Assembly: GCA_009760855.2 (NCBI GenBank)
Contig: WPIO01000009.1
Span: 2,540,501 to 2,604,500, forward strand
Reading direction: 5' to 3'
DNA: 64,000 nt
DNA from: Cristatella mucedo
Lineage: Eukaryota > Bryozoa > Phylactolaemata > Cristatellidae
Shown here: one piece after another, positions 1 through 64,000 of the stretch
Layout: every line of letters starts with the position of its first letter
Position numbering within the stretch: position 1 is the stretch's first letter
Translations under genes and position numbers: made by a program
The notes under the pieces: model-generated
What the model was told of the DNA's origin: nothing
Database searches by the model: none
Seen by the model: only the letters and a program-made list of their open reading frames with translations

Positions 1-84
1 AGGCATTCTCGCAAATGCGAGTGACGTATTGATGTAAGGTACTCTTTATATGAAATTAATTTCTGTCTAAGGAGAAAGTCCTTG

Positions 85-345
85 TCGTGGTGTGATATCT
101 CCGTCTCTAACTCCAGCGAAGCCATGAGGCAGCGGTTCTCAACCCGTGGGTTAAGACCCCCTTGAGGTTCGAATGACTCTTTCACAGGGGTCGCGGCCTA
201 AGTAGACCTTCGGAAACCACGCATTTCCACATTTCGCACGCAATAATTTTATGCTTGGAGGTCGCCACAACCTGAGGAACTGTATTACAGGGTCGCGGCG
301 TCAGATAGGACGAGATTCCTTAGAAAGACCCAACTTATGCAGCTA
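85..345 (+). repeat. Dispersed repeat C, copy 1, split by the SPIN-type MITE
   Basis: TATCTCCGTCTCTAACTCCA, then an AAGCCATGAGG stretch before the MITE and AAAGACCC after it, correspond to the repeat seen at 22,262 and 57,838 (TATCTCCGTCTGTAACTCCA ... AAAGACC). Confidence 0.45.
130..323 (+). mobile_element. hAT-superfamily MITE of SPIN type
   Basis: It starts CAGCGGTTCTCAACC, continues with TCTTTCACAGGGGTCGC, CCTAAG and CGGAAA, and has TAATTTTATGCTTGGAGGTC and GAGGAACTGTATTACAGGGT near the right end. From memory this order of motifs matches the short non-autonomous SPIN (Space Invaders) hAT elements, which are known for horizontal transfer among tetrapods and into some invertebrates. The right terminal repeat is decayed (GAGATTCC instead of a clean copy of the left end), and the 8-bp target duplication is no longer obvious. 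The flanks read as one interrupted copy of dispersed repeat C. Confidence 0.7.
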
Positions 346-1300
346 CGGCACGGGGTTGCCGCAAACAAGCTGACAAGTGACAGGCTGACAGGCGTGTTCA
401 GAAAGAAGCGAGGCTAATCGAAAATAATATCGCCTAGTAGAAGCAATAATGCCGCCTCGTAGAAAGAGGGCTGCTGCGGCGGCGACGACGACGCGCGAGT
501 CCTGGACCAGCGGCCAGCGATACGGATCACCATCGAGTTGACAGAGCAGGATGCCAAAAATTAGCTTCACATGAAACTTTCTCTCTAAAAACCGATGACT
601 CCGGCGATGTGACTGAATATTTTTGCAATAGATAGGACATCGTTTTCAAACGTTTTTATGAGGTACATGAGCTATTATTGGCATGATAGCGTTTCGAGTT
701 TCGTGAATAAGACTTTATAAAGGTATTGCGAAATAATGCACCTTCTCTTTCTTTGTCAACTGTCAAAGCGAGCCCCTTTTCTGCGCGTCGGGGTGCGATA
801 AATCCTAATAAATCCTAATAGATAAAGTGCCCCTGAAAGAGACTTACTTCTCCGGGTGCGCTATGTACACGTTCATTTTTGTTATTATACGAGTTATTCG
901 AAATTCACTCCTAAGATAATTCTGCAAAATCAGCTAATTAGCTGCATGCTGTGCGACCTTCACTTATCACTATTTTGGGAAATGTGCAGCTTGCTTTGCA
1001 AGCCCACCGGCATACCGGAACTGTAGTGAGGAGCGTCTTATAAGTAGTAGAAGAACTGACGTGCCGCATAATTGCAAAGCACAGCCAGTCGCTAAGCGAG
1101 AATCGGTGTATTAGTCACAACCCGTACACGACGCATCCCCTTCCTCGGGAAAAATGGCTGCGGGGCGCTCAGGCAACGTCCATGCAAGGAAAATGCACCC
1201 ACCGACTGCTGCGAAACGGCAGCGTGCTAAATAAGCCCACAGTGACTGCCGGGATATTATGCACAGCTCCTGAATCACAATGGCTAGGAACCGGTTGTGT
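346..1300. other. No recognised gene
   Basis: Unique-looking sequence of mixed composition. Open frames are short and have no recognisable domain. A TATAAAGG near 714 has no initiator at the right distance. Confidence 0.5.
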
Positions 1301-1324
1301 GATTGTCTATCTGCGGCTAACTGG

Positions 1325-1357
1325 TATAAAAGCCAAAGTCATTCTAATTGCCGTGCA
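1325..1357 (+). promoter_or_regulatory. Orphan TATA/initiator promoter-like site
   Basis: GGTATAAAAGCC with the first T at 1325, and GCAGTG with a candidate +1 A at 1357, the same 32-bp spacing as gene B. No convincing coding exon follows. The first ATG (1498) opens a 108-codon frame without signal peptide or known domain. AATAAA occurs at 2722-2727. Confidence 0.3.
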
Positions 1358-3400
1358 GTGGAACTTATTTGAACTCTAGGCACCGAGCCAGCACCAGCAG
1401 CTGCACCCGAGGCCCCGAGCTGCGGCAGCGGCTCGCGCTGTGCGCTCGCTGTGTGCTCTGGGCTCCGCACGCGAGCTGCTGCACTACGCAACGGCTGATG
1501 CTGGACGCCTACCAGCCTTCCGTCGATCGACTTCAAATAGACGGTTCCTACGCTGCAGAATTCAGACTTTTTATCTCGAGATATCGGCGCACTCCTCTTG
1601 GCTACCGCGTCCCCTACTATTGGCATACTTGCGTGCTTCGGCGCTCAACCAGCAAGTGGCTAATTATGGCGGTTCAAAGATTCAGTGCTTCGCCTTCGTG
1701 TTTGCATGAACTAGCGCCGTTTCGTGTGCTGCGCTTGCGGCCTAGTTTCGTCCTGAAGCCGATAGAGCCGCAATTTTTAATGGCTGCTCTTGGAAGCCTG
1801 GATCGATGGATGCTTGCTTGCTAAGTTGGCTTGTCACTACTGCTCGCTCGTTCGGCTGCTGGACGTGAGCCTCTACGAAACTGCCGGCGGTAGGTGGAGC
1901 CGGCCAGCGGCACAGAGCCTACTTGCTGCTGCGAATGATCCATTAGCACGCCATTTCGCATATCACTATCGTCTATTCTTTCTCAAGCCTGAAGACCACT
2001 GCCTGCTCTCAGTTCACCCGGGTTTGTAAAGTAGAGGTTCGCCGATTTGGCGGCCTCATTTACTCGGCGCGGCACGAAGAGGCGACGCAGCAGCGGCTAA
2101 CACTTCCTTTCGCTAGTAGTGCGCAGCGGAGAATTGCCGACTTCAGAGCTCGAATCCGCGTCCTGACTCGGACGAGGTGCGAGCGCCGCGCGCGCGCAGG
2201 TCACGGCTAGCTGCCGACTCGAGGTCACACGAGCGACGCGTGCAGACGACGTCCGGAGGCCAGCAGCTCACTCGACGCTAGCAGAGTAGATAGAACGCCA
2301 CTGGGCTCAGAAGCCGCCGACTGCACGAGAACGGGCTCGAACTGCAAAAACGAAGGATACAGCGCACTGCTCGGCCAATATGAGCTTTGAGCACGGTGGC
2401 CGCCGAATTTCAATTGGCGACTGCTCGTGACCCTAACCACGATAGGTAGAGATATGTAAATATCGCGCGATATCTCGTTAAGCCGCCAGATTTCCGCACG
2501 GCATGCGACCTGGCAGGGAACGGCCGCGGGGGCCAGATTCAGCAGATATTCCGCGGCGTCTGCAACTCGCTAAGCTGAGCGGTTACCGGTTTTGCTTCGT
2601 ACAGTCGAAGGCAGCGAAATCGCGGCGTCATCACTCGACGGCAGCGGCGGCGGCAGCTCCTTTGGCGGCGGAGCACTCTATCCGGTCGAGCTTTCGATTC
2701 GTTCTGCCAAGCGATAAAACCAATAAACTACATTCTGCTCGCGTTTGAGGTTTGTATCTCTCACTCTGCACGCGGAAAGATTTTTTAACATTACAAATGT
2801 GCTAGAAAAAGGAAGGGGCTATAAAAAATAGGGGGGCGGCAAGGAGCCTTTTGTCGTCGGCGATTGGCGACCCCAGCTGCTTTCGGTCGCGTGCTAGCCG
2901 CGCCAGCAGCGTGATCTCGTAGAAAGTCTGTTTAATCGATATTCTTACCTCGGTGGATACTTACATCCGCATGAGTTCGGGGGCTGTCGCCGACCCTCGC
3001 GCACCTGAGCTCTCACGCGACGCACGAAGCTGGGGACTTTCGTGGTTCAATCGGTGAAGCAGCTTCGTCTTAGGTCAACTGTAGAGGCGGTACTTGGAGA
3101 GCGGATTAAAGATCTTGCTTCCACAGCCCCTGAAGCTGAGCTCTTATGCAGTGCCTGCACAGAAGTTTTATCTCAACAGGTCCAAGATTATGTAACTCGC
3201 TTCCACTATTCCTTCGCAATGACATCTGCTCTTCTGCTGCCGGCTGTTTCGCATCCCCTCCAAGTCATGAGCTGCGACTACCGTACTACGTACTACGTTA
3301 ACTGCCCTCCTTACTCAACTATGCTTTTCACTTTCTCTTTTTGCGCCAGATTGTCTGTTAGCTAACGAATGCATTCTTACCTCCTAACATAGAGAGCTCT
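1358..3400. other. GC-rich stretch with no firm gene, then 5'-LINE-like sequence
   Basis: 1,380-2,700 is CpG-rich with chance open frames on both strands and an AATAAA at 2,722. From about 3,040 to 3,360 the sequence resembles 40,600-40,890 (shared words include TTCCACTATT and CAATGACATCT), so it is repetitive and may belong to the 5' end of the LINE that follows. Confidence 0.4.
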
Positions 3401-6400
3401 CACGAGCGTTCGTGTTCGTTGCAGAATTCTTCCGAAAACCGAGGTTCATGCGAACATCGTATACGGAAACGATACAGCTAAGACCTATTTAAAGTTACTC
3501 TTACTGTCATTTGACCGTAGCGCGTAAGAAATTACGTGCCTATGGATATCTAAGCGCTTATCGCTTCGGGCTGCTGGGTCTCCCACGCCGGCGGCTGCCT
3601 TAGCTCCGCCGGCGGCTAGTAACCTGCATATTAGCTATGATTGTCAGCAGCTGTTATCGCTTCGTCATCGTTGATCAAATGCATTCCTAGATATTAATGC
3701 TGTTGCTAAGATTCGTGAACTATGCATTAACAAAAGAAAAGCACCCGGAACCGGCAGTTCAGACCCCGCGAGCCGAGTACCCGCTCGTTTGGTATTCCTA
3801 GCATTGTCTCGAACCACTCAGCACGCTCCCCCACATGCGTCTCTGTGAATCTCTCTAACTTAGTGGTCATCAGGTCTGTTATAACTCCATCGGCCAGACT
3901 TAACGCTTGCCTTAGGAATCCTCGCTCAATGTGCAATAAACATCTGGTAATAAGTGACCTTATTTCTGAAAATGGTATCGACCTACTCGCCCAAACTGAA
4001 ACTTGGCTAAAATCGATAAACTGCCCGACAAGTAAAGGCGCCACCCTAGCTGCTTTCTCATTCTGTCACACCCCTAGATCAATAAAACTGGAGGTGGAGT
4101 TGCTGTTATCGTGCGCTCGAAATTCAACTTCAAGCCATTTGCAGTACCCTCGAAGCAGTCTTTTGAATCAATTGTCTTGGTCTCACCCGAAAACAAGCTA
4201 TGATATTGGCAGTAGTCTATCGCCCACCAGGTACCAAATCCTCCTTTATCTCAGATTTATCCGATCTCATTTCGATTCTGTGTGCAAGAAATCGATCCTT
4301 CCTCGTTATGGGTGATTTCAACATTCACTTTGATAACATATCTGACGCCTTCAGCACTGAATTTCGTGCATTGACTGACTCATTGTCTCTTATGGCTCAT
4401 GTGCATGGCCCTACTCACATGAAGGGTCACACACTTGACCAGATTTTCTCCTACAACTGCACTTTGTCATCACCAATTATTACAAAATCCTGCTTATCTG
4501 ACCACATGCAGATCTCATTCAATCTACAGTGTGTGCCCACATCCTCCTCTAAAATAACCTGTGAATCACGAAACCTCAAGAACCTTTACATCGATGCTGT
4601 CCGTGCGAGAATATCTGCTTTGCCTCTGCTGCTCAGTCCTCCCTCCGATGCACATCTGACTAAGCCCACTGTGTGCCCTCGCCCAGACGGCCCATGGTTT
4701 ACCACAGACATTAAACTTGCCAGGTCTTCTAAGGGCAAGCTTGAAAAAGCATACAAAAGATCTGGACTGACGACAGACATCGACAGGTATATGAAGACTA
4801 CTGTAGGTCATACCAATCGATCCTAGCAAAGGCCAAGTCTAGCTTCTATGAAAAAATTGTTGAATCACAGATGCACAATCCAAAAGTGCTGATGTCGACA
4901 AAAAACCATCTCCTCAACCGTTCCCAGATTAGCTCCTTACCTGTTGATCCTTGTGATGATCTAGCCGACCCCTTCTCTCGATTCTTTGTGCAGAAGATAG
5001 ACGAGATCAGGGAGTCAATCCCTGCGATGACAACATCCCCCTAGAATAATGTTCCCTAATTCCTGGATGCACCTCGATGTCTTCATTTAAGCAGGTAACT
5101 AGTGCTCTCGTCCTGAAGTTCATATCCCAATCAAAGAAGACAACAAGTCCTCTGGACCCTATTCACACTGTCCTGCTCCTACGTTGCATTGATCTGCTGC
5201 TGCCATGCATAACTAACATAATTAATATGTCATTAGCCTCAGGTCATGTCCCAGCACCTTTCAAAAAAGCTGTAGTCAGGCCACTTCTCAAGAAAGTGAC
5301 ATTAGACCAAGAGAACTTGAGCAACTACCGCCCAGTCTCATTTCTACCATTTCTATCAAAGATACTGGAACGGGTCGTGGCAGACCAGCTGAACTCATAT
5401 CTTGAAACTTCAAACCTTGCTAGTAAGTTTCAGTCTGGCGTTAGAGCTAACCACTCCACAGAGTCAGCATTGCTTAGGGGTGTACAATGACCTACTTAGG
5501 AATGCAGACATATGTAGAGTATCTCTACTTGTTTTGCTCGATCTTTCGGCAGCTTTTGATACTATCGATCACCAAGTTCTTCTAGAGTGCCTCTCATCTC
5601 GCCAGGGCATCATTGGCACTGCTCTGCAATGGTTCAGGTCCTATCTCAGTGGCATACTCCAGAGTATTGACGTGAATGGACGAAGATTATCCGAAGTACC
5701 TCTGAAATATGGGGTAGCTCAGGGCTCCGTGCTAGGTCCGGTTCTTTTCATGGTTTATACTCTCCCTCTTGCTGATGTAATTGCCAAGCACAATCCAGGC
5801 TTTCACTTCTATGCGAATGGCACTCAGTTGCACCTTTGCTTTGATCTCTCCCAGCCTTCGAGCACCTCGAATTCTCTCTACTCTCTTGCTGCATGTATTG
5901 ATGACATCCGCACATGGATGACAGCAAATTTTCTAAAACTAAACAATGATAAAACTAACTTACCGGTTACGGGCAAACCCAGTGTGATTCAGAAATTAGA
6001 AAGGCTAGAGCTCAAAATCGACTCTGCCAGCACATCTGTTGAATGTGCAAGAAGTCTGGGTGTCATGTTCCAAACTGACCTTTAGCTAGACGACCATATC
6101 AGCTCTACAATAAAGTCCTTTTACTATCAGCTACATAACATTGCTAGGATTCGGGCTTGTTCAGATAGTGATACCACATCTAAAATGGTCCTTGCATTTG
6201 TGACATCCCGTCTTGACTTCTGTAACTCACTGCTTACTGGCCTACCGCCATGTGCAATCAGGCGATTACAGCTGGTGCAAAACTCTGCTGCTAGGCTTGT
6301 CTGTCGTGAGCGTCAGAGTTGCCACATCACACCACTTCTCGCCGACCTGCACTGGCTACCAGTCAAGCAACGGATCGACTTCAAGGTTTTGTCGCTCAGT

Positions 6401-6900
6401 TTTAGGTCACTTCATTCTTTGGCTCAGCCTATCTCTCAGATCTACTCCTCCACCAGGCCAAGCTTCGTACCACCCGCTTTGTCGAAATCAAACTGTTTAC
6501 CAATACCTTGTACAAACCTCAAATCCTTTGGAGACCGTGCATTTAGTTCGTATGCTCCCAAAGCCTGGAACTCCCTCCCGATTTGCGTGAGAACATCCCC
6601 TGACTTTACCACATTTAAAAAGAACTTAAAAACACGCCTATTTGGGACAGCATTTAGTGGGTCTCTTTGATTCGTCCTTGATGTGCTTATGCATGGTGAC
6701 ACTGTGCTAGCTGCCACTAACCACATTTGCATGCTGACCCTGTGCATGTCACCCATAACCATGTTACTCATGTTTATCAAGCATGATATTACTCACTATA
6801 CAATCGCGCTCCCCTTTGCAGCAACTTTGAAGTGCCTAGAAAGAGATTGAGTTCTATGAGGGCGTTTTATCAAGTGCATTATTTATTATTATTGTTATAA
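3400..6900 (+). mobile_element. L2/CR1-type LINE, long broken copy
   Basis: Homologous to the minus-strand copy at 33.7-38.06 kb from its 5' region onward. Endonuclease remains appear around 3,845-4,830 (LNACLRNPRSM, DLLAQTETWL, VVYRPPG, VMGDFNIHFDN, LSDHMQISF). Reverse transcriptase runs from about 4,830 to 6,670 (NYRPVSFLPFLSKILERVV, DLSAAFDTIDH, GSVLGPVLF). The catalytic FYADD box is mutated to FYANG. The C-terminal part ends at a stop near 6,670. The 3' end is AAGTGCCTAGAAAGAG, a GGGCG stem and a TTATTATTATTG tail at about 6,900. Frameshifts near 4,200, 4,830 and 5,480 and stops at 5,043 and about 6,085 make it inactive. Confidence 0.9.
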
Positions 6901-6929
6901 TGAAAGCTGCTTAGGTTTTGAGTGGGCTA

Positions 6930-7005
6930 CACAAAACTCTCCTGCGTACGCCCACTTAGTCTTTGTGGATTCGTCAAGTTCCAGACAGAGCTGCATTACA
7001 ATACC
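6930..7005 (-). repeat. Dispersed repeat C, copy 2
   Basis: On the minus strand this reads TTGTAATGCAGCTCTGTCTG, then CCACAAAGACTAAGTGGGC and CGCAGGAGAGTTTTGTGTAG, matching the order of motifs in the copies at 22,262, 45,655 and 57,838. Confidence 0.5.
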
Positions 7006-8530
7006 GCATGCAGTTCCGGTTCAGGTAACGCAGACAAATCTAAACACACTGCTCGCAGGCGAGTCAGCAACATGGAGATGGCCTGTGTGGATGCGTGTCA
7101 ACGAAATCCGCATCCTCTGACACTGCAGGTGCTACTGGTGACGGAGATGCCGACGCCTTGACTGACGCAGCCACCGCTTGTGCGCCCCAGATATAAGCTG
7201 TAACCGAGGCTTTGCAGACGCGACCATTGCAGAGAGTGAGGTTCTTCAGCTGCAGCAACGACCATCTAACAACCACGAGGCCAAGCATCACGTGCCTCCG
7301 AGAATGGTGAAAGCGCACTTGCTAAGGAAGACAGCTTCTCTGACAGGATTGTTGCTGTTTTTAGCGGCGCCTCCTCATGACAAACAATTGAGTAGTCCGC
7401 TACTCTTGATATAAATCCTTTGCGCTTTTTGTTACGTAATTTTGACCAGCGTGGCCCAGCTGTGCAGTTTTCGCAGTTCGCTTTATAGATTGACCGAAAG
7501 ACCAGCAGCTCCAACTGAAACTGAATTAAGAGGCATGTCGCTTGCCTTCAAGTCGCGTGTCTTTCGGAATGTCACCAGCACTTAGCCTCACTTACGTTTG
7601 TCTGTCGGAGAACGCAAGCGTTCAATGCCGCGCGTCTTCTAGCAGTAAACAGCTGACCGCTAGACATATCGGCTATTACGGGCCCCCGGACCCTAGGGAG
7701 GTTAATGTGCCGCGAGGTTAATGTGCGCGAAACTGAACTGAGGTTTCCCCCTTAATGCCTAAAGCACAACTAATCGATAAGTGACGTTCAACAATAAACA
7801 TAACTGAGCTAACACGTGCAAGGCAGATGGCTGTTAACCGTAGCCACATGCGTAGCAAGGATTAAGCCGAGGGTGACCTTGCCATTCCTCGACCTAGCCG
7901 GGGGCGGCGTAGAGAAAGACATCTGAAAGGCGCGACGACGGGTAACGCCGCCGTTCGCGTAAAGACACCTTGCTAACGTAGCGCAAGCATTACTGCCGGC
8001 GATTCTACGTCACAATAAATCTTATCGGTAGCTGCAAAATACATGCGTTGAGAGATTTCAACTTATCTGATATCTACGGATTCCTATTACGAAGACGGAT
8101 TGTCAGCGGAACGGTGTCGTATTCAGAGGCGATCTGAAAGATGTATTAAAACGAGGCACGATTGTGTCCATACAATTTCGTACACGCACGTGCGGACGGC
8201 GGGACTTACGAAATTCTTTGCCGAGCGTGTCTCGTTTCGTACTTTTGACATGCGTGAATTCAGAGCTTCGTTCCGTCTCTTCAGGTACAAAGAGGCAGGG
8301 CCCCAAAGATTTTTGCAGGCAGCATGCTAGGGCCACCAGTTTTCCATGTTGGGCGCCACAAGAGCCGCGTGTAATGAAAAGCCAAAGCGCTCTGTCAATC
8401 ACAGTGTTCATTCGGCTTCACGGGCTGCGGCTCGAATGGAAGTAGGACACTATTTTGTCGACGGCGACGTTCAGAATGCATAGGAATAGTGGGGCTTGGC
8501 ATCTTGGGCGGCCCGCTATTGGCGAGCGTA
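7006..8530. other. No recognised gene
   Basis: Mixed-composition DNA with only short open frames lacking recognisable domains. There is no convincing TATA/initiator pair and no splice-flanked signal exon. The first inverted-repeat arm starts at its right edge. Confidence 0.5.
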
Positions 8531-10797
8531 GTACAAGATTTGAAATCTTCGAGGTCCAGGACTGTTTAAGTTCAAGGCAAGACACTAACAGTGAGTTACA
8601 TGTGAGTCACATGGTAATGTGCCTATGCTAAACTACCAAAAAGCTTGTTCGAAACGTGCACAATAAGGAATACTTTATTACCCACAGTAACGAAGGCTGG
8701 TAGCGACAATGGCTCCTGTGCGGATATATATCATAGTAATATCTTCATTAAGTAGCCTGATCAGTATTGAATGTCAGTCACACGGACAATAGGAACAGAG
8801 CGTTTGGTAAGCTAACATAACGTTCTCTCTTACGGCGCTCCGATAGAGGCGGCGGAGGTAGGGATAACATGCAAAATCGAAGAGATGTATTCGGGCTATC
8901 TGCCGACTCGGCTATTAAATGTCCGAGGCTCGTGACTGCGCCGCCATCAGCCGAGCCAGCTTGTAGCGGCTTCGGTTTCAAAGAACGTTGCAGCGGGTCA
9001 TCGTAAATCACGTGTAAATCACACGTTTCAAAGTGATCAAAACGCATGCCTCGTGTCTAGGTGATCTATTGGAAATCCGCCGGCACCGCCCAAGTAATCC
9101 TGCACTATCACTGTCGTATCCAACCGCAGCTTTCAATTGCAATGAGGATGGCAGGCCGCGATGCATAATCCTCCGACACACAAGGCTAATCTGTCGCAAT
9201 TTTCCCACGTGGGCTAGCCTCGTCCAGGGCTCGCGTGTAGGCGGAGATAGAATCGCCATCGGCAGCGACGCTGGCCTACTCTCAGCCATTTAAGTTGCTA
9301 GCCCAGGGCATTCGGATGAGATCAGCACGTAAACTGTAATCAGAGGCCCGTATGTCTTTCCGTTAGACAGCAGCGGCATTGTATGACCAGTTCACACACA
9401 GCAATGACTCGGCGTTCGTGAGTCGCACTAGCTCTACCTCAGATGATTCGCTGGCTGGGCTGACTTCGTAAAATATCGCCGAGGGCACCCCAGGCATGAC
9501 GGCTGACGCCGCCGTACCGGTTGGAACTTGAAATCCGTATTTATACGTCGGGAGTTCAACTCCAAGGCAGCTGGAGGCTTGCGTAGTGGAGACATGACCT
9601 ATTATCTGATTCACGGACGCAACTACCGAGTAGGGCTGACGAGATGCTCACAGTCTTGCATAAATCCTATAAACGGAAGTAACGGCATATTTATTACTCA
9701 TCAAGGTGCTGCAAGACTGCTTGACTAATTAAAAATAATAATATTGACAACATATTTGTTATAGCGCCCTCGGAGAACTCAAATCTCTTTCTAGGCAATT
9801 TACATTTGCTGCAAATGATACACGACCGAGTGGTTACTTGTAGCATGCGAACTAAAGACAGCCATAACATGCTTTGGGTTGACAGGCACAGGGTCGGCCT
9901 ACCAATATGCTAAGTGGCAGCATGCACAGTGTCAGAAAGCGTAAGCATATGAAAAAATCAAATGGAACCATCAAATGCTGTGATAGATAGATGCATTTTA
10001 TTTTTTTCAATGTGATCAAGTCAGGGAATGTCGTGACGAAAGTTGGAAGTGAGTTCCAAGCTTTGGCAGCATATGAACTAAAGGCACGGTCTCCAAAGGA
10101 TTTGAGGTTCGTATGTGGTATGTTAGATTCCGAAAGTGACTGGTACAATGCTTAGCCTGGTAGGGGAGTATATCTAATAGGTAAGCTGGAGCCAAAGACT
10201 GAAGAGACCCAATAGTGAGTGACAGAACCTTGAAGTCGATGGGTTGCTTGACTGAGAGCCAGTGCAGGTCGGCCAGAAGTGGTGTGATGCGGCAAGTGCG
10301 ATGCTCACATCAGACAAGCCTAGCTGCAAAGTTTAATTTTTTACCAGCTGTAAGTGCCTGATGCACAGGCCGGTAGATAGACCGGCAAGCTGTGAGTTGC
10401 AGAACTCGAGATATGGGATACCACAAATGCATAGACAAAATTTTTTTGTGGTATCCCTGTCTAAGTAAGCCCGAATTTTAGCAATTTTCTCTAGCTTAAA
10501 GTAGGCAAACTTGACTGTGGAGCAGATATGTTCGTCTAATGAAAGGTCACTTTGGAACAGGAACCTAGATTTCATGCAAATTCAGCAAGAGATTAGCCGG
10601 GAGAGCCAGTTGGAAGCTTTAAAGTTTCCAATTAATGAATAACACGTGGTTTCCCCATAACTTGCAAGTTGGTTTTATCGTCATTCCATTTGAGAAAGTT
10701 TACTACCATCCACGTGCGGATCTCATCAATACATGCAACAAGGGCGTCGAGAGAATTCGACATGCTGGAGGGCTGGGATGGATCAAAGCAAAGGTAC
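8531..10797. repeat. Left arm of a 2.27-kb inverted repeat
   Basis: Position x here pairs with 39,495 minus x in the right arm. The outer 1.58 kb (8,531-10,113) matches almost perfectly: I count about five substitutions or one-base indels by eye. From 10,114 to 10,797 the match drops to roughly 90% with several indels. The outer part holds about 1.2 kb of non-coding DNA (8,531-9,737). The inner part is the 3' end of a minus-strand LINE. Confidence 0.93.
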
Positions 10798-12690
10798 AAC
10801 TGAGTATTGTATGCACAGAAGTGAAAGCCTAGATTGTGCCTGGCAATCACATCGACAAGAGGGTGGGTATAAACCATGAAAATAACAGAACCAAGGACAA
10901 AGCCTAGAGATACCCCATAGTTCGGAGGCTCCTTGCACGATCTTTGTCTATTCACATTAATAATCTGGAGTCTCCCAATAAGATGGGACCTGAACCATTT
11001 CAGCGCAGTGCCAGCGATGCCCAGATGATAGGCGCTCAAGAAGAACTTAGTGATTGATATTATAAAAAGCTGATGAAATATTTAGTAAAAACATGCAGAT
11101 GAACTGTATCTAAACCTACATTTCTATGTAGGTCATTAGACACCCGAAGCATAGCCTACTCTGTGCAGTGATTAGCTCTAAATCCAGACGGGAACTTACG
11201 ACTACTTCCACGTCTTTGATAGGAAAGGTAGAAAGAAGACTGAAGTTGCTCAAGCTCTCTTGGTCTAGTGCTACTTTCTTGATTAGTGGACAGACTACTA
11301 CAGCCTTTTTTGAAAGGTGCCAGGACATGACCTGAGGCTAATGACATATTTATGGCGTTAGTTATGCATGGAAGCAGCAGATCAATGCATCGTTGGAGCA
11401 TGACAGTCAGGTTTTTGTTCGTAGGAATAGTTGTCTTCTTTGATTGGAATACGAAATTTGCGACGAGGTCACTAGTTGCCTCCTTGAATGTAGACTGCAA
11501 GGTGCTGCATGGAATTGAGGGGCGGGATTCCAGGGGGATGCTGCCGTCCTAGCGATGGTCTCGCTGATCTTGTCTATCTCGTTGACAAAGAAGCTAGGGA
11601 AGTAATTATGCAATGGCATCGCCAGGATCGCTAGGCAAGGAGCGTGGTTAACCCGAGAGTGGTTAAGGATGCGGTTGATCGTCGATATCAGCATTTTTGG
11701 ATTGTGCACCTGTGGTTCAACGATTTTTGAAGAGTAGCTAGACTTGTCCATTTCTTTGATCGATTGGTATGATCTACAGTAGTCCTCGTATCACTGCCGA
11801 TGGACAGTCAGTCCGATCTTTCTATGCTTCATTCAAGCTTGTGCTTAATAGACCCAGCTAGTTTAATGTCTGTGGTAAACCGTATGCCGACTGGGCGAGG
11901 GCGCACGGTGCGCTTAGTCAGAGGTGCCAACTCGTCGAGCATGTCGGTTAGTGTCGAGTTATAGCAACCTAATAATGATGACAGGTCGGAAGGGGATTGA
12001 GTAGCAGAGGCAAAGCAGGTATTCTCGCACAGACAGCATCGATGTCAAGGGTCTTGAGGATTCGCGATTTACAGTTGATTTCAGATAACGGACACACACT
12101 GTTGACTGAATGAGATCTGCATGCGCTCAGATAAGCAGAATTCGGTAGTAATTGGCTATGATAACGTGAAGTTGTAGGAGAGAATTTGGTAGAGTGTGTG
12201 ACCCTTGATGTGAGTAGGACCATGCACATGAGCCACAAGAGATAATGAGTCAGTCAGTGCACGAAATTTGGAGCTGAAGGCGTTACATAAGTTATCAAAA
12301 TGAAATTTGAAATCACCCATACGCAGAAGGATTGGTTTCTTGCGCACCAAATCGAAATGAGATAAGAGAAATCCGAGATAAAGGAGGACGAGGTAGATGG
12401 CGGAAGATGGACTACTGCTACCATTGGTAGCTTGTTGTCGGATGAACTCAAGAGAGTAGATTCGAAAGAGTGCTTGGAAGGTACTAGAAATGGCTTGAAA
12501 TTTAAGGGCGAGCGTGTAGTAATAGTGACTCCACCTCCCGTTTTGACTGATTTAGGAGTGTAAAAGAAGGAAAAGCCTGTCATGGTTGCGTCGTTAATGG
12601 TAGGACAGTTTACCGACTTTAGCTAGATTTTGGTTAAGGCGAGCAGGTCGAGGCCTTTTTTGAAATAAGGTTAATTATTTTACCTGAGAA
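9738..12690 (-). mobile_element. L2/CR1-type LINE, 5'-truncated broken copy
   Basis: The 3' end is at 9,738 (ATT-rich tail). Reverse transcriptase remains run to about 11,750 and endonuclease to about 12,690. Visible pieces include TALKWFRSHLIGRLQIINVN, GSVIFMVYTHPLVDVIARHN, KTTIPTNKNLTVMLQRCIDL and, in the endonuclease, GGGVTITTRSPLNF. The catalytic box reads FCAYN instead of FYADD. Many stops and shifts. Its 3' 1.06 kb is part of the left inverted-repeat arm. Confidence 0.88.
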
Positions 12691-12699
12691 GGTTTAACC

Positions 12700-13720
12700 T
12701 GGTCCTCCAGGTTTAGTCACGAGTCAATATTGATTGCTTCGGCGATGATTAGTCAACAAACTTAATCTCAGACAAAACAGAGCAAGTGAAAAGTGTAGCT
12801 GACTCAGGAGAAAAAGTTAAGTAGTGAGTAACATAGACGTAGCAGCTCAGGATGGCTGGAAAGAATGTGCCACGGTCGGCGGCAGGAGAGAAGCTGCAGT
12901 TGCACAGGAATTGCGAAAGTGAGCTACACAGCCTAGAAAATGCAGGGCAGATGAAAGGCTCATGTCGCTTTAGTGGAGGAATGGAAAAGTTAATTTATAG
13001 CCCAAGAGCACCCGAGGGCACGAGAAGGCTGAAATTGGTGCAGCACTTCAGCTAGGTATGAAGAAGCCAAGCCATGGTGGGCCTTGCGGGTGATCGTTAG
13101 AATTTTACTCTGTATCTTTTGATTAACCGGAAATCCCCTAAACTCCTACAGTAAAGGAGTTAAAAGGCTGAACCTCGAGGATTTGCAAACTAGCCTTATA
13201 GCCACTTTATCCCTAGCTGAAGTGGCCTAATGGCTTTTTCGGTAGCCAAGCCCAAATGGAATAGTAATAATCTATCCTGGACAGAACCAGGGTGCTAGGC
13301 GAACGTTTTGCAAGCCACCGTGGTGGTAGACGGTCCCTAATCTGAGACTGGGATTGGACACGAAGGTTGCCTGTAAAAGCGGTATTCTTTATGATACTTT
13401 CAAAATTTAGGCAGCTGTCAACGAAGTCACCTTAATTCCTTGCACGTGGTTCGGTTGCACAACAGCATCACCTATTCAAAGAGCAAAGTGGACTAGTCTA
13501 GGCACACGCTTAGAAGGTCTATGAGTAGCAGCTCAGTTTTATCGTCATTTAATGAACGGAGATTTGCCAAAATCTAGGATTGAATGTCTGCAAGGCAATT
13601 ATTAAGTTCATCACTCGCTGCGGAAGATTCAAACGGCTTAAACTACAAATAGAGAGCAGAGGATCGTCAGCATAGAAGTGAAAGCTGGTGACACGGGTTC
13701 AAATCACGATTCACAAAGTC
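12700..13720 (-). mobile_element. Older, divergent L2/CR1-type LINE fragment
   Basis: The minus strand contains FHFYADDPLLSI (reverse transcriptase box C), then a DDKTELLL-like piece, a LVLSRIDYYYSI piece and remnants of the C-terminal region. The order is that of the other LINEs, but the nucleotide sequence is distinct, so this is another, older family. Heavily interrupted. Confidence 0.6.
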
Positions 13721-13924
13721 TGTCGATGATATTACTGAGTAAATCGTGTTAGATTTATATTATCATCCCGGCGGAGGATGACTTTAATTTAAGGAGGGGT
13801 GACAGTGAAACATTAGCATGCTCTCACAGCCAGATTGTGACAGCACAAGAGATTTTTAGCGGTTGCAGAATTACAAGCCATATGAACCGGACGCCTTAAA
13901 TTATAATTAGTCAGTTGTAATACT

Positions 13925-14075
13925 GCCGAGCTGGTTTGGCCCAGTGGTTAAGGTGCTCGCCCTGACCGAGGTCTGGCCGAGGCCAAAGGCTCGAGCCCCG
14001 AAGCAAATGTGAAGCGCCTGAGTAGAGATTAAGCTATCTTTTGGGTGCTGCACCGATGAATAATATTTAACATTT
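13925..14075 (+). mobile_element. tRNA-derived SINE, type 1
   Basis: An A-box-like TGGCCCAGTGGTTAAGGTGC and a B-box-like GGCTCGAGCCCC are followed by a body with GTGAAGCGCCTGAGTAGAGA, which resembles the LINE 3' end. It is an RNA polymerase III-type head on a LINE-type tail. Not a functional tRNA. Confidence 0.65.
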
Positions 14076-14580
14076 ATTTACATTGAACTTTGAGCCTGAC
14101 AGTTGTACACCGAGGCTGGCTGTCCACAGGCAGCCTCTGCGGCTGTCGAATAATCTTCTCTAGGCTACGAATGCCAGCTGGTTACAGTACATTAAGCTCT
14201 TCATTGCTGCCATGCTCTGCCCGGCCTTCGGATATATGCCTGCATATATGGACTCAGCATCCCCCGACTCATCCCACTAGCCATCCATCGAGTGAACAGC
14301 TTCCCTGTAATATTTATGCAGTAAGATTATTTCACCAGTACCTGCAAAGTTTCTTCGCAGACTGGCACAGCTGCAAGCAGTGTGCTTGTGGTAAGTGACG
14401 AGCTAAGATATCGCCATTGCGTACTTGTAACGGTCATTGTAAGCAACGAAAGGACTAGCAAGCGTTCACTTCTATTTACACACGAGATTGTGACTGTGAC
14501 TCGTGCTTGCTCATTTTCCGGTATTGAGGTGTGCAGGGCTGTTAAACACACTCAGATACACATCTATCTGCTTCGCCGAA
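14076..14580. other. No recognised gene; 3' flank of gene A
   Basis: Short open frames only. The gene A poly(A) signal lies just to the right at 14,586-14,591. Confidence 0.45.
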
Positions 14581-14585
14581 CGCAC

Positions 14586-14591
14586 TTTATT
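14586..14591 (-). terminator. Poly(A) signal of gene A
   Basis: AATAAA on the minus strand, 194 nt downstream of the TAA stop of gene A. It gives a compact transcript of about 0.9 kb with a roughly 0.2-kb 3' UTR. No other AATAAA was seen between it and the stop. Confidence 0.55.
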
Positions 14592-14784
14592 GCTCAGGCT
14601 ATACAAGTAGCGCATGTCGATACATGATACATTCATTTCATGACGTGCTGACTGACAGGTACAATTCAAAACCGGAGAAGTCCTTGCACTTCTGCCCGTG
14701 AAGCTTCGGCATCTTCTCTGTAGTTTTGAGCTTCGTGAGTCGCTATACGTTGGCTTCTGAGAAACTGTAAAACTTGATACCCTT

Positions 14785-15468
14785 TTACCAGTCAGAGCAG
14801 ACGAAGTAGCAAGTATGCCAGGAATTTTCCCGCCCCTCCATCCTCGTCATGCATCGATTAAAGCAGTTGCGAATTGCGTTGTTCTGATCTCGTGCTGCCG
14901 CCGACCCCTTCCAGAAGCCTGTAGGGCGTGAAAATATCGTAGCGAGTGATCGAGTGCTTGTACTGCCCCTGCGAGCGAAGCCACGGCTTATCGAAGCTCG
15001 CTCGAAAGACAATGTTACGCTGCAATAGTTGCACCAGGAAGTTAACTGGGCATAGCTATTGGCATAGTTTGTTACTTGAAGTGCTTGCCAATAGGTGAAT
15101 GTTTGGCTTGATCAAGCAAGAACGCTTAGCTCAAGAGCGTAGCTAGAAAATGGTGACGTAACGGCGGGGCGACGACGTCAATCGAGTGTCCGACGGACAT
15201 CAACCAGCAGTATTTATGGCGATTCAGCGAGCAGGGCCTTAACCAGGTTGGCTACGCGATCGACGCGGGCTCACAACCTAGCTATGATACTCTCGCCGAC
15301 CAGGAGAAGCCGGCGAAATAGGGCTGCTAGATGGAGTCAGATGCCGACAAATCTGATGGACATGTGCGCTCACGTACCTGCCAAGCCGGCCCTGAATGCT
15401 AGGGCACCGTATGGAAGCTCTGCTTCTGAAACGGTCAGCATCAGTATGAGTATCAATATTTTCTCCAT
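14785..15468 (-). CDS. Gene A: secreted cysteine-peptide precursor, two exons
   Basis: Proposed join of exon 1 (15468-15378) and exon 2 (14996-14785), 100 residues. Exon 1 begins with a hydrophobic signal peptide (MEKILILILMLTVSEA, likely cleaved before E17) and ends at a strong donor, CAG|GTACGTGAG (GT at 15377), phase 1. Exon 2 encodes a Ser/Arg-rich linker, then AARDQNNAIRNC and a module with C75, C79, C93, C97 (C-x3-C-x13-C-x3-C) ending CYFVCSDW-stop. The same ending, linker motif and intron phase occur in gene B at 46.8-47.8 kb, which is the main support for both. A TATA box and CAGT initiator lie upstream and AATAAA lies 194 nt past the stop. The exon 2 acceptor is uncertain: the phase-1 AG at 14998-14997 has a weak pyrimidine tract. 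A better CAG (exon from 14968) fits a phase-2 donor at 15373 and gives 92 residues. The C-x3-C...C-x3-C spacing suggests a disulfide-tied helical hairpin. Hormone, antimicrobial or venom-type roles are all possible; function is unknown. Confidence 0.72.
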
Positions 15469-15483
15469 CCCGGCTGATACAAC

Positions 15484-15515
15484 TGGTTGAACGCACGAGC
15501 TCGACTTCTTTTATA
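15484..15515 (-). promoter_or_regulatory. Core promoter of gene A (TATA + initiator)
   Basis: On the minus strand CCTATAAAAGAAG places TATAAAAG at 15515-15508, and CCAGTT puts a candidate +1 A at 15484, 31 bp downstream. This is the textbook spacing for a TATA/Inr promoter. The 5' UTR would be only 16 nt. Confidence 0.65.
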
Positions 15516-15519
15516 GGTG

Positions 15520-16106
15520 CTGCTCGAGGTGGGCAGACAAAAGCGGGTGATTTCAGTGTGGGAGGGAACGGTTCGCTAAGCTCCCTCGAAGCGTGACCAA
15601 AGCTCTAACGGGCGTAAAATATATGCTCGCTGCCGCCGAGCCTCCTGTCTACGTTGTAGTGATCACGAGTCATGCAGCGTTCCTCGGTTAATAGCGTACA
15701 AGTTCGCGTTTTGCACGGTCCGCCACCAATCGTCACGCTGCATTCGCTTGATCGGAGACCTTTCTCGGTGGACGTCCTGCAAGGTCATACAGACAGCAGA
15801 GGACAGCAACGGATAGCAGCGGACAGCAACAGACAGCAGCGGACAGCAAAAAGTGTAAAGTCGATCGACTGCTGCCTAAAGCGTGACAATCGCTGACTGT
15901 CTGCCATGAAAGATATTACCGAAGCCAGCTTAGAAATGGAATCCGGAATTTAGGAGAGTGCCCATGTATTTTGCCTAAATACTACAAAGCAGTGTTTCGC
16001 ATTAAAAATAACGTGGTCAAGTGCATACGATACCCGAGCAAGCAAATAACTGGTGATCAAGGACTGCGAAAAGAGTGTTTCGAACTCTTGTCAGCGTATT
16101 CGCTCG
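15520..16106. other. Upstream region of gene A
   Basis: No open frame of note. A short degenerate 10-bp repeat based on GGACAGCAAC lies at about 15,795-15,848. Confidence 0.45.
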
Positions 16107-16252
16107 GGCCATGATAGCCCAGGAGCCACGGTGCTCGCTATTCACGACAGAGGTCTGTGTGATCAAATCCTGCAGTGAGAAATCCTGTATTGCCAACTGT
16201 AAGCAGTGGTGATAGACGTTAAGGCTCTTCTGCTGCTATACAAACGAGGCTT
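16107..16252 (+). mobile_element. tRNA-derived SINE, type 2
   Basis: The head reads GTGCTCGCTATTCACGACAG with a B-box-like GTGATCAAATCCTGC. The tail runs TATTGCCAACTGTAAGCAG, GTGATAG, TTAAGGCTCTTCTGCTGC and TATACAAA. The same tail occurs in copies at 18.7, 22.5, 33.6, 41.5 and 49.4 kb. Confidence 0.6.
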
Positions 16253-16342
16253 ATAAATCAGCGACTACTTTTTATTCTATATCAGGCTTCGGTGCTAAAG
16301 TCCAATGCACGGAATTGGGATTCACCATTAGTGTGCAGCACG

Positions 16343-16483
16343 CAGGAACGGAGCCAGGGGTAGAGGGGCAATTGCCCCTCATGGACAGAGAGAAGTATGT
16401 ATGTCCTAGGAAGAATTTCCTCAGGCCCAAGGAGAGGGTGCAGTGTACCTTACCCCAACCTGAAAACCCTGGCTCTGCCCCTG
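16343..16483 (+). mobile_element. Short hAT-like MITE
   Basis: 141 bp bounded by imperfect terminal inverted repeats: CAGGAACGGAGCCAGGG at the left, and CAGGGGCAGAGCCAGGG when the right end is read on the other strand. Flanking 8-mers GCAGCACG and GCTTCGCG share 5 of 8 positions, consistent with a decayed 8-bp target duplication. No coding capacity. Confidence 0.5.
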
Positions 16484-16489
16484 GCTTCG

Positions 16490-17034
16490 CGGACGGCCGC
16501 CGACATACAAGTAATCGCTGGCCACTTCATGAAGTATCGCGGATATCTCAGCTTGATCACATTATTTTGAGTCGAAGCAAATACAAGATTATAATACCTT
16601 AACCAGGACTGCTGCACTGCAGTCAATTATTTGGCTAGTCCAGCACGTGATCCAACAATGATAAAATCCAAGTGGATTTTATTATTGTTATTGTCATTCG
16701 TACTCCATGCAAGGTCGAGCAGTGTAAAAGTTTCTTGCAAGTCATTTCGAGGCTGGCAATGCAAGGTTTTGCCTGCTCACTTTTTCCCGGGGTTCGCTAA
16801 TCAATGCAAGTGAACCAGAGGTAGGGCAGAGTGTCTTCACATGCTTAGGCCAGAATTCTAAAGTAAACATGAAAACACTCACCATCATTGGTTATTCAGA
16901 CCTATGGCCAGTAGTGTGCACTACATCATACACAGGTACTCATGCACAGAACACTAGAACAAAAGAAGACAAACTCCCCTGGGCAAAGGGAACGCTGACT
17001 GGAACAGACGTGTCTTTAGCTGAGACTTAAATGA
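16490..17034. other. No recognised gene
   Basis: A 60-codon frame at 16,631-16,813 has a hydrophobic segment (WILLLLLSFVLHARS) and could mimic a signal peptide, but it has no donor, promoter or homology that I can see. Confidence 0.35.
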
Positions 17035-17123
17035 TGCAAGGTCATATACTTTACAACATATGTAAAGTGCCCAGATAGAAATTAAATTCCGTGAGGGCGA
17101 CATACTCATCTATTGTTATTATT
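17035..17123 (+). mobile_element. LINE 3'-tail-only insertion
   Basis: Contains TGTAAAGTGCCCAGATAGAA, AATTCCGTGAGGGCG and TATTGTTATTATT, the last ~90 bp of the LINE family. Confidence 0.65.
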
Positions 17124-17345
17124 GCAGGTAGTGACCGTACCCGCAAGTGAGTTCCAGACTTTTGGTGCAAGCGAACTGAAGGCTTGATCACCGAAGGTCT
17201 TCAATTTAGCGTGAACAGCGTTGAGATAACCAGATGCTGACGAGGGGATAGTTCGAGAGCACGATGGAGGAGCAGGAAAGTAGGATAGGTTGGCTGGTGC
17301 TAGCAAGTGAAGTAACCTGTCATCCAGATTGAGGATCTTCAAACC
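17124..17345 (-). mobile_element. Fragment of a distinct LINE, C-terminal reverse transcriptase region
   Basis: The minus-strand translation has LNLDDRLLHLLAPANLSYFP and LKTFGDQAFSSLAPKVWNSL, the conserved C-terminal block (GDRAFSSYAPKAWNSLP in other copies). Sequence differs enough to be another subfamily. Confidence 0.6.
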
Positions 17346-17907
17346 AATTCAGTGCTTGGTATAAATACGAGTATAGCAGAACCAGTGGATAAGGACCCGA
17401 GGTTACCATGGTGCTCTCATGGCGGCGATCGTAGCGCTTGGTGTTTCACTCAGGACTCCAGATCAGAGCCCAGCAGCAGCAGGCCTTATGCATCAAACAG
17501 GAGCCTGTAGATCTGAATGCCGGCGAGTCTGTGCTGGGCACTATGGTCGCCAAAGAGCCTCGGCTGTAGGCTAGATTGATCTGCTTACGATTTTGGCATT
17601 CACTACCAGCTAGCAGAGCTTCTTTCTGCATTGTCTGACTCTGTGAACAACTGCCTCCAGCAGTCCTGTAACAAGACGCTGTTTCGAAACTTCAGAATAA
17701 AGCGGAACCACAAACTAGACGAATAAAAACAGCGTTCTCCAGTTCGGATTAGCACAGATTGCAGCGAGCACGCCTTTGCGCCTACACTCTCCACCGCGGT
17801 TGAAGCGAAACACGCTGGCCAGCGAAGTTCTGTCTTCCTCGGCTTCCTGTGCCTTCCAGAGCTGGACAAATATGAAACGAGACTGTTCGCACGTCGCCGC
17901 AGCGGGG
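17346..17907. other. No recognised gene
   Basis: Minus-strand open frames of 60-90 codons overlap, but they lack domains, promoter and splice context. Confidence 0.4.
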
Positions 17908-17970
17908 CAAGTAGAAAGAGATCGAGTTCTCTGAGGGCGCTTTATCAAGTGCATTATTATTATTATTATG
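17908..17970 (+). mobile_element. LINE 3'-tail-only insertion
   Basis: GTAGAAAGAGATCGAGTTCT, GAGGGCGCTTTATCAAGTGC and a (ATT)n tail: the last ~60 bp of the LINE. Confidence 0.7.
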
Positions 17971-18552
17971 TATCTTCACCTGTAGTAAAACGAGTCGCTC
18001 GCAATCATATGTGCTCTATGGGCTTCATGTGCGAGTAGCTTTCGGCTATATACTCGTGGAATTTGAAGCTTTGGGCACGAAGTCAGTTTTCGGGAAAGGG
18101 TGTCCCATGGGGGCGCAGCAGAGCCGGCAGTGCCGGCTCAATGGAAGCATAGTGACAGCGAATGAAGAGGCTGAAGTAGCAGAGAAATGCACGTGCTCAA
18201 AAGAGCATTATGAAACTTCGCCCGGGCGGAGAGCCCAGCGTCGGCGCTCGGGACATAGCAAGAATCCGGCTAGTGGCTCATGGCACGCTACTGGTGCGGT
18301 CATAGCCGAAGGCAGACGACTGAGCGGACGGATTAGTGCAGCGTAGTCGGAGCCAGCGTGTAGCAAGCGTGTAGGCGTGTAGCAAGGCGCCGGTACATCG
18401 CTCGGACAGTGACGGATCGCTGCTGGGGTCAGCCAGCACGACTCTGGCAAAAATATGGTTATAGTCGAGCTGGCGCGATGATGAATCAAGCCTCCCATCT
18501 CGGCCAGGGGTGTCTGGGTCAATGACCGTAAACTATGATTAGCTGTACTAAC
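17971..18552. other. No recognised gene
   Basis: A 127-codon minus-strand frame (18,591-18,208) and a 111-codon plus-strand frame overlap each other. Neither has recognisable motifs. Confidence 0.4.
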
Positions 18553-18688
18553 AGCCTCTAACCCAGTGATTAAGGTGCTCGCCCCGACCAAGGTCTTGCT
18601 GAGGTCGTGGGATCGAACCCCGGGGCGTTCGCGAAGCGCCTGAATAGAGTTTGAATTCTCTTAGGGCGCTATACAAGGTAATTGTATT
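18553..18688 (+). mobile_element. tRNA-derived SINE, type 1, with LINE-like 3' end
   Basis: The head CTAACCCAGTGATTAAGGTG carries an A box, and GTGGGATCGAACCCCGG a B box. The 3' part reads GAAGCGCCTGAATAGAGTTT, then CTTAGGGCGCTATACAAGG and an AT-rich end. The tail is the stem found at the 3' end of the LINEs. Confidence 0.72.
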
Positions 18689-18689
18689 T

Positions 18690-18835
18690 ATTTAGATAGC
18701 GGCAGAAGAGCCTTACAGTCTTTCACCGCCGCTTGCAGTGGGCAATAAAGGATCTCCCATTGCAGGAATTGAACTCACGACCTGGGTCGTGAAGAGCGAG
18801 CACTTTACCCGCAGGATAAGACCAAGGGACATTCT
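18690..18835 (-). mobile_element. tRNA-derived SINE, type 2
   Basis: On the minus strand: GTGCTCGCTCTTCACGACCC, GTGAGTTCAATTCCTGC (B box), TTATTGCCCACTGCAAGCGG, and AAGGCTCTTCTGCCGCTATC. A second partial head follows at about 18,885-18,945. Confidence 0.68.
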
Positions 18836-19505
18836 GGGGGATGGGGCTAATCGAAAATCCCACTTTGACCTCCGGAAGCACCCCAGCTGCATGCGGGATT
18901 TGAGCCCACGACCTGGGTCGCGAGGAGCAAGCCGAGCTCATTCTGGACCTCGGATGTTCGCTATGGCCACTCGCAGCGTACGGCCGGGGAGCGGCGTTCT
19001 CCGGACAGCTACTACTGCGTTCGCTAGCTAGAAGATCCGGGTCGACGTGCTTAATTAAGTGCGTCGCCGTTTCATTGCGCTCGCGACGCCGCCGCGCGCT
19101 CGGCAGTCGACGACTAAACTCTCGAAGGCGGAGGGGGCATCGCGCGACCTTCATCGACGACGCGCGCTTTCCCGCCCGACTTCCCAACAGCGCGCCGAGC
19201 GTTTACCTCTTTTCGCCTTGATGGTTCACGCACTTGCGTTTTCGACGACGGCAATCTAGCCGGAGCGCAGGCAGGCCTCGAGGCGCTCGAGACGCTGTCG
19301 CGGCAACGGCACCGGAGTAGTCGGGCCGCGTCGGCTGCGTTGTCGCCCGAGGCTGCTTCGCAATCGCCATGGCAGAGACCACTCGCCGTGGCTGTCTCAC
19401 GAGTGACAGGGAAGAAGCCTCGGGACAGACCTCAGGCCTTTGCTCGGCGCTTCTATAAAAGCGACGCCTCACCCACCGACGTCGGTTTTAGCCCTATGCT
19501 ACTGG
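18836..19505. other. CpG-rich stretch, no firm gene
   Basis: A TATAAAAG at 19,454 on the plus strand has no CAGT initiator at -31/-32. The following ATG opens only five codons before a LINE tail. Confidence 0.4.
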
Positions 19506-19507
19506 CG

Positions 19508-19905
19508 GAATAATTTTAATAATACAGTGGTATAGCGCCCAGGAGAATGTTATCTCTTCCGCGGCACTTTTACATATGCTGTAACGGAAGCAAATGGTCA
19601 AATGGCTAGTGATTACATGCACAGTGTCAACCAGCATAATATGATGAGAGTTAACGTGCCCAATGTCAACAGGCAAATCCTCCTGACTCAGCTATGAATC
19701 TCACTCTCCCGCTCTCTCTTTTGGAGTTGGATGAAGCCTGTTATGCGTGCTGACACTGGGCGTGCTACCACTAACCATATTTGCATGCTGACCCTGTGCA
19801 TGTCACCTCTAACCATGTTGTGCTTGTTGTCATTGAGGATGCTACCAGTAACCGTTCGACTGTACTTCCTTTGCAGCAACTGTGAAGTGCCTAGACAGAG
19901 ATAAT
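19508..19905. mobile_element. Two LINE 3'-tail insertions in opposite orientations
   Basis: A minus-strand tail (about 19,508-19,690, ATAGCGCCCAGGAGAATG) is followed by a plus-strand tail (about 19,730-19,905, with CATGCTGACCCTGTGCATGT and GAAGTGCCTAGACAGAG). The latter abuts the minus-strand copy that follows. Confidence 0.65.
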
Positions 19906-20632
19906 AATAATAATATTGCACTTGATAAAGCGCCCTCAGAGAACTTAATCTCTTTCTAGGCGCTTTACATTTGCTGCAAAGTGATACGCAATAGAATAGT
20001 AAGTAAAATCATGCTTGAAAAACAAACAAAATGAATAACATGGTTAGGGGTTACATGCACTGGGTCAGCATGCAAATGTGGTTAGTGGCAGCATGAACAG
20101 TGTCAGCACGCATAAGCACATCGAGGACGAATCACAAGGACCCACTAAATGCTGTCCTAAATAAGTATGTTTTTAAGTTTCTTTTAAATGTGGTCAGGTC
20201 AGGGGATGTTCTGATGCAGGTCGGGAGGGAGTTCCAGGCTGTGGGAGCATACGAGCTAAATGCACGGTCTCCAAAGGATTTAAGGTTTGTACGAGGTATT
20301 TCTAGACTGTTGGATTCCGAAAAGCGAGTGGTACGATGCTTTTCCTGATGGGGTAGTATATCTGAAAGATAGGCTGGAGCCATAGAATGAAGAGACCTAA
20401 AAGTGAGCGACAAAACCTTGAAGTCAATCCGTTGCTTGACTGGTAACCAGTGCAGGTCGGCGAGAAGTGGAGTAATGTGGCAACTGCGACGCTCACGACA
20501 GACAAGCCTAGCTGCAGAGTTTTGCACCAGCTGCAATCGCCTGATCGCACATGCTGGTAGGCCAGTAAGCAGATTAAGTTCTCTGAGGGCGCTGTAAGAA
20601 TGCATTATTATCATCGTCTCCCGTATGCGCAC
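19905..20632 (-). mobile_element. 5'-truncated L2/CR1-type LINE, young-looking
   Basis: The reverse transcriptase C-terminal frame is open from 20,632 to the stop at 20,132: CAIRRLQLVQNSAARLVC, HITPLLADLHWLPVKQRIDF and GDRAFSSYAPTAWNSLPTC. The tail at 19,905-19,980 is AAAGCGCCTAGAAAGAG on the minus strand. A short plus-strand tail piece abuts at about 20,570-20,615. Very similar to the nested copy at 35,889-36,642. Confidence 0.85.
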
Positions 20633-20660
20633 GGAAAGCCGTCAAAGTTTTAAGTGCGCT

Positions 20661-20960
20661 CTACACTCTGCTCTCCGGCTCAGTAATCACTGTGTGTCTC
20701 TGAGGAGTTATTGATGAAGGTACCCTGAAATGCAAGTCAAGAGATAATGTCATGCCAGACGATTTCGAGTTCCAGTCTTTGGGAGTATTCGAACGGTAGG
20801 CATAGGCACCGCAAGATTTGAGTCTGGCTAGAGGCGCAGCTAACTGACTTGAGACAGAAGAGCAAGCTGTATGATAAATAAACCAATAAATATAACAATA
20901 CGTCATTTATATAGCGTCTTTAGAAACCCAATATTAATCCATAGGTTTTACATACAGCGT
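20661..20960 (-). mobile_element. Decayed LINE fragment and tail
   Basis: The minus-strand translation has a LARLKSCGAYAYRSNTPKDW block resembling the C-terminal LINE motif, with an AT-rich TATATAGCG tail piece near 20,915. Confidence 0.4.
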
Positions 20961-21004
20961 ATGGCTCGAGTCTACGAGCTTGGTCTTTAAGTGCGAGGAC
21001 CTTA

Positions 21005-21690
21005 ATGGCAAAAATAATTATATTACATTTAATATAGCGCCTTCAGAGAACTCAATCTCTTTCTAGGCACCTCAAATTTGCTGCAAAGGAAGCACGATCG
21101 AATGGCTAGTTGTAGCATGCTCAATAATTAACAAGATTAACATGGTTAGGGGTGACAAGCACAGCATGGGTCAGCATGTAAGTATGGTTAGCGGAACCGT
21201 GGGCCAAACCAATGAGGCATGCTAAGCCTAATAAGCAATTTTTTCTGGTAGGTTACCGGAGGAGGAGAGTGGAGGGAACTAAAAGTGCATCTCAAATCCT
21301 TGAAGTCGACACGCTTGCTTGGTGGGGAGTCAGTGCAGGTCGGCGAGAAGTGGTGTAATTGGTCACTGTGACGCAAACGATGGACAAGCCTAGATGTGTA
21401 GATGTATAGTTTCGCACCCATAGTGCCTGTGGTCGAAGAACAGCGAGTAGTGAGTAGCTAATGTCGAGACTAGCCATCACAAACGCACGAGCTCACTTTG
21501 ATGTGGAATCCCTGTCTAAGTGCGCCCTAGTTTTTGCAACGCTACTTAACTGAATGTAGTCTGACTTGGCAATGCAGCTACTGTGACCATCTAGAGAGAG
21601 GTCACGTTGGAATAGGAGGCCTAGATTTCGTGCAACCGCTACGGAGATGTACTGGCCGAGACCATTTTAAGGGTTAAGTTTTCCTACTTC
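21005..21690 (-). mobile_element. Decayed 5'-truncated LINE
   Basis: The tail at 21,015-21,090 (on the minus strand GAGATTGAGTTCTCTGAAGG then GCGCTATATTAAAT) is followed upstream by remnants of HHFSPTC-type and RLDFC-type reverse transcriptase sequence. Many frameshifts. Confidence 0.65.
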
Positions 21691-22260
21691 TGAGTACTAC
21701 TGAGTTTGCACATCTCTATTAAGCTGCTTTTATGATCAATCAATTTGAGAAAGCTTGCTTCCATTTCAGTGCGAAAGTCCCTAGTCAACATAGCCAAGAA
21801 GGCTCGCCACAATACGGGGAGTACCGGTATTGCCCCGTGATTGAAGTGTAGTCTCAATTCGCCTTTAGGGCAGTGGCCACGGACCGCAAGTTGAAACCGG
21901 ATACCTGGCACCGGATACCAGGCAGGTATCTGTCGATCGAGATGAAGTGCGATCGAGCGGGCGCTAACGCAAGCCGGCGCAGAATCTGGTCGTGCACGTG
22001 GGCAGACACGGAAGCGGACCATTCGTTACGGCTGACAGAATTCAATGCCAGAGGGGCTACCAATAACGGGCTCTCAGCCGGCTGCCGGTGCGAGCGACTA
22101 ATCTGCTGGTAGCTTAAAATAGTCCGACTGCCGCCTGCCTACCTCCGTCGCTAGGCCCGCAGGCCCTTCTGAACGATTGTGACGAATTACCTGGCACTGC
22201 CATCTGTGATGGGTAGGGGAGGACTTGTCATGGGATCTGACATTACCCTTGAAGAATGAA
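21691..22260. other. No recognised gene
   Basis: Mixed-composition DNA with overlapping short frames on both strands and no supporting signals. Confidence 0.4.
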
Positions 22261-22261
22261 T

Positions 22262-22376
22262 CCTGCATTGCCTAACGAGATGTAATGTAATGTATCTCCG
22301 TCTGTAACTCCAAAAAGTCATAAAGACCACGTGGGTGTTACGCAGGAGAGTTTTGTATAGTATACAATTATACAAT
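22262..22376 (+). repeat. Dispersed repeat C, copy 3
   Basis: TGTAATGTAATGTATCTCCG, TCTGTAACTCC, AAGTCATAAAGACCACGTGG and ACGCAGGAGAGTTTTGTATA, nearly the same as the copy at 57,838. Confidence 0.65.
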
Positions 22377-22477
22377 AATACAACTTTCCCTGATTTTATA
22401 ATCACAAAACAAATCAAAATTTCACTACTTCGGCGTTCTGAGCTAGACGGTGGCAAGCTAACGACACTTAACAACTT

Positions 22478-22612
22478 TATTTATATAGCGGCAGAACGGC
22501 AGATCCTTCACGGCTATCACCATCACTTGCAATGCTTAATAAAGAATCAACCACTGCAAGACTCGAACCTACAATCCGGGTCGTGAAGAGTGAGCACCTT
22601 AATCCCATCCCA
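22478..22612 (-). mobile_element. tRNA-derived SINE, type 2
   Basis: Minus strand: AAGGTGCTCACTCTTCACGA, GTAGGTTCGAGTCTTGCAGT (clear B box), TTATTAAGCATTGCAAGTG and GATCTGCCGTTCTGCCGCTA with a TATAAATAAA end. Confidence 0.68.
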
Positions 22613-22675
22613 TCCCTCAAATCCTAGCAGCGTTCGTGTTCCCTATTACCGCAGCAGATGCCTGTCTCACCTCCC

Positions 22676-22873
22676 ATGTTCAGAAAGAATGTTTACTTGT
22701 TTATATTTACTTGCCTAGCTAGCTGCTACTTTTCGTCGAGCGCCGTTGCTAACGTCATTAAAAAACCGCAGCAGCCATCGTCACCAATCTGCCTAGTTGA
22801 CGGGTGTTGCTCGAGTTTTGCTTCTAATGTACGGCGCTGCAGCATACCGCGTGCGAGTCACTGTCCTGGTTAA
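22676..22873 (+). CDS. Possible small secreted cysteine-rich ORF
   Basis: From the second in-frame ATG (22,676) a 65-residue frame begins MFRKNVYLFIFTCLASCYFS, which looks like a signal peptide, followed by a 40-residue tail with five cysteines including a CC pair and a C-terminal HCPG. No TATA/CAGT pair, splice site or homology was found. It lacks the CYFxC[ST]DW ending of genes A and B. It could easily be chance. Confidence 0.2.
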   Translation: MFRKNVYLFIFTCLASCYFSSSAVANVIKKPQQPSSPICLVDGCCSSFASNVRRCSIPRASHCPG

Positions 22874-22879
22874 GATTAA

Positions 22880-24070
22880 CAGGCACGATATGCCGGAGTA
22901 AGATGAATGGCTAGTTAGCAATCCCTTATTCTGACCGAGCAGAGCTTGGAAGTCCCTGATTGGACACTCTGACAAATTTGCAAATGAGCTGCACTGGAGA
23001 TTATGCTTTACTTTTCGTGCTCGGCGCTCCTTAATGTCTCTGCTGTCGCAAGCTTGCGGTCGAACCCAAGGTCGAACGAAAAGAACACCATTCGAGCTCA
23101 GCACGTCCATGGCTTTAGACCTGCTGGATGCACATGGACTCTATAGACAGTCGCGCGTGGAAAATTGCATTATACCCTAGAAGACACGAGCAACGTATGC
23201 ACTTAAAACCAAAAAGGAGCAGCACCTCCCAGTCCGTGGCTAGACGCTGACACGATTTACCGCGAACCACAACCGCATCGAATGCCAGCCAATCAAACAG
23301 GACCGCAGCGTTGATTCGCTTAGACGAATGGCGAAGGCGTCTTTGCTCGGTCTTTGTTTCAATTTCGGGCGGGGCCATTCTGCAGGTCATCTCGAGGATA
23401 CACGATCAAGCAAAAGTCTTTGAGCATTAATTGAGACTATTTTCTCTTTGCTAACTATTTACTCGCGAACGCATCAGGACGTGAGACATTTTGGGAAGCA
23501 GTACAGGGATCTAAAAAAATTGCATGCCTAAATAAGTGCGACGTATTTGAAATTCCTGGTCCTCCTACTAGTATCCATCAAGTGAAATTAGCTTTAAACC
23601 TAAGCTAGAGCCGAAGACGGTACGCATGCGAGCCAAAGCACGTGTGTGCAAGCACTTAGTGAAATTACAGACGGTGAAGGCTCTGCTTGCAATCGTCAAT
23701 AGTCGGGACTGTTTCTCGTGAGTGTGTGACCCTGGACAGTTTAATTTTATTATCAAATTCATATTTTTAAAATGTGATTTCTGATTTTTATTCGCTCATT
23801 TTCTGGGTCACAAACTGTCGGTGCATTTGTTTACCGCTTCATTAACATATGTCCGTTTTGAAAATGCAATTTTAGAAGGATCTCATGTCTCCGCGTTTTA
23901 TAACTTTTCCGATTCCGCCAATTTGATGGGTGATGAATGCCCACAGCCATACTGATGAATATCGATATTATCAAGTAAAACGGTCGATAATTGACGTAGC
24001 TAATGAAATGGCACATTAAACTCCACTAAAGTCCGTGCAATGGATGATGACAATGCCTCATTAGTTTTAG
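22880..24070. other. No recognised gene
   Basis: AT-rich in its right half. Open frames are short and featureless. No repeat from this window was recognised in it. Confidence 0.45.
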
Positions 24071-24074
24071 CCTA

Positions 24075-24200
24075 ATATTGCGCCAAATAGAATATTTGCA
24101 TAGCGTCCTCTGAGAACTTAATCTCCTTCTAGGCACTTAAAATATTATGCAAAGGAAGCAAAAGCATACGGTCGATGGTAGCATGCACAGTGCCAGTACT
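24075..24200 (-). mobile_element. LINE 3'-tail-only insertion
   Basis: Contains, in plus-strand orientation, CATAGCGTCCTCTGAGAAC and CTCCTTCTAGGCACTTA, the complement of the LINE tail. Confidence 0.65.
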
Positions 24201-24479
24201 CTATAGCACATTAAGGTCACCTATAGATTTGCTTTGATACTTCTCTGCCTTCCAGCCGGTTAAACTCTCTTTTCTCCCTCGCTGCATGCACTGCTAAAAT
24301 TTGCACTTTTATGGGAGCAAAGTTTCCTAAATTGAATAATAATCAATCAACTTAATAGCTATGAGCGAAGCTAACTCAGAAATTGAAACACCAAACTCCC
24401 AAAACGGGCTCCGCCAACCTGTTACCTGAAGCAGTAAACATTTCTTCTGCTTCTGCTGCTGCTGTATACGTGCGCTCAC

Positions 24480-26985
24480 GTAATTGTTTAGTCTTAAAAA
24501 TGTCACACACTCGATCAAATATTCTCCCACAAGTGTGTGCTATCGTACCCTTCTATCGTACTACGGAATCCTGCTCATCTGATTGTATGCCAATTTCCTT
24601 TAATCTACAATGTGTGGCCTCCTCCACATCCAAAATCATCTGCGAATCGTGAAACCTCAAGAACCTTGGAATTGATGCTGTCAAAGCGAAAATATTTTCT
24701 TTGCCCCTGATATTCAATCCCCCTTCCGATCTGTCATCTTTGGTAGAATGCTGCAACACGACACTTGCTGACGTGCTTAACAATTTTGTACCACTGATTA
24801 AGAGCAGCTTACACCCTCACCCAGAGGCCTATGGTTTACTGCAGAAATTAAACTAGCTAGGTATACTAAGCGAAAACTCGAGAAAGCGTATAAAAGATCA
24901 GAACTGACTTTCCATCGTCAGGCTTGCGAGAACTGCTGTAGATCCTACCAGTCTCTAAGGTAAAGTGTAGCTTATACAAAAATATTGTTGAATTACAGAT
25001 GCACAATCCAAAAATGGTGACGTCTACATCACCTTAAACGCTAATAGGTCAGTTTCAGTTACCTAGTGATCCTTGTGTTGATCTAGCCGATCGCTTTTCC
25101 AGCTACTTTGTCAGCAAGATAGACAAGAACAGAGAGTCCGTACCTAAGGTTGCACCATTCCTTCTGGACTTTTGTTCCTCAATTACATCAACAAAGGACT
25201 CCCGGCAATCGATTCCTTAGTCATCGATACCTCAATGTCTACATTCAAGGAGGCCACGAGCCAGCGTGGCCACTTGGCCAGAAATCCATCTCCCGGTCAA
25301 AGAAGACTAATAGTCCTCTAAACTCTATTCCCACTGTCCTATTTCTAAAATGCACAGATCTGCTGCTGCCATACATAACTAACATAATAATATGTCCTTA
25401 GCCTCAGATCATGTCCTAGCACCTTTCAAAAAAGGCTGTTGTTAGGCCACTAATTAAGAAATCGAAGCTCGACTAAGAGGACTTGAGCAGCTTCAGTCCA
25501 GTCTCCCTCCTCCCGTTCATATTACAGATACTGGAACGACTTGTGGCAGACCGACTAAACTCTTATATTGACACCTCAAATTTAGAAAGTAAGTTTCAGT
25601 CTTGTTTTTGAGCTAAACACTCTTCAGAGTCAGCATTGCTTCGGATGTATAACGACGCGCTTAGGAATGCAGACTTAGGTAGAGATTCTCTGCTTGTTTT
25701 GCTCGATCTTTCGGCAGCTTTTGATGCCACCGATCACCAAGTCCTTCTTGAGCGCCACTCATCTCACCTGGGCATCACTGGCACTGCATTGCAATAGTTC
25801 AGGTCAGATCTCAGTGGGAGAGTCCAGAGTATTGACGTGAACGGACAAAGATCATCTGAGGAACCACTTAAGTAGAGGTACCTCAGGGCTCTGTGCTCGG
25901 TCCGCTCCTTTTCTAGTTTATACTCTCTCCCTCTTGCCGATGTGATCGCCAAGCACAATCTAGACTCTCACCTCTATGCGGATGACACTCGGACTCGACT
26001 TTTTCTTTGATCCCTTCCAGCCCTCCAGCTTGTCGAATTCTCTGTACACCCTTACTGCATGTATTGATGACATTTTGTGCATTAATGAGAGCAAACGTTC
26101 GTAAATTGAATGACGACAAACAAACCAATTAGTTATGGGGAAAGCCGAGTTTGACTCAGAAATGGGAAAATCCAACGCTCAAAATCGGCTCCCCCAGCAT
26201 ATCTCCTGTTGAATTTTCACGCAATCTAGGTGTCCTTTTCAAAAGTGACCTTTAATTAGACAACCACATCTGCTCCACAATTAAGTCTGCTTACTTTCAG
26301 CTGCATGACTTAGCAAAAATTCGGGCTTGCTTGGACAGGGATACTACATCAAAACTGCTCCACGCATTTGTGACGTCCCGTCTTGCTGGTCTACCGGGTT
26401 GTGCAATCATGCACTTATAGTTGGTGCAACTCTGCAACTAGGCTCGTCCGTTGTGAGCGTCACAGTTGCCACATCACACTTTTACTCGTTGCCCTGGACT
26501 GTCTCCCAATCAAGCAGCTCATCGAATTCAAGATTTTGTCACTCTCTTTTTATTTCCCTTCATTATCGCTGGCTCCAGTACACCTATCCGAAGTACTTCT
26601 CCACTAGGTTAAGCATCGTACCACCCGCTTTTCGGAATCTAATGGAATACACCTATACACAGCACGAATCTCACATCCTTTGGAGACCGTGCCTTTAGTG
26701 CGTACGCTCCCAAAGCCTGGAACTCACTTCCAACTGGCGGGACATCACCCTGACTTGAAGACATTTAAAAAGCTAAAAACGCATCTTTTTATTACAGCAT
26801 TTAGTAAGTCCGCGTGATTTGTCCGTTGTGTTCGCATGCGTGCTGCTGCTGCTGCGCCTGCTGCTTGAGGATTTCACCACTAGTCATTTGGTAAGGCTTT
26901 CTATATAGCAACTGTAAAGTGCCTAGACAGAGTTTCAGCTCTCTGAGATCGCGGTGGAGATGTAAGAATGATAATAATAAATAAT
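24480..26985 (+). mobile_element. L2/CR1-type LINE, heavily decayed
   Basis: Begins in the end of the endonuclease (SCSSDCMPISFNLQCVA), then the linker and reverse transcriptase: KKTNSPLNSIPTVLFLKC, an LDLSAAFDATDHQVLLERH region, YADDTR near 25,975 and C-terminal remnants. The tail is at 26,915-26,985 (AGTGCCTAGACAGAGTTTCA then (AAT)n). There are dozens of stops and indels. Confidence 0.85.
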
Positions 26986-26994
26986 AATAATAAT

Positions 26995-27330
26995 ATTTTG
27001 TATTAAAGGTGAAATCAAGAGGACCTAGACAATTCTATGAGGACATTATATGCGTTATTTTCTTTACAAAAAAAATTTAAGTCGGGGAATGGCTTGACGT
27101 CAGTCTGGGGTCTGTGAGTTCCAGGTTTTGGGAGCACACAAAATAAAGGCACCGTCTCCAAAAAAGAAGAGGTTGGCTCTTCGGGGCTTATCAAAACAAT
27201 TTGACACAGAAAAGCGCGTGGTACGATGCTTTGCCTGCTCGTCGAGTAGCTCCGGCAGTTAGGCTGGAGCTAGAGAATGAAGGGGCCTAAAAGTAAGCGA
27301 CAGAACGTTGAAGTCAATACGCTGCTTGAT
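26995..27330 (-). mobile_element. Decayed LINE C-terminal fragment
   Basis: On the plus strand GTGAGTTCCAGGTTTTGGGA and CTCCAAAAAAGAAGAGGTTG align with the complement of the GDRAFSSYAPKAWNSL region. It lies back to back with the tail of the previous copy. Confidence 0.6.
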
Positions 27331-27682
27331 TGGGCGCTAGTGCCTGCATATCTTTCTCCCTGCCCCGCGACAGAGTCCCGGGATACAAGCGGAGTACATG
27401 ACTTGCGTGAATTGCATAATACATGCGAATTGGATTTATAGGGTAAAAACAATTATGTAATAACTACTGTAAATTTTCAAACTTGGGTTTTGATAATGAC
27501 TGATGATAGAAAAAACTACTTGTGGCTGTTGCTGCTGCATCCGATGCTTTGGTTAGTATAGTACGATATAGTAAGATAAAGTTACTTTTACATTTTAGTA
27601 AATTGTTGCAATTTTCACAAATATTCGTTTTGTGCTGTTCAGTTCATGACCGCCTGTTAATAGACGAGGCGGAACCCGTAGT
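27331..27682. other. No recognised gene
   Basis: AT-rich sequence without structure that I can identify. Confidence 0.45.
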
Positions 27683-27790
27683 AATAATAATAATAATAAT
27701 ATTGCACTTGATAAAGCGCCCTCAGAGAACTTAATCTCTTTCTAGGCGCTTTACATTTGCTGCAAAGTGATACGCAATAGAATAGAATAG
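27683..27790 (-). mobile_element. LINE 3'-tail-only insertion, young
   Basis: A (AAT)n tract, then GCACTTGATAAAGCGCCCTC and CTTTCTAGGCGCTTTACATT up to GATACGCAATAGAATAG. Almost identical to the tail at 19,905, so it is a recent insertion truncated to about 105 bp. Confidence 0.75.
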
Positions 27791-28690
27791 TAGTGTCGGA
27801 TTTCATAGTTTACGCGCTCGTAACGAAGCGTTAGCTGGGAAAAATCTGTCGCAAAGCTAACATCTTCTAACAGAAGGAAGAAAGGTGATATTTTTTTTAC
27901 TGTTTTAAGTGCAAATGAAGCGCTATTTAGCCATTGGCGAACATGGCGAACGTGTTACTCGCTATGAGTGTTGTTCATAGGTAGCCCTGAGGCACAGAAG
28001 GCGAGTAAAAGTACACATTTGGCTACCAATGAGTATTCTTTCTTAGCAAGAATTTACCGGCATTGATTTTATTTAGAGTAGTTATTTTTTCTTCATACTA
28101 AATGCGAAAACTGAGGGATTTAAGTAAATAGCATACGAGCAGTTCGAACGACATTAAAGGCGAGCCACCTTAGTAAGAAGTAGACGCAATAGTCCGTAAA
28201 AAAAGACAGGCCACAAGTTGTTAAGATTACTTGGCATGTGCAGCTAACTTTATATGTATTTTTGTAATATCTACAGCAATAAATAAATGCACTTACACTC
28301 ACACACGTATATTTTTTATCATCTTTTCATCTTTATTTGCAACGCATGTAGCACTTTGTGCGATCATGTCAGCGCATTTAGGCAGCCGACCATCGAGTCG
28401 ATGCGGCCAGCATTCATGCGTGCTGGCCGCATCAGATTGCAGAGAGCGTCATGAGATTGCATTACATCGGCATGCCTGTTGGTAAATGCTGACAAACTAC
28501 CTTGCCTAGTTAGTGAACCCTTATTACGAATTGCAGAGAAGCGTGACAGCGGTCGAATAGACCACTTGGCGATTAGCTCGCACTGTTAGAAATGCAACCT
28601 CTTTCACGAGATCCAAAACTCGCGACTCATCCATAGAACGGCGATATCGTGAAGAAAAGATTACTAGCAAGCGAGTAGCTCACCAGTAGC
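27791..28690. other. No recognised gene
   Basis: AT-rich, with frames up to 84 codons that show no motif. The right inverted-repeat arm begins at its end. Confidence 0.45.
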
Positions 28691-28696
28691 GGGCCG

Positions 28697-29758
28697 CCTC
28701 TGCTTTGATCCAACCCAGCCCACCAGCATCTCGAATTCTCTCTACTCCCTTGTTGCACGTATTTATGAGATCCGCACGTGGATGGTAGTAAACTTTTTTA
28801 AATGGAATGACGATAAAACCAACTTACTAGTTATGGGAAAATCAGGTGTTATGCACTAATTGAAAACTTTAGAGCTTCCAACTGGCTATCCCGGCTAATC
28901 TCTTGCTTAATCTGCACGAAATCTAGGTGCCCCGTTCCAAAGTGGCCTTTTATTAGACGAACATGTCCGCTCCACAGTCAAGTTTGCCTACTTTAAGCTA
29001 GAAAAAACAGCTAAAATTGGGATTGCTAAGACAGGGATACCACAACTAAATTTGGTTCATGCATTTGTGGCATCCCGTCTCAAGTTCAGCAACTCACTGC
29101 TTGCAGGTCTACCGGCCTATGCATCAGGCGCATACATCTGGTAAAAAAATAAACTACGCAGCTAGGCTTGTCTGATGTGAGCATCACATTTGCCTCATCA
29201 AACCACTTCTCGCCGACCTGCACTGGCTCTCAGTCAAGCAACCCATCGACTTCCAGGTTCTGTCACTCACTTTTAGGTCTCTTCATTCTTTGGCTCCAGC
29301 TTACCTATTAGATATACTCCCCTACCAGGCTAAGCATCGTACCACTCACTTTCCGAATCTAATCGTATGCCTAAACCTTGTACGAACCTCAAATCCTTTG
29401 GAGACCGTGCCTTTAGTTCATATGCTGCCAAAGCTTGGAACTCACTTCCAACTTTCGTCACGACATTCCCTGACTTGATCACATTGAAAAAAAATAAAAT
29501 GCATCTATCTATCACAGCATTTGATGGTTCCATTTGATTTTTTCATATGCTTACGCTTTCTGACACTGTGCATGCTGCCACTTAGCATATTGGTAGGCCG
29601 ACCCTGTGCCTGTCAACCCAAAGCATGTTATGGCTGTCTTTAGTTCGCATGCTACAAGTAACCACTCGGTCGTGTATCATTTGCAGCAAATGTAAATTGC
29701 CTAGAAAGAGATTTGAGTTCTCCGAGGGCGCTATAACAAATATGTTGTCAATATTATT
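28697..29758 (+). mobile_element. L2/CR1-type LINE 3' part in the right inverted-repeat arm
   Basis: Starts abruptly inside the reverse transcriptase (CTTTGATCCAACCCAGCCC) and ends with GTAAATTGCCTAGAAAGAG and an ATT-rich tail. It shares private changes with the minus-strand copy at 9,738-10,797, for example the CTTCCAACTGGCT stretch, so it is a duplicate of that copy and not an independent insertion. Confidence 0.88.
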
Positions 29759-30964
29759 ATTTTTAATTAGTCAAGCAGTCTTGCAGCACCTTGATGAGTA
29801 ATAAATATGCCGTTACTTCCGTTTATAGGATTTATGCAAGACTGTGAGCATCTCGTCAGCCCTACTCGGTAGTTGCGTCCGTGAATCAGATAACAGGTCA
29901 TGTCTCCACTACGCAAGCCTCCAGCTGCCTTGGAGTTGAACTCCCGACGTATAAATACGGATTTCAAGTTCCAACCGGTACGGCGGCGTCAGCCGTCATG
30001 CCTGGGGTGCCCTCGGCGATATTTTACGAAGTCAGCCCAGCCAGCGAATCATCTGAGGTAGAGCTAGTGCGACTCACGAACGCCGAGTCATTGCTGTGTG
30101 TGAACTGGTCATACAATGCCGCTGCTGTCTAACGGAAAGACATACGGGCCTCTGATTACAGTTTACGTGCTGATCTCATCCGAATGCCCTGGGCTAGCAA
30201 CTTAAATGGCTGAGAGTAGGCCAGCGTCGCTGCCGATGGCGATTCTATCTCCGCCTACACGCGAGCCCTGGACGAGGCTAGCCCACGTGGGAAAATTGCG
30301 ACAGATTAGCCTTGTGTGTCGGAGGATTATGCATCGCGGCCTGCCATCCTCATTGCAATTGAAAGCTGCGGTTGGATACGACAGTGATAGTGCAGGATTA
30401 CTTGGGCGGTGCCGGCGGATTTCCAATAGATCACCTAGACACGAGGCATGCGTTTTGATCACTTTAAAACGTGTGATTTACACGTGATTTACGATGACCC
30501 GCTGCAACGTTCTTTGAAACCGAAGCCGCTACAAGCTGGCTCGGCTGATGGCGGCGCAGTCACGAGCCTCGGACATTTAATAGCCGAGTCGGCAGAGAGC
30601 CCGAATACATCTCTTCGATTTTGCATGTTATCCCTACCTCCGCCGCCTCTATCGGAGCGCCGTAAGAGAGAACGTTATGTTAGCTTACCAAACGCTCTGT
30701 TCCTATTGTCCGTGTGACTGACATTCAATACTGATCAGGCTACTTAATGAAGATATTACTATGATATATATCCGCACAGGAGCCATTGTCGCTACCAGCC
30801 TTCGTTACTGTGGGTAATAAAGTATTCCTTATTGTGCACGATTCGAACAAGCTTTTTGGTAGTTTAGCATAGGCACATTACCATGTGACTCACATGTAAC
30901 TCACTGTTAGTGTCTTGCCTTGAACTTAAACAGTCCTGGACCTCGAAGATTTCAAATCTTGTAC
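28697..30964. repeat. Right arm of the 2.27-kb inverted repeat
   Basis: Reverse complement of 8,531-10,797. The outer edge at 30,964 is sharp: the arms agree through CTTGTAC and then differ. The inner edge at about 28,697 lies inside a LINE, at CTCTGCTTTGATCC. Arms are separated by 17.9 kb. Confidence 0.93.
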
Positions 30965-31312
30965 TTCAAAACCACAACCGTAACTCACTCCACTCAGCCA
31001 TTTCACTCATCCGTTGCCTCGGATTTCTCTCCATGATAAACAGGAGACAGCTGTCTTGTAGCACAACGTCTCATCAACAGTGCACTCCAGCATCTGACAT
31101 TTTAGATGTCGTCTCAGGGGCCCAAGTGAAATCAAGATTCCCTACCCTTCTCTGTATTCAGAATGCGAGGTTGGAAACTTGGCTACTGTCGATCCAACGT
31201 GAAGGTGGCCCAAGAACACCCAATAAAAACTGCTTACCTTCTAGTTTAGGTCAAAATCAAATTAAGGAAATGTTTGGGTGGGCAGCACGCACCGTACACT
31301 GAGGTCTGATGC

Positions 31313-31735
31313 AATCAATATTATGTAATGCATCGCCGTCTAGAACGCCACAAAGCCACACAGACGAAGTTACTCAGTATACTTTTCTATAGCCCACTCT
31401 GAGCTTAAGCGGCTTTCGGTACGCATGCGGTAGCCAGCAGACTTCATGTAAATTGAAGCTGCTGCTGGACGCGCTTGTTTAGGATTACCAGGGCTGGGGC
31501 GGCGGATTTCCAATAGATCATCTTGACATGTGGCATGTGCTTTATCACGTCGAAACATGTCCAGCCCACGCGAACAATAACTCGCGACAAAACGTTCCTG
31601 CAAGCCGCAACCGCTATCAAGCCTGCTTGATTGATCGTCCAGCGACCACGAGCATTGGACATTTATTCGATGTAGCCTGCACGCCTCTTCAAAGTACGAG
31701 TATCCTCGGCACTTTTATTCTGGGTCCTTAAAGCA
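31313..31735 (+). repeat. Dispersed repeat C followed by a diverged copy of inverted-repeat DNA
   Basis: 31,313-31,370 is a decayed repeat C (TGTAATGCATCGCCGTCTAG). From 31,447 to 31,680 the sequence parallels 30,355-30,600 in the right arm (shared GGCGGATTTCCAATAGATCA, later GGACATTTA), at much lower identity than the two arms share with each other. Confidence 0.55.
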
Positions 31736-31739
31736 CACT

Positions 31740-32385
31740 AATACAAACGCTATGGCAAAGCCGAGTTTCTACCTGGGCTGCTGCATGTCAGATCCAACTT
31801 GCATAAACTCAGTCGCTCCAGTCATAAGTCGGTATTTCATGGACACGGAGCTAAGAGAGGGTTAAAATCCAAGTGAAAGGCTATAATCTAAGTGTGGCTA
31901 GAAATTCAGTTTTGTAGCAAATGAATTCATAATTTTGTTCAGGGGCGTAAACGTCAGTCGTTTCTCTTTCGGAACTTTTTTGTCAGTGGGCGATCAGTAA
32001 ATACCTGTTTTCTGCTTGAATAACCAGAGAACCACCATTACACATTCATCGTCTATAAGGCCGCCAACGCGAAATAAATAAGTAGTTTTTGTAACGAGAA
32101 ATCGTGGGTCACCGAAAAAACTCATTACACAGCTTTAGTCTCATGCACGAATGAAAAGCTCTTTACGTGACAAGATTCACCTTTAAAATGGTTCAGGTAT
32201 TGCCCCTCTTCCATATAGACGGAATAATGGCGTCTTGCTTTCTAATGGAGTCGCAGCGACGGACGAGGTGTACAACAAGAAAGTGGTCCACTTATCGGAG
32301 GGTGCACTATTGAGCGGTATTCATATCACATTGTACGACTCTGGCGGTTCTGACGAAGCAGTTCATTTGCCTGACTTTGAGAGAG
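31740..32385. other. No recognised gene
   Basis: Unique-looking AT-rich DNA up to the compound microsatellite. Confidence 0.45.
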
Positions 32386-32389
32386 GCTA

Positions 32390-32409
32390 ATATATATATA
32401 TATATATAT

Positions 32410-32499
<90 letters not shown>

Positions 32500-32534
32500 G
32501 AGATGTATATATAAATATATATATATATATACAT

Positions 32535-32575
<41 letters not shown>

Positions 32576-32672
32576 CTGTATACATATACCATATGTGTGT
32601 GTGTGTGAGTACGCGCGTGTGCGCGTGTGCGCGTGCACGTGTGCTCGTGTGTGTTTGTGTGTGTTTGCATAT
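32390..32672. repeat. Compound microsatellite (TA)n-(AG)n-(TA)n-(GT)n
   Basis: (TA)n to about 32,456, (AG)n to about 32,500, a short (TA)n, then (GT)n to about 32,672 with GTGCGC interruptions. It creates long false reading frames on both strands. Confidence 0.97.
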
Positions 32673-32679
32673 GTCTAAG

Positions 32680-33580
32680 GTCACACAGAAAATGGTTAAA
32701 TGGTTTCCTCATTGAAATTATCGCTAGCGTTCCCTCTGCATGAAATCTCGTTGTCTCGTTCCAAAATTTCTTTCACTTAAAGGCCGCACGAATCTACATT
32801 CAAGACTCAGGTCTTGTTTTAGTTTTTGCCACGCTTCCCTTCATATACCTTAAGACGCTTATGCAAGACGCTCATATATTCATTCAGCTGCAGTGCAGCC
32901 GGTAATGGCTTTGCTTGGGAACTACACTGACGTCAAGAGAGTGTGATATTCAAAACTCTGACTGCGGGCCAAATTCTGCCAAAAAAAGAAAAGATCAGCG
33001 CTGATCAGCGTGAAACCTCACTCGCGGTGCAGAAAAAAGTCCGCTCAGGGGGCGATATGTGAATATACGATATGTGAATATACGATATGTGAATATACGA
33101 TATGTGAATAGCGAGGATATGTGTGTGAATAGCGAGGATTTTCCACGAGCGCGTGCGCTGACCGGCTCAATAATCCTCAGGCGCGAGTGAAAGAGGTCAC
33201 AGCCGGCGGCTGCGGTGGCTACCGGGACTCCTCAATCGATTGTTCCGTCATTTGGCAGGCAGCAATAGACGACGTCCGCACACGCGTCTCTAGGACGCGA
33301 CAGACTATCGGTAGGTTAATGCTATTTTCGACGCATTTGCCGCTGCCAGTAGACAGTTGTCATTGCCTACATGATTGCGGGTGTTTGACAGCCCTGAAAA
33401 GTCGTTGAGTGGTCGGCTCCGAGTCTCCATGCGACAGACTCAATACTGGTCAGACACCGCAGCAGTTTATGATTGGCGTAAATATGAAAAACTTGAAAGT
33501 AGCGAGCACTCGACGCGCTGCGACCCTGTCGCATGGATCACGGGTAACCTGTAATAGAGAGGCAGCATGATAATACTAGC
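32680..33580. other. No recognised gene; short tandem repeat
   Basis: 33,052-33,110 has four tandem copies of a 15-bp unit CGATATGTGAATATA. The remainder shows no motif. Confidence 0.5.
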
Positions 33581-33582
33581 CG

Positions 33583-33735
33583 ATTTAACAGCCTCATTTG
33601 TAGAGCAGGAGAAGAGCATTCACTGCAGTCACCACTATTTGCAGTAGCTCGCGGAACCAAGGATCCCCCACAGCAGGATTCGTACCCACGACCTCGGTCC
33701 GCGACCTCGGTCGTGAAGAGAGAGACTACTGTTAC
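33583..33735 (-). mobile_element. tRNA-derived SINE, type 2, decayed
   Basis: Minus strand: TCTCTTCACGACCGAGGTCG with a short internal duplication of ACCTCGGTC, GTGGGTACGAATCCTGC (B box), and a GCTCTTCTCCTGCTCTA end. Confidence 0.5.
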
Positions 33736-33744
33736 TACTAATAA

Positions 33745-36700
33745 TAATAATATTAATAATGATAATACACTTGATAAACTGTCCTCAGAGAACTCAATCT
33801 CTTTCTAGGCGCTTTACAGTTTCTGCAAAGGAAACACGATCGCATGGTGAGTGGTATCATGCTTGCTATACAACATGAATTACATGGTTAGGGGTGACAT
33901 GCACAGGGTCAGCATACAAGTCTGGTTAGTGGCAGCACGCAACAGTGTCAGCACGTGTAAGCACATAAAGGACAAATCATAGGGACCCACTAAATGATGT
34001 AATAAATAGGTGCGTTTTAAGTTCTGTTTAAATGTGGTCAATTCAGGGGATGTCGTGACGCAAGTCGGGAGTGAGTTCCAGGCTTTGGGAGCATACAAAC
34101 TACATGCACAGTCTCCAAAGGATTTGAGGTTTGTACGAGGTATAAATAAACAGTTAGTTTCCAAAAAGCGGGTGGTACGATGCTTGATCTAGTGGGGGAG
34201 TACATCTAATAGGTAGCCTGAAGACAAAGAATGGAAGGACGTAAAAATGTGCGACAAAACCTTGAAGTCGATCTGTTGCTTGACTGGTAGCCAGTGCAGG
34301 TCGGCGAGAAGTGGTGTGATGTGGCAACTGCGACGCTCACGACAGACAAGCCTAGCAGCGGAGTTTTGCACCAGCTGTAATCGCCTGATTGCACAGGCCG
34401 GTAGGCTAGCAAGCAGTGAGTCACAGAAGTCAAGACGGGATGTCAAAAATGCATGAACCATTTTAGATGTGGTATCCCTAACTGAACGAGCCCGAATTCT
34501 ACCAATGTCATGTAGGTGAAAGTAGACAGACTTTATTGTAGAGCTGATGTGGTCGTCTAACTAAAGGTCAGTTTGGAACATGACACCTAGATTTCTTGCA
34601 CATTCAACAGATGGGCTGGCAGAGTTGATTTTGAGCTCTAGCCTTTCCAATTTCTGAATCACACTTGGTTTGCTACCATCCCTGTGCAGATGTCAAAAAT
34701 ACATACAGCAAGGGAGTTGAGAGAATTCGAGGCGCTCGAAGGCTGGGAGGGATCAAAGCAAAGGTACAACTCAGTGTCATCCGAAAAGAATTGAAAGCCT
34801 AGATTTTGCTTGGCAATCACATCGGCAAGAGGGAGAGTATAAACCGTAAAAAAAAAGAATCGAACCAAGCACGGAGCCCCGCGGTACCCTATATTTCAGA
34901 GGTACCTCGGATGATCTTTGTCCATTCACATCAATACTCTGGAGTCTAACACTGATATTGGACCTGAATCATTGCAGTGCAGTGCCAGTGGTGCCCAGGC
35001 GAGACAAGAGGCGCTCTAGAAGAACTTTGTGATCAATAGCATCAAAAGCTACCGAAAGATTCAGCAAAACAGTAGAGATACTCAACATATGTCTGCATTC
35101 CTAAGTAGGTCATTTTACACCCGTAACTATGCTGACTCTGTGGAGTTATTAGCTCTAAAGCCTGAGTGGAACTTAGTAGGAAGGTTTGAGGTTTCAATAT
35201 GTGAGTTCATCTGGTCTGCCACGACTCGTTCCAGTGTCTTTGATGGGAATGGCAGAAGGGAGACTGGGTGGTAGTAGCTCAAGTTCTCTTGGTCTAGTTT
35301 GGCTTTCTTGATTAGTGGCCTGACTACAGCCTTTTCGAAAGGTGCTGGGGCATGACCTGAGGCTAATGACATATTTATTATGTTAGTTAAGCATGGCAGC
35401 AGCAGATCAATGCAACGTAGGAGCAGGACAGTGGGAATAGGGTCCAGAGGACTTGTTGTCTTCTTTGATTGGGATATGAACTTCAGGACGAGGTCACTAC
35501 TGACCTGCTTGAATGTAGACATTGAGGTGCTGCAAGGAATCGAGGGACAACAATCGGGGGAAGCTGCCATGGCAGGTATGGACTCCCTGATCTTGTCTAT
35601 CTTCCGGACAAAGAAGCTAGAGAAGTGATTAGCTAGATCGTCGCATGGATCACCAGGTAAAGTGCTAACCTGAGAGCGGTTGAGGAGATGATTGATCGTC
35701 GACATCAGCATTTTTTGATTGTACATCTGCGATCCAACAATTTTTTCATAGAAGCTTGACTTGGTCTTTGCTAGGATCAATTGGTACGACCTACAGTAGT
35801 TCTCGTACGCCTGTCAATGGGCAGTCAGTCCTGATCTTTTGTATGCTTTTTCAAGATGTCGCTTAGTAGACCTAGCTAATTTGATATCGGGCTTGTTTAG
35901 ATAAAGATACCACATCTAAGTTGGTCCATGCATTCGTGACATCCCGTCTCGACTTCTGCAACTCACTGCTTACTGGCCTACCAGCATGTGCGATCAGGCG
36001 ATTGCAGCTGGTGCAAAACTCTGCAGCTAGGCTTGTCTGTCGTGAGCGCCGAAATTGCCACATTACTCCACTTCTCGCCGACCTGCACTGGTTACCAGTC
36101 AAGCAACGGATTGACTTCAAGGTTTTGTCGCTCACTTTTAGGTCTCTTCATTCTATGGCTCCAGCCTATCTTTCAGATATACTACCCCATCAGGCCAAGT
36201 ATCGTACCACCCGCTTTTCGGAATCCAACAGTCTAGAAATACCTCGTACAAACCTTAAATCCTTTGGAGACCGTGCATTTAGTTCGCATGCTCCCACAGC
36301 CTGGAACTCCCTCCCGACCTGCGTCAGAACATCCCCTGACGTGACCACATTTAAAAGGAACCTAAAAACACACCTATTTAGGACAGCATTTAGCGGGTCC
36401 CTGTGATTCGTCCTTGATGTGCTTATGCGTGGTGACACCGTGCATGCTGCCACTAACCACATTCGCATGCTGACCCTGTGCATGTCACCCCTAACCATAT
36501 TATTCATTTTGTTTTTTTTAAGCATGATTTTACTTACCATTCGATTGCATTTCACTTTGCAGCAAATGTAAAGCGCCTAGAGAGAGATTAAGTTCTCTGA
36601 GGGCACTTTATCAAGTGAATTATTATTTTTATTATTATTATTATATCTGTGGTAAACTATAGGCCGTCTGGGCGAGGGCGCAGAGTGCACTTGGTCAGAC

Positions 36701-38060
36701 TGGCAAACTCGTCGTGCGTCTTAGCTAATGTGGCGTTGTGGCTATCTAACAATGATGACAGATCAGAAGAGGGTCTGAGCAGCAGAGGCAATGTAGACAT
36801 TTTCGCACGGACAGCATCGATGTCAAGGTTCTTAAGATTTCGCGATTCACGTGTGATTTTAGAGGAGGGTAGGAGGGCACACATTGCAGACTGAATGACA
36901 TCTGCGTGTGGTCAGATAAGCAGGATTTGGTAATAATTGGTGATGGCAAAGTGTAGTTGTATTAGAAAATGTGGTCGAGTGTGTGATCATTCATTTGAGT
37001 AGGGCCGTGCACATGAGCCACAAGAGACAATGAGTCAGTCAATGCAAGAAATACAGTGCTGAAGGTGTCAGATATGTTATCTGAGTGTATGCAGAAACCA
37101 CCCATAACGAGGAAGGATCGATTTCGTGCACACAGAATTGAAATGAGATCGGAGAAATCTGAGATAATCGGAGGATTTCGAACCTGGTGGGCGATAGACT
37201 GTTGCCACTATCGGTGGCTTGTTTTGGAGTGAATTCAAGACAATCGATTCAAAAGACTGATTCGAGGATACTGCAAATGGCTTGGAGATTAATTTCGACC
37301 ACGTAATAATAGTAACTCCGCCTCCAGTTTTGAGTGACCTAGGGGTGTGAAAGAAGAGGAAACCAGTCTGGGTAGTGTCTTTAATTGTCGGGCAGTTTAC
37401 TGATTTTGGCCAGGTGTCAGTCAAGGCGAGCAGGTCGTGACCATTTTCAGAAAGAAGGTTGGTTATTACTACAGGCGTGTAGCACATTGATCGAGGATTC
37501 CAAAGGCAAGCGTTAAGTTGGGCCATCGGAGTTATAACAGGCTTGATGACCACTAAGTTAGAGAGATTCACAGTGACATATGTGAGGAAGCTGTTGAGCG
37601 GTTTGAGACCGTACTAGGAATACATAATTCACGAATCTTAGCAACAGCAGTAACATGTAACATCTAGGAATGCATTTGATCTACTACGACGAAGCGATAA
37701 CAGCTGCACACGATCAATACTAACTTTCAGGTTACTAGCCGCCGGCGTAGCTAAGGCGCCGCCGGCGTTGGAGACCCAGCAGCCCGGAGTGATAAGCGTT
37801 TAGATATTCATAGGCACGTAATTCCTTATGAGTTACGGTCAAATAACAATCACAATCACTGTAAACAGATCTTAGCTGTATCTCTTCCGTATGCGGGTTC
37901 GCAAGAACTTTGGTTTTCGGAATAATTCTCTCTAAAAGATTAACGAGGCGCTTCTCTCCGCATGCAGTGGGCGTGTAGGAGCCGGAGATGGACGGCACGT
38001 CCGTTCTCGGCTGTGTGAGCTGAACCAGAGCACCTTGCCTCCGGGCTATCACGGCCCTTC
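33745..38060 (-). mobile_element. L2/CR1-type LINE, near full length, split by a nested insertion
   Basis: The 3' half is 33,745-35,888 (tail, reverse transcriptase). The 5' half is 36,643-38,060 (endonuclease and upstream sequence). Endonuclease pieces include LNACLWNPRSMCYTPVVITN, DLLALTDTWPKSVNCPTI and GGGVTIITWSK. The reverse transcriptase has KKTTSPLDPIPTVLLLRCID and FHSGFRANNSTESA. The catalytic box is FSDDT instead of FYADDT. The 5' region is homologous to 3,400-3,840 and has a 105-codon minus-strand frame (38,052-37,738) of unknown function. Disrupted and inactive. Confidence 0.9.
35889..36642 (+). mobile_element. Nested 5'-truncated LINE with 5-bp target duplication
   Basis: Begins GGGCTTGTTTAGATAAAG and ends in a (ATT)n tail, flanked by ATATC at 35,884-35,888 and 36,643-36,647. 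The reverse transcriptase C-terminal frame is open for 161 residues to its stop at 36,406. Removing the insert rejoins the host LINE sequence (AATTTGATATCTGTGG) as in uninterrupted copies. Confidence 0.92.
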
Positions 38061-38900
38061 ACATGACCTCTAACCAATTGCAATAACCAAGCGAGCTTTT
38101 TCATGATTAAATTCGGAGTCTTTTACGCAAGCCAGATTATGGCTGCCGAGACGTTAATCGAGGCTCCTGAATTATAATAACGTGGAACTGTTTTTATGAT
38201 AATCTCTGCATATGTGGCATACAAGCCGAAGTCATCTACTGATAAGGCAGTTACGGTCTTGGCTTGGTGCCAGTGCTAGAGGATTCGAGCTTCCGGCAGT
38301 TGAGTAGCGCTCGCGCCGTCGAGCAAGAATTTCTGCACTCTACGGCAGGTGCTGCACGCCTGTAACCCTCCGCGACTGGTGTACACTAGTGGCAGCATAG
38401 ACATTTAATCTTCAGGTACATTTGCTCTATACTAATGCCGCGCTCTTTTAACTTCTGCGTACCTGTGTATATTGGCGATACACATAGCCGTCAGTCCAGG
38501 CTAAGGCTTTGCCGGTTTGCTTGACCAAGGCTTTGCCGCACTCTTGGCAAGGACTGGCTCACGTTTGCACTGCGTTTGGGGCCTAAGTAGATTAGCGCAG
38601 AAGTCGCAACCACACGTTTGTAGCGAACAAAACTGCAGACGGCGCCGGCACTTTTTTCCAGCCATACTAGGCTACCGCATGTGCGTTGCTGCTCAGAGGC
38701 GTAGCAAGGGGTTGACGGGTGGGACAGATATACCCGGGCGCCTAGGCCAAGGGTGCGCCAAAGGCAAACTGAATTGTGCATTTTTTTAAACTTTTTCATG
38801 CGAAAATACTAATTTTGATTTCAAGCAAGTCCTTTTTTCAATGGATTTGACTATTGCCGGCTGAGCTAGTTAAGCATGCTTACATACTTGGACAAAGCTG
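38061..38900. other. No recognised gene
   Basis: Overlapping 90-102-codon frames on both strands at 38,491-38,799 have no recognisable domain. Confidence 0.4.
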
Positions 38901-38912
38901 TAGCTTGGCGCT

Positions 38913-39797
38913 ATGGCGGCACACACGCGACGACACGGAAATACTGAGGGGACTTTAACCACCGCTGTATTCGGCTGGCGCTCGCAGCGCAACAAGCACG
39001 CGGCCGTTCACCCATCCGTTCGCGTTCCGACTGTGGCCCGTGTAAACAGGCTGCTGAACTTCGAGAGGGAGACCAAGAAAAGTGGCTACGAACCAAGTGA
39101 GTGGCACTTGTTTTTGCTCCTTGCGAAGCAGCGGCGTTGTGCAAGGCGACAGACAGTGAGACTGCGCACGGAGGAGTTCGACGGCGTCCTCGAGGAGGGC
39201 GGCGGCGTCCGCGTGAAAGGCGGCGGCGGCGTCCGCGAGTTAGGCGGCGGCGGCGTCCGCGAAGAAGGCGGCGGCGTCCGCGAAGAAGGCGGCGGCGTCC
39301 GCGAAGAAGGCGGCGGCGTCCGCGAGGAAGGCGGCGGCGGCGTCCTCGAGGACGGCGGCGGCGTCCGCGAGGACGGCGGCGGCGGCATCCGCGAGGAAGG
39401 CGGCGTCCGCGAGGAAGGCGGCGTCCGCGAGGAAGGCGGCGGCGGCTTCCGCGAGGAAGGCGGCGGCGGCTTCCGCGAGGAAGACGGCGGCGGCGTCCGA
39501 GAGGAAGGCGGCGGCGTCCAAGAGGAAGGCGGCGGCGGCGCCGCGACAGAGTCGGCGGCGTCCGCGACGGAGTCGGCGGCGTCCGCGACGGAGTCGGCTG
39601 CGGCCTGCGACGGAGTCGGCTGCGGCCTGCGACGGAGTCGGCTGCGGCCTGCGACGGAGTCGGCTGCGGCCTGCGACGGAGCCGGCTGCGGCGTGCGCGA
39701 CGGAGCCGGCTGCGGCGTGCGCGACGGAGTCGGTGGCCTGCGAGGCAGAGCAAACCATGACGGTGACGTTGGCCTGCGACCAGCCGGTGGGCTGTGA
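38913..39797 (+). other. Long open frame through a GC-rich minisatellite
   Basis: A 294-codon frame starts at a good ATG (GCTATGGCGGC). It has about 70 residues of non-repetitive sequence and then Gly/Glu/Arg repeats (GGGVREEG) coded by the minisatellite. The opposite strand is open over 349 and 280 codons and other frames are also open, so length alone is no evidence. No domain, promoter or splice support was found. It may be a first exon, but I regard it as unproven. Confidence 0.2.
39180..39740. repeat. GC-rich coding-like minisatellite in two blocks
   Basis: 39,180-39,545 consists of 18-24-bp variants of GGCGGCGTCCGCGAGGAA. 39,546-39,740 consists of 21-24-bp variants of GACGGAGTCGGCTGCGGCCT. 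Units are mostly multiples of 3 in the first block, which keeps frames open. Confidence 0.9.
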
Positions 39798-39799
39798 CG

Positions 39800-41510
39800 T
39801 GGCCTAGGCCGGAGTGTGTACAGACCGAATAGTCTGCACAGGACGGAGAGACTGGGAAGGCTTGAGAAGATGTGCAGGCTGGAGAAGCAGCTGTGCATGT
39901 CGGAGACGCGACGGCAGAATCGGCAGAGGCGAATAGGCTTGCTCCTTGCTGCTCTGTACCTTGTAGCTACAGGTCGGTCCTGGAGGTCGGCAGCCCAGAG
40001 TGCCTGGCTGCTGCTCGCTTCCTCTGCTGCATGCTTCTCTGGGCACGACTCTTGGGTGCTTGCTTTACCTGCCTCGCCTTGGCACGATACCTTGCTTGCC
40101 GTGAACGATTCAGGTCCTTTTAAGGAGTAGCACAAAAGTCATTATTATTATTAAGCTGGGTAATATATGTGGCCTTGGAGGCTGCTCGAGTGCCGACAGT
40201 CTAGTGGCACTGTTGCAGGCGAAAAACTTAATGGCGTGAATTGTTCTTATTGTTGTGTCCCAGACACTGTGGCCTCGCTTGTCATTTTTAGGTCCCAACT
40301 ACACTGGATTGCTGCCCCAGAGCGGCCCCAGACAATCCAAAGCGGCTTCGTCAGTAATGTGCATCACCAGGACGAGGTTTAAAACCTAGGTTAACCAAGC
40401 GCATGGCAGCTGGTTGATACTACATATCACAATAGCAAGCAAATATATTCCGGCATGTATCACACCACGGGAGTTCTGTCTGCTGCAGCTAGTTGTTAGT
40501 AGGCCCCAGAATTCTCACCGGTAAAAGCAAGGAAAGATAGCAAGCGCCTGGTTCTACTGTAGATGCACGTTATTACTTTTACTTTAGTCGTAGCTACTCG
40601 GCCTGACTGATCTCTTGGCTCATCCATATCCAGCTGAACTGATGCACCAGCTTAAGCCTCCTTCAGCGTGACCTCAGGCCCTCCAAGAACAAGAATGCCT
40701 TTGCTGGCAGCAGCTATTGCTCTGCGCGTCCAAGACTGAGAAAGTTGCTTCCACTATTTCAATGCAATGACATCTTCTCTCCGACTATGATGCATCCTTT
40801 CCGGTCACAGTGTGTTGCTACGTCCTAACTACGCACATCCTGGGCTGCCCTTCCGACTCAGCTATGCTCATGGCTTTCTCATAGTTGCTCAGTGAAAGTC
40901 GCTTTAGAATTTAGTACGCTATAGAAAACTCTCCAGAGTAAAACCCATTTTGTCTTTCTAAGCTTGTAAAACCATAGATGGAGATACATGCATGTACACA
41001 GCTACCTGCATGCATAACAAATAGTGATCTTAGAAAACAGCAGTGGGCGTCAAGAAATTTTTCACCTCGAAGTTGTCTCGTCAAACTAAGGCATCATCTC
41101 ATTCCAATTTGCCTTCTATATAAAAGAATATTCCTTAACTTCTTAAAACAATACCTTGAAGCTCAAAATCTCTGTTTGGTAAAGCTGCCTAAATGTTTCT
41201 TTAGATGGTGGCACGGCTTGCGAAATAATCAATGGCAAACTTTGTGCAGCCATGCAGGTGTGCATACAAAAACAGCTTGGCCTTATATCTACCTGTACCT
41301 CTACCGCCTGATCTGTACTTGGAATTATTCACGGACATTCAAGCTACGGATTACGATAACTCACCCCCAGTTAGTGTAAATCTGTGATCGCATACGCACA
41401 AAGACGCCTGCTTTTAATGCGGGTACGGAGCTGAAAAGGAAGAGCACATCAGGTCTTTCACCTGTCTACCTGGTACCTAAGGAATGCTGTGAATGGTCAG
41501 TTGATCAAAC
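39800..41510. other. No firm gene; repeat-derived piece at 40,600-40,890
   Basis: 40,600-40,890 parallels 3,040-3,350 upstream of the LINE at 3.4 kb (TTGCTTCCACTATTTCAATG, CAATGACATCT, CTCAGCTATGCTCA), so it is a dispersed repeat, possibly a LINE 5' end. A 133-codon frame at 40,978-41,379 lacks motifs. Confidence 0.4.
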
Positions 41511-41511
41511 G

Positions 41512-41640
41512 GCCTCATTTCTATAGCGCCAGAAGAGCTTTAAAGGCTATTACCACCGCTTGCAGCGTGCAATAAAGAACTGTCTGCTGCAAGATGAAAA
41601 CCTCTCGGCATTGGTAGTGAAAAGAGCGAGCACCCTACCC
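41512..41640 (-). mobile_element. tRNA-derived SINE, type 2
   Basis: Minus strand: GGTGCTCGCTCTTTTCACTA and, after the head, TTATTGCACGCTGCAAGCGG, AGCTCTTCTGGCGCTATAG. The head is decayed. Confidence 0.6.
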
Positions 41641-41644
41641 TACC

Positions 41645-41664
41645 TATATATATATATATATGTA

Positions 41665-41737
<73 letters not shown>
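41645..41737. repeat. (TA)n-(TG)n microsatellite
   Basis: Short (TA)n, two TATG units, then about 70 bp of pure (TG)n. Confidence 0.97.
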
Positions 41738-41738
<1 letters not shown>

Positions 41739-42370
41739 GCGGTTCTCATTTAAACATGCAGAAGGAACCACGAGCAGATTCTGCTGGCAGGACACGCAAT
41801 CTAACACCACGCAGGACGTCCCAACTTTAAATTCAACGTTTAAGCTTTGCGCTGACTCGTCAATTTTATTCTCGAGACTGGAATCCAACCTACGAGATTG
41901 GAGGTGACAATTTCTTTAAAGTCAACAAACGTGGGTAGGCGCGAAGTGAATATGTCCCCTTAGAGCATTTGGGGTGAGCTCGGTAATAAAAAAAACTTTC
42001 ATTAAGAACAACAGCTTTGCGTGCTGTATTTTCGGCAGGACCTTCATTAAGAAAAAGCCGGGTATGTAAACACATAGGCGCCATTCTCTAGACTTTATAA
42101 GCACGTGCAGTTTTGCAAAAGCTTCGAGGCGAGCGGCGACGACTCGGGCACCCCAATTTCTTAGTCAACTGCTACTACTTCATGAAAGCTATATGACGTG
42201 TCAATCATTCAGTAGGGTGTAGAGCCTGCCTAGTGAATGGTTGCCCTCATGAAGTGCTCGAATATAATAAAACTAGCTATACTAGGCAGGTGCGGACTTA
42301 CTTCTGGGATATTCGCAATATTAATGACCATGGATTACCTCCATACCGGTGTGCACCTGAAGCCGCGAAC
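41738..42370. other. No recognised gene
   Basis: A minus-strand TATAAAG at about 42,098 lies 14 nt from an ATG, which is too close for a normal promoter. No other signal was seen. Confidence 0.4.
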
Positions 42371-42374
42371 GTGT

Positions 42375-42377
<3 letters not shown>

Positions 42378-42447
<70 letters not shown>

Positions 42448-42485
42448 CCTCCCTCCCTCCCTCTCTCTCTCTCTCCCTCTCTCTC
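42378..42485. repeat. (CT)n microsatellite
   Basis: About 68 bp of pure (CT)n followed by CCCTCCCTCC interruptions and more (CT)n. Confidence 0.97.
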
Positions 42486-42949
42486 GACGCGCTTCGAAGT
42501 GCCAGTCAAGCCTACGTGCTGGTCGTATCTGTCAGGCCGCTGTGAGTGCTAGCACGAGCTATCTGCGTCGTGCTTTGTACCATAGATTGGACAATTTTTG
42601 GGCGCTGAAGGTCGTAGCTATCACCCTGCGTTGGCATGAGCTAGCTCGGTACCTGGCGCAGGCGTTAGTTACCTTAAGCCAAATAGGAACTGGTGGCATT
42701 GTTTCTGTTCATTGTTGTCAAACAATTTGTCAAACAAACAAATGTCAAACAACTTCAAGCAAGTTCTTGTCTTGCCCACATACGCATTTTACGAACCAAA
42801 TATGTAACGCCGAAGGTTCGGCGGAGTAGGCTTAACCTGCCGCTTACCTAGCGGCTTAACCTAGCGCCTAATGCCGTTCGGTGCGCGTCTACGCGAAATA
42901 AGCTGGCCGCCACGAAACGAGCGTTGTTTCTGGCGCCGACCTACTTACC

Positions 42950-43800
42950 TTTACTAAAGGGGGTTGTGAGTCCGCGACGTGAGTTGAAAAGCGAGACACA
43001 CAAATTGGGGATTTTACTGAGCTTTATTCGCAAGCGCACATAGTCCCTGCGCGTCTAGCTCGGTTTTATCTCCACACTTCTCACACGCTCTCAACAGCAC
43101 ACGCATTCTTGCGGAGGGAAAACGTCTCCGCACTTAGGCTACCTGCGTCTATTGTGGGGAACGACCCAGATAGGACGAAGAGCCCGAACCGGAGCCTCGA
43201 CCTTGACCGGAGAACTAGGGCTCCGCTTCCACCTCACGGCAGGAATACCTCACACACTACACCAAGCACTCTTGGTGAGACCACGTGCACGCGCGCACAC
43301 ACAAAACACAGAGAAACACAAAAATGCGAGCTCGAGCGCTATACGACTGCATTCGGTGGCGTCTACCGAATCCTCCCGTCCCTGTCCCGTCCAGTCGTCC
43401 CTCAATCACCGGCGAACAGCCCGCCCTCCTCCCTCGCTTTCAGAGAAACGAGTCCGGCAACTACCGGCCAAGACAGAGACGAAGATGAAGAAGAGACCCC
43501 TAATGAGCGTCGCCCCATCACTATATAGCTAGCGGGGACAATGGGGTTGACACTCCAGCCAATATCAATCACCTCAGCGACCTCTGCGTCCCCTTGCTCA
43601 CCTGCTCGAGAATGCAGACGCTCTTCAGCCACTTCTTTTGTTCTCACGGAAACCGTCCAGCAGATCTAGCATAGCTGGCGGCGTCAGCGACCTTGGGCAA
43701 GCGTTGCCCTATTCTCAAATCGCTAGCAGGAACTATAGGGTTGACACTCCAGTCAATATCAATCACCTCAGCGACCTCTGCGTCCCCTTGCTCTAGGACG
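42950..43800 (+). mobile_element. Possible LTR-retrotransposon end (polypurine tract and LTR-like DNA)
   Basis: ACTAAAGGGGG followed by TTGTGAGTCC resembles a polypurine tract next to a 5'-TG LTR edge, with GAGCTTTATTCGC inside, a pattern common in invertebrate Gypsy LTRs. Two ~70-bp direct repeats (43,531-43,601 and 43,723-43,795, sharing GGGTTGACACTCCAG) lie downstream. No coding domain and no clear 3' LTR edge were found. Confidence 0.3.
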
Positions 43801-43889
43801 GAGGTGTTTCCTGCTGAGCAATTCTCATGCGCTCTAAAACTGAGTTAGGCCGGCGCTGTGCTGCAAATACATCAAGGCGAGCCTTCGAT

Positions 43890-43965
43890 GTTATAATAAT
43901 ATAAAATAATAAAAATAATAAATAAATAATAAATAATAATAAATAAATAATAAATAATAAAATAA
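43890..43965. repeat. AATAA-rich low-complexity tract
   Basis: Irregular ATAATAAATAA repeats. Confidence 0.9.
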
Positions 43966-44185
43966 GCTGAACTAAGAATAGGTCAGATTAGATCGGATCT
44001 TGTCGAGAAAGGTTGCTCTCTGATGCCGGCGGCGAAGTGAATATTCAGACAGTGGTGCAGCTGAGCCGGCTGGCCGCCCGTTACGACGCGCTTTTAGCCA
44101 CCCTTCTCTCACCCACGCGGTAGCTTCCCTTGGGTGACTATTGAGCTTCCGGTTATGGCTACCACGTGTGCAGAGTGGCTCGAGA

Positions 44186-44232
44186 GACTTCTTGATAGCC
44201 GCACGCCATTGGCGTGCGGCTATCGAGAAGTC
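44186..44232. repeat. Long hairpin, 22-bp arms, 3-bp loop
   Basis: GACTTCTTGATAGCCGCACG plus CC, loop ATT, and the reverse complement with one mismatch. It lies 20 bp before the (AG)n tract. Confidence 0.9.
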
Positions 44233-44247
44233 GTGTACATGTTTTTT

Positions 44248-44391
<144 letters not shown>

Positions 44392-44584
44392 GCTATCTAT
44401 CACCTTCCCTTTTTTTTAGATGGAACTGAAAAGACTGCGACGTTGTGCATTCGGTTTACTCGTGGAGCCAGTTGGTAGAGGAGGCACTCATCTGTTTGAC
44501 GCTTGATCGTATTCGTATTTAGATTTCCTTAGCAATATCATTTAGACAGACCTGCACAGAAATCTACTGCTGCCTGCGGATGTT

Positions 44585-44690
44585 ATCACCAGTCATTTGG
44601 TCTTGCTTTCCATACAGCATCTGTAAAGTGCGTAGAATGAGATTCAGCTCCCTGAGGGCGCTTTGCAAATGCATTATTATTGTTATTATA
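44585..44690 (+). mobile_element. LINE 3'-tail-only insertion
   Basis: CATCTGTAAAGTGCGTAGAA, GATTCAGCTCCCTGAGGGCG and a (TTATTATTG)n-like tail. Confidence 0.7.
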
Positions 44691-45149
44691 TTATCATGCG
44701 GGCCCGTTCGGCGCACAGCCTTAGGTCCTCGAGAAACGATGCATACGCATTTACTCGCGGACTGCCAAACTCCACTACTTAATCGAGTGGTAAGCCTTCG
44801 CTATGCAGTTTGAACGTTTCTCTGGATGGGCGGCCCCATTTTTATTTTAGACTGGGCCGAATAAACCTGCCCGGCAGCGTGCCTTCGGGATGCTGCTTTA
44901 GGTTCTCCAAACAAAGCTACCTAGCTCTTTTGATATGGAGGCCGAGAATGTCCTCCGATATGTACGCCCTGCGTGCTCAGCTTCAGGCTACTACAAAATG
45001 GGCAACGATATTCCACGTTGTTGCACTACATACACTGTAGGTCGGAAAAAGACTTTTGAGCACGGTGCATCCACGGCACGCACATTAACGTTCAGTGCCT
45101 AGAGGGGTGTCTTGGGCTTAGAGGCGACACAAATGAGGCGCTCCGGTTA
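44691..45149. other. No recognised gene
   Basis: Two plus-strand frames of 76-77 codons without motifs. Confidence 0.4.
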
Positions 45150-45250
45150 ATAATAATAATAACAAGTATAGATTCGCATAGCACTCTCAGAGAACGTAAC
45201 CTCTACCTCGGCACCTTACACATGCTGCTAAGGAAGCATGATCAGATGGT
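45150..45250 (-). mobile_element. LINE 3'-tail-only insertion
   Basis: (TAA)n then CATAGCACTCTCAGAGAACG and CTCGGCACCTTACACATG, the complement of a decayed LINE tail. Confidence 0.65.
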
Positions 45251-45654
45251 CCGTACAGTCCTCTGAGAACTTACGCACGAGTCAGTCTTTTGAGATAGGA
45301 GACATGCAATTTCCGGGGCCCGTTGGCAATAGAATTGCCAGGCATTTAATTTTAAAACCGCTCTATAATCAGGCCAAGCAGCCTAGACCGACCGACACTG
45401 ACCACTTGTAGCAATCACCACCTGATTCTTGCAGTTACGGTGCTTGTTCCAAGTTTCTCTAACCTGACACCGCGGCATCCCATCCCCGTGGCAACACTTC
45501 ATTCAATACTGTGCAAAATCCTCTCTCATAAAGTATTCACAGCCGAGAATTCCCGTTAACGTCCGGTAGCTGTAATAATGATAGTTTAGGAGTATTGTGA
45601 GCACTGCTAACCAATAATAGTTATTTCTTATTACAGCGTTTCTTATACGAGCGC
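45251..45654. other. No recognised gene
   Basis: No motif-bearing open frame. Confidence 0.4.
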
Positions 45655-45727
45655 TATACACAACTCTCCTGCGCTACCTCCACATAGTCTTTGTGGTTTT
45701 ACAGACGGAGATACGTTGCATTAAATT
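45655..45727 (-). repeat. Dispersed repeat C, copy 5
   Basis: Minus strand: TTAATGCAACGTATCTCCGT, CTGTAAAACCACAAAGACTA, TGTGG and GCAGGAGAGTTGTGTATAG. Confidence 0.6.
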
Positions 45728-46140
45728 ATTTCTTGGGTATGGGCAATGTTGATTGCCGGCCCGCACCGCTATCATCGCTTGCCCGAGAGCATTACACGAT
45801 GCCTTTGCGACGCATTAGTCAAGCTACGAGGCGCTAGTCGCATCAGTCTCGAATGCGCTGATGCATGGTCCGGCATCCACCACTTCGGCTGCGAGCTTGT
45901 GCGAATGGCGCTGCGCGGAGCGGCCGCGAACGTGTCCGGCACCAGGCGGCCCCGCTCGTCGGGCGCCCGACGACGACGCAGCCAGCCGGTAAGTTCGACC
46001 GCGGCGGAAATGCTGAGCCTTCGAAGGACGAGCGCGAACGCGAACGATTGGTGCGATTCAGTGGCGACTCCAAACACGCGACTGATTGATTGGCTGATTT
46101 CGCAAATCTAAAGCAAAAGTAGAGTTTGGTCGATTTACCA
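45728..46140. other. CpG-rich, no firm gene
   Basis: A 121-codon plus-strand frame overlaps 101- and 196-codon minus-strand frames. All are expected in DNA this GC-rich, and none shows a domain. Confidence 0.35.
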
Positions 46141-46146
46141 GATTCG

Positions 46147-46152
46147 TTTATT
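46147..46152 (-). terminator. Candidate poly(A) signal of gene B
   Basis: First AATAAA on the minus strand after the gene B stop, 630 nt downstream. The implied 3' UTR is GC-rich and contains a short SINE-like piece near 46,250-46,310. No closer signal was seen. Confidence 0.4.
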
Positions 46153-46781
46153 TCGTAGCAGAAGAGCTCCCGCTGCGGCCGCGCTCGCTGCAGGTGACAG
46201 AGAGAGAAAGCGCGAGAGAGCGCGAGAGAGAAAGCGCGAGAGCTGCACGACGCGAGCCCGCCACCCGGGTCGGGAAGTGCGAGCATCGTGCCACTCGAAC
46301 CGGGGAAAATCAACGCTGCTTTTTCTGGCCGCAGCCAACTTCCGGCCAGGCCAATACAGGAATACAGCGCTCGCACGCCGATCCGGCCACGGCGCCAGGC
46401 GCTGAACGCGCGACGACGGCGTTGCTTCTGCACGCGTCGACTCTGCCAGGAAGACCGAGTCTCCTACATTGATACGAGCACCGCCTTTCAGGCTGTCGCA
46501 CGAAAGCTTAATGCAGCACGAGTGTGCTCACTCCGGAGTCCCGCTCGGCGCGCGGGCGAGCCGAGCGGGACCGCCGCCGCCGAATGGCGTGCGCTTTGCT
46601 CTCGCACGTGGTGAGCGACCGACGTTGGCGGCCGGCCGGCAGGCCGACGACCGGTGAGTCTTGCTCGGCTGCACTCGCGAAATCCAAACCGTCCGCACCG
46701 GAAGTGCTGGTCGCGCTCGAGCTTGCAGAGCACGCTCCAAGTGCAGCGGCGACGGCGGTACTGGCGGAGGCGGGAGCGGCG

Positions 46782-47830
46782 TCACCAGTCCGTGCAGGCA
46801 AAGTAGCAGGCGTTCCAGTTGCACCCTCTGGCGGCCAAGCAGTTCCGCACGCACTGGCGAATCCAGTTGGACTGCCGCGCGGCTCGCCTTCCGCCTCCGC
46901 CGCCGCCGCCGCGTCTCGCCTCGGCGGCTGCGGCAGCGGCGCCGGATGCTGACGGCGGCGCTGCCGCGAGGCCCTCGCGAGGGGCTCGTCGAGCCGCCGC
47001 AGCCGAAACTTCCGCTCCGCTGCCTCGCTCAAGCCCTGCAAAGAAGTGGTGAGCAATCGGAGTGTTCGCGGCCGAGCCCGTATGTACGCCGAACGCCCGT
47101 ATGTACGCCGAACGCCCGTATGTACGCCGAACGCCCGTATGTACGCCGAACGCCCGTATGTACGCCGAACGCCCGTATGTACGCCGAACGCCCGTATGTA
47201 CGCCGAACGCCCGTATGTACGCCGAACGCCCGTATGTACGCCGAACGCCCGTATGTACGCCGAACGCCCGTATGTACGCCGAACGCCCGTATGTACGCCG
47301 AACGCCCGTATGTACGCCGAACGCCCGTATGTACGCCGAACGCCCGTATGTACGCCGAACGCCCGTATGTACGCCGAACGCCCGTATGTACGCCGAACGC
47401 CCGTATGTACGCCGAACGCCCGTATGTACGCCGAACGCCATCTTGCATGCTGAACGCGTACATATGCAACGCTCCCGTAGCGCAGCGGTGGACGGCGGCG
47501 GAAGCCTCCGCCCGGGCGTTGGCGGCGGCGTCCGCACGCGAGCGGGCAAATGAGGCGGAGCCCCGGCGTCGACCCGCGGCTTGAAGGCTCTCGCGATGCG
47601 ACGTCGCATCCGAAGGCCTAACGAGGCGCGCGACTCGTCCCTTCGAGGTGGCCGAAACCGCGGAGTGGGCACGGCCGCTGTAACCTCTCCGCGAGCGCGC
47701 CACGGGGCTTGAACTTACCAGTGCTTATCGTCGGCCAGCCGTAGGAGCCATGCTCAGCCGCGGCGGCTACAGCGGCGGCAGCGGCGGCGAGAAGAGCCAA
47801 TGACAGCAAGGTAGCAGCGGCGCTTGCCAT
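46782..47830 (-). CDS. Gene B: secreted cysteine-peptide precursor, paralogue of gene A
   Basis: Join of exon 1 (47830-47719) and exon 2 (47035-46782), 121 residues. Exon 1 starts MASAAATLLSLALLAA and is a long Leu/Ala signal peptide, likely cleaved before E26. The donor is CTG|GTAAGTTC (GT at 47718), phase 1. The intron is 683 nt. The acceptor has a clear pyrimidine tract, CACTTCTTTGCAG, with exon 2 starting at 47035 and the frame preserved. Residues 39-88 are a low-complexity Ala/Gly/Arg linker. The C-terminal module follows GGRRAAR, a likely furin-type site, and starts QSNWIRQC. Cysteines are C99, C103, C109, C114, C118; the chain ends CYFACTDW-stop. Outer spacing is C-x3-C-x10-C-x3-C, as in gene A, with one extra cysteine (C109). 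A new N-terminal Gln could become pyroglutamate (inference). TATA, initiator and a downstream AATAAA support a complete gene. I do not recognise the family. Confidence 0.8.
47036..47718 (-). other. Intron of gene B
   Basis: GT at 47718-47717 and AG at 47037-47036, phase 1. More than half of the intron (361 of 683 nt) is the 19-bp minisatellite described separately. The remaining ~320 nt is close to the 381-nt intron proposed for gene A. Confidence 0.72.
47079..47439. repeat. 19-bp minisatellite, 19 perfect copies
   Basis: Nineteen identical tandem copies of CGTATGTACGCCGAACGCC fill 361 bp, followed by one or two degenerate copies to about 47,475. Because 19 = 1 mod 3, each frame cycles through all three phases of the unit. 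No frame meets a stop, and every frame on a strand gives the same 19-residue repeat. The long open frames here are therefore a by-product. The array lies inside the intron of gene B. Confidence 0.97.
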
Positions 47831-47881
47831 GCCTGGAAATGTGTGTGCGATCGGCGGGTACACAGCGGCCTTTGTTTCGAC

Positions 47882-47914
47882 TGACCGTCCGGACGGAGAA
47901 TCGACTCTTTTATA
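47882..47914 (-). promoter_or_regulatory. Core promoter of gene B (TATA + initiator)
   Basis: Minus strand: TATAAAAG at 47914-47907 and TCAGTC with +1 A at 47882, 32 bp downstream. TCAGTY is the arthropod initiator consensus. The 5' UTR would be 52 nt, ending at GGCATGG, an acceptable start context. Confidence 0.75.
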
Positions 47915-49139
47915 GAGCGTCTGCCTTTGTATGTGTGGCGCGTGACTAAGCGTCGAACATCGGTCATCGCCCACAAAAACCAGAAATTAGGGGAAGCGCC
48001 CTCCATTCGCATTCGCTCACTCGCTCGCCCGGCAGCTCGCGTCACCGCTCCTGTCACCATCTCTTGAGGTGACGCCGCGCGCCACCCGCCCTCCCCCTCC
48101 CCGGTCCCCCGCGCCGCCGTCCAGGATGGGCCGGCCGCTGTCGCCGTCGTCGTCGTCGTCGCCGCCGGCGTCGCGAGGCGCGAACGGTCACGCGAGCCTT
48201 AGCAAAGTCCGTTTCGAGCCAGCGAGCAAAGGTTGTGGACAAGATTCGCGGCCAATGCCCTAGCCTAGGCCTAGCTACGCGATAGGGAGGCCGCAAACAA
48301 GCACGCTAAGAGGCCGCTGGCGCGGCCTCCTCGCGACACCTCTCTCTCCCTTCCGCCACCGCCTCCGCGGCTACCGCAGCTGGCGCTATGTGGGGCGGGA
48401 AGGGTTGGGCAACGGGGCGCGATTCCTCTTTAATAACTTTTTACTCGCGCAGCACCTCTTTAAGCTGTCGGCCGTCTCGCGGCCAAGGACGCGGCAACGG
48501 GAGGTCAATCGGCACGAAGGAGATAATGACAAATTCCGGTGGCTTCGTGCATTGCGAGCCCCGGCGAGTCAACCGGCAGAGGTGAGAGAGGCGCGCGCCG
48601 CCCCTCCTCTCCTTCCTTCCGCTGCAACCAACCGCTCGCGGCCCGCCCCTCTGCGCGAGCCCGTCAGCGAGAGCCGGCTGAACTGGCGGCTTGGCTCGTG
48701 GGAGCGGCGGCGCCCACTGAACGCCGAAGATGCGCACACCGTGCTCCGTTGCCGTCTGCAGCGTTGGCGTCTGCCTCTGGGCAAAGTTACGGGAGTGCTC
48801 GCAGATGCGACGCGCCCACCCTTGAAATGGGGCAGTTTGTAGGCGACGGTCAGCCGTTGTAGCTACGCGGCGCCGAATTGCAGCAGCACTGGAAGGGTGT
48901 CGCGTGCCGAGAGAGAGAGCGCCAGTGGAGCAGCCGCCCATGCCTATGGCCGTCCGCTCTCTTAGGGTGCCGTACAAATAAATTACATTTTTGCATATGC
49001 AGCATAACTTCGCAAAGACTCGAGCAACTGTGGACTGGACAGCGAGCAAGCAGGATCGAGCAGGATTGAGCTGGCTGATAATTCCCGTAGTACAGTGTAT
49101 TCCTACAGCTAGTGCCTGACTAAGGAGGTCAAGATCAAC
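47915..49139. other. CpG-rich upstream region of gene B
   Basis: Strongly CpG-rich to about 48,850. A 244-codon minus-strand frame (49,175-48,444) has no recognised motif. No divergent TATA/CAGT promoter was seen. Confidence 0.4.
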
Positions 49140-49262
49140 TGCTGTATGCAAATTTAATAATTTAAAAAGAAGCAAAAAACTCGTCTATTTATCACATAAT
49201 TTAGTGAGTCCCTGTAATTCGACCTGTATGTGTTGATGCGTGCTAACACTGTGTGTGCTGCC
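49140..49262 (+). mobile_element. LINE 3' fragment
   Basis: AATTTAATAATTTAAAAAGA, TTTAGTGAGTCCCTGT and GTGCTAACACTGTG parallel the end of the reverse transcriptase frame and the following 3' UTR in better copies. Confidence 0.55.
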
Positions 49263-49404
49263 ACGCTCCTACTGCCGCGCAGGAGGAGGAGGAGCGGTTC
49301 GGAGCGGAGCGGTCGCGCGTCGGACGCTGTACGGCAGAGATCGCCTCCAGTTCATTGGCTCTCCCTTAAAACGCAAAGCGAGGATCAGGTAATCAAATAG
49401 CCGA

Positions 49405-49545
49405 ATGTATATAGCCGCAAAAGAGCCTTAATGGCTATCACCGCCGCTTGCAGTGTGTGATATGGCATCGCGTGTTTCAGGAAGAGAACTCACGAGCTGC
49501 TCGGCCGTGAAGTGCGAGCACCTTACCCCGTGCGCCATTGTTCCA
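49405..49545 (-). mobile_element. tRNA-derived SINE, type 2
   Basis: Minus strand: AAGGTGCTCGCACTTCACGG, GTGAGTTCTCTTCCTG, CACACTGCAAGCGGCGGTGA, and AAGGCTCTTTTGCGGCTATA. Confidence 0.65.
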
Positions 49546-50830
49546 GGGGCCAGACTCGGTATCGGAAGTGCTGCTAATCAACCAATGCCATTCATCCCTT
49601 GCGATCGGTGCCGCGCATTCACAAGGGGGAGATGTAACGCCCGCTCGCGAGCGGACAACTGGCTCAGGCTAGCTTTCACCAACTTTCTCAGGACGAGTCT
49701 CTCGCACCGCTCTCGCAGACGGGCAGTCGCGTTTCTAAAGGAATCTGAAGCGATGCCTGCAGCGATAGCCGGGCCGCCACGGCAGGCCATCCTGCCCATT
49801 GCCAGCATGAGGCAATAGCCGTCAAGGCTCTATAAATGCGCTTGTCGCATCAGCTGACGTTGACCTCCTTTACTTCGACAGCGCTCGACGCAGACTGCAT
49901 ATGCCTGACATTAAGTGCATTACTATCAATGCTCGGCCTCAAGCTGTAAACCTTCCGAAAGCGCTTCGCGGTAGGTCCCTCCGTAAGCGCGAGGCTCTGG
50001 TGCGCAAGCAGCGATAACTCCGCGATATCTCAATCGGTGCGATATCTCTTTCGAGTCCGAACGGAGCCGACACCACGCTCTCTCCATTGCATTCGGCCAC
50101 CTGCTAGAAACTTTAGCCAGCGACTCCTCAAGAGTTCGGTGCAGAAGTCACTGCCATCGAATTGCTCGCGCTTTTTTTTCCCTACCGCCGAACCCACCCA
50201 TGCGCATCCGGCCAAAGCCGACATGGCGCTCGAGTGGTGTGAGTCCTCGAGGCGGGACCTGAGCGCGAGCCCGCCGCGTGACCGGCAGATGCGTCGAAAA
50301 ATAACACGTAATGCGGTGCCCGCCGCTGCTCTGATTAACGGGCGCGCGCGCCGCCGCCGCCGATTTATGGGCGCGCGAGCTCCCGCAGCCGCCGGCCGGA
50401 GCTTCGCTGGTCATCCCAGCATCTGAAGGGCGCGGACCGGAATGTCGCCGGCCTCCGTCGGGACGCCGGCGCTCGTCCGCTGACGCGCGTGCGTCCGCAA
50501 TGAATATCGAGCTTAGGCTGTGAGCGTGCGAAGCGTCCAGGGGCTCTCGGCAACCAAAACGCGACGCCCGCGGAGACTAAGTAGGAGCTTGCGGGCTGGT
50601 GGGGGCGTGCGGCGGCGACCTCGAGCCGCCGCCGCCGCCGCCACGGGGACGGCCTCTCGTGCGGACTGCAGGGTCCGCGACCTTGCGGAGAGCAATCAGT
50701 GGAGGCCAAGAAGACGGCGGCCGGTTCTGAAATCTCAGCAGCTTCGCTGCTGGAATGCGGCATGCGGCGCTCCGAGGCCTTCACCGACGCAGTGAAGGCA
50801 TGCGGACTCGGACTACGAGGCGGATATACT
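49546..50830. other. CpG-rich, no firm gene
   Basis: A TATAAATG at 49,831 has no CAGT at -31/-32. A 38-codon frame begins at 49,900 (MPDIKCITINARPQAV) without further support. Other frames are GC-driven. Confidence 0.35.
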
Positions 50831-50835
50831 GCACG

Positions 50836-50853
50836 ACACACACTCACACACGC

Positions 50854-50903
<50 letters not shown>
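50836..50903. repeat. (AC)n-(AT)n microsatellite
   Basis: About 50 bp of (AC)n with a few interruptions, then (AT)n. Confidence 0.95.
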
Positions 50904-50909
50904 CATGTG

Positions 50910-51040
50910 TGTAGCGTCCTAAGAGAGCTTAGTTTTCTATCTGGGTGCTTTACATGTACCCAAGGCTAGAGCTCACGACAGCGCTCGTTAAAGGCCAGCA
51001 TTTTACCCCGGGGCCAAACCAGAGCGGCAGTTTGCTTTGC
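50910..51040 (-). mobile_element. tRNA-derived SINE, type 1, with LINE-like 3' end
   Basis: Minus strand: GCTCTGGTTTGGCCCCGGGG head (A box region), GTGAGCTCTAGCC (B-box region), then ATGTAAAGCACCCAGATAGA and CTTAGGACGCTACACAC, the LINE-like tail. Confidence 0.55.
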
Positions 51041-51789
51041 CATTTTAAACGTCGCGCGATAGCAGATACGTACGTGCGCTGCAGCGTTACTTACTGGCGC
51101 GCGAAGCTCTGACATAGAGCAACTATTGCAGTCGCTAAAGTGAAAGCCTGCGAGGCCTCCGTGCGACCTCTGCACTGCCTCCGTGCGACCTCTGCGGACG
51201 AGTCGGCAACGGTTAGCAGACTCGTCCGAGCTCGTGCAGTACAGAAGAACAGTACACTATTTTTATCTACTGGAAAATGTAATTTTTTGGCTTACGTATG
51301 CACGCCGAAAGCAGCTTACGCTTCGACTGTGCACCAAAAAACTCCTCGACATAGATTACTCAGTCCGTTTGTGAGGTCGTCACCTTGCAGACAAATATGC
51401 ATACGTCATAGACCAGCAAACAGGTAGGTGCTCGAACATTTCACGATTCAGATCGTTGAGGCGAACTCTTATGCCCAGAAGGTAATTATATGTTGCCGCA
51501 TGCAAGCGGGATGAAAACCTCTAAACCCACTCTTCCGCTGTTCAACAGATTACGCTTTGGAGTCAGTCACTCTTTACCTCCACAGCTAGCCTGATAATAC
51601 TTGCTATCAAAGCTGGACGCTTTAGGATAGAGCAGCGACTGTCTAGCTATCTATAGACTAGTCACTGGAGGGCTGCCGCGCCATCGACTCGCTTGCTATA
51701 AGGCATTACTGACAGTAGCATGCATAATGGGCCGGCAAGTTGAAGCATAAATTCAGGTGATTTCACAAAGAGAACGACAGCCAAACTAG
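51041..51789. other. No recognised gene
   Basis: Short frames only; no promoter or splice-flanked signal exon. Confidence 0.4.
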
Positions 51790-52010
51790 TCGGCGGGTCT
51801 TTGACATCGAGTCTATACTACTGCAATTCTTTTGATTCAATATTCTCGGCCTGTGCCCTTAATCGGCTCTAACTGATTAAAATCTCATCCAGCTCTTTTG
51901 GTATTTCTTCAGCAGCGTAGCTGTTGCAATGTTACAGTATTTCTATTTTCTGAGCTTCAGAGGCTCCCTATCGAGCATCTACTTGAACTCAAAATCACTG
52001 GCTAGGCCTG
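51790..52010 (+). mobile_element. Very decayed LINE fragment
   Basis: CTATACTACTGCAATTC, CGGCCTGTGCCCTTAATCGG and CTTCAGAGGCTCCCTATCGA keep the order of the LDYCNSL, ACAIRRLQL and LHWLP motifs of better copies. Confidence 0.45.
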
Positions 52011-52850
52011 GAGGTCACGTGACTCGTGCACACGCGCGCGCACACACACACACACAGCGCCTACTATACGCCTCCTAGCTCATCCGGTGTGTCCTAACAC
52101 CGTCCGCTCAACGGCGACTTCCAGCCGTCTCCCAGTTCATCGGACTTAATTGAGATCTGTTGATCATGCCTCCAGTTAGCAAGCACCAAAAGTCTGGATC
52201 TCGTTGCTAGCTTTTGTCGACGCCTGCTGCGTTGACTTAAAATCACTAAAGTCTCAGCTAAAGAACAAATCAGTTCTCTCTTCGCTATCTCTGCCCCGCA
52301 GCGATGGTGACCTTTTCCCTAGTGCATTACACGCTTACCGGTGCATGATTCAGTTCCCAGTACTATTCAGCACCACCACTAAGCAGAGACCACGTGTGTT
52401 CTTTTTAGCAACGGAGCCCCTATTCAACAAATAGCTGTGAGTGTTTATTTTTGTGCTTTTTCTTGTAGCTTAATCACTTAATCACCTACTTTGCTGTGAA
52501 TTCCTAATTAGGGCTTCTTCTGCTGCGAGTTTTAGTGCGACCGAATACAGATTAGCTTATCTCGGGCCACTATACAGCAGACCTTGTGTTACTTTTTTTT
52601 TATTTCCGTTCTCAATTTGATTCCAGTTTACTAAAATAGCCCCTACCTCATACATTTTTTTTCGATGGCCTATTTGTCTCTATGTGTGCCACATTTTATC
52701 CGTTGGATAATTCAATTCCGCTTATCGTTCAGTTCATAGCAAAATTCACAACAAAGGTCGCATACTTAGTTAAATATTCTTGCGTGCACGTATACGGTCA
52801 ATCCCAATATTATTTAATTCTGCATATCCAACCTCATTTGTATCTTATTC
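52011..52850. other. No recognised gene
   Basis: Contains a short (AC)n near 52,035 and AT-rich DNA. No supported frame. Confidence 0.4.
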
Positions 52851-55361
52851 ATTCAGCAATTTCTGTAGACCCTTGACATTAACGCTGTCCACAAAAAATT
52901 GTCCTCGCCCTTTCTGTTCAATCCGATCTTACCGTATTGATGATATGGCTGTTACAAGTAAGCACGAGCCAATGCTCTCGATGAGTTATCTTCTCTAAGT
53001 AAATTGTAGGCCATTGTTAAGGTATTTATTTGTTCACTGCAGACTTTAAACTAATTAGGGCTACACAGCCCTGGCTTGAAATGTGTACAAAAATGTCAGA
53101 ACTGTCTGTCCATTGATCTGGCATAGAAGGACACTAGTAATTCACACAGATCCATCCATCCTAGCTAAGGCTAATTCTAGCATGTATGAACTACGTGGCG
53201 ATCACATATTTACAATCCAAAAATGCTTCGGTTGACCAAGAGCAGTCACCATTATCAATGAACCATTTTTGGGCTTTCTCTCTGTAACCGCTCCGAGGTC
53301 AGATATTTGCCTGGCGATCCTTGTGACGATCTAGCAGATCGTTACTCCAGCTTCTTTGCCAGCAAGATATGTGAGATCAAAGAGTCCGCCCCCGAGGTAA
53401 AATTCTCACTGGAATTCTCGCCCTCCGTTCCCTACAGCACCTCAATGTCCATATCCAGCGCCACCATTACTGAGTTCTTTTTGAAGTTCATCTGCCCGTC
53501 TAAGAAGACTACTTGCCCTCTCGACCCTTTACCTACTGAGCTCCGTTTGAAATGCCTAGATTTGCTGCTGCCCTGCATAAAAAACATGATAAGGTATTTC
53601 CTTAGCCTCTGATCCACGTTGTTGTTAGGGCACTGATTGGGAAGTCAACAGTAGACCAGAAGAACTCAGTAACTAACACCCAATTTGCCTATTGCCTTTT
53701 CTATTTAAGACACTAAAACAAGGAGTGACTGAGACCTCATAAAATTTAGTATCAAAGCTTCACATTATTTGCAAGTAATTTCCAATCATGCATATCATGC
53801 AATCATGCTTTTAGGCAAATCCCTTACAGAGTCAGCACCAATGTGATCGTACAGAGATCATATGAGGAATGCTGACTTGAGTGAAGTTTCTCTGCTAGTT
53901 CATCGGGATCTCTCTCTGGTGGCGTTTGACTCTATTTATAATCAAGTTCTTCTTTAGCACACGTCATACTTTCTGGGCATCGTGGACCTGCACTGCAATG
54001 GCTCAGGTCCTGCATCACAGGAAATATCAGAACATCCCAACTGTCAACGGTCGTCGTCCGAGAAGCGCTCAAAGTATGGTGGTGTAGTCAGAAAAACTGT
54101 ACTTGGTTCACTTCTTTTCACTATCTGTACTCTTCTCTCTCCTCTCGACTTAATCGTTATATAAAATAGCATGTTAATTTAAACAGTTGACACACGGCTG
54201 CGCCTGTCTTTTCAGCTCTCAGTGAATTCTGGCATGGCAAACTCTCTTAACTCCATGGGCAAAATGCTCTGCGAAAACCCACACTCGGACGGCAACAATT
54301 TTAATTAAATTAAATAATTTACAATATGATGAACCAATTTAAAATTTCCGACAAACGAAATGTCACTCGCAAATCGGACAGCCTAATCCAAAAAATATGC
54401 AAGGCCCGGATACCTCCGGTTGCATCTTAATTCAATCTGGTTATCCTGCTCCAAAGTCACTTTCCATACAGAGGATGACCACATCAGATCTGCAGTCAAG
54501 TCTGCCTACTTTAAGCTACGTAAAAATCCGAAAATTTAATTTTGATTGATTTGATAAAAATATTTCATGATGATACCTGCATAGATATGGATACCACTTC
54601 CAAGCCGGCCAATGCATTAGTGATATCATGGATAGACTTCTCTAACTCACTACCAGCGAGTCGTCCAGCCTGTCCAGTAATTGGTGCACACTACGTCTAG
54701 GCTTTTCCGCCTCCATCAAGCTGCTTATTGACTTAATTCCTTGAAGGCTGCATCGACGCCGTCCGTACTTGGACGGGAAGCCTAAGGAGGATGAGAGCAG
54801 CTGAATTGTTTTGGGAAAGCATATTGGTACTCTCGAGGTGGAAGAACTCGCACGCCGGATCATCCACAATAATTTCCGCGACGCTTTCTCGGTATTTGGG
54901 CATGCTGTTCCGAAACATTTGTCATTAAATGAGTGCTTTACCTCCACCGTCACGTTGGACGGACTTTGCCAAAATCAGGGTCTTCTTAGAATTCGACAGT
55001 CAAACTAGTTCACGAATGTGTAGCATCGTATCTATATTACGGCAATTTCCTTATTCAGGTATCCTAGCCGGCGCCCTTAACTACTGAAACTGGTGCATAA
55101 CTCAGCGGCTCGTCTGGTCTGTCGTCAACGATGTAGCTGCAGCATCACACCACTTCTGTCTGAGCTTCACTGGCTCCCTGGCAAGCCATGAATCGACATT
55201 AAGATTTTCTCGTTGGCTAACAGGTTGCTTCACTCGCTTGCGCCAGTCTACCTTGATATTTTGCAGTCACTAAACACTAGTTATTAATCTCTGGTATCGA
55301 GTTGCAAAGCGCGCGAATGGATATTTATTTCTCCTAGGCCGCTATACAAAAAACATCATTT
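52851..55361 (+). mobile_element. L2/CR1-type LINE, heavily decayed
   Basis: Starts near the end of the endonuclease region. Better parts are PGDPCDDLADRYSSFFASK, KKTTCPLDPLPTELRLKCLD near 53,300-53,600 and C-terminal remnants near 55,020-55,260. A decayed tail (GCAAAGCGCGCGAATGG, GGCCGCTATACAAAA) ends at about 55,360, directly before the next copy. Confidence 0.8.
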
Positions 55362-57599
55362 GTAGATAGCTACAACACGACACTAGCTGACACGCTCGAC
55401 GAGTTTGCACCTCTAACAAAGCGCACTGTGCGCCCTCGCCCAGACGGCCTATGGTTTACCACAGACATTAAACTAGCCAGGTCTACTAAACGCAAGCTTG
55501 AAAAAGCATGCAAAAGATCCGGACTGACTGTCCATCGACAGGCATGTGAAGACTACTGTAGGTCGTACCAATCGATCCTACCAAAGGCCAAGTCTAGCTT
55601 CTATAGAAACATTGTTGAATCACAGATGCACAATCCAAAAATGTTGATGTCGACTATTAACCATCTCTTTAACCGCTCCCAGATTAGCTCCGTACCTGAT
55701 GATCCTTATGATGATCTAGCCGATCGCTTCTCTCGATTCTTTGTGCAGAAGATAGACAAGATCTGGGAATCCATCCCTGCGATGACAACATCCCCACTAG
55801 AATGCTGTTCCTCGATTCCTGGCTGCACCTCAATGTCTACATTTAAGCAGGTCACTAGTGATCTAGTCCTAAAGTTCGTATCTCAATCAAAGAAGACAAC
55901 AAGTCCTCTGGACCATATTCCCACTGTCCTGCTCCTACGTTGCATTGATCTGCTGCTGCCACGTATAACTAACATCATTAATATGTCATTAGCCTCAGGT
56001 CATGCCCCAGCACCTTTCGAAAAAGCTCTAGTCAGGCCGCTTCGCAAGAAAGCGACACTAGACCAAGAGAACTTAAGCAACTACCGCCCAGTCTCCCTTC
56101 TAAGTGTATTATTATTATTACCTTTCCTATCATAGACACTGGAACGGGTCGTAGCGGACCAGCTGAACTCATATATCGAAATTTCACACCTTGCTAGTAA
56201 GTTCCAGTCTGGCTTTAGAGCTAATCACTCCACAGAGTCAGCATTGCTTAGGGTATACAACGACCTACTTAGGAATGCAGACATGGGTGGAGTGCCTCTG
56301 CTTGTTTTGCTCGATCTTTCGACAGCTTTTGATACTATCGATCACAAAGTTCTTCTAGAACGCCTCTCATCTCGCCTGGGCATCACTGGCACTGCTCTGC
56401 AGTGGTTTAGGCCCTATCTCAGTGGCATACTCCAAAGTATTGACGTGAATGGACAAAGATCATCCGAGGTACCACTGAAATATGGGGTACCTCGGGGCTC
56501 CGTGCTAGGTCCGGTTCTTTTCACGGTTTATACTCTCCCTTTTGCTGATGTGATTGCCAAGCACAATCTAGGATTTCACTTCTATGCGGATGACACTCAG
56601 TTGTATCTTTGCTTTGATCCCTCCCAGCCTTCGAGCACCTCAAATTCTCTCAACTCACTTGCTGCATGTATTGACGACATCCGCATATGGATGGGAGCAA
56701 ATTTTCTAAAACTTAACGATGATAAAACTAACTTACTAGCTGTGGGAAAACCCAGTGTAATTCACAAATTGGAAAGGCCAACCTTTTGTTAGACGACCAC
56801 ATCAGCTCCACAGTCAAATCTGCCTACTTTCAGCTTCATAACATTGCTAACATTCGGGCTTGTTTAGATAAGGATACCACGTCTAAGTTGGTCCATGCAT
56901 TCGTGACATCCCGTCTCGACTTCTGCAACTCACTGCTTACTGGCCTATCGGCATGTGCGATCAGGCGATTGCAGCCGGTGTAAAACTCCGCAGCTAGGTT
57001 TGTCTGTCGTGAACATCGCAGTTGCCACATTACACCACTTCTCGCCGACCTGCACTGGCTACCAGTCAAGCAACGGATTGACTTCAAGGTTTTGTCGCTC
57101 ACTTTTAGGTCACTTCATTCTTTGGCTCAGCCTATCTACTCCCTCACCATGCCAAACATCGTACCACCCGCTTTTCGGAAACCAACAGTTTACCAATACC
57201 TCGTACAAACCTCAAATCCTTTGGAGACCGTGCATTTAGTTCGTATGCTCCCAAAGCCTGGAACTCCCTCCCGACTTGCGTCTGAACATCCTCTAACTTG
57301 ACCACATTTAAAAAGAACTTGAAAATACCTATTTAAGGCAGCATTTATTGGGTCCCTGTGATTCGTCCTTCATGTGCTTTTACGTGCTGACACTGTGCAT
57401 GCTGCCACTAACCACATTAGCATGCTGACCCTGTGCGTGTCAACCATAACCATGTTATTCATTCTTTTGTTTATCAAGCATGATATTACTCACCATTCAA
57501 TCGCATTTCCTTTTGCAGCAAATATAAAGCGCCTAGAAAGAGATTTAGTTCTCTGATGGCGCTTTATCAAGTGTATTATTATTGTTATTATTATTATTA
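55362..57599 (+). mobile_element. L2/CR1-type LINE, best-preserved reverse transcriptase
   Basis: 5'-truncated at the end of the endonuclease. A 235-codon frame (55,428-56,135) covers the linker and RT motifs to SNYRPVSLLS. A second frame (56,244-56,792) has DLSTAFDTIDHKVLLERL, GVPRGSVLGPVLFTVYTLPF and an intact FYADDTQLYLCF catalytic box. The C-terminal region follows to about 57,290. The tail is AAAGCGCCTAGAAAGAG and (ATT)n. It is inactivated by an ATT-rich micro-insertion near 56,105, a nearby stop, and a deletion near 56,780 that removes part of the RT/thumb region. Confidence 0.93.
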
Positions 57600-57837
57600 C
57601 CTGTAGCAACCGCTGGCTACCCAATCGCTTGCCAGCTGAGAGGCCAATCCCTCTCGAGGTCAGACAAGCCCGAACTCACATCCGTCTTATTGTGGCAGAC
57701 GCAGGACACCTTTCTCCCGTTGCTTGGGCTGGGTGGATGCACCCATCTTTGCCTGCCTTTCGGTCTGATCGGACCTCTTCTCTCTGTACGTCTCTCTCAC
57801 CTACGGTGGCTGAGTAAGTATGCATAGTCCGACTATG
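57600..57837. other. No recognised gene
   Basis: Short interval between a LINE tail and repeat C. Confidence 0.4.
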
Positions 57838-57995
57838 TGTTAATGTAATGTAATGTAATGTATCTCCGTCTGTAACTCCACAAAGTCATAAAGACCATGT
57901 GGGTGTCACGCAGGAGAGTTTTGTATAGTGCACTCACGTACCTTTCGGTACGCATTCGGTAGCCATCAGACTTCATCTCACGCAACAACAAAAAA
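57838..57995 (+). repeat. Dispersed repeat C, copy 6, longest
   Basis: TGTAATGTAATGTATCTCCG, TCTGTAACTCCACAAAGTCA, AAGACCATGTGGGTG, CGCAGGAGAGTTTTGTATAG, CCTTTCGGTACGCATTCGGT and AGCCATCAGACTTCAT. The last two are shared with 31,410-31,450. Confidence 0.65.
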
Positions 57996-58094
57996 GTGGG
58001 AAGCATAGCAGAGTCAGGAGAGCAGTTGAGGTTGTGAGTATAATCATCAACGAACACACGCGCCAGCAGACCTACCTGCATTACAAATATTATT

Positions 58095-60518
58095 ATTACT
58101 AAATATTATAATATTATAAAAACACTGTTGGTTCACCGATGCAAAATTCAAAAATGCTGATGCCTACGATCAACCATCTCTTGAAACCGCTCCTAAGTTA
58201 TCTCCTTACCTTGTTATCCTTGTGATGATCTAGCTAATCATTTCTCTAGCTTCTTTGTCAACAACAAGACAACATAGACAGACAAACAAGACAACGTATA
58301 CAAGATTAAGGGCCCCACCCCTGCGAAGGCGGCAACCACCCTGGAATCCTGTTCCTCAATTACAGGCAGCACCTTAATGTCTACATTCAACGGAGGCCAC
58401 TAATGAACTTGTTCTGAAGCTCATATCCCACGCAAAGAAGACAACTAGTCTTATGGCCATGATCCCACTGTCCTGCCTCCACGATGCATAGATTTGCTGT
58501 AGAAATGCATAACTAACATTATTCATATGTCGTTAACCTCAGTGATATCTCATCACCTTTTAACAAAGCTGTAGTCATGCCACTACTCAAGAAAGCAACA
58601 CTGGACCAAAAGAACTTTAGCAACTTCCGCCCAGTCTTCCTTCTAATGTTCCTATCGAAGACACTGGAACGAGTCGTGGCAGACCAGCTTACTCATGATA
58701 TTGAAATTTCAAACCGTGCTAGTAAGTTGCAGCCTGGTTTTAGAGTTAATCACTCTACAGAGGCAGCATTGCTGCAGGTTTATGATGACCTACTTGGAGA
58801 TGCAGACTTAAAGTCAGAGTCTCACTGCTTTTTTTGCTCAATCCTTCAGCAGCTTTGATACTATCAATCACCAAGTTCTTCTTGAGCGCGTCTCATCTCG
58901 CCTGGGCATCACTGGCACTACACTGCGATGGTTCAAGTTCAGGTCTCAGTGGGAGACTCGCGAGTATTGATGTGAATGTAAACAGATCATCCAAGGAGAC
59001 TCTGAAATATGGGGTAACTTATTGTTCTGTGCTTGGTTCGATTCTTTTCACAGTTTATACTCTCCCTCTTGCCGATTCGATTGCAAGGCACGACCTAGAC
59101 TTTCACTTCTATACAGATGACACTCGGCTGTACCTTTGCTTTGATCCCATCCAGCTCTCGAGCACCTCGAGCACCTTGAATTCTCTCAACTCCCTTGCTG
59201 CATGTATTGATGAAACTCGCATATGGATGGCAGCAAACTTTCTTAAAATGAATGATGATAAAAAACTTGAAGAGTTATGCGCAAACCAAGTGTGGTACCG
59301 AAATTTGAAAGGTTAACGCTCATAATCGGCTCTGCCAGCATATGTCGTGTTGAATCTGCACGAAATCTCGTCGTCACTGTAGTTCGATTGCGTGCGGGCT
59401 GGTACCGCTCCTTTCCTCAACAGCTGGTGGGAGCATCCCCGAGAGGGGCCTGTGCACAGCTGTGGTCAGCTTCTAATGAGGCGTTGACGCAGGCCGACAA
59501 TCCGCTGGTGAACAGATGGTGGATTCACCATCGGGGTCGACCAAGGGACAGCCGGGGTCGAGGAGAAGGGACTCGAGTGTGAGAAGGGGGCGAAGGCAGT
59601 CGTGCGTCTTGCTGCTCCGTGCCTTGTGCAATAAACCGTTGGCGTTGTTCATCGGCTGGCTCTCTGATGGGCGAACGGAACTACAGTCATATTCCAAAGT
59701 GACCTTTCGTTAGACTACCAAATCAGCTCCAAAATCAAGTCTGCCTACTTTCAGCTACATAACATTGCCACAATTTGGACTTGTTTAGACAGGATACATT
59801 CGTTCATGTATTTTTGGCAACTCTTTTTGACTTCTGTAACTCATTTCTGCTTTGCTCATAACTGCTTTCTGGTCTGCCGGCCTGTGCACTCAGGCGCTTA
59901 CAACTGGTGCAAAACTCTGCAGCCAGGCTATGTCTGTCGTGAGCGTCGCAGTTACCACATCGCACTACTTCTCGCTGACCTGCACTGGTTACCAGTCAAA
60001 GAACGTATTGACTTTAAGGCTTTGTCGCTCACTTTTATGTCCCTTCATTATTTGGCTCCAGCCTACTTATTAGATCTACTCCCTTACCAGGCTAAGTCTC
60101 GTACTACTCACTTTTCGGAATCGTATCATTCACCTACACCTCGTACAAAACCTCAAATTCTTTGTAGACCGTGCCTTTAGTTCGTATGCTCCCAAAGCCT
60201 GGAAATTACTTCCGACTTGTGTCACGACATCCCCTGACTGGACCACATTTAAAAGGAAACTAAAAATGTATCTGTTTATCATAGCATTTGGTGGGTCCAA
60301 GTGATTCGTCCTTTACGTGGTTATGCATGCTGACACTGTGCGTGCTGCCACTAACCATATTTGAATGCTGACCCTGCGCATGTCACCCAACCGTGTTATG
60401 CTTGTTGTAACCGAGCATGCCTGAACTAACCATTCGATCGTACTTCTTTGCAACAAATTTAAAGCGCCTACAAATAGATGGAACTTCTCTGAGGGCGTTA
60501 TATCAAATGGATTATTAT
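58095..60518 (+). mobile_element. L2/CR1-type LINE, decayed, interrupted by a solo LTR
   Basis: Reverse transcriptase parts: KNFSNFRPVFLLMFLSKTLE, FRVNHSTEAALLQVYDDLL (58,577-58,858) and FHFYTDDTRLYLCFDPIQL (catalytic YADD changed to YTDD). C-terminal parts lie after the LTR, near 59,690-60,290. The tail is at 60,455-60,518 with AAAGCGCCTACAAATAG and TTATTATTA. Confidence 0.88.
59378..59685 (+). mobile_element. Solo LTR inside a LINE
   Basis: 308 bp, starting TGTAGTTCGATTG and ending GGAACTACA, so the ends are 5'-TG...CA-3' with an 8-bp inverted TGTAGTTC/GAACTACA. Flanks are GTCAC (59,373-59,377) and GTCAT (59,686-59,690), a 4-5-bp target duplication. AATAAA at 59,630-59,635. The host LINE reads continuously when the insert is removed. 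Ends and duplication size fit Gypsy or BEL; I cannot choose. Confidence 0.8.
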
Positions 60519-60519
60519 T

Positions 60520-61440
60520 ACGCTTAGTCTGTTTGTAGCCTAATCACTAATGCTGAGATCGCTCGCTTACTTTTAGCCCTGTCTCTATTGCTACTGTGAA
60601 GGTGCCGCGGAAGTCAGAAAGCCAGAACCTCAGCTTTGCAGGCTGGATTAATTATGTAGAAAACGGTGAGCATGTTCGGATTGTGAACCAAAATATTGAT
60701 TCCCAAATACCGTAGGAAGTCATAAAGCCAGAACCTCAGAATTATCAGGCTGGATTCTTTATGTATAAAACGGTGAGCATGTTCGGATATTGAACCAAAA
60801 TATCGATTTCCCATTACCGTAGGAACCTACCTTAAAATGGTAGGTTAGCCATTGCGCTATTTAAGCAAATGCATTTTCAATCTCTCATTCAAACCACGTC
60901 CTAGCAAACGCCTTCCAAGATTATAAAGCTGGCAACAGTCTACAGACCCGTACAAGATTACCTTGAATTTTTTTTAAACCTTGGATCTCTAAATGTGCAT
61001 AGAATTTCCACATACCGTATTTTGAGTGATCACATCAGCTATTCAATTGTTACAAGATATCACAAAGTCAAGATATTTGGTGGTAGCAAAAAGTTGTAAA
61101 TGGTTGCATCAACATTTCTTCGCGCAAATAATAAATAATCCTTATTATAATGTGTTTAATTAGTATCGATTAATTGCGACTTGAAAGTTGTGGATACAAT
61201 GATCCCTGAATACCATTAGTGGATTGCAGTTTACGCACATGATATTGACCAAAAAGCATTCAATTTCTATATCTTATCCATTTTTTAGAAAATAATCCAA
61301 CGGCTTCATGTAACACTACGAACGCAAAAATATGCTGTACAGTTATGCAAAGCTGGTTTGCATTAAATGACAAGTTCGCTATGTGTACAAGGCAATGACG
61401 ACGAAAGCGTGACTCTTGTACAAAATTAACCTTTACTCTC
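60520..61440. other. AT-rich DNA with a 106-bp tandem duplication
   Basis: 60,609-60,714 and 60,715-60,825 are two copies of the same unit (AAAGCCAGAACCTCAG, CAGGCTGGATT, AAACGGTGAGCATGTTCGGA, TACCGTAGGA), about 85-90% identical. The rest has no features. Confidence 0.8.
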
Positions 61441-62544
61441 CTCACTTAAAAAGCAGCCACCAGCTCAGCAAAAGCAATGTGAACGATTGGCGTGCACACC
61501 TCGGACCGGTCGAGGCCTAAGTTTAGAGAGAGAGCCATCTCTCGCACCGAGTCCGGCGCTCGGAGAATTGCTCCGCTTGCCAATGCTCTTCCTCCGCGTC
61601 TTTTTTTTCGACCAATCCATGCCAAGGAGGCGGCTGCAGTCGTCGCCATACTTCTCCGGCCTCCGTCTCTTGCGCTTCGCTCTTTCTTCGTCACTCTTCC
61701 CGGAGTTCAGCAGCTTGAGCAAGCTTCTGTGTCCCGGAATGTTGCACGTTCGCTTATCCTAAAATCGATAACAGACTCGCTGCTAAATAAATAGCAAGTC
61801 TGTCTCGCGTGGCTATTCGGCTTTGCCGGTCAGAGGTTGTGCACTGCACCGCGCAGCGGGGGGGGGTGTGGGGGCTGGGGGCCGACATGAATTAATATGC
61901 GCGGAGTTTATTCGGAGCGGTCGCGCATCAACTATGTCACCTTTGCGACGCTGTGGAAAAAAGCCGGCGCCCCTGCATCTAAGAAACTGATGCCCAGTTT
62001 GCGGCGTCGGGTCTACCGCGACCATGCTATGGATATTTAGAGCTAGCATTCTTATGTTAGTATGCCCACAGACGCTAAGCGATCGCCGCACGGTGCCACT
62101 CACTGACGGCGGCACTAAAGTGCACCACGCGCCAACTGGGGATAGAGACGGCGTCCTGCTGCAATCAACGGCTAGCCCTAAACTTACTTGCAAAATTAGC
62201 ATCCGTTTCCGACCGATGATTCATTCGAATTGACGCGCTATTACGTTTTTGGGCGAACCTTCATTATTCACCCAGAATTCCTCTGTTTTAATGTTGATAT
62301 TACATTAAGAGAGCTCAGGCAGACGTCTCACGTCGGTCCGTCGTACGGTCGGCTTCTGCGGGAACAAGGGACGCGGGTGCACTCTGGCGCAGGCGCCGAT
62401 GACGAGGCTGCTCGGGTACGAGAGACTGGCAACTCGCCAAGTGCCTGTAACGTCACTACCGCTAGGGTTCCCCCTACCTCTGACCTCTTTTGTCTCGGCG
62501 AACCTAGCGCAGCCAGCGAAAGTTTGCGTTTGCACTCCCGCCGA
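61441..62544. other. No firm gene
   Basis: Two minus-strand frames of 82-85 codons (61,446-61,722), one Lys/Arg-rich, overlap without other support. There is a G-rich run near 61,858. The right half has GC-rich chance frames. Confidence 0.35.
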
Positions 62545-62650
62545 TAACAACAATAACAATAGTACGTTGGTATAGCGCCCTCAGAGAACTCAATCTCTTT
62601 CTAGGCACTATATATTTGCTGCGAAGGAAGATTGATTGAATTTGTAGTAG
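62545..62650 (-). mobile_element. LINE 3'-tail-only insertion
   Basis: (AAC/AAT)n tract then GGTATAGCGCCCTCAGAGAA and CTTTCTAGGCACTATATATT, the complement of the LINE tail. Confidence 0.7.
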
Positions 62651-63029
62651 TAGCATACTCAACTAGGACTCGCTGCCGGCAACCAACAAAAGCCGCTGTC
62701 GACGACTTCCGCAAAAATAAGGCTTAGCATTTGGCGGCAAAGCCAGCCACCTTTTCACGAACTCGCGATAGCGCAGCTTCAAACAGCACTCGAACTAATG
62801 CGCTCTGCGTGCCTTTCAAATAAGATAGACAAAAGCAGGTGCCGGAACAAGAACTTGCAAGCATTGTTTACACATGCAATCGGACGGCATCAAACTTTCT
62901 CGAAGACATCAACGAGAAAATCAACATACTAGACAGGAGGAAACTTGACACGACATAAAAATACAAAAGCTCAACTCTCAGAGCAGAATGGGTCAGTTTT
63001 TCTACTGCAGCCTGTGCAAAAGTAATCTT
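62651..63029. other. No recognised gene
   Basis: No supported frame or repeat. Confidence 0.4.
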
Positions 63030-63595
63030 GGCATCCTCTGTTAAAATGACCGTTCACTAAACGACCACGTCAGCTTAACAACCAAGTCCAGCTACTCTCG
63101 GCTACGGAGCGTTGCACATTTTCGCGTCAGCCAAGCTGGTTGGTACATTCATGACAACCTGTCTAGACTTCTGTGACTCACAGTGTGCAGGTCTTTCTGC
63201 CCATACATTTGGCCGCTTACAACTTGTGCAAAGCTTTGCAGCCAGGCTCGTCTGTCGCGAACGTCGCAACCGCCATTTTACACCACTTACCGCCGACCAG
63301 CGCCGGCTCCACAGCGCATGGACTTCGGGGTGCTGTCACTCATTTATAGGCTCATTCTCATTCTCTTGCTCTGGCCTACTGACCTGACATGCTTTCTAAT
63401 CAGACTTCGCGCCGTACCAGCCGCTCTTCTGCTGCCTCCAGTCGTTCAACTAGGTCTCCCACTATCCCATAATCCTTTGGCAACCACGGCTTCATCTCCC
63501 AAAGCCAGAAACTCAGACGCCACCGGCGATAGGATGAGAATCGCTGACTGTCGGCGATAGGACTTCGCGTCATTTAAAAAGAAGAAGACAAGCTA
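63030..63595 (+). mobile_element. Decayed LINE C-terminal fragment
   Basis: Translation keeps TCLDFCDSQCAGLSAHTFGR, LQLVQSFAARLVCRERRNR and HFTPLTADQRRL, with later frameshifts. Confidence 0.75.
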
Positions 63596-64000
63596 AGCGC
63601 GAACCAATTCTTCCCAGCATTTTCCCGTCAGCATACGGCTTGTACTTTGCGTGCTAATGTTCGCTGCATTTGGCTTCATGCTTGCTTTCCATCCTGCTAA
63701 TTCCTTAGAAAGGGAATCGGTTCTTTTCGAACGCCCTGCGGGTTTTCCATTACTGCACTCATGTTTTGCTAAATGGTCATTCTTGGCAGCCCTCTTTCCA
63801 TGAGAATTCTGCCTAGCCATACTATCTGCTTGCCCCGGCACAATTCCCAAATAATGAAACAGCAAGTTCACATGCTAAGGTTCTGAGGTGAAGGAGCCGT
63901 CCTCTCACTACTCAACAAAGCTCAGCAACATCCGCTGAATCGTGCTGCCGCGTTGGCCTGCGGGCGAGCGAGGCGCGATCTTGAAACGACTGCGCAGCAG
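63596..64000. other. No recognised gene
   Basis: A 92-codon minus-strand frame (63,871-63,593) has no motif. Confidence 0.4.

Follow-up and report, generated by a model that had tools for sequence, protein, structure and literature searches.

The four-cysteine members of the CS-alpha-alpha peptides carry a C-x3-C motif on each of their helices, small TIM chaperones form a twin C-x3-C helical hairpin in the mitochondrial intermembrane space and are not known to have an ER signal peptide, and the attractin-type water-borne pheromones of Aplysia belong to the small, helical, cystine-bridged peptides that molluscs secrete and have six cysteines. Plant alpha-hairpinins and vicilin leader peptides also rank among the nearest known systems. 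In kappa-KTx, conotoxin vil14a, nemertean B-IV, acrorhagin I and the plant alpha-hairpinins, the scaffold of two disulfide-tied helices is regarded as convergent, and most of the peptides reported to have it are of the venom or antimicrobial type, as far as the available portion of the source describes them (PMC11722136). Eclosion hormone occurs in molluscs, annelids, nemerteans and phoronids and retains six cysteines outside Cnidaria according to the accessible part of PMC6660194, and the lophotrochozoan precursors CCCGS and FYFY possess eight and ten cysteines, respectively, in the accessible part of PMC8398477, counts unlike those of the genes described here.

We analyzed a window of 64,000 nucleotides in which two genes, A and B, are predicted from the sequence, both on the minus strand and about 31 kb apart. 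The host is a lophotrochozoan, because its mitochondrial contig carries the lophotrochozoan block nad1-nad6-cob-nad4L-nad4-nad5, a gene order that rules out an arthropod host. Like the CS-alpha-alpha peptides, the products of A and B are predicted to be small and secreted, with two helices crossed by cystines. They differ from these peptides in their conserved AAR.Q..IR and CYFxC[S/T]DW ends and, in the case of B, in a fifth cysteine.

Architecture of genes A and B

The features of the two gene models are as follows.

15509..15515, minus strand: TATA box of gene A (TATAAAA), T1 at 15515, 31 nt to the A of CAGT
15482..15485, minus strand: CAGT initiator of gene A, C at 15485
15378..15468, minus strand: exon 1 of gene A, ATG at 15468, signal-like segment and about 15 residues, phase-1 donor CAG/GTACGT (slash marks the splice site)
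14919..15377, minus strand: intron of gene A, 459 bp, GT..AG
14785..14918, minus strand: exon 2 of gene A, linker, module AAR.Q..IR.C...C...W..CYFVCSDW, TAA
47908..47914, minus strand: TATA box of gene B (TATAAAA), T1 at 47914, 32 nt to the A of CAGT
47880..47883, minus strand: CAGT initiator of gene B, C at 47883
47719..47830, minus strand: exon 1 of gene B, ATG at 47830, Ala/Leu-rich signal-like segment and about 12 residues, phase-1 donor CTG/GTAAGT
47036..47718, minus strand: intron of gene B, 683 bp, GT..AG
46782..47035, minus strand: exon 2 of gene B, Ala/Gly linker with RR sites, module AARQSNWIRQC...C...C....CYFACTDW, TGA

The joined frame of gene A encodes 74 amino acids with no internal stop and that of gene B 121 amino acids with neither stop nor frameshift; AATAAA lies about 190 nt 3′ of the stop codon in A and about 630 nt 3′ in B. 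Signal-like segments are present in both, the top 10-residue hydropathy of exon 1 being 3.41 in A and 2.54 in B. The introns share phase 1 and placement, each splitting a Gly codon, and the intron of B harbors a perfect tandem array of a 19-bp unit (19.2 copies) at 47076-47439. Reverse-transcriptase fragments and simple repeats abound in the region of both genes. The module of A contains four cysteines and that of B a fifth, unpaired cysteine beyond the four common to A; RR precedes the module in B only, and a dibasic site is absent N-terminal to the module of A.

The two-exon pair proposed by the first-pass annotation, with TATA box, CAGT, signal-like exon, phase-1 intron and the module at the end of the second exon, was confirmed at both loci, and its view that the linkers had diverged next to a conserved module is supported for both paralogues. 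Its placement of CAGT at -31/-32 holds when read as the spacing from T1 of the TATA box to the A of CAGT. The matching module that it described is indeed common to both exon-2 ends, but the match is incomplete, as B has five cysteines and A has extra residues, namely one additional residue between AAR and Q and a loop longer by three.

The sequence TATAAAAG occurs at 14 sites in 284 kb, and CAGT follows with the expected spacing at three of them, namely A, B and a site at window position 1325. The last was rejected as a third gene, having no signal-like frame. A wider rule, which combines TATA[AT]A, a correctly spaced CAGT and a hydrophobic start of the first-ATG frame, picks two places in 284 kb, A and B, with thresholds that were set knowing both genes.

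Homology of the modules and copy number

The modules of A and B are identical at 18 of 38 aligned residues. Their exon-2 peptides align with a local BLOSUM62 score of 92, a value reached by none of 20,000 shuffles of B (maximum 56). The best other frame after A itself and B scores 38 among the 2042 frames of at least 20 amino acids in the window, and when 9262 frames from 284 kb are compared, the runner-up scores 43 with A and 50 with B as query. The DNA flanking both genes shows no similarity, and a translated comparison returns the module only, plus dispersed repeats. Since the flanks lack DNA similarity at the genes themselves, the duplication is not recent. The NG86 estimate of dN is about 0.50, dS is saturated and not computable, YN00 gave no value, and codons differ at 6 of the 16 identical degenerate residues. 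Judged from these comparisons, A and B are old paralogues with homologous modules.

The first-pass annotation had suggested looking for more paralogues beyond the window. In the 572-Mb assembly, a pattern that codes for the CYFxC[S/T]DW-stop end matches two places, which are genes A and B, and this exact end pattern returned no others. Genome-wide module searches with A and B as queries scored three candidates each, namely A, B and one chance-level place, with A and B retrieving each other at E 0.04 and 0.007. For one query, the third match (C288:1107793-1107903, E 2.2) lies in a frame of 97 amino acids with no stop after the match; this frame reads ARD..-AI, with one cysteine at the site of the module's first pair and a C-x3-C near its end, but with both strands read it lacks CYF, DW and the first pair's other cysteine. 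We take this place as chance at E 2.2, though it may be a remote relative. For the other query, the third match is C133:4950104 (E 0.95). The whole B precursor, searched against the genome at E ≤ 0.001, did not retrieve gene A and returned two places, both in gene B, one in its exon 2 and the other an Ala-rich stretch across exon 1 and intron. Within 284 kb there is no tandem array of genes of this type, and the next profile match there (2613774-2613869, E 0.16) was dismissed as a 32-amino-acid frame with an IRECFHEC resemblance only.

Predicted fold and comparison with named families

AlphaFold2, with each run based on an alignment of two sequences, predicts a helical hairpin for the module of A (mean pLDDT 81.8, helices 6-25 and 32-41) and for that of B (mean pLDDT 78.4, helices 11-24 and 28-36), in both cases with a C-x3-C on each predicted helix. 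The best Foldseek E-values are 5.4 for the A model and 4.0 for the B model. Both modules are predicted to form a disulfide-tied helix-helix scaffold of known kind, in which the four shared cysteines would pair as C1-C4 and C2-C3. The net charge of the module is +1 in A and +3 in B. The first helices are amphipathic with basic residues (hydrophobic moments 0.42 and 0.40 for A and B), and the moment is low (0.16 and 0.11) in the C-terminal helix, where conservation is greatest.

No convincing match to the A and B peptides came from Pfam, PDB or the bacterial and archaeal models of NCBIfam, and no mention of the module motif strings was found in the open literature. With both precursors and a maximum E of 10, a setting at which the HMMER filters drop most weak matches, Pfam returned three models only, none of them a hormone: DUF6943 and DUF7740 (E 0.03, below cut-offs) and Cytomega_UL84 (E 2.7), all judged to be chance. 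The same holds for Xys1 (E 0.89) in a PDB sequence search with module A, and for BmKK4 (E 0.44) and TIM13 (E 0.59) in a PDB search with the A+B profile.

Two of the C-x3-C spacings of eclosion hormone are similar to those of the A and B module. Eclosion hormone is likewise secreted, cystine-bridged and present in lophotrochozoans, but by the accessible account has six cysteines against four in A and five in B, and its model is not among the Pfam matches at E ≤ 10 for either precursor, given that the HMMER filters drop most weak matches. By the same cysteine counts, attractins are set apart from A and B on their description. Unlike small TIM chaperones, A and B start with hydrophobic signal-like segments, and no TIM model is among the Pfam matches of the precursors at E ≤ 10, again behind filters that drop most weak matches. 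Homology to kappa-KTx, vil14a or B-IV received no significant PDB sequence match from module A or the A+B profile, among members with PDB chains. The family is thus unrecognised, as first proposed, within Pfam, NCBIfam, PDB and open-literature motif strings, but its predicted scaffold is of a known kind that has evolved repeatedly (PMC11722136, available portion); the earlier remark was likewise that C-x3-C...C-x3-C hairpins recur in unrelated peptides.

Possible function of the peptides

We tentatively favor, with slightly less than even confidence, the reading that A and B are paralogous lophotrochozoan genes for precursors of secreted two-helix hairpins, most likely a signalling ligand. The C-terminal 30-37 residues of the precursors would fold as a hairpin with a C-x3-C staple on each helix. 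After removal of the signal peptide, the linker would be trimmed, probably at the RR that precedes AAR in B and possibly behind AAR in both precursors. The peptide set free would act extracellularly as a hormone, neuropeptide or water-borne cue, its recognition surface being the conserved CYFxC[S/T]DW face and the free C-terminal Trp. Secretion and fold are predictions here, and we infer processing, disulfides and function. A ligand is favored over a defence array because copy number and net charge are low. Against it, an odd fifth cysteine like that of B is unusual for a hormone that acts as a monomer, the module of A is not preceded by a dibasic site, and most peptides reported on this kind of hairpin scaffold are venom or antimicrobial ones, in the portion of the literature available. 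The Foldseek E-values (5.4 and 4.0), the two-sequence AlphaFold2 alignments, the failure of the whole B precursor to retrieve A at E ≤ 0.001 and the mutual genome-search E-values (0.04 and 0.007) also count against it. That the pair represents a new lophotrochozoan signalling family, with a twin C-x3-C hairpin, the CYFxC[S/T]DW end, two old paralogues and B as a covalent dimer via its fifth cysteine, we regard as conceivable yet rather unlikely.

Almost as likely as signalling is a role as toxin or antimicrobial; the same gene pair could well encode effectors, that is antimicrobial, gland or venom-type hairpins directed at microbes, prey or predators and not at a receptor in the animal itself. 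Effector genes are commonly small and TATA-driven, with a phase-1 intron and linkers that diverge quickly, which we count for this role together with the amphipathic, basic first helices. The kind of scaffold shared with kappa-KTx, vil14a, B-IV, acrorhagin I and plant alpha-hairpinins, which are toxins or antimicrobials in the available portion of PMC11722136, points the same way, whereas the two places found by the exact end pattern, the lack of a tandem array in 284 kb, the low net charge of the modules and the low hydrophobic moment of the most conserved, C-terminal helix speak against it. It is improbable that A and B are strongly diverged members of a named lophotrochozoan family such as eclosion hormone or the cysteine-rich neuropeptide precursors of oyster and scallop: eclosion hormone is present in lophotrochozoans (PMC6660194, accessible part), and GSWN, GWE, clionin and CLCCY are possible candidates for which the accessible part of PMC8398477 gives no cysteine pattern, but the six cysteines of eclosion hormone outside Cnidaria contrast with four and five, no Pfam hormone model appeared at E ≤ 10, and CCCGS and FYFY differ in cysteine count. 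Surroundings rich in reverse-transcriptase fragments and simple repeats would suit chance open frames or decayed copies without a product, an explanation that we consider very improbable, as promoter, start, splice sites, phase, frame, stop and module agree between the loci and neither reading frame has a stop or frameshift.

The odd cysteine of B leads to a testable prediction of dimerisation. If real and expressed, A and B would constitute a peptide family without recognised relatives in an animal group for which the catalogue of hormones and defence peptides is still sparse, and the CYFxC[S/T]DW-stop end after a C-x3-C helix would be a clear probe for relatives in transcriptomes.

Structure and surroundings of genes A and B

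The observation of two genes in the first-pass annotation was right: when the minus strand was read and the exons were joined by script, two complete genes with matching TATA box, CAGT, phase-1 intron and end module were obtained, and both are very probably real.

Features of genes A and B (window positions; TATAAAA and CAGT from sequence reading, exons from the joined reading frame, introns with GT..AG ends)
T1 at 15515, minus strand, gene A TATAAAA
15485, minus strand, gene A CAGT
ATG 15468 to 15378, minus strand, gene A exon 1
Between 15378 and 14918, minus strand, gene A intron, 459 bp
14918-14785, minus strand, gene A exon 2
47914, minus strand, gene B TATAAAA
47883, minus strand, gene B CAGT
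ATG 47830 to 47719, minus strand, gene B exon 1
Between 47719 and 47035, minus strand, gene B intron, 683 bp
47035-46782, minus strand, gene B exon 2

The joined exons encode products of 74 (A) and 121 residues (B). Both genes carry the phase 1 intron within a glycine codon and the stop codon directly after DW, and AATAAA signals follow the stop by ~190 nt (A) and ~630 nt (B). Intron B also contains a perfect 19-bp tandem array (window 47076-47439, 19.2 copies, 100 percent match), and a 310-aa minus-strand open frame running through this array takes in exon 2 of gene B.

The window is otherwise rich in repeats. Judged by eye, the frames at window 3731-6670, 10632-12622, 34189-37613, 55338-57239, 58517-60180 and others resemble many broken non-LTR retroelement copies, and two of those tested matched Pfam (RVT_1, E 5e-23; Exo_endo_phos_2, E 4e-6, just under its cut-off). 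Long dinucleotide arrays, including (AG) with 69.5 copies and no mismatch, occupy window 32390-32572, 41661-41737, 42378-42485 and 44252-44390. Both strands have long open frames (up to 351 aa) at window 38904-39966, within which lies a 556-bp GC-rich array of 21-24 bp units (39182-39737); one of these frames gave no Pfam match. A 107-bp unit is present in two tandem copies, 87 percent alike, at window 60609-60825. Ten neighbouring frames had no Pfam match except for one with an SRP68 match (E 3e-8) at L025:643-1836 (+), a stretch ~50 kb past the right end of the window.

Homology and copy number of the module

The exon-2 peptides of A and B share 18 identities over 38 aligned residues with a local score of 92, which was reached by none of 20,000 shuffles of B (best 56). 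The best-scoring other frame among 2042 in the window reached 38, and the next best scores among 9262 frames in 284 kb were 43 and 50. CAGT is found at the right distance in three of the 14 TATAAAAG sites in 284 kb, namely A, B and window 1325, the last without a signal-like frame. A wider rule (TATA, CAGT spacing and hydrophobic first frame) selects A and B only; it was not used to discover them, but since its thresholds were chosen with both known, it provides support and not a blind test.

Nei-Gojobori comparison of the modules gave a dN of ~0.50, while dS was saturated and not computable and YN00 returned no value. Degenerate codons encode 16 of the 18 identical residues, and six of these 16 differ in codon; differences amount to 47, 32 and 55 percent at codon positions 1, 2 and 3. 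The flanks share no DNA except dispersed repeats, and the likeness of the modules is visible in translated comparison only. The pair would fit old paralogues with a module under constraint, one pair of 38 codons being no test.

The end pattern stands for a coding sequence of C-Y-F-x-C-[S/T]-D-W-stop, with some further residues tolerated in the S/T position and Trp tolerated at the stop. It occurs at two places in the 572-Mb assembly, A and B, and its reversed control at none. The A+B profile, which A and B match by construction, found no third member in 284 kb, the next match being a fragment (E 0.16). Genome searches scored three candidates each: A, B (E 0.04) and one other (E 2.2) with module A, and B, A (E 0.007) and one other (E 0.95) with module B. 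At E <= 0.001 the entire B precursor matched the exons of gene B itself and nothing else; A was not among its matches. As such searches score only first-look candidates, diverged members may be missed. The E 2.2 candidate of module A, a weak match at C288:1107793-1107903 (-) (stretch L033), reads ARDNTAINDC ... CVTVC in a 97-aa frame that runs on past the module. Its resemblance, also in the cysteines, is partial (ARD, AI, one cysteine, then C-x3-C), and CYF and the DW end are absent. We take it as chance.

Searches for known relatives, and the host

Pfam, searched up to E 10, gave unrelated models only (E 0.03 or worse), NCBIfam (bacterial and archaeal models) gave no match, PDB sequences yielded nothing below E 0.4 with module A or the A+B profile, and twelve end-motif strings are absent from the 5.39 million open-access papers searched. 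Within these libraries, the family would be unrecognised as first described with respect to its sequence, but not to its scaffold, which is already known. Eclosion hormone was considered as a candidate, being a hormone with cystine bridges that lophotrochozoans have as well (PMC6660194, PMC8398477, PMC5627052). It keeps six cysteines outside Cnidaria; with four (A) and five (B), our peptides are not members.

Contig C688 of the same assembly is a mitochondrial genome (21,008 bp, 44 percent GC), in which protein genes were named from translated frames and tRNAs by ARAGORN (44 matches including overlapping ones). One strand carries nad1, (trnP reversed), nad6, cob, trnS2, (trnT reversed), nad4L, nad4, trnH, nad5 and trnF, the opposite strand cox2 and nad2. 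The nad1-trnF order is that of cluster 2 of the lophotrochozoan mitochondrial ground pattern, as given in PMC5162086, and the host is thus a lophotrochozoan, presupposing that this contig stems from the same animal. The tRNA-like matches recur at a 2115-bp offset, and there also seems to be an inverted copy, pointing to duplication of segments of ~2 kb.

Predicted scaffold and possible role

A and B are most likely a pair of secreted peptides on a predicted disulfide-tied helix-helix scaffold. Such peptides include scorpion kappa-KTx, conotoxin vil14a, nemertean B-IV, sea-anemone acrorhagin I and plant alpha-hairpinins, for which PMC11722136 gives convergence as origin. The predicted scaffold of A and B is therefore known and their sequence family unmatched; the two would likely constitute a sequence family that is new, though built on a scaffold already described.

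Most of the peptides described on this scaffold act as toxins or antimicrobials, and A and B might accordingly be effector peptides, which keeps the preference for a signalling role narrow. On the other hand, there are two paralogues and no tandem array in 284 kb, the net charge of the modules is low (A +1, B +3), gene B has a dibasic site ahead of the module, and the C-terminal end is conserved. For these reasons a putative role of A and B as signalling ligands is, by a narrow margin, favoured.
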